Positions 1-45,977 of a stretch of 45,977 nucleotides of DNA are shown here, in pieces. The stretch is taken from the IMG/VR virus record IMGVR_UViG_3300043436_000772, positions 1-45,977 of that record. The stretch is one strand, 5' to 3'. The position numbers were made by a program, and so were the translations under genes. Every line of letters begins with the position of its first letter. Positions within the stretch are counted from its first letter, which is position 1. The notes below the pieces were generated by a model. It was given only the letters and a program-made list of their open reading frames with translations, was not told where the DNA came from and searched no databases. Origin of the DNA: a virus.

Positions 1-105
1 AGAGTATGGCAGGGTAGAAAAAGCAATACAACCAGAGCATAAACTCCTGTGGTCAAGTTCACTGTTCATTACAAGACCACACACTACACAATACATTTCG
101 TTCAT
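1..105 (-). CDS. Small zinc-ribbon protein, 3' end outside window
   Basis: This leftward reading frame starts at base 105 and stays open for 35 codons to the window edge, so the C-terminus is missing. An AGGAA Shine-Dalgarno lies 7 bases before the ATG. The visible part has CxxC at residues 6-9 and CxxC at 23-26, the usual spacing of a four-cysteine zinc ribbon; such small phage proteins often bind nucleic acid or a protein partner. It follows the 54-residue gene by 32 bases and probably shares its transcript. The specific role is unknown. Confidence 0.6.
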   Translation of the reverse strand, partial: MNEMYCVVCGLVMNSELDHRSLCSGCIAFSTLPYS

Positions 106-137
106 TTATTATTTCCTATTCTTTAGATACTTATAGT

Positions 138-302
138 TTACAGGTTGCCACTGACATTGTAAGCAAGTCTAGCATTTACTAGATTGTTGTATGCTTCCAT
201 TTCTTCAAATGAAGCCATAATTGTTGATGTCTTGCTTAGTTTCTTGCTTGCCTTAGCGTAAGCCTTTTCTGCCTTTACTAGTGCCTTTAGTTCTTTAGTC
301 AT
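138..302 (-). CDS. Hypothetical 54-residue lysine/alanine-rich protein
   Basis: A 54-codon leftward frame begins at base 302 with a GAAAGG Shine-Dalgarno 8 bases upstream. The N-terminal half (about residues 1-25) is rich in Lys and Ala and should be helical; the C-terminal half is more neutral. An overlapping upstream ATG two codons earlier in another frame stops at once, so 302 is the only sensible start. A TATAAC -10-like element at 325-330 gives a leader of about 16 bases. I do not recognise the family. The zinc-ribbon gene follows on the same strand. Confidence 0.6.
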   Translation of the reverse strand: MTKELKALVKAEKAYAKASKKLSKTSTIMASFEEMEAYNNLVNARLAYNVSGNL

Positions 303-324
303 TTCATTTACCTTTCTTTGTATA

Positions 325-330
325 GTTATA
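325..330 (-). promoter_or_regulatory. Possible -10 element for the 54-residue gene
   Basis: TATAAC on the minus strand, with TG directly before it, about 22 bases upstream of the ATG at 302. It resembles the other -10 elements in this window but is not a perfect match. Confidence 0.35.
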
Positions 331-355
331 CACTACACTATGGCACTGACATTTA

Positions 356-377
356 GACACACATTAGGGGGTGTGTC
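356..377. repeat. Inverted repeat, possible operator
   Basis: GACACAC and GTGTGTC form perfect 7-bp arms around an 8-base spacer. No T-tract follows on either strand, so an operator is more likely than a terminator. Confidence 0.4.
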
Positions 378-484
378 GCATTATGTTACCATTTTGTTAT
401 AAAGTTTATGACGGTGTGTAGTGTGTGCTCACTAAAGTTTAGGGCGGTGTACGGTGCAACCCTGTATCATACACATAATCAAAA

Positions 485-531
485 TATTCAGATTTTGTCA
501 ATTATGAAAATACAAAATTATTCAGATTTTG
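485..531. repeat. 13-bp direct repeat pair, possible operator sites
   Basis: TATTCAGATTTTG occurs at 485-497 and again at 519-531, 34 bases start to start, next to the gene for a small HTH-like protein. The copies overlap or flank a minus-strand TTGACA. A binding site for the adjacent protein is an inference. Confidence 0.5.
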
Positions 532-544
532 GCGGTATGTAAAG

Positions 545-727
545 TTATGGTAGCCTAATGTCTGGTGTAGGCTTAAGTAGTCCGTGTACGATTAGCCAAT
601 GGTTAATTAGTTTGTATGACACTCTTGTTTGTTTGGCTATTTCTTTTGATGTCATTTGTGCTGCTATGCATTTTTCGAGGTATTCTTTGACCTGATAATG
701 CTTGATGTAAGGAATCTTATCTTCCAT
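545..727 (-). CDS. Small helix-turn-helix-like DNA-binding protein
   Basis: A 60-residue protein. Residues about 25-48 (TSKEIAKQTRVSYKLINHWL) read like a helix-turn-helix: a helix, a turn after Thr-Arg-Val-Ser, then a recognition-like helix. I chose the ATG at 727 over an upstream in-frame GTG at 763 because a purine-rich AGAGAGAG ribosome site precedes 727 and because an extended -10 promoter (754-762) covers the GTG, so that codon would not be in the mRNA. The repeats at 485-531 just downstream could be its operator. A transcriptional regulator or Cro-like role is inferred; the family is not identified. Confidence 0.6.
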   Translation of the reverse strand: MEDKIPYIKHYQVKEYLEKCIAAQMTSKEIAKQTRVSYKLINHWLIVHGLLKPTPDIRLP

Positions 728-753
728 ATCGCTCTCTCTTTCGCTAGAAGTCC

Positions 754-762
754 ATTGTATCA
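754..762 (-). promoter_or_regulatory. Extended -10 promoter (TGA-TACAAT) for HTH-like gene
   Basis: TGATACAAT on the minus strand; the TGA is also the stop codon of the upstream leftward gene. Transcription would start near base 747, about 20 bases before the ATG at 727. Confidence 0.55.
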
Positions 763-972
763 CAAATAATGCGAAGCATCTAACTCTTTTAACTTTTTCT
801 TTGCATATAGGTGGCGGTACTTAGAAGCGAATGCTTGTCTGAATCTCAATTGAGCATCAATGTCATATGTATGATATCTACGCAAGTATGGTGTACATAG
901 TTTGTCTATGTCTGATTTTTTTGGCTCATTTGAGAATTTCCAGTATAGCCAGAAACGTCTGATAGGGGTCAT
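760..972 (-). CDS. Hypothetical basic 70-residue protein
   Basis: A 70-residue protein rich in Arg, Lys, Tyr and Trp with no recognisable domain. The basic charge is compatible with nucleic-acid binding but this is only a guess. Its ATG at 972 lies 6 bases after a TATAAT element, so the mRNA is predicted to begin at or next to the start codon and to lack a Shine-Dalgarno. The gene ends at the promoter of the HTH-like gene, which follows on the same strand. Confidence 0.55.
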   Translation of the reverse strand: MTPIRRFWLYWKFSNEPKKSDIDKLCTPYLRRYHTYDIDAQLRFRQAFASKYRHLYAKKKLKELDASHYL

Positions 973-978
973 AGAATA

Positions 979-984
979 ATTATA
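979..984 (-). promoter_or_regulatory. -10 element, predicted leaderless transcript
   Basis: TATAAT on the minus strand ends 6 bases before the ATG at 972. TG lies two bases upstream of the hexamer instead of the usual one. The start site would coincide with the start codon. Confidence 0.5.
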
Positions 985-1140
985 CGCATAGTTTTAAGGA
1001 AATGAGGTGAAAGTCGCTTGTAGGGGCATTTAAACCATTATTTGCCCTATTGCAGATGTTATGCATACATGGCATTATGGTGGTTTGGGTGTCTCTATTT
1101 CCGACCGTTTAAAAAAACTCGAAACACTATAAAATCAGTG

Positions 1141-1146
1141 TATAAT
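1141..1146 (+). promoter_or_regulatory. -10 element for membrane-protein gene
   Basis: TATAAT preceded directly by GTG, 10 bases before the ATG at 1157. The predicted leader is only about 3 bases, so the transcript is nearly leaderless. Confidence 0.5.
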
Positions 1147-1156
1147 TATTTATATT

Positions 1157-1450
1157 ATGACTATATCGGATTGGGCAGGTTTAATACTAACCGCATTATC
1201 TATCATCGCTATTACCGTTGGCGGAATCCGTTGGTTCATCCAAGCCGAAATGAAAAACCTATCAAACGAACTTAAAAGCGACCTATCGGAACTAAAGCCT
1301 AATCATGGGTCATCAATGAAAGACCAGGTTAACAGACTAGAGCAAAAATCACATCAACTAGAAGAAAAAATCGACAACCTTTATAACGTTTTGATAAACG
1401 AAGGTGTCAAGACTAACAAAAATAAAAAATCAGAAAATAACGAACTTTGA
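1157..1450 (+). CDS. Membrane-anchored coiled-coil protein, holin candidate
   Basis: A 97-residue protein with one hydrophobic segment at about residues 7-27 (ending in GGIRWF), followed by a charged region and a heptad-patterned coiled coil at about residues 55-85. This architecture matches a class of small actinophage membrane proteins (such as DUF2746-type proteins) and also single-span holin-like proteins. The short N-terminus and the single span suggest that the coiled coil lies in the cytoplasm. A lysis role is possible since an NlpC/P60 peptidase lies 4 kb away, but it is not shown. It is followed by an AT-rich stretch and a terminator-like hairpin pair. Confidence 0.65.
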   Translation: MTISDWAGLILTALSIIAITVGGIRWFIQAEMKNLSNELKSDLSELKPNHGSSMKDQVNRLEQKSHQLEEKIDNLYNVLINEGVKTNKNKKSENNEL

Positions 1451-1512
1451 TTATTAATATAATATATATAAACTATAATATATATCTATATATAAATATA
1501 TAATATATAGCC

Positions 1513-1552
1513 CTTATCTCTATAGATAAGAGGGTATCACACTTTTTGTGAT
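1513..1552 (+). terminator. Tandem hairpins after membrane-protein gene
   Basis: CTTATCT/AGATAAG (1513-1530, 4-base loop) is followed by ATCACA/TGTGAT (1536-1552, T-rich loop). They sit in a very AT-rich, gene-free stretch and probably end the transcript of the preceding gene. The T-tract after each stem is weak, so Rho-independent termination is only moderately supported. Confidence 0.45.
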
Positions 1553-1584
1553 TTGTCAAATAGAAAACAGAAATCCCTAACAAA

Positions 1585-1593
1585 TGATATAAT
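1585..1593 (+). promoter_or_regulatory. Extended -10 promoter (TGA-TATAAT) for a small RNA
   Basis: TGATATAAT is a perfect extended -10. The start site would be about base 1600. The next 60 bases form a hairpin instead of a coding start, so this promoter seems to drive a short structured RNA. Confidence 0.5.
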
Positions 1594-1599
1594 TTATCA

Positions 1600-1657
1600 T
1601 AGAGCCAGTGTCTGATACTCTCTCTCATACCCACTTCAGGCACTGGTTCTTTCTATT
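1600..1657 (+). ncRNA. Putative small hairpin RNA with terminator-like 3' end
   Basis: Starting just after a perfect extended -10, the sequence folds into a 14-bp stem (1602-1615 with 1636-1649, two wobble pairs) with a 20-base pyrimidine-rich loop, then a T-rich run (1650-1657). It could be a free-standing small RNA of about 55 nt or a terminated decoy/attenuator ahead of the next gene, which has its own -10 at 1665. The loop contains CTCTCTCTC, complementary over 8 bases to the purine-rich ribosome site of the leftward HTH-like gene (545-727). That pairing is low-complexity and may be coincidence. Confidence 0.4.
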
Positions 1658-1664
1658 TATGGTG

Positions 1665-1670
1665 TATAAT
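1665..1670 (+). promoter_or_regulatory. -10 element, predicted leaderless transcript
   Basis: TATAAT directly after GGTG, 6 bases before the ATG at 1677. It decides the start of the following gene: an in-frame GTG at 1608 lies upstream of the promoter and inside the hairpin RNA. Confidence 0.55.
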
Positions 1671-1676
1671 GTTTAT

Positions 1677-2072
1677 ATGTCTTGTTCAACTTGCTCGTCT
1701 GATTCCCCAATTTTAATTGGTGCAGAACCTTCAAACATTAAATGGACCGTTGTCCGTGGCGATGACATATCCACAACTATTGAATTTTATGAAGATGATG
1801 GCGTTACCGCTAAGACTACCACAGGTTGGACATTCTTAGCAAGTGCCTATAACCCTAAAACACTAACCAAATATACCCTGACAGTCACATCTGGTGCTGG
1901 ATATGTTACTATTTCAGCAAACTCTGCTATGACTTCTGGATGGGGAACTGGAAGTGCTAATATTGTAGCGGAACTAGGCTTTGACCTTCAAGTAACTATT
2001 TCTGGAGAAAAGTGGACCCCTATTATCGGAACAATCGTTGTTCGTTCTGATATCACAGGAAGTGCACTATGA
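1677..2072 (+). CDS. Small beta-rich virion protein, fibre/baseplate type
   Basis: A 131-residue protein of mainly Ser/Thr/Gly-rich beta sequence with no charged helices. It begins MSCSTCSSD, with two cysteines in the first six residues. The pattern after residue 20 (WTVVRGDDISTTIEF, then GWTFLASAY and later GTIVVRSD) resembles the small beta-sandwich proteins that accompany phage fibres or baseplates. The start is chosen from the -10 at 1665-1670. It overlaps the collagen-like gene by ATGA, so the two are probably translationally coupled. The exact role is not known. Confidence 0.6.
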   Translation: MSCSTCSSDSPILIGAEPSNIKWTVVRGDDISTTIEFYEDDGVTAKTTTGWTFLASAYNPKTLTKYTLTVTSGAGYVTISANSAMTSGWGTGSANIVAELGFDLQVTISGEKWTPIIGTIVVRSDITGSAL

Positions 2073-2605
2073 CAACAATAAAGATTATTCCAGATACCAC
2101 GCAAAGTGCAGTAATTAAAACCGTTCTAACTGCTGGTCAACCAGGACCTACAGGAGCAACTGGTGCTACTGGACCAGCAGGACCTGCATTGAGCCCAGAA
2201 GACACAGCATTTACAGTGCAGGGCGGAACTTTGGGAACTCAGCCTACGTTTAACGGAGCACCTCTTTTTACTGGTTCTTATGTAAAAACAGGAGACCAGG
2301 TTCACTTTAGAATTGACGTTGACATGGACAATATCACTAACTTTGGCAGTGGTCAGTACTACTTTAACTTGCCATTTCCATCCAAGTACAACTACCAATT
2401 CGCTGCTGGTTGTTTGCACGACATTTCTACTGGCAGAGACTACCCAATCTTTGGGCATGTCTTGGCAGGAGAGTCTCAAATGGTTATGAAGAGTATCGAC
2501 TCTCAAGGAAACTCCGCTTTCAATATTCCGTTTACTGCAACATCTCCGTTTACCTTAGCGGTAGCAGATAACTTTCACATTTGTGGTGACTACATCACCG
2601 AATAA
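2069..2605 (+). CDS. Short tail fibre with collagen-like segment
   Basis: A 178-residue protein. Residues about 28-48 carry Gly-X-Y triplets (PGPTGATGATGPAGP), a collagen-like trimer-forming rod common in phage fibres. The C-terminal 120 residues look like a beta-rich globular head and probably form a receptor-binding or capping domain. It starts at the ATGA overlap with the preceding gene. The pair may form one small fibre or decoration complex. Family-level evidence is the collagen repeat only. Confidence 0.65.
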   Translation: MTTIKIIPDTTQSAVIKTVLTAGQPGPTGATGATGPAGPALSPEDTAFTVQGGTLGTQPTFNGAPLFTGSYVKTGDQVHFRIDVDMDNITNFGSGQYYFNLPFPSKYNYQFAAGCLHDISTGRDYPIFGHVLAGESQMVMKSIDSQGNSAFNIPFTATSPFTLAVADNFHICGDYITE

Positions 2606-2609
2606 CTAA

Positions 2610-2618
2610 TGCTATAAT
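2610..2618 (+). promoter_or_regulatory. Extended -10 promoter (TGC-TATAAT) for glycosyltransferases
   Basis: TGCTATAAT followed by a leader of about 20 bases with AAAGGA (2630-2635), 9 bases before the ATG at 2645. This is a leadered member of the promoter family. Confidence 0.6.
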
Positions 2619-2644
2619 AGATATCTAACAAAGGATTTCAGGGT

Positions 2645-3571
2645 ATGAAAATCGCAGTTTACACAATTGCACTTAATGAAGAAAAGCACGTTGAACGCTG
2701 GTACAACTCAGTAAAGGACGCTGATTATATTCTTATTGCTGATACTGGTTCTACTGACCGTACCGTGGAAATTGCCAAGTCACTTGGTATCAATGTATTT
2801 AATATATCAATCAAGCCTTGGAGATTTGACACAGCCAGAAACGTAGCCCTAGCCCTACTACCAGACGACATTGACCTTTGCATATCTATCGACATGGACG
2901 AGGTTCTTTCAGAAGACTGGAGACCAGAACTAGAAAAAACTACAGGCAATCAGATTACTTATGTTTTTAGAAACAACAAAGACTTTGTGAATAACCGTAT
3001 TCACGCCAGACATGGATTTATCTGGAAGTTCCTTATGCACGAAGGTCTTGTTCCAGACCGAACTGAAATGATTGACGAATTTTGTCCAGGAATTGAAGTA
3101 ACACATATGCCAGATATGGAAAAGCCAAGAAGTCAGTATACTCAACTACTTATTGACGCTTTAAATGAAAATCCAGACATTGGAAGATACTATAAGTACA
3201 TTACCGAAGCACTAGTTGCCGAAAAAAGATTTGAAGAGGCTGAGGGCTACTACCTAAGAGTCCTACAAATTCCAAATTTTCCAAATGAAGACGCTGCTCG
3301 TGTTTACAAAATTCTTTCAGAAATCATACCCGAAAAAACAGGCGAGTACATGTTGCTTTGCTTGCAAACAGCCCCACATAGACGAGAGCCATACTACTAC
3401 ATCGCTAAGTGGTACGGAGACCATGAAAGATGGGAGGAATGCTTAGTTTGGTGCGAAGCAGCCCTAGAGGTAGATAAAATAGTTGTTGATGTTTTTAAAG
3501 ATAATGCTGCTTGGGGAGAACCTATGCTAGAATTATATAACAAGGCAAAGGAAAAGGCTAACAAAGAATGA
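2645..3571 (+). CDS. Family 2 glycosyltransferase with TPR-like C-terminus
   Basis: A 308-residue GT-A-fold glycosyltransferase. The N-terminus has the GT2 pattern: TIALNEEK (residues 7-14), ADTGSTDRT (32-40) and the metal/nucleotide-sugar motif DMDE with Asp83 and Asp85. After about residue 170 the sequence turns into helix pairs of tetratricopeptide type (for example EALVAEKRFEEAEGYYLRVL). It should transfer a sugar from a nucleotide donor to a protein or glycan in the cytoplasm. Because it sits among fibre genes, glycosylation of virion proteins is an attractive idea; modification of host surface glycans is an alternative. It overlaps the next, paralogous gene by ATGA. Confidence 0.85.
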   Translation: MKIAVYTIALNEEKHVERWYNSVKDADYILIADTGSTDRTVEIAKSLGINVFNISIKPWRFDTARNVALALLPDDIDLCISIDMDEVLSEDWRPELEKTTGNQITYVFRNNKDFVNNRIHARHGFIWKFLMHEGLVPDRTEMIDEFCPGIEVTHMPDMEKPRSQYTQLLIDALNENPDIGRYYKYITEALVAEKRFEEAEGYYLRVLQIPNFPNEDAARVYKILSEIIPEKTGEYMLLCLQTAPHRREPYYYIAKWYGDHERWEECLVWCEAALEVDKIVVDVFKDNAAWGEPMLELYNKAKEKANKE

Positions 3572-4608
3572 AAATTGCGGTATACACAATTGCTCTTAAC
3601 GAAGAAAAGCATGTGCAACGCTGGTACGAGTCTGCCAAAGACGCAGACTATCTACTTATTGCAGACACAGGCTCTACAGATAAAACTGTAAAACTTGCAA
3701 AAAAACTCGGCATCAATGTAATTAACATATCCATAAAACCTTGGCGTTTTGATGATTCTAGAAATGCTGCTTTGCTCTCTTTGCCAGACGATATTGACTA
3801 TTGTGTTTCTATGGATATGGATGAAACATTGTCAGAAGGTTGGCGAGAAAAGTTGGAAACAATGACATCAGACATTGTTGAATATAAGTTTAACTTAACA
3901 TACCGTGACGAAGCAGAAACAGTTGTCGAAGAATTCTTTACAAATAACAGAATTCATAAAAGACATGGGTTTAGATGGCACTACTTTATGCACGAAGCGT
4001 TAGTTTCAAACAGAACCAAAGAGATTACGTCAGAGTTTTGTGAAGGATTAGAAATTTCTCATCACCCAGATATTGAAAAAACTCGTGAGCAGTATAATCA
4101 AATGCTTGAAGATGCCTATAATGAATATAAAAATGGAAGATATCATCTTTACCATGGGGTACAGTTAATGGCTTTTCATAGGCTAGATGAAGCAGCAAAA
4201 CTTTGGAGAGACTACATAAAATTGGAAGAATCAAAACCAGTTTTTGATGTTGCACTTGCTTGGAGAAATTTGTCTACTTGTGAACCTAAAAACAGGTTAA
4301 AGTTTTTAAAGAAATCTGTAAGTGTTAAGAAGACTAGGGAGGCATATCTAGATTTGGCAATCTATTATTATGAAAAAGAAAAATGGAATAAGTGCTACAA
4401 GTATGCAAAGTCTGGCTTAAAAATTACTAAGAAAACAATGAGTTTGCTTGCAAACAAGTTTGCCCATGGATATTTGTTGGATAACTTGGCTAGTGTTGCC
4501 AACCACAATAGGAAAATGGTTAAGTTTTCTAAAAATTACAAGAAAAACAAAAGAACTATGAATGTTGAATCAGCCATTGCTCACAATTTTAAGATGTTTC
4601 AAGACTAG
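3568..4608 (+). CDS. Second family 2 glycosyltransferase, paralogue of upstream gene
   Basis: A 346-residue paralogue of the preceding protein. The first 90 residues are nearly co-linear: the same MKIAVYTIALNEEKHV opening, ADTGSTDKT at 32-40 and DMDE with Asp83 and Asp85. It then has an acceptor-region insertion around residues 105-120 and a different, more Lys-rich TPR-like C-terminus. Both catalytic cores look intact, so the pair probably acts on different acceptors or adds successive sugars. Translation is coupled through an ATGA overlap. It looks more AT-rich than its neighbour. Confidence 0.83.
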   Translation: MKIAVYTIALNEEKHVQRWYESAKDADYLLIADTGSTDKTVKLAKKLGINVINISIKPWRFDDSRNAALLSLPDDIDYCVSMDMDETLSEGWREKLETMTSDIVEYKFNLTYRDEAETVVEEFFTNNRIHKRHGFRWHYFMHEALVSNRTKEITSEFCEGLEISHHPDIEKTREQYNQMLEDAYNEYKNGRYHLYHGVQLMAFHRLDEAAKLWRDYIKLEESKPVFDVALAWRNLSTCEPKNRLKFLKKSVSVKKTREAYLDLAIYYYEKEKWNKCYKYAKSGLKITKKTMSLLANKFAHGYLLDNLASVANHNRKMVKFSKNYKKNKRTMNVESAIAHNFKMFQD

Positions 4609-4612
4609 GCTG

Positions 4613-4621
4613 TGCTATAAT
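4613..4621 (+). promoter_or_regulatory. Extended -10 promoter (TGC-TATAAT), predicted leaderless
   Basis: TGCTATAAT ends 6 bases before the ATG at 4628. No TTGACA-like -35 lies 17 bases upstream and no Shine-Dalgarno is present between -10 and ATG. Confidence 0.65.
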
Positions 4622-4627
4622 TAAACC

Positions 4628-5143
4628 ATGAGTTCAGCAGTAGGCACAGGTACATCTTATCAGGTCACAATACCAGACCAAACTGATGTCGCAGACATTC
4701 AGGTAGCATTGCAGTTATTGGCATATGGAACTACCTCTGCACCTGCTAACAATGCAGCAATCTTGACAAACTCTATATTTGGAAAAATTATTTATGAGGT
4801 TCAGCCAAACCCAACAGCACTTAACTCAACAGCAACACTGACAATTGCACAACTACTTACATATATTGTTACATCTGCTCCGACTGCCGCAATAAATTTA
4901 ACTTTGCCAACAGGAACATTGAGCGATACTGGAATTCAGGGTGCTGGTCAAGTGTCCCCAAACAACACAGCCTTTGACTGGTCTGTCATAAACACTAGTG
5001 CAACAGCAGGTGCAACAGTTACACTTCTGGCAGGTACTGGACATACCATTGTTGGCTCTGCCGCAGTCGCTATTGGAACTTCTGCTAGATTCAGAACTAG
5101 AAAAACAGCAACAAATACTTTTGTTACATATCGTATTGCTTAG
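4628..5143 (+). CDS. Structural fibre-tip or decoration protein
   Basis: A 171-residue, Thr/Ala/Ser-rich, cysteine-free beta protein. The C-terminal half (NNTAFDWSVINTSATAGATV to the end) follows a pattern seen at the ends of phage fibre or capsid-surface proteins: FDW-I-N, VTLLAGTGHTIVG, then RFRTRKT and a final VTYRI strand. The start is set by the -10 element 6 bases upstream. It ends convergently with the peptidase gene, sharing 4 bases. A virion surface role is likely; whether on tail or capsid is unknown. Confidence 0.6.
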   Translation: MSSAVGTGTSYQVTIPDQTDVADIQVALQLLAYGTTSAPANNAAILTNSIFGKIIYEVQPNPTALNSTATLTIAQLLTYIVTSAPTAAINLTLPTGTLSDTGIQGAGQVSPNNTAFDWSVINTSATAGATVTLLAGTGHTIVGSAAVAIGTSARFRTRKTATNTFVTYRIA

Positions 5144-5685
5144 TTAGTTTCTACTACTCTTACAAATCTTATTTGACTGTTTTTGTAGTCAGCCAGTGGT
5201 TGAATGATTGTCGTTCCAGCCTCATAGTGAGCGTTTACTATTTTACCCTTGCCGATATAAATACCAGAGTGATAAAAATTAGTCGAGCCACGATAAGCCA
5301 TGACAACAATGTCTCCTAATTTTGGAACAGAAACTCTTTTACCGATATGGGCTTGCTTGTCAGCAGAGTGAGGGATATCCAAACCAAACTGTCTGTATGT
5401 CCACCTAACCATCCCAGAACAGTCCCATCCATATGGGGTAGAGCCAGAAAATACATAAGAAGTTTTATTTACACGTCTCATTAATTTAATGACAGTTTCT
5501 TTCATCCTGTCTGTATTTTTCATGTGCTTGGCATGATTGATTAACTGGCTTCTAAAGTCAAAGCCTTTTTCTTTAATTATTTGTTGGGGTACCTTGTCTG
5601 CCTGAGCGATAGGGGTTGGATACCCAGACAAAACTAAACTTAGTATTCCGACAGCGAGTAATTTTTTGATTTTTGAATTATTCAT
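5140..5685 (-). CDS. Exported NlpC/P60 cell-wall peptidase
   Basis: A 181-residue cysteine peptidase of the NlpC/P60 family, which cuts peptide bonds in peptidoglycan stems (usually gamma-D-Glu to diamino acid). The catalytic Cys89 lies in GWDCSG, His139 in YHSGIYIG and the third polar residue is His153 in NAHYE. Residues 1-29 form a Sec signal peptide (basic start, hydrophobic core 9-20, cleavage after AQA), so the enzyme acts outside the membrane. A strong GGAGG precedes the ATG. It is the only leftward gene inside the structural block, with its own promoter and leader hairpin. It may serve as endolysin or as an exported wall-remodelling enzyme. Confidence 0.88.
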   Translation of the reverse strand: MNNSKIKKLLAVGILSLVLSGYPTPIAQADKVPQQIIKEKGFDFRSQLINHAKHMKNTDRMKETVIKLMRRVNKTSYVFSGSTPYGWDCSGMVRWTYRQFGLDIPHSADKQAHIGKRVSVPKLGDIVVMAYRGSTNFYHSGIYIGKGKIVNAHYEAGTTIIQPLADYKNSQIRFVRVVETN

Positions 5686-5703
5686 ATTTTCCTCCTTTAA
5701 TGG

Positions 5704-5726
5704 AAAAACACCTTTTTGAAGGGTGT
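5704..5726 (-). promoter_or_regulatory. Leader hairpin with U-run, possible attenuator
   Basis: Between the promoter and the ribosome site of the peptidase gene, the minus-strand RNA can pair ACACC with GGTGT (plus A/T pairs) and then runs into UUUU. This looks like a weak intrinsic terminator inside the leader and could limit expression of the lytic enzyme. Confidence 0.4.
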
Positions 5727-5735
5727 CGTATATCC

Positions 5736-5744
5736 ATTATACCA
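5736..5744 (-). promoter_or_regulatory. Extended -10 promoter (TGG-TATAAT) for peptidase
   Basis: TGGTATAAT on the minus strand; the start site would be near 5729, giving a 40-base leader. It is divergent from the promoter at 5776-5784. Confidence 0.6.
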
Positions 5745-5775
5745 CTATTTGCCCCTTTTCCACAAGAGTTCTTTG

Positions 5776-5784
5776 TGCTATAAT
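5776..5784 (+). promoter_or_regulatory. Extended -10 promoter (TGC-TATAAT) for fibre operon
   Basis: TGCTATAAT with a leader of about 24 bases carrying GAAAGG before the ATG at 5815. It probably drives the 78-residue gene and the giant fibre. Confidence 0.6.
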
Positions 5785-5814
5785 GGATTTACTATATTGA
5801 AAGGTAGGAAAATC

Positions 5815-6051
5815 ATGTCTATTGATTTTAATTCATTACTAACCGTTGAAGAAAGAACATCGGTTGTAACTCAAAGAATCCAGCAACTAGCGGTAGAGGC
5901 TTATCAGTTAAGCCTTAACGTTAATGTGCTAAACGCACAGGAAGAACCAAACGAACAGGCACTAACAGAGATTAACAACAACCTAGCCTTGCTAGACCAG
6001 ATGATTTCTGTTTACAAGCAGGAACTAGACTCTCTAGGAGAATCTGAGTAA
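5815..6051 (+). CDS. Small helical protein upstream of giant fibre
   Basis: A 78-residue, acidic, helical protein (for example VTQRIQQLAVEAYQLSLNV and INNNLALLDQMISVYKQEL) with coiled-coil character. Upstream in-frame codons were rejected because the promoter and GAAAGG ribosome site lie just before 5815. It sits 5 bases ahead of the giant fibre gene, which fits a fibre-assembly chaperone or small fibre partner; the sequence alone does not prove this. Confidence 0.6.
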   Translation: MSIDFNSLLTVEERTSVVTQRIQQLAVEAYQLSLNVNVLNAQEEPNEQALTEINNNLALLDQMISVYKQELDSLGESE

Positions 6052-6056
6052 GTAGC

Positions 6057-9000
6057 ATGTCCGTAATCATTCAGCACAAGAGGGGGACAGCAGACCAATG
6101 GTTCACGCTCAATCCCACTCTTGATGCTGGTGAGGTTGGCTGGGAATCAGATACCAATAAATTTAAGATTGGTACTGGAAGTACTGCTTGGAACAGCCTT
6201 GCCTACGCAACACTAACCCCATCAGGATTATCTGCAACATACGCACAACTTGTTGGCGGTAACGCATTTACAGGTGCACAAACAATAACCTCTACTGGAA
6301 CAGGACAGTTTCCTTTAACAATTATTCCTGCCACTGGTCAGACTGTGGAAACCTTTAGAATTCGAAATTCAGCAAACAATGCTGACCTATTAAATATAAG
6401 TTCTGGTGGTGCTCTCACTATAAACGCTGCTGCTGGTTCTACCCCATACATGAACCTACCTGGGCTTGTAACTTTAGGTCGACAAGCAGATAACGAAATA
6501 AACATTAGAAATCTTTCACAACTTAGGTTTGAAAGCGGAAATAACTGGAACTACAACTCTTGGGCTGGTTTAGGGTTTGACTCAAGCAACAGAAATTTAT
6601 ATTTGGGTGGTCCAGCAGGTTCTGCCAACTATTTTAGAAATAACAGCAATGCAGAAAGAGTAATCTTTAACTTGGTTGGGCTATCGACACATAACTCCGA
6701 TGCGAAAGATACTATTTTACAGTCTAGGGGAACAAACACAAGACTTATTGTTAGAGGAAAAAATCAAACTGCAACAGTTTCTGGTGTTACTGGAAATGGA
6801 ACAACTGTAACCTACACCACATCATCCGCACACTACATGGATGCTGGAGATGTTGTAACGATTACTGGTGTAAATCCTAGTGCATACAATTTAACATCTG
6901 TAACAATTGCTTCCGTTCCATCTCAAACAACTTTTACTGTTACTAATGCTGCTACTGGAACTTTTGTTTCTGGTGGTACCGCTACGGTAAATCAAGCGAA
7001 CAACCTCCAAGAGTGGCAAAACTCGGCTGGCTCAATCTTATCTCGAATAAACTCTGCTGGAGATTTGTTTACCGATAGAGTAAATCTGGGTGGAGCAGTT
7101 TTTGGTGGTGGAATTTACTATGGAAAACTAAATATTCTGCAAGAAGCAGGTGGACACAATATCGGTTTGCTGGGTAGAGATAACTCAAGTGTAGATATGA
7201 TGCGTATGCGTCAAGGTGCAAATTCCATTGGTGACTTTATTACAATGCAGAACTCATCAGGCACAACTCTTGGTGGGCGTAACGCTGTAGGTCAAATTTT
7301 TACAGGCTCTACTGCTCCGTTGACTACTGCTGTTGGTGGTGGAATTAATGGTGTTTCAGCAAATGGAACTGTTGTAACTATTTCTACAACAAATGCTCAC
7401 AACCTTGCTAATGGTGACCGAGTAACTATTGCAGGACTAACTCCTGCAGGGTATAACGGAACATACATTATTTCTGGGGTTGCAACTTTTAGTTTTAACG
7501 TAAACAATACTACAACTGGAACCGCTTCTGGTTCTGGAACGGTTTCGGCTGATTCACAGGTATCTGTTACCCCAAAGTCTGTTGGAACAGCAGGAGTTGT
7601 TGTTCGTTCATTAGCAAGCCAAGTAGCCAATCCATTCGAGGTACAAAATAGTTCTGGAGTCGTTGTAGCGAATATATCACCTGGAGGAAGTGTTAGAGCA
7701 ACAGCAACACTGCAAGGGGCTTCTCTTTCTGCAGTTTCAGATGGTTCTACTATTGCAACACTTTCGTCTGGAGGTAATATTCAGTTTAGAGGTGCCGCTT
7801 CTTATGGCAGCGGTGTTGGAGTTATTGGTATTGCTAATGTCACTACTGCCCCATCAACTTCCCCCTCTGGTGGAGGTATTTTATTTGTCGAAGCAGGGGC
7901 TTTAAGATATAGAGGAACATCTAACGCATCACAAACTATCGCAAACGCAGACGGAAGTAGTCCTTTTGCAATACTTGCCAACAACAATTCGTTCCTAGGC
8001 AGAATTTTTCTATCTGGTGGGGCAACTATCTACGACCACGCAGTAGAAACACCAGGCTCCACAGATACCGCTTGGAAAAAACTTATAGAGGTTACATGTC
8101 CAACAGGTCTTTATACTGGAGCGTCTTACGAACTAGAGGTTGTAGACAGTTTTGATAACTATGGAATTATAGATAGAATTCCACAAAGATTTAAATTTTA
8201 TGTAAAGATTAACAGGACTGGTGGAGTTCAAGACGATGTTTTATCAGCATCGGTTACTGGTCCAAGCGTAAACTATGTTCGTGTAGTTAAAACAAGTTCT
8301 TCATTGTATGAAATTCAAGTTCGTCAACCAGATATCTTTAGGATAGTTTCTTTTAAGGTTAGAAGAATTGGTCAAAACAATACTACAGAAAGTTATACTC
8401 CTTCTGGAAAAACTTACGGAACTCTTGATGCTGGCTCTACTACTGGAACTATTTATGTTCCTGTAAACGATTCAACAACGTCTGCTAATTTCTTAGTAGA
8501 TAACTTTAGCCAACTATCTGCTAACAGAATTACCATTCAGCCATTAGGAACTCTTGCTGCAACTACCCCACTTTTAAGCCTAACAGGAACATCTACACAA
8601 AACTCAAACTTTATAGAAGTAAGAAATAGTGGCGGAACAATTCTTAGTCGTATTTCCAACGATGGTTCTTGGAACCAAGGGTTAGATTCTACAAGAACTT
8701 TTATAAGTGCCGCATCTGGTCGTATTCAAGTTGTTTCAAGCAACTCTACAGCCCCTGGAATAGTTCTTAGACCTTTTGCCGCAAATTATGCAGGGTATGA
8801 CCACATGCAGTATCGAAACAGTGCCGATGGAATTATCGGTGGTGTAAACGTGAACGGACAAATCTATACTGGCTCAACTGCAGCACTTACAACTGGTACT
8901 GGTGGTGCTACAACCACAACATCTGGTACAGGAACTGTAGCAACTATTACAACAACCTCTAACCATAATCTTTCTATAGGAGATAGAGTTACTGTTGCAG

Positions 9001-12000
9001 GTGTAACTCCTACAGGCTATAATGGTACTTTTATTGTAACAGGAACGCCTACGACAACAAGTTTTACTTACAACAACACAACAACAGGTTCTCAAACAGT
9101 TGCTGGAACAGTCTCTATTGACGCACAAGCATCTATCGTGGCTCGTTCTGCAGCAACAACACCTTTAATTCTTCGTGCAGCAGTAAACCAAGGTGTTAAC
9201 ATGTTTAGAATTGAAGGCTCTGCTGGTGGTGCTACTGCTACAATTGATGCCGCAGGTGCAGCCTCTTTTGTTAGCGGAGCAATTGTTTTAACTGGTGGTG
9301 GCTCGGTTTCTGCCAACGGAACTGTAAACAGTGCAGGTAGCATGAGAATAGGTAGCACTGGTGCAACATTATCTGGAACAAATATTCTATATATGGCTAG
9401 TGGAACTGCTCCAAGTGCCAGCCCTATTTCTGGAGGTTTCCTGCATGTTGATTCTGGTGCCCTCAGATATCGTGGAACATCAAACCCTTCAACAACAATT
9501 GTGAATGCTGATGGAACAATTCCTATATTTTCTGCAAACAATACTTTTACTGGAGTTCAAGCATTTAACAATACCGTAAACATTGGTTCTGGAGTAAGCG
9601 GTTCGGTTGGTCTTGAGATAGGTTCAACTAATGGAACAGGAACTACCCCTTTTATTGATTTCCACTCTCATACTAGTGCTAACGATTTTGATGCTCGCAT
9701 TATTGCATCTGGCGGTACTAATTCTACTAACGGTGCAGGAACCTTAACCTATACTGCAGGAGCACATAACTTTACTGGAGCAATAACTTCTCAAAACTCT
9801 ATTACAGGTCAGGCAGGTGTAGCATTATCAGGAACAACATCTCCATTAACTTTAAATGGTTCTGCTGGAACTACTGGGCAAGTGCTTACTTCAGCAGGTT
9901 CTGGAACAACTCCAACATGGTCATCATCATTTATTTCTACTACATCAAGTTATTTTGCTGGGCATAACCCCGAGGGTAGATTGATGTACAATACCTATCT
10001 CACAAATGATATGGCTAATGCTAGACTTCGTGGTTCTGCTGTTGCTGCTACACAAAATGGAAGTGCATACACAATTTCAAATGCTAACTGGGACGCTATG
10101 TTTGACGGTACAGCGACCTTCTTCAATATTAGCCCAACAAGCGGATTTACTTTTCCACTTGTAATAACTGTTCCTCTACCTAGAACACTTACTTATGGTA
10201 CTTGGGTTGGAATAAGTTTTGGAAGCACTACCTTCCGAGCAAACAGCGTTCAAATAGAAGTATTCTCGTTAGACAGCAACTCTTGGGTTACTGTAGTAAA
10301 CACAACTACAAACACAAGCGAAGATATTTTTGCTGCTGTATCTGGATTAACAAATGGAAACGCTACTGGAATTAACCAGATTCGTTACACAATTTCAAAC
10401 CCAAACAGCACTCAACTTAGACTTCAACACCTATGGGCATATAACTTTAACTCCGACATGTGGTCTCAAACTATGATGCCTCGTGCTGGTGGTGCTTTTT
10501 ATGGAGCAATAAGCGTACCAGGTGCTGTAACAATGACAGGGGCATTAAATGTTAATACTACAGGAACAGGAACACTAAACCTTGGGGATGCTCAAATTTC
10601 TAAAGCACCTGGGTCAGGCTTTTCTTTTTCAAGCGGTATCGGAAACTTAACTTCGCTAGGTATTGGAACAGCGGCGAATAATGCATCGCCATTGTCTGTA
10701 TTTTTTGACACCCCAGTTAAATTTAATATTTTTAGAGGTGCTGCTAACCAAACTGCAGACATTTTGCGAATTCAATCATCTGCTGGAACTGTGCTAGGTG
10801 GAGATAATGGTGTAGGTCAAATTTTCACAGGCTCTACAACACCTATCCTTACCGCTACTGGCGGCACAATTCAATCTATTGCTACTGGTGCCAACCCACT
10901 CGTAACAATGGCTTCCGCACACGGATTTGCTGTAGGAGACCTTGTTACTCTTGCAGGTACCACAGGTGGAACATACAACGGAACTTTTGTTGTTGCTTCA
11001 ACACCTCTGACAACTACTTTTACCATTACCTCTGCTCTGACTACTGGTCAGGCTGGCACTGGAGGTACTGCCTCTGCCCCTGCACAACTATCTGTAACTG
11101 CTCGTTCTGCTGGAACTACTGGTCAGATTGTTCGTGGTGCTGCAAGTCAATCGGCTGACTTACAACAGTGGCAGAATAATACTCCCACCACCCTCGCATC
11201 AGTTTCCTCAAATGGCTCATTTACTGCCCCAAGCCTTACAGTTTCAAGTGGTGGAACATATACAACAGGCTCAATTTTTGCAGACAGTAACTGGGGTATG
11301 ATTTTTAGGAGCAGAACTGCATCTCCAATAAATGCTCAATACAGGTGGGCTAACTCTGCTGATGGCGAACTGATGCGTTTAGATAATTCTGGAAGACTAA
11401 TTGTTAGCAATGGTCTTGCAGGTGGTGTTCAGGGTACTGCTCAAATCGAGGCAAGAACTTTAAACGCAACAACTATTGGAACAATTGTTCGTGGTTTTGG
11501 CTCTTCAGGCGTTATAACACAAACAGCAGACCTACAGCAATGGCAGACATGGAATGGAACTACTGCAACTACTGTTGCATCTATATCTGCAACTGGTATT
11601 TTAAATTCTGGAAGTGGGACATATAATGACTACAACGCTGACTCTACAATTAGGGCTGAGTTCAGAGGCACTGCTGGAACTCAAAGACCATATATAGAAC
11701 TTCAAGGTGTTGGTGCTAACGACCCTGCAAATGAGAATGGCGGAGCATTTATAAGATTTAGAACTTCTAGGTCACCTGGTTATGGAGCAGAAATTGGTGG
11801 TATTCGAAAATCTGGAGGAGCATCTTCTTTAATTCTTAAAACTGGAATTGCAACTACCGATGCTATTACGCAAAAAATGGCTATTGATGAAAATGGAAAT
11901 GTTTTTATTAATGGTTTTGCACCAGGAACAATTGGTCTGACAGTTCGTGGAGCATCATTGCAATCAGTTAACCTCCAGGAGTGGCAGACAAACTCTCCAA

Positions 12001-14396
12001 CAACAGTTGCCTCCGTGTCCCAAACAGGTCGTGGCTCATTTGACACACTAAACGCTCCCAACGGTGCTTACTTCGGAAACTTAGTTGCTCAACCAGGTAA
12101 TGGTGCTTACCTTGCTGTTCAAGGATATGCACCTGGACACAGACCTTTCATGGTTCGTGGTTTTGGTGCAACTACCGCTAACCTTGTTGACTATCAGAAC
12201 GGCTCTGGTGTCGTTGTTGGTGGGCGAAACGGTGTAGGTCAGATATTTACAGGTTCTGCAAACCCATTAGCATTTGGTGTTGGTGGTGCAACTACTGCTA
12301 CTTCTGGCAATGGAACTACCGCCACAATTACGACCACCACCGACCATGGCTTGGCAGTTGGAGATATCGTTACTGTTGCAGGTATCACGCCTACTGGATA
12401 TAATGGAGGTTATTCTGTTGCATCTACTCCTACAACTACAAGTTTTACTTATGCAAACGCAACTACTGGTGCACAAACTGTTGCAGGAACTGTTTCTATT
12501 GCTCCACAGGTTGGAATTGTTGCTCGTTCCGCTGGAACTGATGGGCTAGTTGTTCGTACTGCTGCATCTCAAATTGCTTCTGCTTTTGAAACACAAGACG
12601 TTTCAGGAACTACACGTTTTTATATTGATGCTGCTCACAACGCAAACTTTAGTTCCGCATCTTGGTTTCAAAACTCTACTGGTAAACTAACTATTGGCTT
12701 GACTTCTGCTTCAGCAGTTGGTTTGACTGTTCGTGGTGCATCGGGGCAGTCTGCAAACTTACAAGAATGGCAAGCGGCTGGGTCTCCACCAACTGTTTTG
12801 GCAAGTGTTAACTCCGCTGGAGATATTGGAACAACGTCTGCAATGCTTGCTGGAACAAGCACATGGTTGGGGGCAAGCCTAAATGTTAGACCAATTAATC
12901 AAGGAATTATTGGTCAGGTTATTCGTGGTACAGGCACTCAGCAGGTAGATATGTTGCAAATACAAACTTCTCTTGGAGTAAATCTAAGCGGTATAAATGC
13001 TAATGGACAAATTTGGACTGGCTCTACGTTACCTTTGACAACATCTACTGGTGGTGCCACTACAGCAACTTCTGGTACAGGAACTGTTGCAACTGTTACT
13101 ACTACTAACAACCACAATCTTTCTACAGGAGATAGAGTTATCGTTGCTGGCATAACTCCTACAGGATACAATGGTACTTTTATTGTTACAGGTACACCTA
13201 CAACAACAACTTTCACTTATGCAAACACAACCACTGGGTCTCAGACCATTGCAGGAACTGTAAGAGTTGATTCTCAAACCTCTATAACTTCTCGTTCTGC
13301 GGCTACCGTTGGACTTGTGGTTCGTGGTGCAACAAGCCAGGTAACTGACATCCAGCAATGGCAAATATCAGACGGAACGGTTAGGTCATACATAACAGCA
13401 GATGGCTCTTTCTTAACATCCTCTACCCTGACCAGTATGGGAAACCTAAGAGTCGCTGGAACTGCTGGCACAGGAGGCGGCTCTGGAGTAATTGGCATTG
13501 CTAACGCAGGAACAGCACCTACATCTAATCCAACTGGTGGGGGTGTTTTATTCGTAGAATCAGGTGCTCTTAGATATCGTGGAACTTCAAATGCAGCAAG
13601 AACTATTGTTAATGCTGACGGAACACTTCCAGTTCCAACATCAGTAGTGAACACAGTATCGGGAACAAACTCTGCAGAACTTGTTCGTGGAAACATGGCT
13701 GACAACGACCAGTTTAGAATTCTTGTTGGTGGCACTGCCACAAACACAGGTTTTGCAGAAATTGCAACTGCAGATGATGGAACTGAGCCTATCCATGTGA
13801 GACAGTACACTGGAGTATTTACAACATTGGTTAGAACTGCAACCTTGCTCGATGCTTCTGGAAACACAAGTTTTCCTGGTTCTCTAAGTTCTGCATCATT
13901 AACTACAACTGGAGCAGTAAACCTAAACTACGCATCGCCAACTATCGCATCTAATAACGCTTCTGCTGCAAGCATCTTCACATCTTCAGTTACAGGTATA
14001 ACAATAGGTTCTTCTACTATCAGAACTACCGAATTCCCAGCAGACGGAACAACTTCTACAGCCGCATCTGGTGCTGGATACATGGGTCTACCTCAAAACG
14101 CTACAACTACAGGTGCTTATACTATTGTTGCAGCAGATGCTGGTAGACACATTTATGCTTCTGCTACTCGAACAATAACAATTAACTCAAACGCTAACCT
14201 TGGCTTGCCTATCGGAACCACCCTGACATTTATTGCTGGTAGCGGTGCAACAATGACTATTGCTATTACATCTGATACAATGTATTTAGCAGGACCAGGA
14301 ACAACAGGTTCTCGTACCCTTGCACCTTTTGGTATGGCTACTGCTGTAAAGATAACTTCTACATCATGGATGATTAGCGGAAATGGACTGACATAA
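6057..14396 (+). CDS. Giant modular tail fibre, 2,779 residues
   Basis: Residues 1-55 match the N-terminal domain of many phage fibres and tropism determinants (IQHKRGTADQW, DAGEVGWESDTNKFKIG, STAWNSL). The rest is Thr/Ser/Gly/Asn-rich beta sequence made from recurring blocks: six about 75-residue modules with NHNLSIGD...GYNGTF cores, five GQIFTGST linkers before them, several ARSAGTxGxxVRGAxSQ...LQQWQ segments, and three GALRYRGTSN blocks. Two unique globular domains interrupt the repeats (about residues 660-810 and 1300-1480; the second looks like a carbohydrate-binding beta-sandwich). It is very long for a fibre and should be trimeric and host-binding. The C-terminus (about 2690-2779) resembles fibre-tip domains. 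It shares one base with the next gene. Confidence 0.85.
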   Translation: MSVIIQHKRGTADQWFTLNPTLDAGEVGWESDTNKFKIGTGSTAWNSLAYATLTPSGLSATYAQLVGGNAFTGAQTITSTGTGQFPLTIIPATGQTVETFRIRNSANNADLLNISSGGALTINAAAGSTPYMNLPGLVTLGRQADNEINIRNLSQLRFESGNNWNYNSWAGLGFDSSNRNLYLGGPAGSANYFRNNSNAERVIFNLVGLSTHNSDAKDTILQSRGTNTRLIVRGKNQTATVSGVTGNGTTVTYTTSSAHYMDAGDVVTITGVNPSAYNLTSVTIASVPSQTTFTVTNAATGTFVSGGTATVNQANNLQEWQNSAGSILSRINSAGDLFTDRVNLGGAVFGGGIYYGKLNILQEAGGHNIGLLGRDNSSVDMMRMRQGANSIGDFITMQNSSGTTLGGRNAVGQIFTGSTAPLTTAVGGGINGVSANGTVVTISTTNAHNLANGDRVTIAGLTPAGYNGTYIISGVATFSFNVNNTTTGTASGSGTVSADSQVSVTPKSVGTAGVVVRSLASQVANPFEVQNSSGVVVANISPGGSVRATATLQGASLSAVSDGSTIATLSSGGNIQFRGAASYGSGVGVIGIANVTTAPSTSPSGGGILFVEAGALRYRGTSNASQTIANADGSSPFAILANNNSFLGRIFLSGGATIYDHAVETPGSTDTAWKKLIEVTCPTGLYTGASYELEVVDSFDNYGIIDRIPQRFKFYVKINRTGGVQDDVLSASVTGPSVNYVRVVKTSSSLYEIQVRQPDIFRIVSFKVRRIGQNNTTESYTPSGKTYGTLDAGSTTGTIYVPVNDSTTSANFLVDNFSQLSANRITIQPLGTLAATTPLLSLTGTSTQNSNFIEVRNSGGTILSRISNDGSWNQGLDSTRTFISAASGRIQVVSSNSTAPGIVLRPFAANYAGYDHMQYRNSADGIIGGVNVNGQIYTGSTAALTTGTGGATTTTSGTGTVATITTTSNHNLSIGDRVTVAGVTPTGYNGTFIVTGTPTTTSFTYNNTTTGSQTVAGTVSIDAQASIVARSAATTPLILRAAVNQGVNMFRIEGSAGGATATIDAAGAASFVSGAIVLTGGGSVSANGTVNSAGSMRIGSTGATLSGTNILYMASGTAPSASPISGGFLHVDSGALRYRGTSNPSTTIVNADGTIPIFSANNTFTGVQAFNNTVNIGSGVSGSVGLEIGSTNGTGTTPFIDFHSHTSANDFDARIIASGGTNSTNGAGTLTYTAGAHNFTGAITSQNSITGQAGVALSGTTSPLTLNGSAGTTGQVLTSAGSGTTPTWSSSFISTTSSYFAGHNPEGRLMYNTYLTNDMANARLRGSAVAATQNGSAYTISNANWDAMFDGTATFFNISPTSGFTFPLVITVPLPRTLTYGTWVGISFGSTTFRANSVQIEVFSLDSNSWVTVVNTTTNTSEDIFAAVSGLTNGNATGINQIRYTISNPNSTQLRLQHLWAYNFNSDMWSQTMMPRAGGAFYGAISVPGAVTMTGALNVNTTGTGTLNLGDAQISKAPGSGFSFSSGIGNLTSLGIGTAANNASPLSVFFDTPVKFNIFRGAANQTADILRIQSSAGTVLGGDNGVGQIFTGSTTPILTATGGTIQSIATGANPLVTMASAHGFAVGDLVTLAGTTGGTYNGTFVVASTPLTTTFTITSALTTGQAGTGGTASAPAQLSVTARSAGTTGQIVRGAASQSADLQQWQNNTPTTLASVSSNGSFTAPSLTVSSGGTYTTGSIFADSNWGMIFRSRTASPINAQYRWANSADGELMRLDNSGRLIVSNGLAGGVQGTAQIEARTLNATTIGTIVRGFGSSGVITQTADLQQWQTWNGTTATTVASISATGILNSGSGTYNDYNADSTIRAEFRGTAGTQRPYIELQGVGANDPANENGGAFIRFRTSRSPGYGAEIGGIRKSGGASSLILKTGIATTDAITQKMAIDENGNVFINGFAPGTIGLTVRGASLQSVNLQEWQTNSPTTVASVSQTGRGSFDTLNAPNGAYFGNLVAQPGNGAYLAVQGYAPGHRPFMVRGFGATTANLVDYQNGSGVVVGGRNGVGQIFTGSANPLAFGVGGATTATSGNGTTATITTTTDHGLAVGDIVTVAGITPTGYNGGYSVASTPTTTSFTYANATTGAQTVAGTVSIAPQVGIVARSAGTDGLVVRTAASQIASAFETQDVSGTTRFYIDAAHNANFSSASWFQNSTGKLTIGLTSASAVGLTVRGASGQSANLQEWQAAGSPPTVLASVNSAGDIGTTSAMLAGTSTWLGASLNVRPINQGIIGQVIRGTGTQQVDMLQIQTSLGVNLSGINANGQIWTGSTLPLTTSTGGATTATSGTGTVATVTTTNNHNLSTGDRVIVAGITPTGYNGTFIVTGTPTTTTFTYANTTTGSQTIAGTVRVDSQTSITSRSAATVGLVVRGATSQVTDIQQWQISDGTVRSYITADGSFLTSSTLTSMGNLRVAGTAGTGGGSGVIGIANAGTAPTSNPTGGGVLFVESGALRYRGTSNAARTIVNADGTLPVPTSVVNTVSGTNSAELVRGNMADNDQFRILVGGTATNTGFAEIATADDGTEPIHVRQYTGVFTTLVRTATLLDASGNTSFPGSLSSASLTTTGAVNLNYASPTIASNNASAASIFTSSVTGITIGSSTIRTTEFPADGTTSTAASGAGYMGLPQNATTTGAYTIVAADAGRHIYASATRTITINSNANLGLPIGTTLTFIAGSGATMTIAITSDTMYLAGPGTTGSRTLAPFGMATAVKITSTSWMISGNGLT
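6771..6990 (+). repeat. Beta module copy 1 (giant fibre)
   Basis: Divergent first copy of the shared module: AHYMDAGDVVTITGVNPSAY core, then TTFTVTNAATGTF. It reads like an FCCH-type small beta-barrel; the fold is inferred. Confidence 0.55.
7330..7550 (+). repeat. Beta module copy 2 (giant fibre)
   Basis: NAHNLANGDRVTIAGLTPAG core followed by a YNGTYI strand and a Thr-rich tail. It is preceded by a GQIFTGST linker. Confidence 0.65.
7822..7965 (+). repeat. GALRYRGTSN block, copy 1
   Basis: IGIANVTTAP, then GGGILFVEAGALRYRGTSN and NADGS. This motif is common in phage fibres (GALKYRGS type). Copies 2 and 3 lie at 9390-9530 and 13490-13630. Confidence 0.65.
8890..9120 (+). repeat. Beta module copy 3 (giant fibre)
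   Basis: SNHNLSIGDRVTVAGVTPTG core, YNGTFIVTGTP, TTSFTYNN and VAGTVS. Very close to copies 5 and 6. Confidence 0.7.
9390..9530 (+). repeat. GALRYRGTSN block, copy 2
   Basis: SGTAPSASPISGGFLHVDSG followed by ALRYRGTSN and NADGTIP; same block as 7822-7965. Confidence 0.65.
10855..11080 (+). repeat. Beta module copy 4 (giant fibre)
   Basis: SAHGFAVGDLVTLAGTTGGT core, YNGTFVVASTP, then a Thr-rich tail with an inserted GTGG. Somewhat divergent. Confidence 0.65.
12277..12500 (+). repeat. Beta module copy 5 (giant fibre)
   Basis: TDHGLAVGDIVTVAGITPTG core, YNGGYSVASTP, TTSFTYANATTG, VAGTVS. Confidence 0.7.
13045..13268 (+). repeat. Beta module copy 6 (giant fibre)
   Basis: NNHNLSTGDRVIVAGITPTG core, YNGTFIVTGTP, TTTFTYANTTTG, IAGTVR. 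Confidence 0.7.
13490..13630 (+). repeat. GALRYRGTSN block, copy 3
   Basis: IGIANAGTAP, GGGVLFVESGALRYRGTSN and NADGTLP. Close to copy 1. Confidence 0.65.
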
Positions 14397-14584
14397 TGGT
14401 AGGCTGTGTACAAGGGTTAATTGGTTCTTTAAAGTCTGCTGGTGCTCCACCACCATCTACTTTTTTGTGTACAAGTTTTCAAGTGTCTATCGGTTGTTGT
14501 GCAAGTACCGCTTCATGTGGTGAATTGGGGGCTGGAAGTTCTTGCTCTCCTGCCAACGGAACTTTTGACCCAGAAGCGTGTTAG
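14396..14584 (+). CDS. Cysteine-rich mini-protein (62 residues)
   Basis: A 62-residue protein with seven cysteines (positions 4, 25, 34, 35, 41, 50 and 62), the last one being the C-terminal residue. It is otherwise Ser/Gly/Ala/Pro-rich with little predicted secondary structure and no signal peptide. It starts one base inside the stop of the giant fibre (TAATG), so translation is probably coupled. The cysteines are not in CxxC pairs, which argues against a zinc ribbon and for disulfides or another thiol chemistry. Function unknown. Confidence 0.5.
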   Translation: MVGCVQGLIGSLKSAGAPPPSTFLCTSFQVSIGCCASTASCGELGAGSSCSPANGTFDPEAC

Positions 14585-14587
14585 AAT
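14579..14587 (+). promoter_or_regulatory. Extended -10 promoter (TGT-TAGAAT), predicted leaderless
   Basis: TGTTAGAAT overlaps the last codons of the cysteine-rich gene and ends 6 bases before the ATG at 14594. Confidence 0.55.
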
Positions 14588-14593
14588 TAGATT

Positions 14594-14995
14594 ATGTTAA
14601 ATGATTCAGAATTAGAATTTGTGTATAGAGGACAAAGAGGTGTCCCTCTAGTTTGGGTAATTGACGAACAATGCCTATATGATTTGCCGCTATCGACTGA
14701 ACATGCCGCTATTTTTACTGAGGCAACAGAAGTAGAAGACATATCAGAACAACATCCAGAGCATGACGGAATTACAGTTCGTTTTATAAAAGATGGCGTT
14801 GTTTTAGAAGAACTACAGACCTCGGACTATTTTGGAAGTATCTTGCTTAGTAATCCATTAGTCTTAAATCTTTTAGAATATCCATATGGAATGTATGTGT
14901 CATCGCCTAATGCAATGTTTGTAGACGGAGAGTTTGTAATATTAGAAACAGATATGGATGGATTGGAGCCTTTTCATCGTGAGCACGGAGCCTAA
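14594..14995 (+). CDS. Hypothetical acidic 133-residue protein
   Basis: A strongly acidic, mixed alpha/beta protein with no family that I recognise. It ends in a His/Glu-rich tail. The start follows a -10 element by 6 bases with no Shine-Dalgarno, so it is predicted to be leaderless. It overlaps the small zinc-ribbon gene, which implies co-translation. It could be a virion or accessory protein; nothing in the sequence decides. Confidence 0.6.
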   Translation: MLNDSELEFVYRGQRGVPLVWVIDEQCLYDLPLSTEHAAIFTEATEVEDISEQHPEHDGITVRFIKDGVVLEELQTSDYFGSILLSNPLVLNLLEYPYGMYVSSPNAMFVDGEFVILETDMDGLEPFHREHGA

Positions 14996-15221
14996 AAAAT
15001 CTAAGTGGCAAGAGTATAAAGAAAAAAATGGGGTAACCCCCCTAGACCTCTTGAACCCTAAAACTCGTAAGATTGATGAAAGCCATGCAGAAGCAAGAAT
15101 GGCTATTTGTAGAGAATGCCCTTTGCTCATCAAAGGCTTGGACCAGTGCAAAGAATGTGGTTGCTTTATGCAGTTTAAAACAAAACTAGAAGCAGCAAAG
15201 TGCCCAATAGGTAACTGGTAA
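14979..15221 (+). CDS. Small zinc-ribbon protein (DUF6171-like)
   Basis: About 80 residues, with an N-terminal Lys/Glu-rich helix and a C-terminal metal-binding unit: CRECP, then CKECGC, then KCPIGNW. The CxxCP...CxxCGC...CPxGxW pattern matches a small protein found in many phages (DUF6171-like). I prefer the GTG at 14979, which has GGAG 11 bases upstream; an ATG at 14958 in the same frame adds 7 residues and lacks a ribosome site. It overlaps the upstream gene. It probably binds zinc and a protein or nucleic acid partner. Confidence 0.65.
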   Translation: MSTEPKKSKWQEYKEKNGVTPLDLLNPKTRKIDESHAEARMAICRECPLLIKGLDQCKECGCFMQFKTKLEAAKCPIGNW

Positions 15222-15243
15222 AACCCACTGTTTGCTATTTCTT

Positions 15244-15277
15244 AAAACTGTGGTATACTTTATCTATTACAGTTTTA
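15244..15277. promoter_or_regulatory. Inverted repeat around reductase promoter, possible operator
   Basis: AAAACTGT (15244-15251) and ACAGTTTT (15269-15276) are perfect inverted arms, extendable to 9 bp, and enclose the -10 hexamer. A dimeric repressor bound here would block the promoter. It does not match the known NrdR-box consensus. Confidence 0.5.
15251..15259 (+). promoter_or_regulatory. Extended -10 promoter (TGG-TATACT) for reductase
   Basis: TGGTATACT, then a 28-base leader with AAAGGTGG before the ATG at 15294. Confidence 0.6.
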
Positions 15278-15293
15278 GAAAGGTGGAAACACT

Positions 15294-17333
15294 ATGTCGG
15301 AATTTTTCTCTTTTACCCTCCCAACAGATTTTGTCGAAAAGTACAAATCATTGGAATCACCCTTTGGATTCGTGGATGCAGGTGGCAACGCACTAGGTGA
15401 GATTACCTTTGTTCGTACCTACTCACGAGTCAAAGATGACGGAACCAAAGAACGCTGGTACGAAGTTGTACGCAGAGTTATCGAAGGTATGTATTCTGTC
15501 CAGAAAAACCATGCAAAGGAGAACAGACTCCCATGGAACGATTATAAGGCACAGAAGTCAGCACAAGAAGCCTTTGACCGTATGTTTAACCTAAAGTGGA
15601 CACCTCCAGGACGTGGAATGTGGACATTTGGCACACCACTCACAATGGAAAAGCGTAACTCTGCTGCTTTGCAGAACTGTGCCATGGTGTCTACGAAAGA
15701 CCTAGACAAGAATGACCCAGGTCAGTTGTTTGCTTGGGTAATGGATGCTCTTATGCTTGGTATTGGTGTTGGATTTGATACCCTTGGAAAAGACAAGAAC
15801 TTCCAAATTTATTCTCCAGGAGAAGCAGAGGCTACTTGGGATATTCCAGATACTCGTGAGGGCTGGGTAGAATCAACAAGAATGGTAATAAATGGATATC
15901 TTCGTCCACAACAGGCTCTTCCATACTTTAACTATGCTGGCATTAGACCAGAAGGTTCTCCAATCAAGGGCTTTGGTGGGGTAGCATCAGGACCAGAACC
16001 ACTAATCAAACTGCATGAACGTATTGAGCATGTGCTTGGACAGAGAATTGGAGAAACACTAGATGCTCGTGCCATTGTTGATATTATTAACCTTATTGGT
16101 ACTTGTGTTGTTTCAGGTAACGTAAGACGTTCTGCTACCCTTGCACTTGGGGTAGACGGAGACGAAGACTTCCTAAATCTAAAGAATCCAGAAGCATTCC
16201 CTGAGCGTAACTCATACGACCCAGAAAATCCAGGTTGGGCTTGGATGTCAAATAACTCTATCGAAGCCACTGTCGGAATGGACTACGAAAAGTATGTAGA
16301 CCGCATTGTTGACAATGGTGAGCCAGGGTTCATTTGGCTTGATGTTGCTCGTAACTACGGAAGACTAGCAGACCCAGCAGATGGCAAGGACTATCGTGTA
16401 ATGGGCTTCAATCCGTGTGCAGAGCAGCCACTAGAGTCATACGAACTATGTACCCTTGTGGAAGTACACTTAAACCGTCACGAGTCCAAAGAAGACTTCC
16501 TGCGTACCCTTAAGTTTGCTTACCTGTATGGAAAGACTGTTACACTTCTTCCTACTCACTGGCAACAGACCAACGGTATCATGCAGAGAAACCGTAGAAT
16601 CGGAACATCTCTAACAGGTATTGCATCATTCGTTGACGAGCATGGTCTACCTGCTACTCGTGAATGGATGGACGAAGGATATAACAAGATTCGTTATTAC
16701 GACAACAAGTATTCAGAATGGATGTGTGTTCGTGAGTCAATTCGTGTAACTACAGTTAAGCCATCTGGCTCTGTTTCAATTCTTTCTGGTGCTACCCCTG
16801 GTGTTCACTGGGGTCCAGGTGGAAAGTTCTATCTAAGAGCAATCCGTTTTGGAAACACAGACCCAATGCTTCACTTGTTCAAAGCGGCAGGGTATAAGAT
16901 TGAGGCAGACCTAGTGTCAGCAAACACTTCAGTAGTATACTTCCCAATTGCTTCAGGACAGAAGAGAGCAGAAAAGGATGTAACGCTATTTGAGAAGACA
17001 GCACTTGCTGCTACTGCTCAGAAGTACTGGTCAGACAACGGTGTTTCAGTAACGCTATCGTTTGATACAGAAACTGAGAAGCAACACATTGCGTCTGTTC
17101 TAAACATGTACGAAGGACAGTTAAAGGCTGTATCCTTCTTGCCAATGGGTAACACAGTTTACCCACAACAGCCATATTCTGAAATTACAGAAGATGAGTA
17201 TGACTACTACATTGGGAGACTAGCAAAGATTGATTTCTCTGCTATCTATGATGGTGTAGACAATCTAGAAGCACAGGGCGAAGCCTACTGCACGACAGAT
17301 TACTGCGAAATCAAAATTCCAGATAAGAACTAA
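15294..17333 (+). CDS. nrdJ: Adenosylcobalamin-dependent (class II) ribonucleotide reductase
   Basis: A 679-residue monomeric ribonucleoside-triphosphate reductase, which makes deoxynucleotides for phage DNA replication using coenzyme B12. The key residues of the Lactobacillus leichmannii enzyme can be placed: redox Cys129 (NCAMVST), active-site Cys375 and Glu377 in NPCAE, the second redox Cys386 eleven residues after Cys375 as in the model enzyme, the PSGSVS loop, and the C-terminal shuttle pair Cys666/Cys671. All are intact. Length is slightly short of 739, with no obvious missing core block. It has its own promoter with an inverted repeat and a strong terminator, so it is an independent unit inside the virion gene cluster. 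Confidence 0.95.
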   Translation: MSEFFSFTLPTDFVEKYKSLESPFGFVDAGGNALGEITFVRTYSRVKDDGTKERWYEVVRRVIEGMYSVQKNHAKENRLPWNDYKAQKSAQEAFDRMFNLKWTPPGRGMWTFGTPLTMEKRNSAALQNCAMVSTKDLDKNDPGQLFAWVMDALMLGIGVGFDTLGKDKNFQIYSPGEAEATWDIPDTREGWVESTRMVINGYLRPQQALPYFNYAGIRPEGSPIKGFGGVASGPEPLIKLHERIEHVLGQRIGETLDARAIVDIINLIGTCVVSGNVRRSATLALGVDGDEDFLNLKNPEAFPERNSYDPENPGWAWMSNNSIEATVGMDYEKYVDRIVDNGEPGFIWLDVARNYGRLADPADGKDYRVMGFNPCAEQPLESYELCTLVEVHLNRHESKEDFLRTLKFAYLYGKTVTLLPTHWQQTNGIMQRNRRIGTSLTGIASFVDEHGLPATREWMDEGYNKIRYYDNKYSEWMCVRESIRVTTVKPSGSVSILSGATPGVHWGPGGKFYLRAIRFGNTDPMLHLFKAAGYKIEADLVSANTSVVYFPIASGQKRAEKDVTLFEKTALAATAQKYWSDNGVSVTLSFDTETEKQHIASVLNMYEGQLKAVSFLPMGNTVYPQQPYSEITEDEYDYYIGRLAKIDFSAIYDGVDNLEAQGEAYCTTDYCEIKIPDKN

Positions 17334-17341
17334 ATAAAAAG

Positions 17342-17375
17342 ATACCCTGTCATTAACTTGGCAGGGTATTTTCTT
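17342..17375 (+). terminator. Intrinsic terminator after reductase
   Basis: A 10-bp stem (ATACCCTGTC with GGCAGGGTAT, one wobble), 8-base loop, then TTTTCTT. The next promoter begins only a few bases later. Confidence 0.85.
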
Positions 17376-17378
17376 ATG

Positions 17379-17387
17379 TGGTAGAAT
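17379..17387 (+). promoter_or_regulatory. Extended -10 promoter (TGG-TAGAAT), predicted leaderless
   Basis: TGGTAGAAT ends 7 bases before the ATG at 17395 and directly follows the terminator. Confidence 0.6.
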
Positions 17388-17394
17388 AGTAGAT

Positions 17395-20300
17395 ATGTCT
17401 ACTCCATCTAATCTTTATGCAGAAAAAATACTGGCACAACACCCTTTGGCAATGTGGTCACTAGACGATGAATCCTACTACCTGACAAAAATTAGTGAAG
17501 CAGACAGACAATTGTCCACATGGACCAAAACTGGAGGAACAGCAACAACAGTAACAGATACATCAGCACCTTTTCCATTAAGTTATGTAACAAGGATAGA
17601 TGGAACTGCAACACCATCGTATGCTGCAGATGCTAAAGTCTATTTGTCATCTTCCTCAACTTTTTCTAGCAACACCTTTACAGTATCTTTTTATTTAAAA
17701 ACACAATATGTTTGTAACGTTTCTGCTGGTTATGGAAGTGGAAATGTTGTCAGCATTTCTACAGCAGTTCCAGATGTATCTAGCGGAACAGTTTCTTATG
17801 TTACATACACAACAACTACTACTCACGGATTCAGCAACGGAGAGTATGTAGAAGTAAGTGGAAACTCCGTAGACCTTTATGATATGGCTGGACCAGTGTC
17901 AAACGTAACTACAGACACTTTTAGAATATATTTTAGCCCACCATCTGGTCAGGGTAATAGCACTGGTGGACAGGCTAGTGGTGGAAAAACTGAAGGTAAG
18001 TTCATTAATCCAGCAGACTATCCCACAAACTCTTGGATTCCAGTATCTTTTACCTTTAACGACAATGTTTCTTCTCAAAAAGTGTTGATAAGTTTTTCTT
18101 ACGGTCAAACCAGCCCACAGTTTTTTATAAATGGACTTACAGTTGGAAAAGATTCACAGCCTTTTAATGGAGAGTCTTTGGGACAAACATCTGGAACAAT
18201 TCCAGCAAACATATCGACAACGTTAACAAATGCTATAGAGGCAAAGTCTTATGGGACACAGGAATATAGTGCATATTACATCTGCGACTCGACAAATATC
18301 TATGCAAAAAATTCTGGGGTATCTATGTGTTATGGCTCCGATACATCTGCAAGAATATATCCAAATGCAAGTGCAGGTCAGCCATCATTTATATTTCCAG
18401 GTTTTGGAATGCTTAATGAAATAGGCAAGTACAAAGAACTAACCCTACAGGCTTTGATTAGAATAGTTGCAAACAATTCTGTGCCAAAAAGAATTCTTGG
18501 ACCAATAGCATCTACTGACGGTGTATACGTTACAAAGGACGTTATAAGCCTTAAGGTTGGAGACAACATTGCTTCTTTCAATTTGTCAGAAATGTTTAAA
18601 CCAATGGTAATGCAATTAAAGTTAGGGAATGGTTTTGCAAGGCTTTCGGTAGACGGAGAAGAAATAATTTCTTTACAGATAGAAAACTCTATTCTAGAAC
18701 TTCCAGCAAGACTTGATGGCTCTAGTAAGAGTCAGGACTGGCTTGGATTTTATGGATACGCAGATATTCCGCTAATAGAGGTTGGGTCTTTGGCTATGTT
18801 CCCATACCAATCATCCGATGCAATGGCTAAGTTAAATCTTGTATATGCACAGGCTGTCACAATTCCAACAATTTCAAACTCATCTTCTGGTCAAACTATA
18901 TCTCCAGACTTTGCGTTATCAAACAACACAAACAATTATAACTATCCGAGTTTTCAGGCTAAGTGGGAGCAAGCAACGGTATCAGAAAATTTAGACATCT
19001 TAGATAACGGAGCACTATCTGCAAAAGAGTTTACAAAGCCAGGAACAGAAACATCACTTTATGATACCGACAAACTGTTTCTAGATATCTATACAACCTA
19101 CTTAGCATCTGGAGAAACAAACCCTTTTATTAACCTAAAGCCATCTGCTGTAGTAAGTGGGTCTGGAAGGACTTGGACAAGCAATCAGGGGTATTTATCA
19201 GCAAACGTATCTGGAGACACTGACTACTTGTCAAATTGTGTTTATGGTGTTTTTAAATCTTTAGAAACTTCTGCAACAGAGCAAATACTGATAAAGATTA
19301 CTAACATACTAAACAATGATTATTTGCAGGTATCTCTTACAGGAACAACAGTCTCGTATAAATACAAATACGGTACTGGTTCTGAAACTCAAATTGCCAC
19401 AAAGTCAATAACTCAAAACGTAACTTTTGCTGTAGGATTTGATATACAAAAATTAGTTCAATCAAACACAGACCTTGCAAACTTTTTCTCAAACAAGATA
19501 AATCTACAAATATTTGTTGGAGGTCAAAACACACTAACAAACACTTTTAGCGGAAATATTTATAAGGTTGGATTTTGTACCGCAAGAAATTCGTCAGATA
19601 TACTAAACCTTTTTGATGCAGGAGGAACAGTAGCAATTAATACACCTACTCCTACTGGAACAACCAACATTACAATACCTACCGCAACTGCCCATGGATT
19701 TTCTGTTGGTCAACAAGTTGTTATTTCTGGAATCACGCCTTCTGGATACAATGGTACATGGATAACGCAGACTGGAACTACTTCATCAACACTAGTTGTA
19801 AATATAGGCTCTAACCCAGGTGCTATCACAGTTGGAGGTACTGTTACTGGAAGTCCTGGAATTCTTTCAAATTCAGCATCTTTTGCTTCATTGCTTTCAA
19901 AAACAGCATCTTACACCATCTCTGGTCTAAATGCTTTTGGAAAAATAACACTAGATGTTGGAACAATCGGCTATTGGCAAGACTATGTTCCACTTAGTAA
20001 GTTAGCAAAAACAGTGCTCAACCAATCTGGCGTTGAAGCAGAAGCAATAGAATTTATTCAAATTAATTTAGACCATGAAGAGCCTAGAACGTACTCTTCT
20101 GGAAACTTTGTAACGTCTGGGCTTCCAATTCGAGGGTACGTTACGTTTCAAACATTGGCTTCTGGAGCAAACAAAGATTTAACTACTTTTGTAACAACTG
20201 TTGCCGCAAATGAAAATAGGGTAATTAACGCATCAACATTTAGTGCAACAACAAAATATGAATTTGTAAATGGAATGATTATTTATCCACCAACCAATGT

Positions 20301-21507
20301 TGCCTTGTCTACTCTAGCGATTGTTTTACACCTAGACATTTTTACCGAGGCATCAACTCTAGAGCCAATAAGAACAAGATTCTTACAACTAGCAGCAGAA
20401 TCATTCAATAAAAATATGCCAAACAAGTTGGGAACAAAGTACAATGTAGACATCTATCCATATACACTTGACAATAGGGTTGAAAATACTGCTCCAACAT
20501 TCCCTTATGATTATAATTCTCAAAACCCATATTTAATTTATAAACAATCAAACCCACATCTGTATTTAACAAGGCATTCTGGATTTAGAGTCGTAGGGAC
20601 AATATCGACAAACAATCATAGAGGACTTTATGCAAATCTAGGAGATTTTTCACCAGACAAAAAGATAACTTCTTTGCAAATGTCGATATTGGCAGACTTT
20701 GGTCAGTTTGTTTCTTCCGAAAGAAGATTTTTTTCAATAACAACAAATTTTGGAGAGATTGAGTTTACCACTGTTCCTGTTGCTGGAACAACATCAAAAG
20801 TGAGCATAAGAACAGACCCTTCAATTCCTATCGTATATTATCTAAATGGTAGAAAAGTTGGTACTCCAGTAATAGGGATACATGAATGGAATGTCCTAGG
20901 AATTAGTTTTGTCGAACCACTAGATATATCAAACAGTCAGGGCAGAATATTTCTAGGTTCAAGCATTCTTGTAAACGATATTTCTTGTCACTATGCAAAT
21001 CCTACAGAAGTAGACCAAAAGTCCTCTCCATTGCTATGGTCTCAAATTGATAACAATAATTGGAGAATTCCTGTGCCAACTCAAACCCCTGGAAGAGTAG
21101 GAAACTCAATTACCTTGAACACAACTGGAGACCATAACCTTGTTGTTGGAGAAACTTTAACTTTTTATGGAATCCAGCCATCCAGTTATGGAGAAGGCTT
21201 TGGTGGAGCGGCTTTAAAGATATCCAGACGTGACTCAAACACATCCTTTACTTATGAAAACTCTAACGCAGTAACCAACCCAATAAATGTTGCTGGAACT
21301 GTTGCTGGAACTTGGCAATATGCAACAATCCCAAACTACTACGCTCTTTATGGAAGCAGCCCAGATAGTATTTATGACCAATTTACAGGAAGAAATAAAA
21401 TTGTTATAGATATTGAAAACGATAGCAAGATTATGCAACTAAATGACTACGAGTATTCAGCCTATATGGATGTACAGACGGACACTTTTACACTAGATGT
21501 TAAGTAA
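17395..21507 (+). CDS. Large tail/surface protein with lectin-like domains
   Basis: A 1,370-residue, Ser/Thr/Asn-rich beta protein. It starts with a pattern typical of phage surface proteins (HPLAMWSLDDESYY), and several stretches read like LamG/concanavalin-type jelly rolls (for example TVSFYLKTQY, IPVSFTFNDN and a late block with SSERRFFSITTNFGEIEF and VYYLNGRKVG). Three copies of the shared beta module lie at about residues 120-197, 750-819 and 1233-1306. No transmembrane segment or signal is seen. It is probably a minor tail or side-fibre protein that binds glycans. It stands alone with a leaderless promoter. Confidence 0.7.
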   Translation: MSTPSNLYAEKILAQHPLAMWSLDDESYYLTKISEADRQLSTWTKTGGTATTVTDTSAPFPLSYVTRIDGTATPSYAADAKVYLSSSSTFSSNTFTVSFYLKTQYVCNVSAGYGSGNVVSISTAVPDVSSGTVSYVTYTTTTTHGFSNGEYVEVSGNSVDLYDMAGPVSNVTTDTFRIYFSPPSGQGNSTGGQASGGKTEGKFINPADYPTNSWIPVSFTFNDNVSSQKVLISFSYGQTSPQFFINGLTVGKDSQPFNGESLGQTSGTIPANISTTLTNAIEAKSYGTQEYSAYYICDSTNIYAKNSGVSMCYGSDTSARIYPNASAGQPSFIFPGFGMLNEIGKYKELTLQALIRIVANNSVPKRILGPIASTDGVYVTKDVISLKVGDNIASFNLSEMFKPMVMQLKLGNGFARLSVDGEEIISLQIENSILELPARLDGSSKSQDWLGFYGYADIPLIEVGSLAMFPYQSSDAMAKLNLVYAQAVTIPTISNSSSGQTISPDFALSNNTNNYNYPSFQAKWEQATVSENLDILDNGALSAKEFTKPGTETSLYDTDKLFLDIYTTYLASGETNPFINLKPSAVVSGSGRTWTSNQGYLSANVSGDTDYLSNCVYGVFKSLETSATEQILIKITNILNNDYLQVSLTGTTVSYKYKYGTGSETQIATKSITQNVTFAVGFDIQKLVQSNTDLANFFSNKINLQIFVGGQNTLTNTFSGNIYKVGFCTARNSSDILNLFDAGGTVAINTPTPTGTTNITIPTATAHGFSVGQQVVISGITPSGYNGTWITQTGTTSSTLVVNIGSNPGAITVGGTVTGSPGILSNSASFASLLSKTASYTISGLNAFGKITLDVGTIGYWQDYVPLSKLAKTVLNQSGVEAEAIEFIQINLDHEEPRTYSSGNFVTSGLPIRGYVTFQTLASGANKDLTTFVTTVAANENRVINASTFSATTKYEFVNGMIIYPPTNVALSTLAIVLHLDIFTEASTLEPIRTRFLQLAAESFNKNMPNKLGTKYNVDIYPYTLDNRVENTAPTFPYDYNSQNPYLIYKQSNPHLYLTRHSGFRVVGTISTNNHRGLYANLGDFSPDKKITSLQMSILADFGQFVSSERRFFSITTNFGEIEFTTVPVAGTTSKVSIRTDPSIPIVYYLNGRKVGTPVIGIHEWNVLGISFVEPLDISNSQGRIFLGSSILVNDISCHYANPTEVDQKSSPLLWSQIDNNNWRIPVPTQTPGRVGNSITLNTTGDHNLVVGETLTFYGIQPSSYGEGFGGAALKISRRDSNTSFTYENSNAVTNPINVAGTVAGTWQYATIPNYYALYGSSPDSIYDQFTGRNKIVIDIENDSKIMQLNDYEYSAYMDVQTDTFTLDVK
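17755..17985 (+). repeat. Beta module copy 7, divergent (large tail protein)
   Basis: TTTHGFSNGEYVEVSGNSVD core, then VTTDTFRIYF. Recognised by the HGFsnGeyVevsG pattern; the GYNG loop is replaced. Confidence 0.45.
19642..19851 (+). repeat. Beta module copy 8 (large tail protein)
   Basis: TAHGFSVGQQVVISGITPSG core, YNGTWITQTGTT and LVVNIGSNPGAITVGGTV. Very similar to the copies at 40796-41011 and 45328-45531. Confidence 0.7.
21091..21312 (+). repeat. Beta module copy 9, divergent (large tail protein)
   Basis: GDHNLVVGETLTFYGIQPSS core, then NTSFTYEN and VAGTVAG. Confidence 0.5.
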
Positions 21508-21509
21508 TG

Positions 21510-21518
21510 TGGTATACT
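21510..21518 (+). promoter_or_regulatory. Extended -10 promoter (TGG-TATACT), predicted leaderless
   Basis: TGGTATACT ends 7 bases before the ATG at 21526. A GTG at 21520 in the same frame would lie upstream of the predicted start of transcription. Confidence 0.6.
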
Positions 21519-21525
21519 AGTGGTT

Positions 21526-21921
21526 ATGAATATAGATACTACAAAAGATATTGGTCAAGTCATGCCCAACCAAATTGGCAAAACAAAAGTTTCTGTCGTA
21601 GAAGAGCCTTTTTCAGACTATGGAATCTATGTGTGGCAGTTGCGTTCTGGCAAAGTTTTGACAGATGACCACGGAAATGCCCTTAGCATTGACTCAATGA
21701 AGGGCGATGAGTCTAGAATTACACTGCTTCGCAATGAAGCAAGATGGCTAGGATTCCCAGATGGTCAGCCTTTGTTTTATGCGAATGTTCGCAAGGTATC
21801 TGATGAAGAGTATAGCGAACAGATTGACCGCATGGCTCAAGGATATATCCCATCAGAAACAGACCTAGGTGCACTGGTTGACGCAAAGAAAACCTTTGAC
21901 CAATTTGGAAGTGACGATTAA
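21526..21921 (+). CDS. Hypothetical protein directly upstream of portal
   Basis: A 131-residue, acidic protein without a recognised domain; the middle (VWQLRSGKVLTDDHGNALSI) looks beta-rich and the end is helical. The start is set by the leaderless promoter. It overlaps the portal start by one base (TAATG), so it is co-translated with it and is likely to work in head assembly or packaging. A terminase small subunit was considered, but no HTH is visible. Confidence 0.6.
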   Translation: MNIDTTKDIGQVMPNQIGKTKVSVVEEPFSDYGIYVWQLRSGKVLTDDHGNALSIDSMKGDESRITLLRNEARWLGFPDGQPLFYANVRKVSDEEYSEQIDRMAQGYIPSETDLGALVDAKKTFDQFGSDD

Positions 21922-23519
21922 TGAGTTATTATGAATACGCTAATACTCCTGCAAGACTAGACGAGGCTCAAGAGGCTGTAAACGAATTTGCATCTATGGA
22001 CCCATTCACAAAGTCCTGGGAAGAACTAAAGGGTCTTTCTGGTATGCAAACCAACTTTAAGCGTAGAAGTTCTAGAATGTCTAAGGTAATTGGAGACGAT
22101 GCCTATCTAGAGTCTGCTGGTGCAATCCAGATGGGTGCTAATGGTGCTCGCTCAAATGCCATTAATCCTGGAATAGTCTTTCGTAACGCATACTCACTCT
22201 TTGACGTAATTACCCCACCATATAATCTTTACGAACTTGCAAACTACTATGACACATCTTTTGCCAACCACGCTGCCATTGATGCTAAAGTAGAAAACAC
22301 AGTTGGTCTTGGTTACGACTTTATCGTATCGGACAAAACAAACCTTAAGTTAGAGGCTGCATCAGCAGACCAAATGGCTCGTGCCAGAAACAGGATTGAA
22401 AGACTCAAAGTTCAACTTAGGGACTGGGTAGAAGGATTGAATCAGGACGAGTCTTTTTCTTCAGTTCTAGAAAAGGTATTCACTGACGTTCACGCAATGG
22501 GTAACGGATACATCGAAGTTGGAAGAACAACCAGCGGAGACATTGGCTACATCGGTCACATTCCTGCTTCAACAATGCGTGTTCGCAGATTGCGTGATGG
22601 CTATGTTCAAATCATTTCAAACAAGGTTGTTTACTTCCGTAACTTCGGTGCAAAGAACGTAAACTACATTACCGAAGACCCAAGACCAAACGAGATTATC
22701 CACATAAAGGAATACTCTCCACTAAACACTTTCTATGGTGTTCCAGACATTATGGCTGCTATGCCATCCCTACTTGGAGACATGCTGGCATCACAATACA
22801 ACATTGACTACTTCAATAACAAGGCTGTGCCACGTTACATCGTAACCCTTAAGGGTGCTCAACTTACACAGGAAGCAGAAGATAAACTATTCCGTTTCTT
22901 GCAGACTGGTCTAAAGGGGCAGTCACACAGAACTCTTTATATCCCATTGCCAGGAGACTCAGATTCTAACAAGGTAGAATTCAAGATGGAGCCAATCGAG
23001 AACGGTATTCAAGAAGGCTCATTCTCGAAGTATCGTGACCAGAACCGTGACGACATTCTTGTTGCTCATCAGGTGCCTCTTTCAAAACTTGGTGGTAGCA
23101 GTTCTTCATCAATCGCTGACTCACTAGCACAAGACAGAACATTCAAGGAGCAGGTTGCAAGACCAGCCCAGCGTAACCTTGAGAAGATTCTAAATAAGAT
23201 TATTCGTGAAAAGACAGATGTCCTAGAATTTAAGTTTAACGAACTTACACTTACTGATGAATTGGCTCAGTCACAGATTCTTACCAACTATGTTAAGAAC
23301 CAGATTATGGTTCCTAACGAGGCTCGTGAACTTCTTAACCTGCCAGAACGTTCTGAAAGTGATTCTATGATTCAGCCTACTGCTCGCCAAGCAGCAGATG
23401 CAAATGCAAATAATGCAGGGAACAGAGAACGTGATGCTCAACGCCAACAGGCACAGGCTGATAATACAGCAACAACTGCAGGTAGAAATGCTCAAGGCGA
23501 AGGGAGACGCTCCTCTTAA
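21921..23519 (+). CDS. Portal protein (PBSX/SPP1-like family)
   Basis: A 532-residue portal, forming the dodecameric ring at one capsid vertex through which DNA passes. Typical family segments are GVPDIMAAMPSLLGDML, the NIDYFNNKAVPRYIVTL region, LRRLRDGY-like wing sequence around residue 220, and the late block VPLSKLGGSSSSSIADSLAQ followed by the helical crown. The C-terminal 60 residues are Gln/Asn/Ala-rich and probably disordered. Length and order (portal, protease/scaffold, capsid) support the call. It begins in a TAATG overlap with the upstream gene. Confidence 0.92.
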   Translation: MSYYEYANTPARLDEAQEAVNEFASMDPFTKSWEELKGLSGMQTNFKRRSSRMSKVIGDDAYLESAGAIQMGANGARSNAINPGIVFRNAYSLFDVITPPYNLYELANYYDTSFANHAAIDAKVENTVGLGYDFIVSDKTNLKLEAASADQMARARNRIERLKVQLRDWVEGLNQDESFSSVLEKVFTDVHAMGNGYIEVGRTTSGDIGYIGHIPASTMRVRRLRDGYVQIISNKVVYFRNFGAKNVNYITEDPRPNEIIHIKEYSPLNTFYGVPDIMAAMPSLLGDMLASQYNIDYFNNKAVPRYIVTLKGAQLTQEAEDKLFRFLQTGLKGQSHRTLYIPLPGDSDSNKVEFKMEPIENGIQEGSFSKYRDQNRDDILVAHQVPLSKLGGSSSSSIADSLAQDRTFKEQVARPAQRNLEKILNKIIREKTDVLEFKFNELTLTDELAQSQILTNYVKNQIMVPNEARELLNLPERSESDSMIQPTARQAADANANNAGNRERDAQRQQAQADNTATTAGRNAQGEGRRSS

Positions 23520-23523
23520 AAAG

Positions 23524-23532
23524 TGGTATAAT
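23524..23532 (+). promoter_or_regulatory. Extended -10 promoter (TGG-TATAAT) upstream of protease gene
   Basis: A perfect extended -10 located 46 bases before the protease ATG. A second TATAAT lies at 23565-23570. Confidence 0.5.
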
Positions 23533-23564
23533 AACATTTGTATAACACTTTCACAAAAAGGGGC

Positions 23565-23570
23565 TATAAT
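23565..23570 (+). promoter_or_regulatory. Second -10 element, predicted leaderless start of protease mRNA
   Basis: TATAAT preceded by GGC, 7 bases before the ATG at 23578. Together with the upstream element it would give two transcripts, one leadered and one leaderless. Confidence 0.5.
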
Positions 23571-23577
23571 TAATACT

Positions 23578-24828
23578 ATGAGTATTCAAAAAGCACATTT
23601 TGACATTGACGGAAATAATGTCCGTATCTCTATGCCTCTCACAAAGGTAGACGCAGAACGCAGAATCGTATCTGGTTTTGCCACGCTTGATAACATCGAC
23701 AAGCAGAACGATATCGTTACACCAGAAGCATCTCTTTCAGCCTTCTCAAAATTCCGTGGTAACATTCGTGAGATGCATCAACCAAAAGCAGTAGGCAAAA
23801 TGGTAGCATTCAAAGAGGACAAATATTTTGACCCAGAGACAAAGAAGTTCTATCAGGGTATTTATGTATCAGCATACATCTCAAAGGGTGCTCAGGATGC
23901 ATGGGAAAAGGTTATTGACGGAACATATACAGGTTTTTCAATTGGTGGGAAGATGAACAATTGGGACGATGGCTATGACGAAAAGAGCGATTCCGCTATT
24001 AGAATTATTAAGGACTATGACTTGGTTGAGTTATCCCTAGTTGACAGTCCTGCAAACCAATTTGCAAACATTCTGTCTGTTGAAAAGGTAGATGGTGTTG
24101 ACACCATTACAGGCGATGGCACAGAAACAGTTCTAGAAAATGTTTTCTGGGACAAAGAATCTGGATTGGTAACAATCTCAGAAGAAGAAACAGCATCAAG
24201 TCCAGTTACTGGAGCACAGATGCAAAACATAGGTTTTGTTGAGAAGTCAGATGCTGACAAACTTGACATGATAAAGTTCTTAGTTGATAGTGCTAAAGGC
24301 ATTAATACTTCTAAGATTATTAAAAAGGAGAATGATAACATGACCGATGAAAACGTAAACGTTGAATCAGTAGATGTCGCTCCAGAGGCAGAAGTTGTAG
24401 TTGACGCTCCTGCTACAGAAGAAGTTGTTGAAGACGCTCCAGTAGCAGAACCAGCACATGTAGAAGAAGTTGTAGAAGAAGTTGTCCCAGTTCCAGAGGA
24501 AGAAATTGCCAAGGCAGTTTCAGAACTAGGCACAACAGTTACAACAGCCTTTAGCGACATTACAGCAATCATCAAGTCACTAGCAGATGCAAATGCATCA
24601 CTAGTTAATGAAGTTGCTGAACTAAAGAAATCACTTGGTTTCGTATCTGCAGCAGTTGCAGATGCAGAGTCAGATTTCACAAATCTTGGAAAGCGTATCG
24701 ATGCTGTTGAAGCAGACACCGCTTTCCGCAAGTCTGGCGACCTCGGTGAGGTCGTTCAGGAACCAGTACTGGTGGAAAAATCAGTATGGGGCGGAAGTTT
24801 CCTCACAACATCCGATTTACTAAAATAA
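23578..24828 (+). CDS. Capsid maturation protease fused to scaffold domain
   Basis: A 416-residue protein. Residues 1-165 are a prohead serine protease of the XkdF/S78 type: VSGFATLDNIDKQND (31-45), His67 in REMHQP, the nucleophile Ser121 in GFSIGG, and ELSLVDSPAN (151-160) with a third acidic residue. After a linker comes an acidic Glu/Val/Pro-rich stretch (about 260-305) and a long helical coiled-coil region (about 306-385), the hallmarks of an internal scaffold. The start follows the -10 at 23565-23570 by 7 bases. It cleaves scaffold and capsid during head maturation. An internal start makes the scaffold alone. Confidence 0.9.
   Translation: MSIQKAHFDIDGNNVRISMPLTKVDAERRIVSGFATLDNIDKQNDIVTPEASLSAFSKFRGNIREMHQPKAVGKMVAFKEDKYFDPETKKFYQGIYVSAYISKGAQDAWEKVIDGTYTGFSIGGKMNNWDDGYDEKSDSAIRIIKDYDLVELSLVDSPANQFANILSVEKVDGVDTITGDGTETVLENVFWDKESGLVTISEEETASSPVTGAQMQNIGFVEKSDADKLDMIKFLVDSAKGINTSKIIKKENDNMTDENVNVESVDVAPEAEVVVDAPATEEVVEDAPVAEPAHVEEVVEEVVPVPEEEIAKAVSELGTTVTTAFSDITAIIKSLADANASLVNEVAELKKSLGFVSAAVADAESDFTNLGKRIDAVEADTAFRKSGDLGEVVQEPVLVEKSVWGGSFLTTSDLLK
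24340..24828 (+). CDS. Nested scaffolding protein from internal start
   Basis: An in-frame ATG at codon 255 of the protease gene is preceded by AAAAAGGAG (24322-24330) with a 9-base spacer, one of the strongest ribosome sites in the window and out of place inside a gene. The product would be 162 residues: an acidic Pro/Val/Glu-rich N-terminus, then a coiled-coil helix and the C-terminal tail that usually contacts the capsid protein. This is the lambda C/Nu3 arrangement, known from many phages. Confidence 0.75.
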   Translation: MTDENVNVESVDVAPEAEVVVDAPATEEVVEDAPVAEPAHVEEVVEEVVPVPEEEIAKAVSELGTTVTTAFSDITAIIKSLADANASLVNEVAELKKSLGFVSAAVADAESDFTNLGKRIDAVEADTAFRKSGDLGEVVQEPVLVEKSVWGGSFLTTSDLLK

Positions 24829-24852
24829 ATTCACTAGGAGGTGAAAAATAAA

Positions 24853-26016
24853 ATGTCAGAAGAAATTATCAAAAACATGCCAGCAGCAACAGGTGCTGGT
24901 TATCCAAACGCAGAAGGTGCTTTCGGTACAGCCGATAGCGTTTCTAACGGTACAGGTTCATTCTCAGAGAATGGAACTTTCCTAGGAAACTCTCCAACTG
25001 CTAACTTTGGTGTAACAACAGGTGCAAATGGTGTAAACCCATCTAGCACTGCAAGTCCAAACTATCCAGGTACTGGTATCCTACGCCCTGAACAGGCACG
25101 TCGTTTCATCGACTATGTTTGGGACGCAACCACACTTGCACAGGACGGACGCAGAGTTACAATGAGAGCAAATACAATGGAGTTGGAGAAGATTAACGTG
25201 GGAGACCGTGTTATTCGTGCTGCAAGCCAGGGTGTTTCAACATACACTAACACTGGTGCTACTTTCTCAAAGGTAGAACTAACAACCAAGAAGATTCGTC
25301 TAGACTGGGAAGTTTCTGCAGAGACACTCGAAGATAACATCGAGGGTGCCGCTCTAGAGGACCACCTAGTTCGTCTTATGACTAATGCTTTCGGTAACGA
25401 CATCGAAGACCTAGCCATTAACGGTGACGGTTCAACAGGTTCGTTCCTAAGCATTATGAACGGATTCATTAACTTGGAGAAGACTACACCAAACACAAAT
25501 GGAGCAACTAACCTTGGAGGTGCACACGAAGTTATCAACTCAACACTAGTTGGGTCTAACGTAGCGTTCACTGATTGGACAACTGAAAGAATGCAAGCAC
25601 TTATCTTGGCTATGCCTCGTAGATACCGTGCTATCACTAACGGTCTAAAGTTCTATGCTGGTACAGACACATTTGCTAACATCGTTAAGAACAATGCTAC
25701 TGTTTACGACACAATCGGTTCTACCGAGAACACTCGTAACACATTCATTGGTGGTGCAAACCAGACTTTCGGTGGAGCACGTCAAACTCGTGTTCTAGGT
25801 GTTCCAGTTCTAGAAGTTCCTTACTACCCTGCAGGATTCGTTGACCTAACGTTCCCACAGAACCGTATTTGGGGCTTCCAGAGAGATATCACTGTAAACC
25901 GTTTCTATGTACCAAAGAAGGACACTGTAGAATATACAGTATTCGTTCGCTTTGGAATCGCATGGGAAGAGTTGGATGCAGTTGCATTCGCAGACACAAC
26001 CACAGACACATTCTAG
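24853..26016 (+). CDS. Major capsid protein (HK97 fold)
   Basis: A 387-residue shell protein. The sequence has a Gly/Ser-rich N-terminal arm (about 1-80), then an HK97-type core: RPEQARRFIDYVWD, the beta-strand block around VELTTKKIRLDWEVSAETLE, and the spine-helix region EDNIEGAALEDHLVRLMTNA followed by LAINGDG. The C-terminal half fits the axial domain. GGAGG sits at 24837-24841; an in-frame GTG at 24841 is too close to the ribosome site, so ATG at 24853 is the start. The position right after protease/scaffold and just before a strong terminator agrees with a highly expressed capsid gene. Confidence 0.9.
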   Translation: MSEEIIKNMPAATGAGYPNAEGAFGTADSVSNGTGSFSENGTFLGNSPTANFGVTTGANGVNPSSTASPNYPGTGILRPEQARRFIDYVWDATTLAQDGRRVTMRANTMELEKINVGDRVIRAASQGVSTYTNTGATFSKVELTTKKIRLDWEVSAETLEDNIEGAALEDHLVRLMTNAFGNDIEDLAINGDGSTGSFLSIMNGFINLEKTTPNTNGATNLGGAHEVINSTLVGSNVAFTDWTTERMQALILAMPRRYRAITNGLKFYAGTDTFANIVKNNATVYDTIGSTENTRNTFIGGANQTFGGARQTRVLGVPVLEVPYYPAGFVDLTFPQNRIWGFQRDITVNRFYVPKKDTVEYTVFVRFGIAWEELDAVAFADTTTDTF

Positions 26017-26040
26017 TCTGTAATAGTGTTACCCTTGAAT

Positions 26041-26071
26041 GGGGGTAGGGATTAATTTCTCTACCCCCTTT
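26041..26071 (+). terminator. Strong intrinsic terminator after capsid gene
   Basis: An 11-bp stem (26041-26051 with 26058-26068, GGGGGTAG... and ...CTACCCCC, one wobble), a 6-base loop, then TTT and a T-rich run. Confidence 0.85.
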
Positions 26072-26082
26072 CTACATTTATC

Positions 26083-26091
26083 TGGTATAAT
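26083..26091 (+). promoter_or_regulatory. Extended -10 promoter (TGG-TATAAT) for connector operon
   Basis: TGGTATAAT directly after the capsid terminator; the leader contains AAGGAGG 8 bases before the ATG at 26118. Confidence 0.65.
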
Positions 26092-26117
26092 TGAAATAAA
26101 TCTAAGGAGGATTTATC

Positions 26118-26423
26118 ATGGCTGAAAATAAAGAAACAACCCCGAAAACAACTAAAAGTGTTCCAACGCTAGGATATAACAGTAATGGTGTTATTGGTTC
26201 AACTACAACAGGAGATAATGTTGTTCAAAATGTATCATCAGAAACACAAACAATTCCACTAAACAAGGTTGCAATATTCTCTAACAGAAATCTATATGCA
26301 GATGGCTATGGAAATCTGAATGTTGGATACAACATTGTAGGAAACAGACTTGCAACTTTTTGGTTAGCCCAAAAAGGTGTTCGCCTAGTAGAGCCAGAAG
26401 AACTTGCGGAGGCGTTTGGCTAA
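26118..26423 (+). CDS. Hypothetical head protein (101 residues)
   Basis: The first 50 residues are Thr/Asn/Ser-rich and probably flexible; the last 50 (LNKVAIFSNRNLYADGYGNL, then FWLAQKGVRLVEPEELAEAF) form a compact beta/helix unit. It has a perfect AAGGAGG ribosome site. It opens the connector operon; its stop abuts the ATG of the next gene. A capsid decoration or capsid-associated role is plausible given its place after the capsid gene, but I do not recognise the family. Confidence 0.6.
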   Translation: MAENKETTPKTTKSVPTLGYNSNGVIGSTTTGDNVVQNVSSETQTIPLNKVAIFSNRNLYADGYGNLNVGYNIVGNRLATFWLAQKGVRLVEPEELAEAFG

Positions 26424-27566
26424 ATGGAAGTATTGAGAGTTCCACCATATCCAATTACAACTAAGTGGGATGTGCCAGCAGCAAATACTGCATATTCTGT
26501 TTATGTGCAGGATTTGGTGGACCACTCATCCGAAACATCCACGCTTACATCAGATGCAAATAAGCAAATATCCTATATTTTGCCAAGAAGCAAAGTTCAG
26601 TTTGATAGAGACTTTTTGTTTCAGGTAAAGGATTCTGCTGGAGAAATTGTTGTAGATGAGAATTTAACAGTTTATAGACCATATGTTAATCCAAATACTT
26701 TAGCAACCACAGCAGATGAAATTGCCGAGTATAAGAGTTGGGAAATAATTGCTAGGTCTATTATGGATAATTATCTGGATAAAAGCGATTTCTATAACCA
26801 TAAACTTGTTATTGTAAAAGAAGGTCAGGGTGGGGACTATTTTCCAATCTGGCACAATGTCAATAAGGTATTGAAAGTATATGAAAACAATGTTCTTATT
26901 TATAATGGAGAAGATGTTGCTATAACCCTTGCAACGCAGACTCCAACAATATCATCTGGAACCGTAACCCTGACAACCGCTACTGCTCATGGGTACGAGG
27001 TTGGAAACGTAGTTACAATCTCTACAGTTGTTCCAACAGGATATAATGGAATATTTGTTGTTACAGCAGTTCCAACAGAAACATCTTTTAGTTTTGCAAA
27101 CTCAACAACTGGAAACATCACAACAGCAGGTAGTGTTCTTAGAATTTGGGAATATGAATACAAAACACTTCTTGATAACTCTGCCATTGCCAGAGTACAG
27201 CCAACTGGAATATATAACAGGTATGAGTCTACTCCACTAAGGCTTCCATCGGCTTCTGGAGACCTAGCAATACATGCTGGACAGAAAAACGGTTATGTTG
27301 CATTTGCAGAAGGAAGCGACTTTACTTTTGTTTTAGATGCAGGATACAAGACAATTCCAACAGATGTAGAAAAGGCTGCAAAGATACTCGTTGAAGAATT
27401 AAAATGTGGCTCAAACGATTACTACAAAAGATTTGTTACACAGTACAGCACAGACCAATTTGATATTAAGTTTGCCCCACAATTTTTGGAGGGAACTGGC
27501 AACATGCTAGTTGATAAGATTCTTAACAACTATAAGGGCAGCACGTTCAAGCCATCAATATTATAA
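26424..27566 (+). CDS. Head-tail connector (adaptor-like) with inserted beta module
   Basis: A 380-residue protein. Its position right after the capsid unit and its mix of an N-terminal beta domain, a central helical stretch (EIAEYKSWEIIARSIMDNYL) and a C-terminal helical part (VEKAAKILVEELKCG...) fit a head-tail adaptor. A copy of the beta module that is otherwise found in fibres and tail proteins (residues about 170-240) interrupts a hydrophobic beta region between NNVLIYNGEDVAI and WEYEYKTLLDN. The connector call is mainly positional. Confidence 0.6.
   Translation: MEVLRVPPYPITTKWDVPAANTAYSVYVQDLVDHSSETSTLTSDANKQISYILPRSKVQFDRDFLFQVKDSAGEIVVDENLTVYRPYVNPNTLATTADEIAEYKSWEIIARSIMDNYLDKSDFYNHKLVIVKEGQGGDYFPIWHNVNKVLKVYENNVLIYNGEDVAITLATQTPTISSGTVTLTTATAHGYEVGNVVTISTVVPTGYNGIFVVTAVPTETSFSFANSTTGNITTAGSVLRIWEYEYKTLLDNSAIARVQPTGIYNRYESTPLRLPSASGDLAIHAGQKNGYVAFAEGSDFTFVLDAGYKTIPTDVEKAAKILVEELKCGSNDYYKRFVTQYSTDQFDIKFAPQFLEGTGNMLVDKILNNYKGSTFKPSIL
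26931..27143 (+). repeat. Beta module copy 10 (inside connector)
   Basis: TAHGYEVGNVVTISTVVPTG core, YNGIFVVTAVP, TSFSFANSTTG and TTAGSV. Confidence 0.65.
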
Positions 27567-28012
27567 TGATATGCGAAACTACAGACCTTGTTTATCCACT
27601 ACTTGCTGACATATATTATCCAATCGTAACTACTGGTCCATATGGCAATATGGAAAAACAATGGATTCTAGACAGAACAATTGCATGTTATTTTAATCCA
27701 GCAGGAAGAAAGTTTAAAGAAGATGTTAAGATTCATCCGAACATAACAATAGACAACTCTTATGTTGGAAGAGCAAGAAACGACATATCTGAGTCTAACG
27801 GTAATGAATTGTATTCGATTACAAACGTAGTCATTACAAATATTAGAGATACTTCTGGAAACTATATTTATAATGAGTATTCTGGACCTAGAAAAGGTCA
27901 GCCAACAATATTTGAAATATCAACATCAAACCCGATAGTTGGTCCTTTTGGTAAGACAGAGTATTACAAGTTAGTTATAACTCGTTCAGAAAACCAGGCG
28001 GCTGACCTGTGA
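27566..28012 (+). CDS. Head closure/stopper-like protein
   Basis: A 148-residue beta-rich protein with two cysteines. The order (adaptor, closure, gp10-like, terminator, tube) and size fit a head-closure protein that plugs the portal. Sequence features such as WILDRTIACYFNPAGRKFK and IRDTSGNYIYNEY are consistent with the small beta-barrel of that family but do not prove it. It starts inside the stop of the previous gene (TAATG) and ends by overlapping the next gene (GTGA). Confidence 0.55.
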   Translation: MICETTDLVYPLLADIYYPIVTTGPYGNMEKQWILDRTIACYFNPAGRKFKEDVKIHPNITIDNSYVGRARNDISESNGNELYSITNVVITNIRDTSGNYIYNEYSGPRKGQPTIFEISTSNPIVGPFGKTEYYKLVITRSENQAADL

Positions 28013-28689
28013 TATCTGTAAAGTTTGACGACAGGATTATGTTTAAAGACCTTTCGAATATCGTAAAATATTCCGAAGGATTTTTATTAGGTGCAGAACT
28101 TGGCAAAGAGAAACTAGCAGAAAGCATTGCTAGAAATGCCATAGAAATATTTAAAGAGTTCGTTGACCAAAATGCCAGGGTAGACCAGGAAATGTATCAC
28201 CACATATATGAATGGTATCAGGAGGGTAGCCCAAACGCAAGACTATTTGATGTAGAGTATACAGCAAGAGATGGTGGAATATCTTTTAATGGAACCTTTT
28301 CACAATCTAGAAGCCTTAGCAGAAACTCAACAACACCATTCTACAATAAAGCAGAAGTTATGGAAAGAGGTCTTTCAATAACCATTAAGCCAGTAAGAGC
28401 AAAGGTGCTTAGTTTTAATATAGATGGAGAGCAGGTGTTTACCCCAAATCCAATTACAGTACAAAATCCAGGTGGAAGTCAGGTCGTAGGTTCGTTTGAA
28501 AGAATCTTTGATTTGTTCTTTAAACAACACTTTAAGCAATCTGTTCTTGATATGACTGGAATAACCAAGTCTTTGAGTAACGCTAAAGCATATAAAGACA
28601 ACTTTAAGTCTGGCAAATCTGGAGGCAAAGCAAGAGGAGTAGAAGTAGGGTATAATTGGATTACGAAGGCAGGTGACTTAAATGTCTAA
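28009..28689 (+). CDS. Neck protein, HK97 gp10-like
   Basis: A 226-residue protein that starts with GTG at the overlap with the previous stop. It has an N-terminal helix (residues about 20-50, GAELGKEKLAESIARNAIEI), a beta middle and a basic C-terminus (KSGKSGGKARG). This matches the size and position of HK97 gp10-like neck components, but the middle insertion is unusual. It overlaps the next gene by 8 bases. Confidence 0.5.
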   Translation: MISVKFDDRIMFKDLSNIVKYSEGFLLGAELGKEKLAESIARNAIEIFKEFVDQNARVDQEMYHHIYEWYQEGSPNARLFDVEYTARDGGISFNGTFSQSRSLSRNSTTPFYNKAEVMERGLSITIKPVRAKVLSFNIDGEQVFTPNPITVQNPGGSQVVGSFERIFDLFFKQHFKQSVLDMTGITKSLSNAKAYKDNFKSGKSGGKARGVEVGYNWITKAGDLNV

Positions 28690-29206
28690 AACATCAATTT
28701 TAAATACCCCAGTATTATGGATAAACGCATATCTTCAGGAAAAACTAGAAGACCTAGGCTTTGAGACAATGCCATTCTTTCCATCTGTTCCATCTACAAT
28801 TAACAACCTTACAGAGTCTTTTCCATCGAGTGGGGTAATGGCTACATACGACAGAATGATTAGGATGAGAAAAAGAGCATTCCCTCACATTAAGTGTGAA
28901 CAACTGCTGTACTACTTCTATGCTACTGCAGAAAACTCGGTTCTAAACATGGTAAAGATAACAGAGCAAACCCTAAGACTTATGGACCGTGAAGACGAAA
29001 CAGCAGAAGAGATTAACGATTGGTGTAGACAAAAAGGCTCTATAACAGTAGACGGAGTAGTCATAGAGCCAAACTTTATTTTTCACGGATTTAAACTATT
29101 TCAGTTACAGGAAACCAGAGACGTTATTGACTTCGGTACAGCCAGAACCTATGCTGGTAATAAGATAATTATTTACTATGACTACCACATGCTAGAACTA
29201 CCTTAA
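28682..29206 (+). CDS. Tail terminator/completion-like protein
   Basis: A 174-residue protein located just before the tail-tube gene, the usual place for the tail-terminator protein. It contains a helical first half (VLWINAYLQEKLEDLGF), a beta core and a Tyr/His-rich end. An AGGTGA site precedes the ATG at 28682. No catalytic motif. Assignment rests on gene order. Confidence 0.5.
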   Translation: MSKTSILNTPVLWINAYLQEKLEDLGFETMPFFPSVPSTINNLTESFPSSGVMATYDRMIRMRKRAFPHIKCEQLLYYFYATAENSVLNMVKITEQTLRLMDREDETAEEINDWCRQKGSITVDGVVIEPNFIFHGFKLFQLQETRDVIDFGTARTYAGNKIIIYYDYHMLELP

Positions 29207-29211
29207 AAGCA

Positions 29212-29220
29212 TGTTATACT
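29212..29220 (+). promoter_or_regulatory. Extended -10 promoter (TGT-TATACT) for tail tube
   Basis: TGTTATACT with a 55-base leader that contains GAGG and a GGTG near the ATG at 29276. The leader is longer than elsewhere in the window. Confidence 0.55.
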
Positions 29221-29275
29221 TGTAAAGAGGAAACACAAGCCCATTAATTCATAAACGAAAGATGGTGAAAAAAAT

Positions 29276-29998
29276 ATGGCATATAAAAGAGGTTCAAATC
29301 AAAACATTATCGTAGGTGCGGCAGCATTGTTTGTTTCAAACCACGATAAGACTTGGGATAGTTCTAACTTGACCAACCAACCAGTATTTGCACTTGCTAC
29401 TTCATATAAGGAAAGTTGCACAAACTCTGCAAACGTAGTTAACGTAGGTTATACCAGCAATGGTATTGACATTTCGTTCAACCCTACATTTGGAGACGTA
29501 GTTGTAGACCAACTTCTAGACGTAGCAAAATTGTTTAAGTCTGGAATGACAGTAACTCTAACAACATCGTTTGCCGAGGCATCACTAGAAAACCTTCTAT
29601 TGGCTATCGGTCAGCGTGGTTCAACTAATGCGTACACATCTCAGACAAGTTTCTCTGGTCCATTGTACACAACTGCTCCTGCAACATGGCTAACTGGTAC
29701 AACAACTGGAGCAACTGCAGGTCTTAACGAGTACATTGACCTAACTTCTGGAGAACTTGGAGACTATCCAGTAGAAAGAAGTTTGGTGGCTGTTGGTCCA
29801 GGTATTGGAGTGGCAGGTGCAACAGGTGCAGGTCTATCAGACCAAACAGAGCGTGTATACATTGCTTATCGTGTAGTATCGATTAGCAACGTTACTGTTT
29901 CTGCAAAGCGTGACTCTGCAACTATGTTCGATGTAGAGTTCCGTCTACTTCCAGATGACTTGGGAGCATACGGACGAATTATCGACCGCACATTCTAA
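29276..29998 (+). CDS. Major tail tube protein
   Basis: A 240-residue beta-rich protein followed by a strong terminator and then by chaperone and tape-measure genes, the standard location of the tail-tube gene. Sequence segments such as GAAALFVSNHDKTW, ISFNPTFGDVVVDQLLDVAK and VTLTTSFAEASLENLLLAIG fit a siphophage tube protein of the gpV type with a central helix. The C-terminal half has a Gly-rich loop and a beta end (FDVEFRLLPDDLG). It has its own promoter, in line with high expression. Confidence 0.75.
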   Translation: MAYKRGSNQNIIVGAAALFVSNHDKTWDSSNLTNQPVFALATSYKESCTNSANVVNVGYTSNGIDISFNPTFGDVVVDQLLDVAKLFKSGMTVTLTTSFAEASLENLLLAIGQRGSTNAYTSQTSFSGPLYTTAPATWLTGTTTGATAGLNEYIDLTSGELGDYPVERSLVAVGPGIGVAGATGAGLSDQTERVYIAYRVVSISNVTVSAKRDSATMFDVEFRLLPDDLGAYGRIIDRTF

Positions 29999-30026
29999 AA
30001 CTAAATAATAACTGAATATCGTTGAG

Positions 30027-30059
30027 ACTGCCCTAGGGATTCCTGGGGCAGTTTCTTTT
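30027..30059 (+). terminator. Intrinsic terminator after tail tube
   Basis: An 11-bp stem ACTGCCCTAGG with CCTGGGGCAGT (one wobble), GATT loop, then TTTCTTTT. The T-run joins straight into the next extended -10 promoter. Confidence 0.88.
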
Positions 30060-30067
30060 GGTATAAT
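30059..30067 (+). promoter_or_regulatory. Extended -10 promoter (TGG-TATAAT), predicted leaderless
   Basis: TGGTATAAT begins on the last T of the terminator and ends 5 bases before the ATG at 30073. Confidence 0.6.
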
Positions 30068-30072
30068 AGACT

Positions 30073-30789
30073 ATGCCTACAAAAATATATGATATAGCCT
30101 ATATCAAAACAGTCTATGGAAAAAGCATAGAGGTCTCTCCATTAAAAATTAAGTACATGAGAGAGTTTATGGATAGGTTTGATTTAGTAAAACTAGCCCA
30201 AAATGAAGATGAAATCATAGACATCCTTACTGAATGTGCAACAATCTCAATGAAACAGTTTTACCCAGAAGTAGACACAGTAGAAAAGTTTGAAGACCAG
30301 TTCGACTTAAAAACAATGTATAAGGTTATTGAACATGCTGGGGGTATCAAGATGGACGCTGATGAGCAGGACACTTCCGAGCAACCGCCACAGCAATCTG
30401 AAAGTTCTTCAAAGTCTGGTTGGGAAGATTTAGATTTAAATAAACTAGAATCAGAAGCCTTTCTTTTAGGTATTTGGAAAAACTATGACGAGTTAGAATC
30501 ATCGATATGTTTAGCAGAACTAATGTCCATCTTAGAGCAAAAAAGAGAAATGGATTATCAGGATAAAAAGTTTACAGCATCGTTAAAAGGAATTGACCTA
30601 GATGATGCAACTGGAAAGCAAGAAGATGACCCTTGGGAAGCAATGAAAGCCAGGGTAGCGGCTAAAGCAAGCGGTATTGGAAATGGCAATCCTAATGACA
30701 TAACTGCCCTACAAGGCATTAAAGCACAGCAAGCAGGATTTGGAATAGGCTATGGACTAGATTACGAAGTGGTAAACGACACTGCTTAA
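30073..30789 (+). CDS. Tail assembly chaperone, long form (G+T-like)
   Basis: A 238-residue protein. Residues 1-98 are homologous to the next gene (PLKI...REFM..FD, then L-EC---I--KQ--PE, then YKVIEHAGGIK). A Gln/Ser-rich linker follows, then a helical acidic domain (SEAFLLGIWKNYDELESSI, then LEQKREMDYQDKKF) and a Gly/Asn-rich end. This is the layout of the long chaperone made by a ribosomal frameshift in most siphophages, but here it is one uninterrupted frame. It sits between tube and tape measure as expected. The long form binds tape measure and tube subunits during tail assembly. Confidence 0.8.
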   Translation: MPTKIYDIAYIKTVYGKSIEVSPLKIKYMREFMDRFDLVKLAQNEDEIIDILTECATISMKQFYPEVDTVEKFEDQFDLKTMYKVIEHAGGIKMDADEQDTSEQPPQQSESSSKSGWEDLDLNKLESEAFLLGIWKNYDELESSICLAELMSILEQKREMDYQDKKFTASLKGIDLDDATGKQEDDPWEAMKARVAAKASGIGNGNPNDITALQGIKAQQAGFGIGYGLDYEVVNDTA

Positions 30790-30792
30790 TTA

Positions 30793-30801
30793 TGTTATAA
30801 T
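30793..30801 (+). promoter_or_regulatory. Extended -10 promoter (TGT-TATAAT) for short chaperone
   Basis: TGTTATAAT ends 6 bases before an ATG (30808) that opens a 3-codon frame, and then AAGGAGG follows for the true gene at 30829. Confidence 0.6.
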
Positions 30802-30807
30802 TTATCT

Positions 30808-30819
30808 ATGACCTTATAA
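30808..30819 (+). promoter_or_regulatory. Leaderless 3-codon upstream frame (ATG ACC TTA TAA)
   Basis: The tiny frame begins where the transcript should start and ends against the AAGGAGG of the short chaperone (30818-30824). Ribosomes that finish it would stop right at the ribosome site, a layout that could tune translation of the downstream gene. Confidence 0.35.
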
Positions 30820-30828
30820 GGAGGACAA

Positions 30829-31146
30829 ATGACAACAACTATTAATGAAGAGAAGAATATTACTCTTATTGATGGAACTACAGTTACCATTAGACCATTG
30901 AAAATTTCATTGCTTCGTGATTTTATGAAGAAGTTTGACGAGATTTCAAAGGTTGCAGATGACAACGACAAGTCAATGAACTTGTTGATGGAATGTGTAC
31001 AAATCGCACTAAAGCAGTACAAGCCAGAAATCGCAACAGACCTGAAAGCACTAGAAGACCTTCTAGACCTTCCAACTGTTTATAAGATTGTGGAAGAAGC
31101 ATCTGGCATTAAATTAGGGGATACCGCCATCGGTGGTCTTCTGTAA
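30829..31146 (+). CDS. Tail assembly chaperone, short form (G-like)
   Basis: A 105-residue protein that aligns along its whole length with the first 98 residues of the preceding protein (PLKISLLRDFMKKFD; LMECVQIALKQYKPEI; TVYKIVEEASGIK). It has AAGGAGG and its own promoter, in contrast to the leaderless long form. A frameshift extension was looked for: near the end there is only a GGGG run, and the -1 frame closes within a few codons, so no T domain can be added. It should supply the abundant short chaperone that coats the tape measure. Confidence 0.8.
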   Translation: MTTTINEEKNITLIDGTTVTIRPLKISLLRDFMKKFDEISKVADDNDKSMNLLMECVQIALKQYKPEIATDLKALEDLLDLPTVYKIVEEASGIKLGDTAIGGLL

Positions 31147-31175
31147 TAACAAAATAATTAAAGAGGTGTTTGTGG

Positions 31176-34100
31176 ATGGCTGACGATATACAGTCCAATA
31201 TTAAAATTAATGTTGATACTGCCAGTGCAATGGACAGCATTAGGTTGCTGCAGAATCAAATCTCAGCCTTCCACACACAAATGTCCCGAATGGGGGCAGC
31301 CACATCTGCCGATGCTAGAAACTTACAGCAAAACCTCATAAACTCCATTAACTCCACAGGTGCATTTACTGCAAACATGACTAAGGTCAGAACAACTGCA
31401 GAACAGTTTTCCCTATCACTTGAAAAAAATAAACTCTCGATGGGAGAGTACTTCAGATACGCTGGAGGAGCATCAAAAACATTTGGAAAAGTCTTTAAGG
31501 CTGAGTTCGATACAATAAACAAAGTTGCTCGTGAAAGAGTAAAAGACCTACAAAGCCAATACATTAAACTTGGTCGTGACGCCAATGGTGCAATGCAAGC
31601 AATTAGAGTTAGACCACTCGTGCTTGACATGGATAACCTTGGAACAAAAACACAGATTGCTGCTCAAAGACAGCAACTTTTAAACCAACTACTTAAGCAA
31701 GGTTCTACAAACCTACTAAACTTTGGTAAGAACACTCAGTGGGCTGGTCGTCAGTTGATGGTTGGTTTTACTATTCCGCTTTCAATTATGGGTGCCGCCG
31801 CCATGAAGTCCTACAAAGAAATTGAAGAGGCAGGAATTAGATTAAGACGTGTATACGGAGACCTCGGAACCACAAACATGGAAACCGAAAAAATGGTCAA
31901 AGAGATTCAAAGACTTGCACTAGAATATACAAAGTATGGTGTTGCTGTTAAGGACAGTATGCAGATGGCTGCAGATGCAGCAGCAATGGGTAAAAAGGGT
32001 GCAGACCTTTTAGCACAGGTTTCATCTTCTGCAAGACTTGCTGTTCTTGGTGGGGTAGACCAACAGATGGCTCTAAAAACAACCACATCTCTAACAGATG
32101 CTTTTGGTGTTTCAACTAGACAACTTGCTAAAGACATCAACTTCTTGAACGCTGTAGAAAACCAAACAGTTCTAAGCATTGAAGATATGACTATTGCAAT
32201 TCCAAAGGCTGCTCCTGTTATCCAGCAACTTGGTGGAGACGTTAAAGACTTGGCATTCTTCCTAACAGCGATGAAGGAAGGTGGAATTAATGCATCTGAA
32301 AGTGCTAACGCACTAAAGTCTGGTTTAGCATCTTTGATTAACCCAACAAACACTGCAAGCAAAATGCTTCAAGGCTTTGGAATCAACCTTCGTGAGATTG
32401 TTCAAGGTAACAGGGGTGACGTAAAGAAAACAGTTGTAGACTTTGCCCAAGCACTAGACACATTAGACCCACTTAACAGAGCAAGGGCAATCGAACAGTT
32501 GTTCGGTAAGTTCCAGTTTGCTCGTATGTCAACTTTGTTCAAGAACGTAATTGAGCAGGGTAGCCAAGCATCCCAAGTACTAAAACTAGCATCTGCAAGT
32601 AGCCTAGAACTATCTATGTTGGCACAACGAGAATTAAATAAAATTGAGCAGTCTCCACTATACAAGTTTCAAAAATCAATTGCTGACTTTCAAGCAGCAC
32701 TAGCCCCTGTTGGAGAGCAGTTTATGAAGGCTCTTACTCCAATCATTAACTTTGGAGCAGACGTTCTTAAAAACTTTAACAACCTCGAAGAAGGCGTAAA
32801 GGGCTTTATCGTAAAAGTTGTTGCTGTTGCTGGTGTGGTTGGTCCAGTATTACTTATGTCTTTTGGTCTTATTGCTAACGCTGTTGCAAACGTAATCAAG
32901 GGCTTTGCCCTAATGAAAGATATTTTTAATAAAACTGGCAAGTCTTCGCTAAGTCTTGGTGAACAAGTCAACTATATGACTAACGAACAAATTCAGGCTG
33001 CAGCCATTGCGTCATCTCTTGACCAAGTTCACTCAAAACTAAAACAAACATTCACATCTGAAGCAGCAGCAGTAGACATGCTAACAGCAGCCTACCAGCG
33101 TTCTGTAGCCGCACAAAGGGCTTTTGGTGTTCCTATCACACCTAGAGGACCTGTAGCCACAGGACCTGTAAAGAAGTATGCTGCTGGTGGAATTATTAGA
33201 GGTCCTGGAACAGGAACTAGCGATTCTATTTTAGCGATGGTATCTAATGGTGAAGCCATTATTCCTGCTAAGTCTGTAGCAAGAAACCCAGGAATGGTAA
33301 ATCAATTAGTATCAGGAAATATTCCTGGATACAGACAGGGTAGAGAAGGAGACATTCCAACTTATGGAGAGTACGGACTAAGACTTCAAAATGCTAGAGA
33401 AAACATGAGAAAACAGTCCAGCCCTGCATCTGGTTCAGAAATTTTAAGTTTTGCATCTATGCGTATCGGAGAGGCTTTAGGCATCAAGCCATCTCAATCA
33501 TCCGTAAATAAAGGACTATTTGACCCAATATACAAAAAATATGAACAAACTTTTACAAGATATGCAGATAAAATTAAGTTAGAATTTGACACAACATTCT
33601 CAGACATCTCTGACACAAATGAAAGAATGAGACAGGCTAGACAAACTGCAGCAAAGTTTATAGAAAAAGAAGCAATGCAACTAAGCACATCCAATGCAGA
33701 AAGATTGGCACTAAGAAGAAGTCTAGGATTGGAAGAAGACTTCTATGGAAGTGCACCAACAATGCCAAGACGTGAAGGTGGAAGGTTCTTAGAAAGAGCA
33801 AGAAAGTCAATATATGACCTAAAAACTACTGGAATTCGTGGATATGTTTCTTTAAGCGGTGGAGCAAAATCTTTATACTCAAGGATGACTGGACAGTCTG
33901 CAGAAAATTATCAATTAGGACATTATAATGAGCCAAGATATGTTAGTGGGCAAGAACTTGCAAAATCTCCAAACTTATCTGGGGCTGCTAGAAAAGCATT
34001 AGAGTCTGTAGGAATAACTATTGGAAAACAGGCAGAACAAAGCGTTGTTGCTGGTGTTAAAGCATCTACAAAGCAAAGGTCTCCATCTAAAGAAGCACAT

Positions 34101-37100
34101 AATGCAGGAGCAAACATTGGCAAGGGAGCCATTCAGGGTATTCAGTCTCAAATAGACGATGCAAAAAATGCAGGTACACAAGTAGGTCAGGCAGCAGCAC
34201 AAGGAGTGTCTCAGTCTGGAAGAGTCGCAGGTCGTGGTAGTAGACGAGTAAGACAAGAAGAGATGGCACCACATTCTGTAACTGGACAACTTGTTCCACT
34301 AAGCATGGTTAACTCACCTTTGTATGGACCAGAAGAAAAGCCTTCGGCACAAAAACAAACATCAGCAACCTCTGGACGCAGAGGAAGATTATCAAATATG
34401 TTAAGCAATGCTGGAAACAGAGTTAGCAGTGGTATTTCTGGAATGAGCCAAGGAAAGTTCCAGGGAGGAATGTTTGGAGCATCTATGGTTGCAGGACTAG
34501 GCTCAATGCTTGGCGGTCCAGTAGGAGATGTCTCTGGTGCACTATCAATGCCATTAGCAATGGCTGGAATGTTTCCTCAAATACAAGGTGCTCTTGGAAA
34601 GATTGTTGGAGGTCTAGTAAGATTTGTGCCATTTATTGGAACAGCACTGGCAGCATGGCAACTGTGGGACCAGGTAGCAGTACCACTTATTAAAAAAAAT
34701 GCAGATAGTTATAAAGCACTCGCAGAAACTCTTGACGTTACAAAAGAAAAGATTGATGGAATAAATAGTTTCTTTGGAACAGAAGGAAAAATAACTGGAA
34801 TTAGGGCTGCGGTCACTGGTGGATTAGAGTCTCAGGGTTCTGGAAAAGCAAGTATTGCTGCACAATTTATGGAATCAGACAACTTTAAAAACAATTTCCA
34901 AAAATCTGCACAAGGTTTAAAAGATTTAAGTGATAAAGAAGTTAAATTAGCAATGACTGCTCTTGGAGCAGACCTTACTGGAATGGGGTATGAAAAAGAG
35001 GCTGTTCAAGCAATTGTAGAAGCAATGCTTATGGAAGCAAAGAAGACAAAGGTGTCTATCGATTTTGAATCACTGACATTTGGAAAGAACACTGTTGACA
35101 GTTTGTCTAAAGACATGTCAGCAATATTTAAAACATATACAGAAAACTCTCCATTTACAGGTATCTTTAATGCCGAACAGGTAGCAAAAACAGAAGCATC
35201 AGTTTCTCAAATATCCTCTCTAATATCTGGTCTTTCTGGTCAATTCCAAAATGGAATAATTACAGGAACAGAGTTCAGTCTTAATTATGATGTTATTATT
35301 AGACAGTTTAATGCATTAGAAAAATCTCAACCTGGACTTGGTGTCCAAGGAATGCTTGATGTATTAAAGAAATTAAATCCTGAAATGGCGGCATTAGCAA
35401 GTAAAATAACCAATCTTTCAAGTTTGTCAAATATTACTAAAGCAGTCTCACTTGGATTAAATTTACCAAACCAAGTTTATAGTAATTTGGAGCCTACATC
35501 TAGCACTCTTGTTCAAGGAGAACAAAATAAAAAATTGAATGCTGCAATAAGACTTGCACAAAGATATGGCGACCAACAGGTAAAAAATCAAAAACAAATA
35601 AAAAATTTGCAGTCTTCAACAGCAGACCTTTCAAAGGTAGAACAAAAAATTAATGATAAGTATGATAAGCGTATCACCCAACTTGATAAGATTAAGAAAC
35701 TTAATGACCAGTTAACTAAGTCTCAACAGGGACAATTGTCCTTGGCAGAAGCCTTAAATAAGGGAGATATTGGTGCTGCTGCTCGTGCTGCAATAGATAT
35801 TCAAAATACAGATATCCAAAACGCATTAGACCAACAGAAAACTGGTTTGGATGAAGCAAAGAACTTAGAACTTAAAGGTGTTTCTGCTCAAAAAGATGCT
35901 ATAGCAGATAGCATAGGTTCACTACAAGCATCTATAGAAACGCTTCAAACTAAAATTGAATCTATTGAAATAAAGGTTGTTCTTCCAGAAGCAGCATCCA
36001 CAGGAGTTACGTCTGACGTTGCCCCACTTAGAGTTACTGACCCAAAAACAGGAATGAGGGTTCAGACCGTTAGTCCAACTGGTCCAGATGGAAAACCAAT
36101 AAACGCAATTAGCGACAACCAACCTTGGAACAAAAAACCATACACAGAGTGGTATAAAGACCCAATGGATTATACTTCAAGAATGGCTAGTTACTTCTCT
36201 AGACATAGAGATGCAAAACCAGGAAAGAATGGAATCTATCCATCATTTAAACCATACAATATTGGTGGGCAGGTTACAGGTCCAGGTAGCGGAACTAGCG
36301 ACAGCATTCCAGCAATGCTTTCTAATGGAGAATATGTTATTAGAGCAAATGCTGTAAAGACTATTGGTGTCGATACCCTTGATAAATTAAACCAAGCAGA
36401 TAGAATTGGCTTTGCTGCTGGAGGTATGGTTCGAAAGTACAAAGATGGTGGAAAAGCAAAGTCTTGGGACTTGAAAGACCCATCTGCTCCATGGAATCAA
36501 GGAGATTTTAAAAAGTTTAATGACTACCAAACTAGAAAGCAATACTGGGCTATGTCTCAACCAGGAAGCAAGGAAATTGTTGATGCTGGAAAGACCGCTG
36601 GATACTTTATGCCAGGTATCGGTTCTGGACTAGCGTTTGGTGACGCTGGCACTTCGTTCGGTAAGGGTGATGTTGGTGGAGGACTCCTGAATACTGCCTT
36701 TGGTTTTGGTGCTATGTGGATTCCAAAGGCACTTGGAATGATTGGTAAGGGTCTTGGAGCAGCAGGAGACTTTATTAAAACAGGTTTAGGTATTCGTGGC
36801 GGTAAGAATGCGTTAAAGGCAGCAGCATCATCTACAGGAGTAGACGTTTCCAAGGTCGGAAAATTAGCACCAAGACTAGGCTTCAATCTTTCTGACGCTG
36901 CTTTGCATAGCATGGTTAAAGATAATTTTTATGGCAATATGAGAACTGGCGTTAGAAGTTCTACATCAGATAGCCTAATGAACAGAATAGCAGTAGAAAA
37001 AAATATGATGGGTATTCCTGCTAATGCTGCGGCAAGCAAGACACCAGCATACGGATTCTTAACAACAAAAGAAGATGTTCCATCATACTATAACTCTATT

Positions 37101-38678
37101 ATGGGCGGTATGGGTCCAAGAAGCAAGCAACAAGAACAGATAGATATATTCAATCGACTCATAAACCCACAGAGCAGATATCTTGGTCGCTATGGTAGAA
37201 ACACAATAAAACTAAAACCAAAGGCTTTAAGACGAGCAACTGTCAGTATGGGAGACAGTCTTTCAATTTGGGACCAAGCGATTAGACTTGGAAAGAAAAT
37301 TCCAAGAGTAGACAAACTTTCGGGACTATCCTCAACATTCCCAGCACTATCTGGAAGACTTGAGTCTACCCAAAAAATGATGAATACAGATGTTCCTGGA
37401 ATTAGAACTCCTACAGCATTCCCATATATTGAGGCACACCTTCCTGGTGGATTTAAACTTAAAGATATAGAGTCAATTATGCTTAATCCTACAGATAAGT
37501 TTGGACCACACCCAGAAAAAATTGCAGCAGATTTAGCAGAACGCAAGGCTGCACTTGAAGCACTGTTTAAATCAATGGGAATTAAAGGCATAAAGATTAC
37601 AGAAAACGAGGGCATCAAGATAGGCAAAAATGCCTTCGATGACTTTATAAACAAGGGTGGCAAGACGCATGAGGGTAGTATGGCAAACTATCCACTGCCT
37701 AGTCGTGGTCCTAAAAAACCTGCAGGAACCCCCTTCTCCCCTATTTCTGGTCCAATGCAGGGTGCGTCATTGCCTTTTGGATTTTCAAAAGCACCAACAA
37801 AAGCAGAGATGGATGCTGTTGTTGCATTTATCCAAAACTCTCCACTTGCACAAATTCAAAGGGGAGACGCTTTAGCCAGCATTGTTGGCAAGTCTACAAT
37901 TGCCAAGGGCAATCAAATGTTCCGTGTTCCAACTATTAGACAAAATGAAGAACTGGCAACAAAAAATGTTGGTGACATAATTGACCTTGGAAAAAGATTT
38001 ACATCAATAGCAGGGCAATCAGAACTTCAAGCAATTGGCATGACTGCCGCTGGAAAACTTAACACAGGCAACAGAGAAATTGGTGTAAACACAATTATAA
38101 AATTTGTTGCTGGAGAAGATATTCCAGGAATTATGAATCATAAAGTATATAATCAAAACTATCTTAAGAGTGCTTTTGGCAAAAAAGCAGACGAGTATCC
38201 GTTCCAGTCCGAAGGACTTCTGCCACCTGGACTAAAAGGAAAGATAGTTGGAATAAGCCAAAATGGAGACCAAAGAATATTGGAAGTTTTGCTATCTAAG
38301 TTTGCTAAGGGTGGTATGGTTCGTAAATATGCTATGGGTGGAATGGTTCCTATTGCAGAGCCAGCCCCTAGACAGTTTGCTAATGGCGGATATGCTATGG
38401 GAACAGACACAGTTCCTGCTATGCTTACCCCAGGAGAATTTGTAATCAAAAAATCAGCGGTAGATAGAATTGGAACTTCTACTCTTAATAAGATTAATAG
38501 ATATGCAGAGGGTGGACTTGTTGGTGGCTCAACTAGCACAGCGATTGGCGATTCCGTGTATAATTATAGTGTGAATGTAAACGTTGCTACTGACTCCGAC
38601 CCTAACCAAATTGCAAGAGCAGTTATGTCACAAATTAGAAAAGTCGACAATCACCGAGTAAGAGGAAGTGGAATTTAA
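31176..38678 (+). CDS. Tape measure protein with C-terminal enzyme-like domains
   Basis: A 2,500-residue tail-length ruler; at about 1.5 angstrom per residue this predicts a tail near 370 nm. The first 500 residues are helical (coiled coils, ADAAAMGKKGADLLAQVSSS and phage-tape-measure core), followed by hydrophobic segments at about 540-575 and 1,100-1,170 that may enter the membrane during DNA ejection, and another coiled coil at about 1,450-1,610. Three GTSDS/SNGEYVI-type Gly-rich repeats lie at about 670-700, 1,696-1,725 and 2,404-2,430. Between the last two repeats are two non-ruler domains (about 1,945-2,155 and 2,222-2,375). AGAGGTG precedes the ATG at 31176; an in-frame TTG two codons earlier was rejected. 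Confidence 0.92.
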   Translation: MADDIQSNIKINVDTASAMDSIRLLQNQISAFHTQMSRMGAATSADARNLQQNLINSINSTGAFTANMTKVRTTAEQFSLSLEKNKLSMGEYFRYAGGASKTFGKVFKAEFDTINKVARERVKDLQSQYIKLGRDANGAMQAIRVRPLVLDMDNLGTKTQIAAQRQQLLNQLLKQGSTNLLNFGKNTQWAGRQLMVGFTIPLSIMGAAAMKSYKEIEEAGIRLRRVYGDLGTTNMETEKMVKEIQRLALEYTKYGVAVKDSMQMAADAAAMGKKGADLLAQVSSSARLAVLGGVDQQMALKTTTSLTDAFGVSTRQLAKDINFLNAVENQTVLSIEDMTIAIPKAAPVIQQLGGDVKDLAFFLTAMKEGGINASESANALKSGLASLINPTNTASKMLQGFGINLREIVQGNRGDVKKTVVDFAQALDTLDPLNRARAIEQLFGKFQFARMSTLFKNVIEQGSQASQVLKLASASSLELSMLAQRELNKIEQSPLYKFQKSIADFQAALAPVGEQFMKALTPIINFGADVLKNFNNLEEGVKGFIVKVVAVAGVVGPVLLMSFGLIANAVANVIKGFALMKDIFNKTGKSSLSLGEQVNYMTNEQIQAAAIASSLDQVHSKLKQTFTSEAAAVDMLTAAYQRSVAAQRAFGVPITPRGPVATGPVKKYAAGGIIRGPGTGTSDSILAMVSNGEAIIPAKSVARNPGMVNQLVSGNIPGYRQGREGDIPTYGEYGLRLQNARENMRKQSSPASGSEILSFASMRIGEALGIKPSQSSVNKGLFDPIYKKYEQTFTRYADKIKLEFDTTFSDISDTNERMRQARQTAAKFIEKEAMQLSTSNAERLALRRSLGLEEDFYGSAPTMPRREGGRFLERARKSIYDLKTTGIRGYVSLSGGAKSLYSRMTGQSAENYQLGHYNEPRYVSGQELAKSPNLSGAARKALESVGITIGKQAEQSVVAGVKASTKQRSPSKEAHNAGANIGKGAIQGIQSQIDDAKNAGTQVGQAAAQGVSQSGRVAGRGSRRVRQEEMAPHSVTGQLVPLSMVNSPLYGPEEKPSAQKQTSATSGRRGRLSNMLSNAGNRVSSGISGMSQGKFQGGMFGASMVAGLGSMLGGPVGDVSGALSMPLAMAGMFPQIQGALGKIVGGLVRFVPFIGTALAAWQLWDQVAVPLIKKNADSYKALAETLDVTKEKIDGINSFFGTEGKITGIRAAVTGGLESQGSGKASIAAQFMESDNFKNNFQKSAQGLKDLSDKEVKLAMTALGADLTGMGYEKEAVQAIVEAMLMEAKKTKVSIDFESLTFGKNTVDSLSKDMSAIFKTYTENSPFTGIFNAEQVAKTEASVSQISSLISGLSGQFQNGIITGTEFSLNYDVIIRQFNALEKSQPGLGVQGMLDVLKKLNPEMAALASKITNLSSLSNITKAVSLGLNLPNQVYSNLEPTSSTLVQGEQNKKLNAAIRLAQRYGDQQVKNQKQIKNLQSSTADLSKVEQKINDKYDKRITQLDKIKKLNDQLTKSQQGQLSLAEALNKGDIGAAARAAIDIQNTDIQNALDQQKTGLDEAKNLELKGVSAQKDAIADSIGSLQASIETLQTKIESIEIKVVLPEAASTGVTSDVAPLRVTDPKTGMRVQTVSPTGPDGKPINAISDNQPWNKKPYTEWYKDPMDYTSRMASYFSRHRDAKPGKNGIYPSFKPYNIGGQVTGPGSGTSDSIPAMLSNGEYVIRANAVKTIGVDTLDKLNQADRIGFAAGGMVRKYKDGGKAKSWDLKDPSAPWNQGDFKKFNDYQTRKQYWAMSQPGSKEIVDAGKTAGYFMPGIGSGLAFGDAGTSFGKGDVGGGLLNTAFGFGAMWIPKALGMIGKGLGAAGDFIKTGLGIRGGKNALKAAASSTGVDVSKVGKLAPRLGFNLSDAALHSMVKDNFYGNMRTGVRSSTSDSLMNRIAVEKNMMGIPANAAASKTPAYGFLTTKEDVPSYYNSIMGGMGPRSKQQEQIDIFNRLINPQSRYLGRYGRNTIKLKPKALRRATVSMGDSLSIWDQAIRLGKKIPRVDKLSGLSSTFPALSGRLESTQKMMNTDVPGIRTPTAFPYIEAHLPGGFKLKDIESIMLNPTDKFGPHPEKIAADLAERKAALEALFKSMGIKGIKITENEGIKIGKNAFDDFINKGGKTHEGSMANYPLPSRGPKKPAGTPFSPISGPMQGASLPFGFSKAPTKAEMDAVVAFIQNSPLAQIQRGDALASIVGKSTIAKGNQMFRVPTIRQNEELATKNVGDIIDLGKRFTSIAGQSELQAIGMTAAGKLNTGNREIGVNTIIKFVAGEDIPGIMNHKVYNQNYLKSAFGKKADEYPFQSEGLLPPGLKGKIVGISQNGDQRILEVLLSKFAKGGMVRKYAMGGMVPIAEPAPRQFANGGYAMGTDTVPAMLTPGEFVIKKSAVDRIGTSTLNKINRYAEGGLVGGSTSTAIGDSVYNYSVNVNVATDSDPNQIARAVMSQIRKVDNHRVRGSGI
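33177..33282 (+). repeat. Tape-measure Gly-rich repeat 1
   Basis: GGIIRGPGTGTSDSILAMVS followed by NGEAIIPAKSV. This repeat is common in tape measures and often marks domain borders. Confidence 0.6.
36261..36350 (+). repeat. Tape-measure Gly-rich repeat 2
   Basis: GGQVTGPGSGTSDSIPAMLS followed by NGEYVIRANAV; closely related to repeat 1. Confidence 0.65.
37006..37640 (+). other. DUF3626-like domain inside tape measure
   Basis: Tape-measure residues about 1,945-2,155. The order of motifs is GRYGRNTIKLKPKALRRATV, then MGDSLSIWD, then PYIEAHLPGG (Pro2083, Tyr2084, Glu2086) and a hydrophobic helix-rich end. The RYG...L-P--..RAT...GDSL....Y-EAH--GG..L-DI-- pattern resembles DUF3626-type domains seen in toxins and in some phage tape measures. 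Activity is unknown. Confidence 0.45.
37840..38300 (+). other. ADP-ribosyltransferase-like domain inside tape measure
   Basis: Tape-measure residues about 2,222-2,375 follow the R-S-E layout of mono-ADP-ribosyltransferases: Arg2250 in QMFRVPT, a GDIIDLGKRFTSIAG strand with Thr2276-Ser2277 in place of STS, and Gln2344-x-Glu2346 in PFQSEGLLPPG, the place where these enzymes have [Q/E]xE before the LLPPG-type strand. The final strands (GKIVGIS..GDQRILEVLL) also fit. Similarity by eye only. Confidence 0.5.
38383..38461 (+). repeat. Tape-measure Gly-rich repeat 3
   Basis: GGYAMGTDTVPAMLTPGEFV, then IKKSAVDRIG. Divergent third copy, followed closely by the C-terminus. Confidence 0.55.
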
Positions 38679-39292
38679 TGGCTAGTTCAGCGTATATTTC
38701 TGGCAGGAAAAAGTATCACAGACCGCAAGCCCTACTCTTTTCAAATAATCCTGGAAGCGTAGTTAATGGAAGATTTATTCCAGATAACAATGAGTTCGGA
38801 GATTCTACAAACTCTAGCCAAGACTTTATAATTGTTTCTGACCACAACAGGGGTCCACTAGATTTTGGAGTGCAAAGAATCGAAAACCGTCAGCGTATGG
38901 TGAATGGTCGTATGCGTTCATACTTTATTGCTGATAAAAGAACTTTAACTATTTCTTGGGAAAACTTACCATCCAGAGCCTTTGGCTCAGACCCAAACTT
39001 CAATGCATCCACAGGAAAACCAGACAGTGCTAATGACCAGTATACTATAGACGGTGGTGCAGGTGGTGTAGAACTTTTAGATTGGTACGAGACTCACAAC
39101 GGAACCTTTTACGTCTTTTTATCTTATGATAAGTACACAGAGTTTGGCAAAGACAATGCAGCGTACGGACGTTTAGCAGAATATAGCGAGGTACTAGAAA
39201 TGTACATTACAGACTTTACATACAGTGTAGATAAGCGTGGTAGAACAAACCATGACCTATGGAATATTTCTATTACACTGGAAGAGGCATAA
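38678..39292 (+). CDS. Minor tail/baseplate-like protein
   Basis: A 204-residue beta protein directly after the tape measure, the position of distal-tail or hub-adaptor proteins. Recognisable parts: FIIVSDHNRGPLDF (45-60 region), RTLTISWENLPSRAF, and a closing VLEMYITDFTYSVDKRG with NISITLEE at the C-terminus. It starts one base into the tape-measure stop (TAATG) and ends in the same way with the next gene, so the three are translationally coupled. Confidence 0.65.
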   Translation: MASSAYISGRKKYHRPQALLFSNNPGSVVNGRFIPDNNEFGDSTNSSQDFIIVSDHNRGPLDFGVQRIENRQRMVNGRMRSYFIADKRTLTISWENLPSRAFGSDPNFNASTGKPDSANDQYTIDGGAGGVELLDWYETHNGTFYVFLSYDKYTEFGKDNAAYGRLAEYSEVLEMYITDFTYSVDKRGRTNHDLWNISITLEEA

Positions 39293-42200
39293 TGTATTCA
39301 GACATAAGTTTAACTAATCACTTACAAACTTCTTCAACAGTTGCAACAAAAAGCAAAATAATTGCAGAGTGGAACCTAAACAGTTCTGAAACAATTCAGG
39401 CAATTGGTAACTATAAGAATAGACCAATGAGTGCTAATTTTAATGCTAACACTGCATCAACTGCATGGAATCCTAATGAAAACGAAACTACAGAAAGCAC
39501 AAATCAGTGGTATGGGTACACAGACTATGATGTTGTTGTTGATGGAGGATATACAGATGAAGGTGCAACTCCAGTAACTTTTAGAAACTCTAGAGAAAGA
39601 CAAAAATCATTAATGTCTTTGGAGGATTGTTTTAATAGGTTTAGACCTCGCTCTGGAATTAACAAACTTAGATTTTTTGGAAAGGGCAAAAAGATATTGC
39701 CAGTTGGCAATTTTGGAACTACCTTTTTAAATCCAAGATATTATGCAGGAAGCAAAGATGACAGGTTCAAGTATTGGTCATCATATAGAACACAGAATGG
39801 TGTTGAATACGGAATATCTGGAACATACTTTAATGCTCCTACCGTGATTCACGACACAGCACCTTTTGTAGTATACAAAAATCTAGTTCCTACCAACAAA
39901 GTTGTTATTAAAGTTCAAACAAATGTTAGTAGCAATCAGTCACTACCAATAGCAAACAGTGACCCATTTTTTTCTGGTTCAACTCCAAACTATAAATCTA
40001 CTCCGCTTATTTGGAAGGTGCAAAAGTATGATGGAACACAATGGACAGATATGTATACCACCACTAACGATGTGTTTACCGAAGACGGATATTTTCAGTT
40101 ATCTTATGGACTCACAAATACAGAAGTGTTAGTAACCTATAAGGATAGTTTTAATGTAATTGGCACTGTATCATCTACTGCAGCCTTGCCACTGATACAA
40201 GACCCAAAAAGAAAAGGTCAGGCATACCTCGTGAAGTCGAGCAATACAGATAAGGGTACTTTTTACATATACAATGGAACTGTATCCGAAACACCACTGA
40301 GCAATTATGTATCTTTTGTTCCAACATATGGATGGTATAAAAGCGAAGAGTCAGTCACAAACTCACAATCATTTGTAACAGAGTTAGACAAAACGATTGC
40401 ACCAAGTTTTGTAGAAAGCACTGTAACATTCTACAGAGAGTTTGAATATATTCGTGGACTTAGAATTTTGGTTACGTCTATGCTCAACACAAACACAGTT
40501 TTTGACCTTATCGAGTTGTCTCCTAGACTGGAGGCAGACATAACAGACAGTGTTTCGTCTTTTTCATTAAAGAAGTTTGCTTCTGATATAGGAGTTAGTA
40601 GTTTGCCAGTTGGACAGTTGTTAGCATCTACTGGAGACATATCCATATTTGATAGCAATGAAGTCTTTAATAAAAATAATTTAAATAGTTTATTAAACAT
40701 AACTTCTGCAATAACACTAATTAACAAAAGTTTGCAAATTAGGTTTTATGAAATTGTTTCAAATGTTCCAAAAGAGTTTGCCATTTTATCCAAGACTCCG
40801 CAGCCTACTGGAACCACAAACATTACAATAACAACTGAGGGAAATCATGGAATGGTTCAGGGGGATTCTGTCATTGTTTCTGGGGTAACTCCAAATGGCT
40901 ATAATGGCACCTGGACTGCACAAACAGGAACAAATGCTACTACATCTACTCTTGTTTTAAACATCGGAAGCAATCCTGGAAGCATAACTAAAGTTGGTAC
41001 TGCAATGAAAGCAAACCCAACATATAGAGACTTTTATGTTCCAGTAAAGACAATGTATTCCGATGGCTTTCCACAGTATAGCGATGGAACTAGGGATGTT
41101 TCCATATCTCTTAGAGACCTAACCTTTTATTTCGAGTCATTTTTAGCACCAGAAATATTGTTAAGAAATGCATCTGTTAGTTTTATTGTTGCAACTTTGC
41201 TAGACTCTATAGGTTTTTCAAACTATCAATTTTTAAGAGGAGGCAAATCGGATGCAGTAATTCCATTCTTCATGGTTCCACCAGATAAAAACGTAATGCA
41301 GGTGTTGCAGGATTTAGCCATAGCAACACAATCAACAATGTTCTTTGATGAAATGAATAACTTTGTAATTATGAGCAAAGAATATCTTGTTCCACAATCA
41401 ACCGCTATAAGAGATAAGAGTATAAGTTTATATGGTTTTGATGACGGTCCAAGAAAAGCAAACATTCTAGAAATTAACTCAGAGTCTAATGATATTTATA
41501 ATGATGGAAAGATAGTTTACTACAACAGATATATTCAAAAGCAGCCTAACGATTTGCAAACTCTTTCTCAATTAGACAAGAATCAAGTTTTTGAATATCA
41601 AAGGTCTGTTCTTTGGTCGTTAGAGGCAAGCGAAAAAAATACTCAATCTAGAAATGAGCAAGACGATACTCAAACAGCATACCCACTGACAGCAATTCCT
41701 CTTGCAAAAACTCTTAAAGTTCAGGTTCCAGAAGTTGTGGCAAGAACACCAGAGCCAGTAATAATAAATAATGTTATTAATTTTGGAGATGGCGTTTATT
41801 GGATGGGAAGATTTGGTGGATACTTTTATTCAAATGGTGAGATTATAAAGTATGATGCGATTGAATATAGTTATGGTTCTGCTGACTCCACTAATACCGT
41901 TTGGGTAACAAGCAATGAAGAGTATCAGTACTTTTTTTCACAAATTAACAAAGGTGATAAGATGTATAAGACTGGCAATGTTAGAATATATGCAGAACCA
42001 TTTTATGAAAATGATGGAAAACTTAAGGTTGGTCCTGTATCAAAGCATGGTCGTGGACAATTTGGAACAACAATTGCGGAACATCAAGTTGACGATGGAA
42101 CAACAACACAGTGGTGGGAAACAAAGAGAGCGTCACTGCCAACACAGTATCATCAAATATTTCAAGGCAAGAATACATCTTCAACAATTAATAGCAATAA

Positions 42201-43911
42201 AGCAGGTATTGCCAATAATTCAATAACTACAAAAACAAAAATCAAGAATTTTTTAGGCAGACAGGCGTATAGTTCAAGAAGTAAGACAACAACTTATATA
42301 GATTCTATTCAGTCTTCTGGCTTGATTTTAGAAGGACCAACTTTTTCAGAAAACACTAGTGCTATGGGTTGTATTGGATATGTAAAGAAAACTTTAGCAG
42401 CCAATATTAACTACGACACCTATGGTGCAAGACTTAGATTTTTTGGAGACCAAACAGAAAACCCAGCCTATGTTGCTCTTGGCTCTGCCTACGATGCTTA
42501 CGAATTCAGCGATAAGATAAAATTTAATAATGATGATGGAACCATCATTCCTGGTCCAAGCAAAATAGTTGGCAAGTCTGGCGGTATGGCAATAATGACC
42601 AACAACGATGGAGAAGGATACTACTATGAAATAGTTGCACTAGACTATACCAATCCAAAAGTACTTGAAACTAATTCAAAAATCAATACTTTGTTTTTCT
42701 ACAAACTAGAACTAAACGATGATGACATTTTAGTTCCAACAGTTCTTCATCAAGAATTTAGAAATATTTTAGTAGATACTGGAAAGTTTTCTGCAAAGAT
42801 TTTAAAAACACAAGAAACAGACTCGGTATATGACATTGGAGTTAGTGTAAGCAAGAATAGCAATTCAAGTTGGATTTTCTCTTTGTATTTAGATAACGAG
42901 CAAATCAAAATAGTTGAAGATTCGTCTCCAATAAACTCTGGTGTTTCTGAAAGCATATCTCTTTTTGTTCGTGGCTCTTCTCAAGCAATGTTTGAAAACA
43001 CTTATGCAATGAGAAGATTCTTAACAAAAAATGAAATGACAATTAGAATTGACCCTAAACTAACAGACAAAGAAAAAGAAAAGGTTGCCTATAGAATTGG
43101 CTCTTTCCCTAACAGCGTTAAGGTTTTTGATGACGCAAAGGTTTCTGGACTTTCTGCAAGCAAATATTCTCTTAGCCCTCTTGTTCAAACTGGGTTCTTA
43201 TCTAAACTTTCATCGTCCAGTATTCCAGAAACTGAAATTTTTTACGAAGAGTTTGGCTCTATTATGAGAGAGTGTGCTTATTTCAATGTCAAGTTTGATA
43301 AAGCATACCCAGCATTGACATCTTTGATGTCCCCTGTTTCAGCATCGTTGGGTGGTTATGTAATCGCTGGATATAACTCTACTCCATACCGTGCAGAATT
43401 TTTAATTTTTAATACAACCGATTTTGTTCTTGACCTGGGGGCAAACAAAGATTATTTAGATAATGTAAGTATTACAGGAGTAACGTTTACACAAGAAGCG
43501 GCAAAAGACCTGACGGTTGATGAATTTTTAACAGATAAGAGCAATTACACAAATCAAGTAAATTATAATCCTGTAGAATACAAAAACAGATATACGGACA
43601 TAAAAAATAATAGATTGCTTTACGGAACAAAGTCTTTTGTTATAGATTCTCCGTATATTCAAAATGCAGACTTGGCACAAAGTCTGATGAACTTTATTAT
43701 TAATAGAGTTTCAAAACCTAGAAAAGCAGTTGGTGTCAGGATGTTTGGTATGCCAATTATTCAATTGGGAGACATTGTTTCGTTTTCATACGATACAGCA
43801 AAGACATTGCCAAACACTGTAAGCGGAAATAACTTTGTTGTTTATGCGTCAGAGTATGAAAGACAAACAGATGGACCATCTACAGTGCTATACTTAAGTG
43901 AGGTGCTATAA
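39292..43911 (+). CDS. Large tail hub/minor tail protein with beta module
   Basis: A 1,539-residue protein and the largest one after the tape measure. The end (FIINRVSKPRKAVGVRMFGM, then QLGDIVSFSYD and YLSEVL) looks like a tail-hub type domain that assembles on the tube tip; the middle contains lectin-like beta stretches. A copy of the beta module lies at about residues 502-573. The start is at 39292 in a TAATG overlap with GGAAGAGG upstream; an upstream in-frame ATG at 39259 lies inside the previous gene. I cannot show an enzymatic activity. Confidence 0.7.
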   Translation: MYSDISLTNHLQTSSTVATKSKIIAEWNLNSSETIQAIGNYKNRPMSANFNANTASTAWNPNENETTESTNQWYGYTDYDVVVDGGYTDEGATPVTFRNSRERQKSLMSLEDCFNRFRPRSGINKLRFFGKGKKILPVGNFGTTFLNPRYYAGSKDDRFKYWSSYRTQNGVEYGISGTYFNAPTVIHDTAPFVVYKNLVPTNKVVIKVQTNVSSNQSLPIANSDPFFSGSTPNYKSTPLIWKVQKYDGTQWTDMYTTTNDVFTEDGYFQLSYGLTNTEVLVTYKDSFNVIGTVSSTAALPLIQDPKRKGQAYLVKSSNTDKGTFYIYNGTVSETPLSNYVSFVPTYGWYKSEESVTNSQSFVTELDKTIAPSFVESTVTFYREFEYIRGLRILVTSMLNTNTVFDLIELSPRLEADITDSVSSFSLKKFASDIGVSSLPVGQLLASTGDISIFDSNEVFNKNNLNSLLNITSAITLINKSLQIRFYEIVSNVPKEFAILSKTPQPTGTTNITITTEGNHGMVQGDSVIVSGVTPNGYNGTWTAQTGTNATTSTLVLNIGSNPGSITKVGTAMKANPTYRDFYVPVKTMYSDGFPQYSDGTRDVSISLRDLTFYFESFLAPEILLRNASVSFIVATLLDSIGFSNYQFLRGGKSDAVIPFFMVPPDKNVMQVLQDLAIATQSTMFFDEMNNFVIMSKEYLVPQSTAIRDKSISLYGFDDGPRKANILEINSESNDIYNDGKIVYYNRYIQKQPNDLQTLSQLDKNQVFEYQRSVLWSLEASEKNTQSRNEQDDTQTAYPLTAIPLAKTLKVQVPEVVARTPEPVIINNVINFGDGVYWMGRFGGYFYSNGEIIKYDAIEYSYGSADSTNTVWVTSNEEYQYFFSQINKGDKMYKTGNVRIYAEPFYENDGKLKVGPVSKHGRGQFGTTIAEHQVDDGTTTQWWETKRASLPTQYHQIFQGKNTSSTINSNKAGIANNSITTKTKIKNFLGRQAYSSRSKTTTYIDSIQSSGLILEGPTFSENTSAMGCIGYVKKTLAANINYDTYGARLRFFGDQTENPAYVALGSAYDAYEFSDKIKFNNDDGTIIPGPSKIVGKSGGMAIMTNNDGEGYYYEIVALDYTNPKVLETNSKINTLFFYKLELNDDDILVPTVLHQEFRNILVDTGKFSAKILKTQETDSVYDIGVSVSKNSNSSWIFSLYLDNEQIKIVEDSSPINSGVSESISLFVRGSSQAMFENTYAMRRFLTKNEMTIRIDPKLTDKEKEKVAYRIGSFPNSVKVFDDAKVSGLSASKYSLSPLVQTGFLSKLSSSSIPETEIFYEEFGSIMRECAYFNVKFDKAYPALTSLMSPVSASLGGYVIAGYNSTPYRAEFLIFNTTDFVLDLGANKDYLDNVSITGVTFTQEAAKDLTVDEFLTDKSNYTNQVNYNPVEYKNRYTDIKNNRLLYGTKSFVIDSPYIQNADLAQSLMNFIINRVSKPRKAVGVRMFGMPIIQLGDIVSFSYDTAKTLPNTVSGNNFVVYASEYERQTDGPSTVLYLSEVL
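40796..41011 (+). repeat. Beta module copy 11 (tail hub protein)
   Basis: GNHGMVQGDSVIVSGVTPNG core, YNGTWTAQTGTN and LVLNIGSNPGSITKVG. Belongs to the same sub-type as copies 8 and 12. Confidence 0.7.
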
Positions 43912-44462
43912 TGGGAGGTCGTCCACCATATGTTCCACCACCAAAGCCAAAGCCACAACCAACTAGACCAAGTACTCGTGGATTAGGTAGAGCAGCAATT
44001 CCATTTATACCAAAAAAAGATGGTGGCACAACAAACAATGGTGGGACAACAAAAGATTTAGTAAAACCATCCGAGACAAGTAACTTTGTAGAAAAGGTGC
44101 AGGAAACTAAAGCAGACCTTAGCATCGAAGAAAGACTTGCGTTTATGTCTTTGACTGGCACAGAAATTTTAGAAATCTCAAGAAACTTTAATATGTCCAA
44201 TAACTCTTTAAGCCTAAACAAAAACATTCTTGATTCCGTAATTGTTGTAAATGAGGTAAACCCAATGCAACTAATTAAAATGCAAGAAACTAACAATAGC
44301 ATATCCTCCAATTTTCCAAAAACAGTTGAGGACACCAAGGTAGAAATTAGCAAAGTTACTGGAAATTCCACAATTTCTGCACCTGCACCAACAGTAGTTC
44401 AGACACAAATAAAGGTGGAAGTACATACTCCTAGAGCAGTCTTTGCTTGGGGGATGCTGTGA
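43911..44462 (+). CDS. Proline-rich tail-associated protein
   Basis: A 183-residue protein beginning with a Pro/Lys-rich, probably extended segment (MGGRPPYVPPPKPKPQPTRP), then a flexible Gly/Asn-rich stretch and a helical/beta middle. It starts with TAATG inside the hub gene stop. No family is recognised; a flexible tail-tip linker or assembly factor is one possibility. Confidence 0.55.
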   Translation: MGGRPPYVPPPKPKPQPTRPSTRGLGRAAIPFIPKKDGGTTNNGGTTKDLVKPSETSNFVEKVQETKADLSIEERLAFMSLTGTEILEISRNFNMSNNSLSLNKNILDSVIVVNEVNPMQLIKMQETNNSISSNFPKTVEDTKVEISKVTGNSTISAPAPTVVQTQIKVEVHTPRAVFAWGML

Positions 44463-44468
44463 TACAAT
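44460..44468 (+). promoter_or_regulatory. Extended -10 promoter (TGA-TACAAT), overlaps stop codon
   Basis: TGATACAAT; the TGA is the stop of the preceding gene, the same arrangement as at 754-762. A short leader with GAAGGA precedes the ATG at 44485. Confidence 0.6.
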
Positions 44469-44484
44469 TGTATAGAAGGAAAAT

Positions 44485-45858
44485 ATGATTACAAATACTG
44501 GAAAACAAATTATAGGACGATACTTGGTTGGACTAACAGACACCTATGCTTCGCATCTAGTCCTTGGCTGTGGAGCAAGACCATTGTCAACTAGTCAAGC
44601 CTTTTCCGACTACTCTTCAAAAACGTCTTTAGATTTTGAAATGATTAGGGTACCTATAACCTCTAGAAACATTGTTACTGAAAATGGGGTAACTAAAGTA
44701 ATCCTAACTGCAGAATTACCAACAGCAGAAAGATACGGAATTACAGAGATAGGTCTCTATCCATCAATAGCAAATCCAACAGCAACTGGTTCTGATAGCA
44801 AGGCATTGTCTTTGTTTAACTTTGGAGAGAGTTGGCAATACCACACATCTGCTGGAGCAACAACAGATGTTCCAGAACGAACAGGAGTCATAACTGATTC
44901 AAACAACAACATCACTGTAGCAGATGATGCGTTTTTTACCACATCTGAAAATGCACTTTTTGAAAATGTAAACAACCCAGCAAGAATTGCTAAACACGAG
45001 CAACCAAGATATCTTAGTAGCGTTTTGCTTATGAGAGGTGACACATCGTCATTAACAGTTAGTGGCAATGACCTATCCGTGTCTTCTGGAAATCACATTC
45101 ATCTGGAGGTAGAGGACCTAGGGCTAAGTCAAAATTCTACGGAAGATGAAATAAGGTTGGCATTTTCCGTTATAAATAAAGATGGTGTTGACGGTAGCAA
45201 TGTTCCTAGCCCAGATGTTCCTAGCAATGTTAAAATTCTGGTTCAGTTTGCAGATACTGATGGGGCAACACCAGAGTATGCAAGTCTTGTAGTTAATTTA
45301 AATAATGGAACAAGAATTAACACACACACTCCTAGCGGTACAACTAACATTACAATTACTACTGCAAATGCTCATAACATTTCTGTTGGTCAGCAAGTCG
45401 TTATTTCTGGAATTACACCTTCTGGGTATAATGGAACTTGGACTGCTCAAACAGGGACAACTGGTTCAACTCTTGTAGTTAATATCGGAAGCAACCCTGG
45501 AGCAATTACTGTTGGAGGAAGAGTCACAAGTAGCACTCAGCATAACTTTACGGAGAACAGATATGTTGTTGTCAGCAAAACCTTAAGTTCTTTGTACAAA
45601 ACTTCTTCAAACTTTTCTTGGTCCAGTGTAAGATACATAAAGGTATTTGTAGATATAGAGGATACTGTAGGCTCTGCCGCCGCTTCTGATTTTTATATTG
45701 CACTAGATGCTTTAAGGCTAGAAAATCTATCATCTTTTAATAATAAGTATGGACTTACAGCATACACAGTAATCAAGTCTCCAGATTCTTTACCTATCGT
45801 AAAATTAAACAACACAAAAAGTTTTATAGAATTTAAGTATGTAGTGGATGTGCTATAA
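44485..45858 (+). CDS. Tail/baseplate-like protein with inserted beta module
   Basis: A 457-residue protein. The N-terminus (MITNTGKQIIGRYLVGLTDT, then LPTAERYGITEIGLYPS) resembles phage tail-collar or baseplate proteins that assemble fibres. A copy of the beta module sits at residues about 281-351 and appears to be an insertion, since the flanking segments both belong to the same kind of beta domain. It ends with a hydrophobic beta block (SFIEFKYVVDVL). It is the first gene of a new transcript. Confidence 0.65.
   Translation: MITNTGKQIIGRYLVGLTDTYASHLVLGCGARPLSTSQAFSDYSSKTSLDFEMIRVPITSRNIVTENGVTKVILTAELPTAERYGITEIGLYPSIANPTATGSDSKALSLFNFGESWQYHTSAGATTDVPERTGVITDSNNNITVADDAFFTTSENALFENVNNPARIAKHEQPRYLSSVLLMRGDTSSLTVSGNDLSVSSGNHIHLEVEDLGLSQNSTEDEIRLAFSVINKDGVDGSNVPSPDVPSNVKILVQFADTDGATPEYASLVVNLNNGTRINTHTPSGTTNITITTANAHNISVGQQVVISGITPSGYNGTWTAQTGTTGSTLVVNIGSNPGAITVGGRVTSSTQHNFTENRYVVVSKTLSSLYKTSSNFSWSSVRYIKVFVDIEDTVGSAAASDFYIALDALRLENLSSFNNKYGLTAYTVIKSPDSLPIVKLNNTKSFIEFKYVVDVL
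45328..45531 (+). repeat. Beta module copy 12 (tail/baseplate protein)
   Basis: NAHNISVGQQVVISGITPSG core, YNGTWTAQTGTT and LVVNIGSNPGAITVGG. Nearly the same as copy 8 at protein level, with many silent base differences. Confidence 0.7.
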
Positions 45859-45977
45859 ATGTCGGAAGAAACTCTTACCGCCACATTCAATCCAGTAAAC
45901 CAATCTGCTGCAACTATAGAGAACTCATCATCAGACATTGTTTATTTAGTTAGGTATGCAGTTGTTTCAGAAACTGG
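45859..45977 (+). CDS. Unknown protein, continues beyond window
   Basis: A frame opens directly after the previous stop (TAA then ATG) and runs to the window edge, 39 codons. The visible part begins MSEETLTATFNPVNQ and is beta-like. It is probably another tail or fibre protein of the same operon. Function unknown. Confidence 0.5.
   Translation, partial: MSEETLTATFNPVNQSAATIENSSSDIVYLVRYAVVSET

Follow-up and report, generated by a model that had tools for sequence, protein, structure and literature searches.

Several genes in the virus record IMGVR_UViG_3300043436_000772 have a start codon only a few bases behind a -10-like hexamer, and they raise the question of where their mRNAs begin and how they are translated. 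The window analyzed here is the whole stretch of 45,977 nucleotides. Judging by portal and protease homology, it is the structural half of a phage related to Stanwilliamsviridae (43% identity to members for the portal and 40–55% for the protease), and the matches of both proteins were mostly in Streptomyces phages. These matches, those of the ribonucleotide reductase, and the presence of WhiB in relatives (encoded by 10 of 16 large ones) point to an actinobacteriophage, and freshwater actinobacteria are the hosts that we infer. A search for the host among bacterial genomes with the ribonucleotide reductase gave a single small contig, assigned to a Chitinophagaceae MAG and probably misbinned phage DNA.

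Genes with a -10 hexamer close to the start codon

The first-pass annotation had listed nine starts preceded at 5–7 bases by a -10-like hexamer and had predicted that their mRNAs begin at the start codon. A hexamer was located at about that distance (d, the number of bases between the -10 hexamer and the start codon) in all nine: a mini-frame at 30808 (d6) and the following eight gene starts.

979..984, minus strand: -10 TATAAT, d6, leaderless-type gene 760-972 (minus strand)
1665..1670, plus strand: -10 TATAAT, d6 before ATG 1677, leaderless-type
4613..4621, plus strand: extended -10 TGCTATAAT, d6 before ATG 4628
14582..14587, plus strand: TAGAAT after TGT, d6 before ATG 14594, weak candidate
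17382..17387, plus strand: -10 TAGAAT in TGGTAGAAT, d7 before ATG 17395
21513..21518, plus strand: -10 TATACT in TGGTATACT, d7 before ATG 21526
23565..23570, plus strand: -10 TATAAT, d7 before ATG 23578 of the head maturation protease
30059..30067, plus strand: extended -10 TGGTATAAT, d5 before ATG 30073

No SD match longer than 4 bases was found at these eight gene starts, and a search for Pfam domains in those leaderless-type genes that were tested gave none. The same kind of promoter was also found further upstream of genes led by an SD.

2610..2618, plus strand: TGCTATAAT, SD-led gene 2645
5776..5784, plus strand: TGCTATAAT, SD-led gene 5815 (SD plus -10 at d18-45 in 8/8 homologues)
5736..5744, minus strand: TGGTATAAT, SD-led gene 5140-5685 (minus strand)
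15254..15259, plus strand: TATACT, SD-led ribonucleotide reductase gene 15294 (SD in 13/14 homologues)
26083..26091, plus strand: TGGTATAAT, SD-led gene 26118

Analysis of 15 gene families in related viruses revealed 143 distinct starts with a -10 hexamer at 5–10 bases, none of which had an SD, and an SD in 95 of the 122 remaining starts that had no near -10; SD sites were called with simple motif lists, and counts of homologues reflect shared ancestry and are not independent trials, so that Fisher P values exaggerate the strength of the evidence. The 143 leaderless-type starts used ATG (140) or GTG (3) and never TTG. The arrangement was kept in homologues of seven of the eight gene starts (for 972, in one homologue only), 14594 being the weak case, and hexamer and spacing were conserved down to about 30–40% protein identity with the flanking bases changed. 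Conservation and mutual exclusion with SD sites strongly support the prediction that these mRNAs start at the start codon, or within a few bases of it, with no SD, as well as the proposal that leaderless-type and SD-led genes coexist in one phage. The initiation mode of each gene appears to be under selection.

We consider it very probable that the phage uses the host's own transcription together with leaderless translation. The -10 hexamer would be recognized by the host RNA polymerase with its housekeeping sigma factor; a T-R-T-G-n extension in front of the hexamer, or a -35-like element in the case of 23578, would strengthen it. Transcription would begin 6–8 bases past the hexamer, on the A of the ATG or within about 4 bases of it in seven to eight genes here, and the ribosome would initiate on the 5' AUG with no SD site. 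In other genes of the same genome, a promoter of the same kind 16–55 bases upstream would give a leader with an SD. About a quarter of the messages in the region are predicted to start at the start codon or within a few bases of it.

Conservation of individual starts and of upstream hairpins

The degree of conservation differed among the starts. Hexamer and spacing of 972 (minus strand) were identical in L209 (63% identity), the only homologue found, and the spacing of 4628 was identical in 4/4 distinct homologues. For 21526, a -10 was present in 15/15 homologues, down to 39% identity and in 14 of them at d7, and a similar arrangement occurred at the gene preceding the portal gene in Streptomyces phages. 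Distinct homologues of 17395 had a -10 at d5-10 in 17/27 and an SD instead in 7/27. At 14594, the TAG of the TAGAAT hexamer doubles as the stop codon of the upstream ORF, and only one of five homologues followed the strict rule (TAGGAT in two, nothing in the others); this leaderless start is doubtful. Hairpins were detected upstream of three starts.

1588..1593, plus strand: TATAAT of TGATATAAT (at 1585), predicted to head a short hairpin RNA rather than a gene
1603..1660, plus strand: conserved hairpin with a 13-bp stem (1603-1615/1636-1648) and a T-rich tail
17341..17370, plus strand: terminator-like hairpin adjoining the 17395 promoter (RNAfold -18.1 kcal/mol)
30024..30055, plus strand: terminator-like hairpin adjoining the 30073 promoter, at the place expected for a -35 (RNAfold -25.1 kcal/mol)

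The hairpin upstream of 1677 has the loop TACTCTCTCTCATACCCAC at 1616-1634, which was found exactly in 30 contigs, and its stem showed covariation (both sides had changed in four pairs, and 99.4% of cells were paired). It is predicted to be a short RNA or a terminator; the window contained no antisense target for the loop besides the loop itself and no known RNA family. Spacing at 1677 was exactly 6 in 32/32 loci carrying the hairpin element, and the arrangement occurred in 5/5 distinct homologues. At 30073 and 17395, the extended -10 follows immediately on the terminator-like hairpin, and about 50 bases hold terminator, promoter and start codon together.

These features bear on the possibility that the near-start hexamers are not functional promoters and that the genes are transcribed as operons from upstream promoters and translated from SD-less long leaders or by coupling. 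Several leaderless-type genes closely follow another gene on the same strand, and some -10 sites do lie further upstream (e.g., at 23524, ahead of 23578). However, hairpins stand directly upstream of 30073 in 20/20 homologues tested (versus 1/20 shuffled) and of 17395 in 6/17 (versus 1 shuffled), truly operon-internal genes such as 21921 lacked a near -10 (0/11), and operon reading leaves the exact spacing at 1677 and the exclusion of SD sites unexplained. We regard it as very unlikely.

Promoter architecture

The first-pass annotation had described a family of extended -10 promoters with no -35 box evident at the sites checked. No -35 signal was found for 30073, 21526, 4628 and 1677, but the description failed for the 23578 family, in which 44/47 promoters had at least 4/6 matches to TTGACA at 17–19 bp spacing (mean match 4.17 versus 3.05 in shuffled sequences, sd 0.12). 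Nor did one family cover all sites. TGn adjoined the hexamer at 4628, 17395, 21526 and 30073, and was present in all near-start promoters of 17395 (17/17) and 21526 homologues; 1677 and 972 (minus strand) had no TGn in register; and the 23578 promoters mostly lacked it (TGn in 11/47) and carried the -35-like element and an AAA near -21, about 8–10 bases before the hexamer (46–47 of 47). All 47 homologues of 23578 had a -10 at d6-10 and none had an SD; most had a spacing of 9–10, which indicates a leader of 2–4 bases rather than none.

The AAA could be the binding mark of a phage-specific factor using these promoters in place of the host housekeeping holoenzyme. Its constant offset in the 23578 family agrees with this, as do the similar AAAARGG-TATAAT sites that relatives have ahead of other genes. 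Against it, no confident sigma factor match was found among the 16 large relatives, which are fragments, the consensus TATAAT and the TRTG extension fit the housekeeping factor, and the mark is missing at the 30073, 21526 and 4628 promoters of the window. Such a factor seems very unlikely, and recognition by the host polymerase remains the preferred reading.

Abundance of near-start hexamers

The exact sequence TGnTATAAT occurred 10 times in the window (nine on the plus strand and one on the minus strand), with 2.6–3.0 expected (mean of dinucleotide shuffles), and the reversed pattern once. In the comparison with shuffled sequence, TATAAT followed by 5–7 bases and an ATG opening at least 40 codons was observed five times, against a shuffled mean of 0.17 and a maximum of 1. 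In related loci, scoring ATGs that open at least 60 codons, TATAAT had 39 sites at d5-7 versus 4–15 for permuted hexamers. A -10-like hexamer preceded 69 per 1000 first ATGs at d6 and 53 per 1000 at d7, versus 5 per 1000 internal ATGs at either distance (1,315 first and 3,271 internal ATGs in related loci, the homologous loci not being independent). A weak signal was detected in the Actinomycetia phage DSL-LC01 (53.6% GC), with a near -10 at four first-ATG ORFs among 276 ORF candidates, two at d6, two at d7 and none at neighboring spacings. The loose form TANNNT was rejected as a motif, since it was not enriched before ATGs in general. Chance, by which an AT-rich genome would yield many TATAAT-ATG pairs and with which the missing TANNNT excess agrees, has a negligible probability, being contradicted by the excess over shuffles and internal ATGs and by conservation in divergent homologues; 14594 and the 30808 mini-frame are the only ones left for which chance is plausible.

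Tail assembly chaperone genes

The first-pass annotation had further suggested that the choice of mode might define expression classes, for which the window offers one good case, a pair of tail assembly chaperone genes.

30073..30789, plus strand: long tail assembly chaperone, leaderless-type, a single reading frame joining the N and the C domain
30793..30801, plus strand: extended -10 TGTTATAAT, promoter of SD-led 30829, its leader containing the 30808 ATG
30829..31146, plus strand: tail assembly chaperone, short form, SD-led, paralogue of the 30073 N domain

The short form shares 40% identity over 96 aa with the 30073 N domain (E 2e-23), and the two genes, which have this domain in common, sit next to the tape measure gene. 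Distinct homologues of 30073 had a -10 at d5-10 in 46/56 (34 of these at d6), with TGn in 42 (91%), and homologues of 30829 had a -10 at d18-45 in 51/60 and an SD in 48/60. The 30808 mini-frame, which lies in the 5' leader of 30829, had been read as a leaderless gene; it was discarded, also as a leaderless uORF, because its ATG is present in the closest relatives only (L095 and L096), lost in L090 and absent from distant homologues, whereas promoter, leader and SD of 30829 are kept.

Initiation mode co-varied with gene layout. Among 67 relatives (distinct loci) with the fused long gene, 60 had it leaderless-type and none SD-led, and the short copies were SD-led in 63/63. Seven outgroup-type relatives had frameshift-type chaperone genes, all SD-led and all with no short copy; the frameshift layout followed from the reading frame in 7/7, with a perfect slippery heptamer in 6/7 (CCCAAAT, CCCAAAC or AAACCCA, in the right frame). 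The -1 frameshift layout was absent from the window and the 67 fused-type loci, which have the in-frame fusion instead. The long form, presumably scarce, would be made from a leaderless message and the short form, presumably abundant, from an SD-led one. In one lineage, programmed frameshifting may have given way to leaderless initiation and duplication. We give about an even chance to the fuller proposal that the chaperone ratio is set by duplication (a leaderless fused long gene and an SD-led short gene with a better -10) and not by a -1 frameshift, with the mode switched, the frameshift lost and the paralogue gained on one branch, and all three retained across the lineage.

In most long-tailed phages, a -1 programmed frameshift sets the chaperone ratio, as in lambda G/GT, where it gives the long form and the short form is in excess by about 30:1 (PMC5009743). 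The pair described here resembles G/GT in its short abundant and long scarce forms (the amounts being presumed) located just before the tape measure gene, and differs in having a single fused ORF for the long form and a paralogous gene of its own for the short one. T4-like tail assembly chaperones are reportedly (Vladimirov, in 2022) not produced by frameshifting either, the two forms arising there by another mechanism; we know of no link between them and leaderless initiation.

Relation to known leaderless systems

Leaderless genes exceed 20% in Actinobacteria (PMC3160421); in M. tuberculosis, 26% of the genes that have a primary TSS are leaderless (PMC3898074), and leaderless initiation in mycobacteria needs an ATG or GTG (PMC4633059). 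Like these leaderless (TA-led) genes (PMC3160421, PMC3898074, PMC4633059), the genes described here have a -10 about 10 bp ahead of the start codon, lack an SD, begin with ATG or GTG and account for about one gene in four. They differ in belonging to phage virions and in often having a strong TRTGn extension; TGn occurs in only 7% of M. tuberculosis TANNNT promoters (PMC3898074). Cluster O mycobacteriophages (Corndog group) have predicted leaderless SigA-type promoters, one of them inside the structural operon, and there too the predicted transcription start coincides with the first start-codon base (PMC4351075). Unlike Cluster O, with few such promoters, the window has about eight in 46 kb, conserved across dozens of relatives, and at two of them a terminator adjoins the -10.

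Leaderless actinobacterial genes were already known; the chaperone pair with opposite modes and the hairpin RNA before 1677 are new. The purpose of leaderless initiation in actinobacteria is debated. Here each gene retains its mode over large divergence, leaderless-type starts are never mixed with an SD, and the mode shifts with the presumed low-amount gene; this phage family offers a natural experiment on whether a leaderless start is a low-output setting. Cultured Streptomyces phages with near-start -10s at syntenic genes provide an accessible system. For annotation, programs that use SD scores to find genes may put leaderless-type starts in the wrong place. One extra candidate, absent from the earlier list, was observed in the window.

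1141..1146, plus strand: -10 TATAAT, d10 before ATG 1157, no SD, possible near-leaderless start

Leaderless-type starts in the window and its relatives

Exact TGnTATAAT (an extended -10) occurred at 10 sites in the window against a shuffled mean three to four times lower, and TATAAT lay 5-7 bases before an ATG opening at least 40 codons in 5 cases against 0.17 expected, in line with the earlier proposal of promoters placed at this spacing. Nine window genes, named by start codon position (972 on the minus strand, 1157, 1677, 4628, 14594, 17395, 21526, 23578 and 30073), had a -10 hexamer at 5-10 bases ("near -10"). By motif-based calls of both signals, a Shine-Dalgarno (SD) match of at least 5 bases was absent from all nine and present in most window genes whose -10 sits further upstream. 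At 14594, the putative -10 (TAGAAT, 14582-14587) opens with the TAG that is also the stop of the ORF at 14396-14584.

The portal, 30073, 17395, 4628, 1677 and 14594 proteins served as queries to collect related loci, and the sequences ahead of homologous starts were then compared. In these loci, a -10-like hexamer lay at 6 or 7 bases from 122 per 1000 first ATGs versus 9.5 per 1000 internal ATGs; a further spacing peak at 9 came mainly from the 23578 family.

Start arrangement at homologous starts (distinct homologues, window included; -10 scored at 5-10 bases)
972, minus strand: arrangement identical in the sole homologue found
1677: near -10 in 5/5
4628: near -10 in 4/4
14594: near -10 in 1/5
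17395: near -10 in 17/27
21526: near -10 in 15/15
23578, head maturation protease: near -10 in 47/47
30073, long tail assembly chaperone (putative): near -10 in 46/56
5815, leadered: SD kept in 8/8
15294, ribonucleotide reductase, leadered: SD kept in 13/14
30829, short paralogue of 30073, leadered: SD kept in 48/60
Portal gene, operon-internal: near -10 in 0/11

When 15 families were pooled, 143 starts had a near -10 without SD, none had both, and SD was found in 95 of the 122 others; the pooled loci share ancestry and are not 265 independent trials, yet many of the phages are only distantly related and the exclusion holds without exception. These results strongly supported the first-pass annotation in its suggestion that the phage uses both leaderless and SD-led modes. 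At 1677, TATAAT stood exactly six bases before ATG in all 32 loci with the upstream hairpin, despite quite different N-termini. Start codons of leaderless-type genes in the 15 families were ATG or GTG and never TTG, the rule found for leaderless starts in mycobacteria (PMC4633059).

Promoter anatomy

The proposed family of extended -10 promoters without a -35 box was consistent with 30073 and 30829, whose promoters were T-R-T-G-n-TATAAT-like with no -35 signal, but not with 23578, where 44 of 47 promoters had a -35-like hexamer, only 11 of 47 had TGn, and AAA was nearly invariant at 8-10 bases ahead of the -10. This second promoter type, AAAARGG followed by TATAAT (e.g., L127:2189, L096:2141 and L029:16510), has similar sites ahead of other genes in relatives. 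A terminator-like hairpin ended within a few bases of TGn in 20/20 homologues of 30073 examined and abutted it in 6/17 of 17395, leaving not much space for a -35. At both genes, about 50 bases hold the terminator, the promoter and the start codon together.

The window arrangement looks to be of the same kind as the leaderless genes recognised as a feature of Actinobacteria (PMC3160421, PMC3898074); predictions of leaderless starts also exist for single promoters of phages (PMC4351075, PMC11373665). Two aspects are unusual: in the window a terminator and an extended -10 crowd right up to the start codon, and at the chaperone genes of its lineage this mode appears to have traded places with frameshifting.

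Virus, host and cultured relatives

The window is a single IMG/VR virus record of 45,977 bases and encodes, among others, a ribonucleotide reductase, portal, head maturation protease, major head protein, tape measure protein (2502 aa) and tail proteins. The portal (43%; e.g., Gilson, Annadreamy) and protease (40-55%) matched Streptomyces phages, and the reductase (61%) matched Actinomycetia phage DSL-LC01 and Mycobacterium phage Gaia. WhiB, an actinophage marker (PMC10202952), scored above the family cut-off in 10 of 16 large relatives, in whose records no confident sigma factor was found. From these data, an actinobacterial host is very likely, with the host enzyme probably doing the transcription. 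The 3.2 kb contig L224 (JAFMJX010000223.1), binned in a Chitinophagaceae MAG and carrying a reductase that shares 81% identity with that of the phage across 140 residues, is probably misbinned phage DNA.

The cultured Streptomyces phages Gilson, Comrade and BoomerJR had near-start -10s at genes in the same order, namely the large gene upstream of the portal (9 and 6 bases), the small gene adjoining the portal (7, 7 and 6) and the connector gene or its counterpart (6 and 6), and offer direct experimental access to them.

Proposed change of initiation mode at the tail assembly chaperones

The initiation mode of a gene is not fixed. Some 17395 homologues were SD-led; L086 and L070 differed chiefly in whether a short stretch bearing an SD follows the shared TGATAAAAT. 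More is to be learned from 30073, which we assign as a tail assembly chaperone because two chaperone genes are annotated, in different frames, at the same place beside the tape measure gene of Streptomyces phage Coruscant. The window has both domains in a single ORF, with 30829 as a paralogue of the N domain (40% over 96 aa, E 2e-23). None of 67 distinct fused-gene loci had an SD, and 60 had a near -10; in the other 7 the hexamer was off consensus, the spacing longer or the upstream region truncated. The short copy was present in all 63 with room downstream, and SD-led in all 63. A -1 frame relation of the two domains was found in 7 loci including Coruscant, all SD-led and none with a short copy. 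In 6 of these a perfect X XXY YYZ heptamer stood in the correct frame, and the heptamers of these outgroup-type relatives were CCCAAAT, CCCAAAC or AAACCCA. Another six cultured Streptomyces phages carried CCCAAAT (three) or CCCGGAA (three).

The fused long form plus short paralogue appears to have replaced the -1 frameshift layout in the window lineage. All fused genes fell on one side of a branch in the C-domain tree (support 93/94), and long and short copies formed one group each in the N-domain tree, which argues that the change (window 30073-31146; L163-L169, L264) was one evolutionary event, well maintained, and not many independent ones.

In lambda, the two forms arise by -1 frameshift at a short:long ratio of about 30:1 that matters for tail assembly (PMC5009743), whereas the window lineage has an in-frame fusion and a separate short paralogue. 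If only the scarce long form comes from the fused gene, its start should be a weaker one. Reporters in M. smegmatis yielded less mRNA and protein from leaderless constructs than with a strong leader, although total protein per mRNA was not clearly different (PMC7148126); leaderless translation was comparably robust in other work (PMC4633059). The short copy had the better -10 (TATAAT in 45/51 versus 12/46 in the long copy). Taken with the lambda ratio and the reporter output, this makes plausible a model in which the ratio of the two chaperone forms would be set by a leaderless long form and an SD-led short form. No link of tail assembly chaperones to leaderless starts was described in the titles or abstracts of the literature searched, and the link may be new.

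A hairpin element upstream of 1677

In the element at 1585-1660, TGATATAAT at 1585 leads into a 13-bp stem with the 19-base loop TACTCTCTCTCATACCCAC; a T-rich tail comes next and stops shortly ahead of the 1677 promoter. Thirty viral contigs contained the exact loop, its identity being fixed by search construction. Across 12 distinct sequences, pairing held in 99.4% of stem cells and both partners had changed in four pairs, a result that no slid control equalled; no Rfam family matched. The element would be an independent short RNA or else a conserved terminator within a leader able to extend into 1677, and is a candidate phage small RNA. The hairpin loci (L232-L261) have their own promoter, a pyrimidine-rich conserved loop and always a leaderless-type gene next. 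Between gene 1157-1450 and the element, the window has a long TA-rich stretch with taatatatat repeats (1455-1510).
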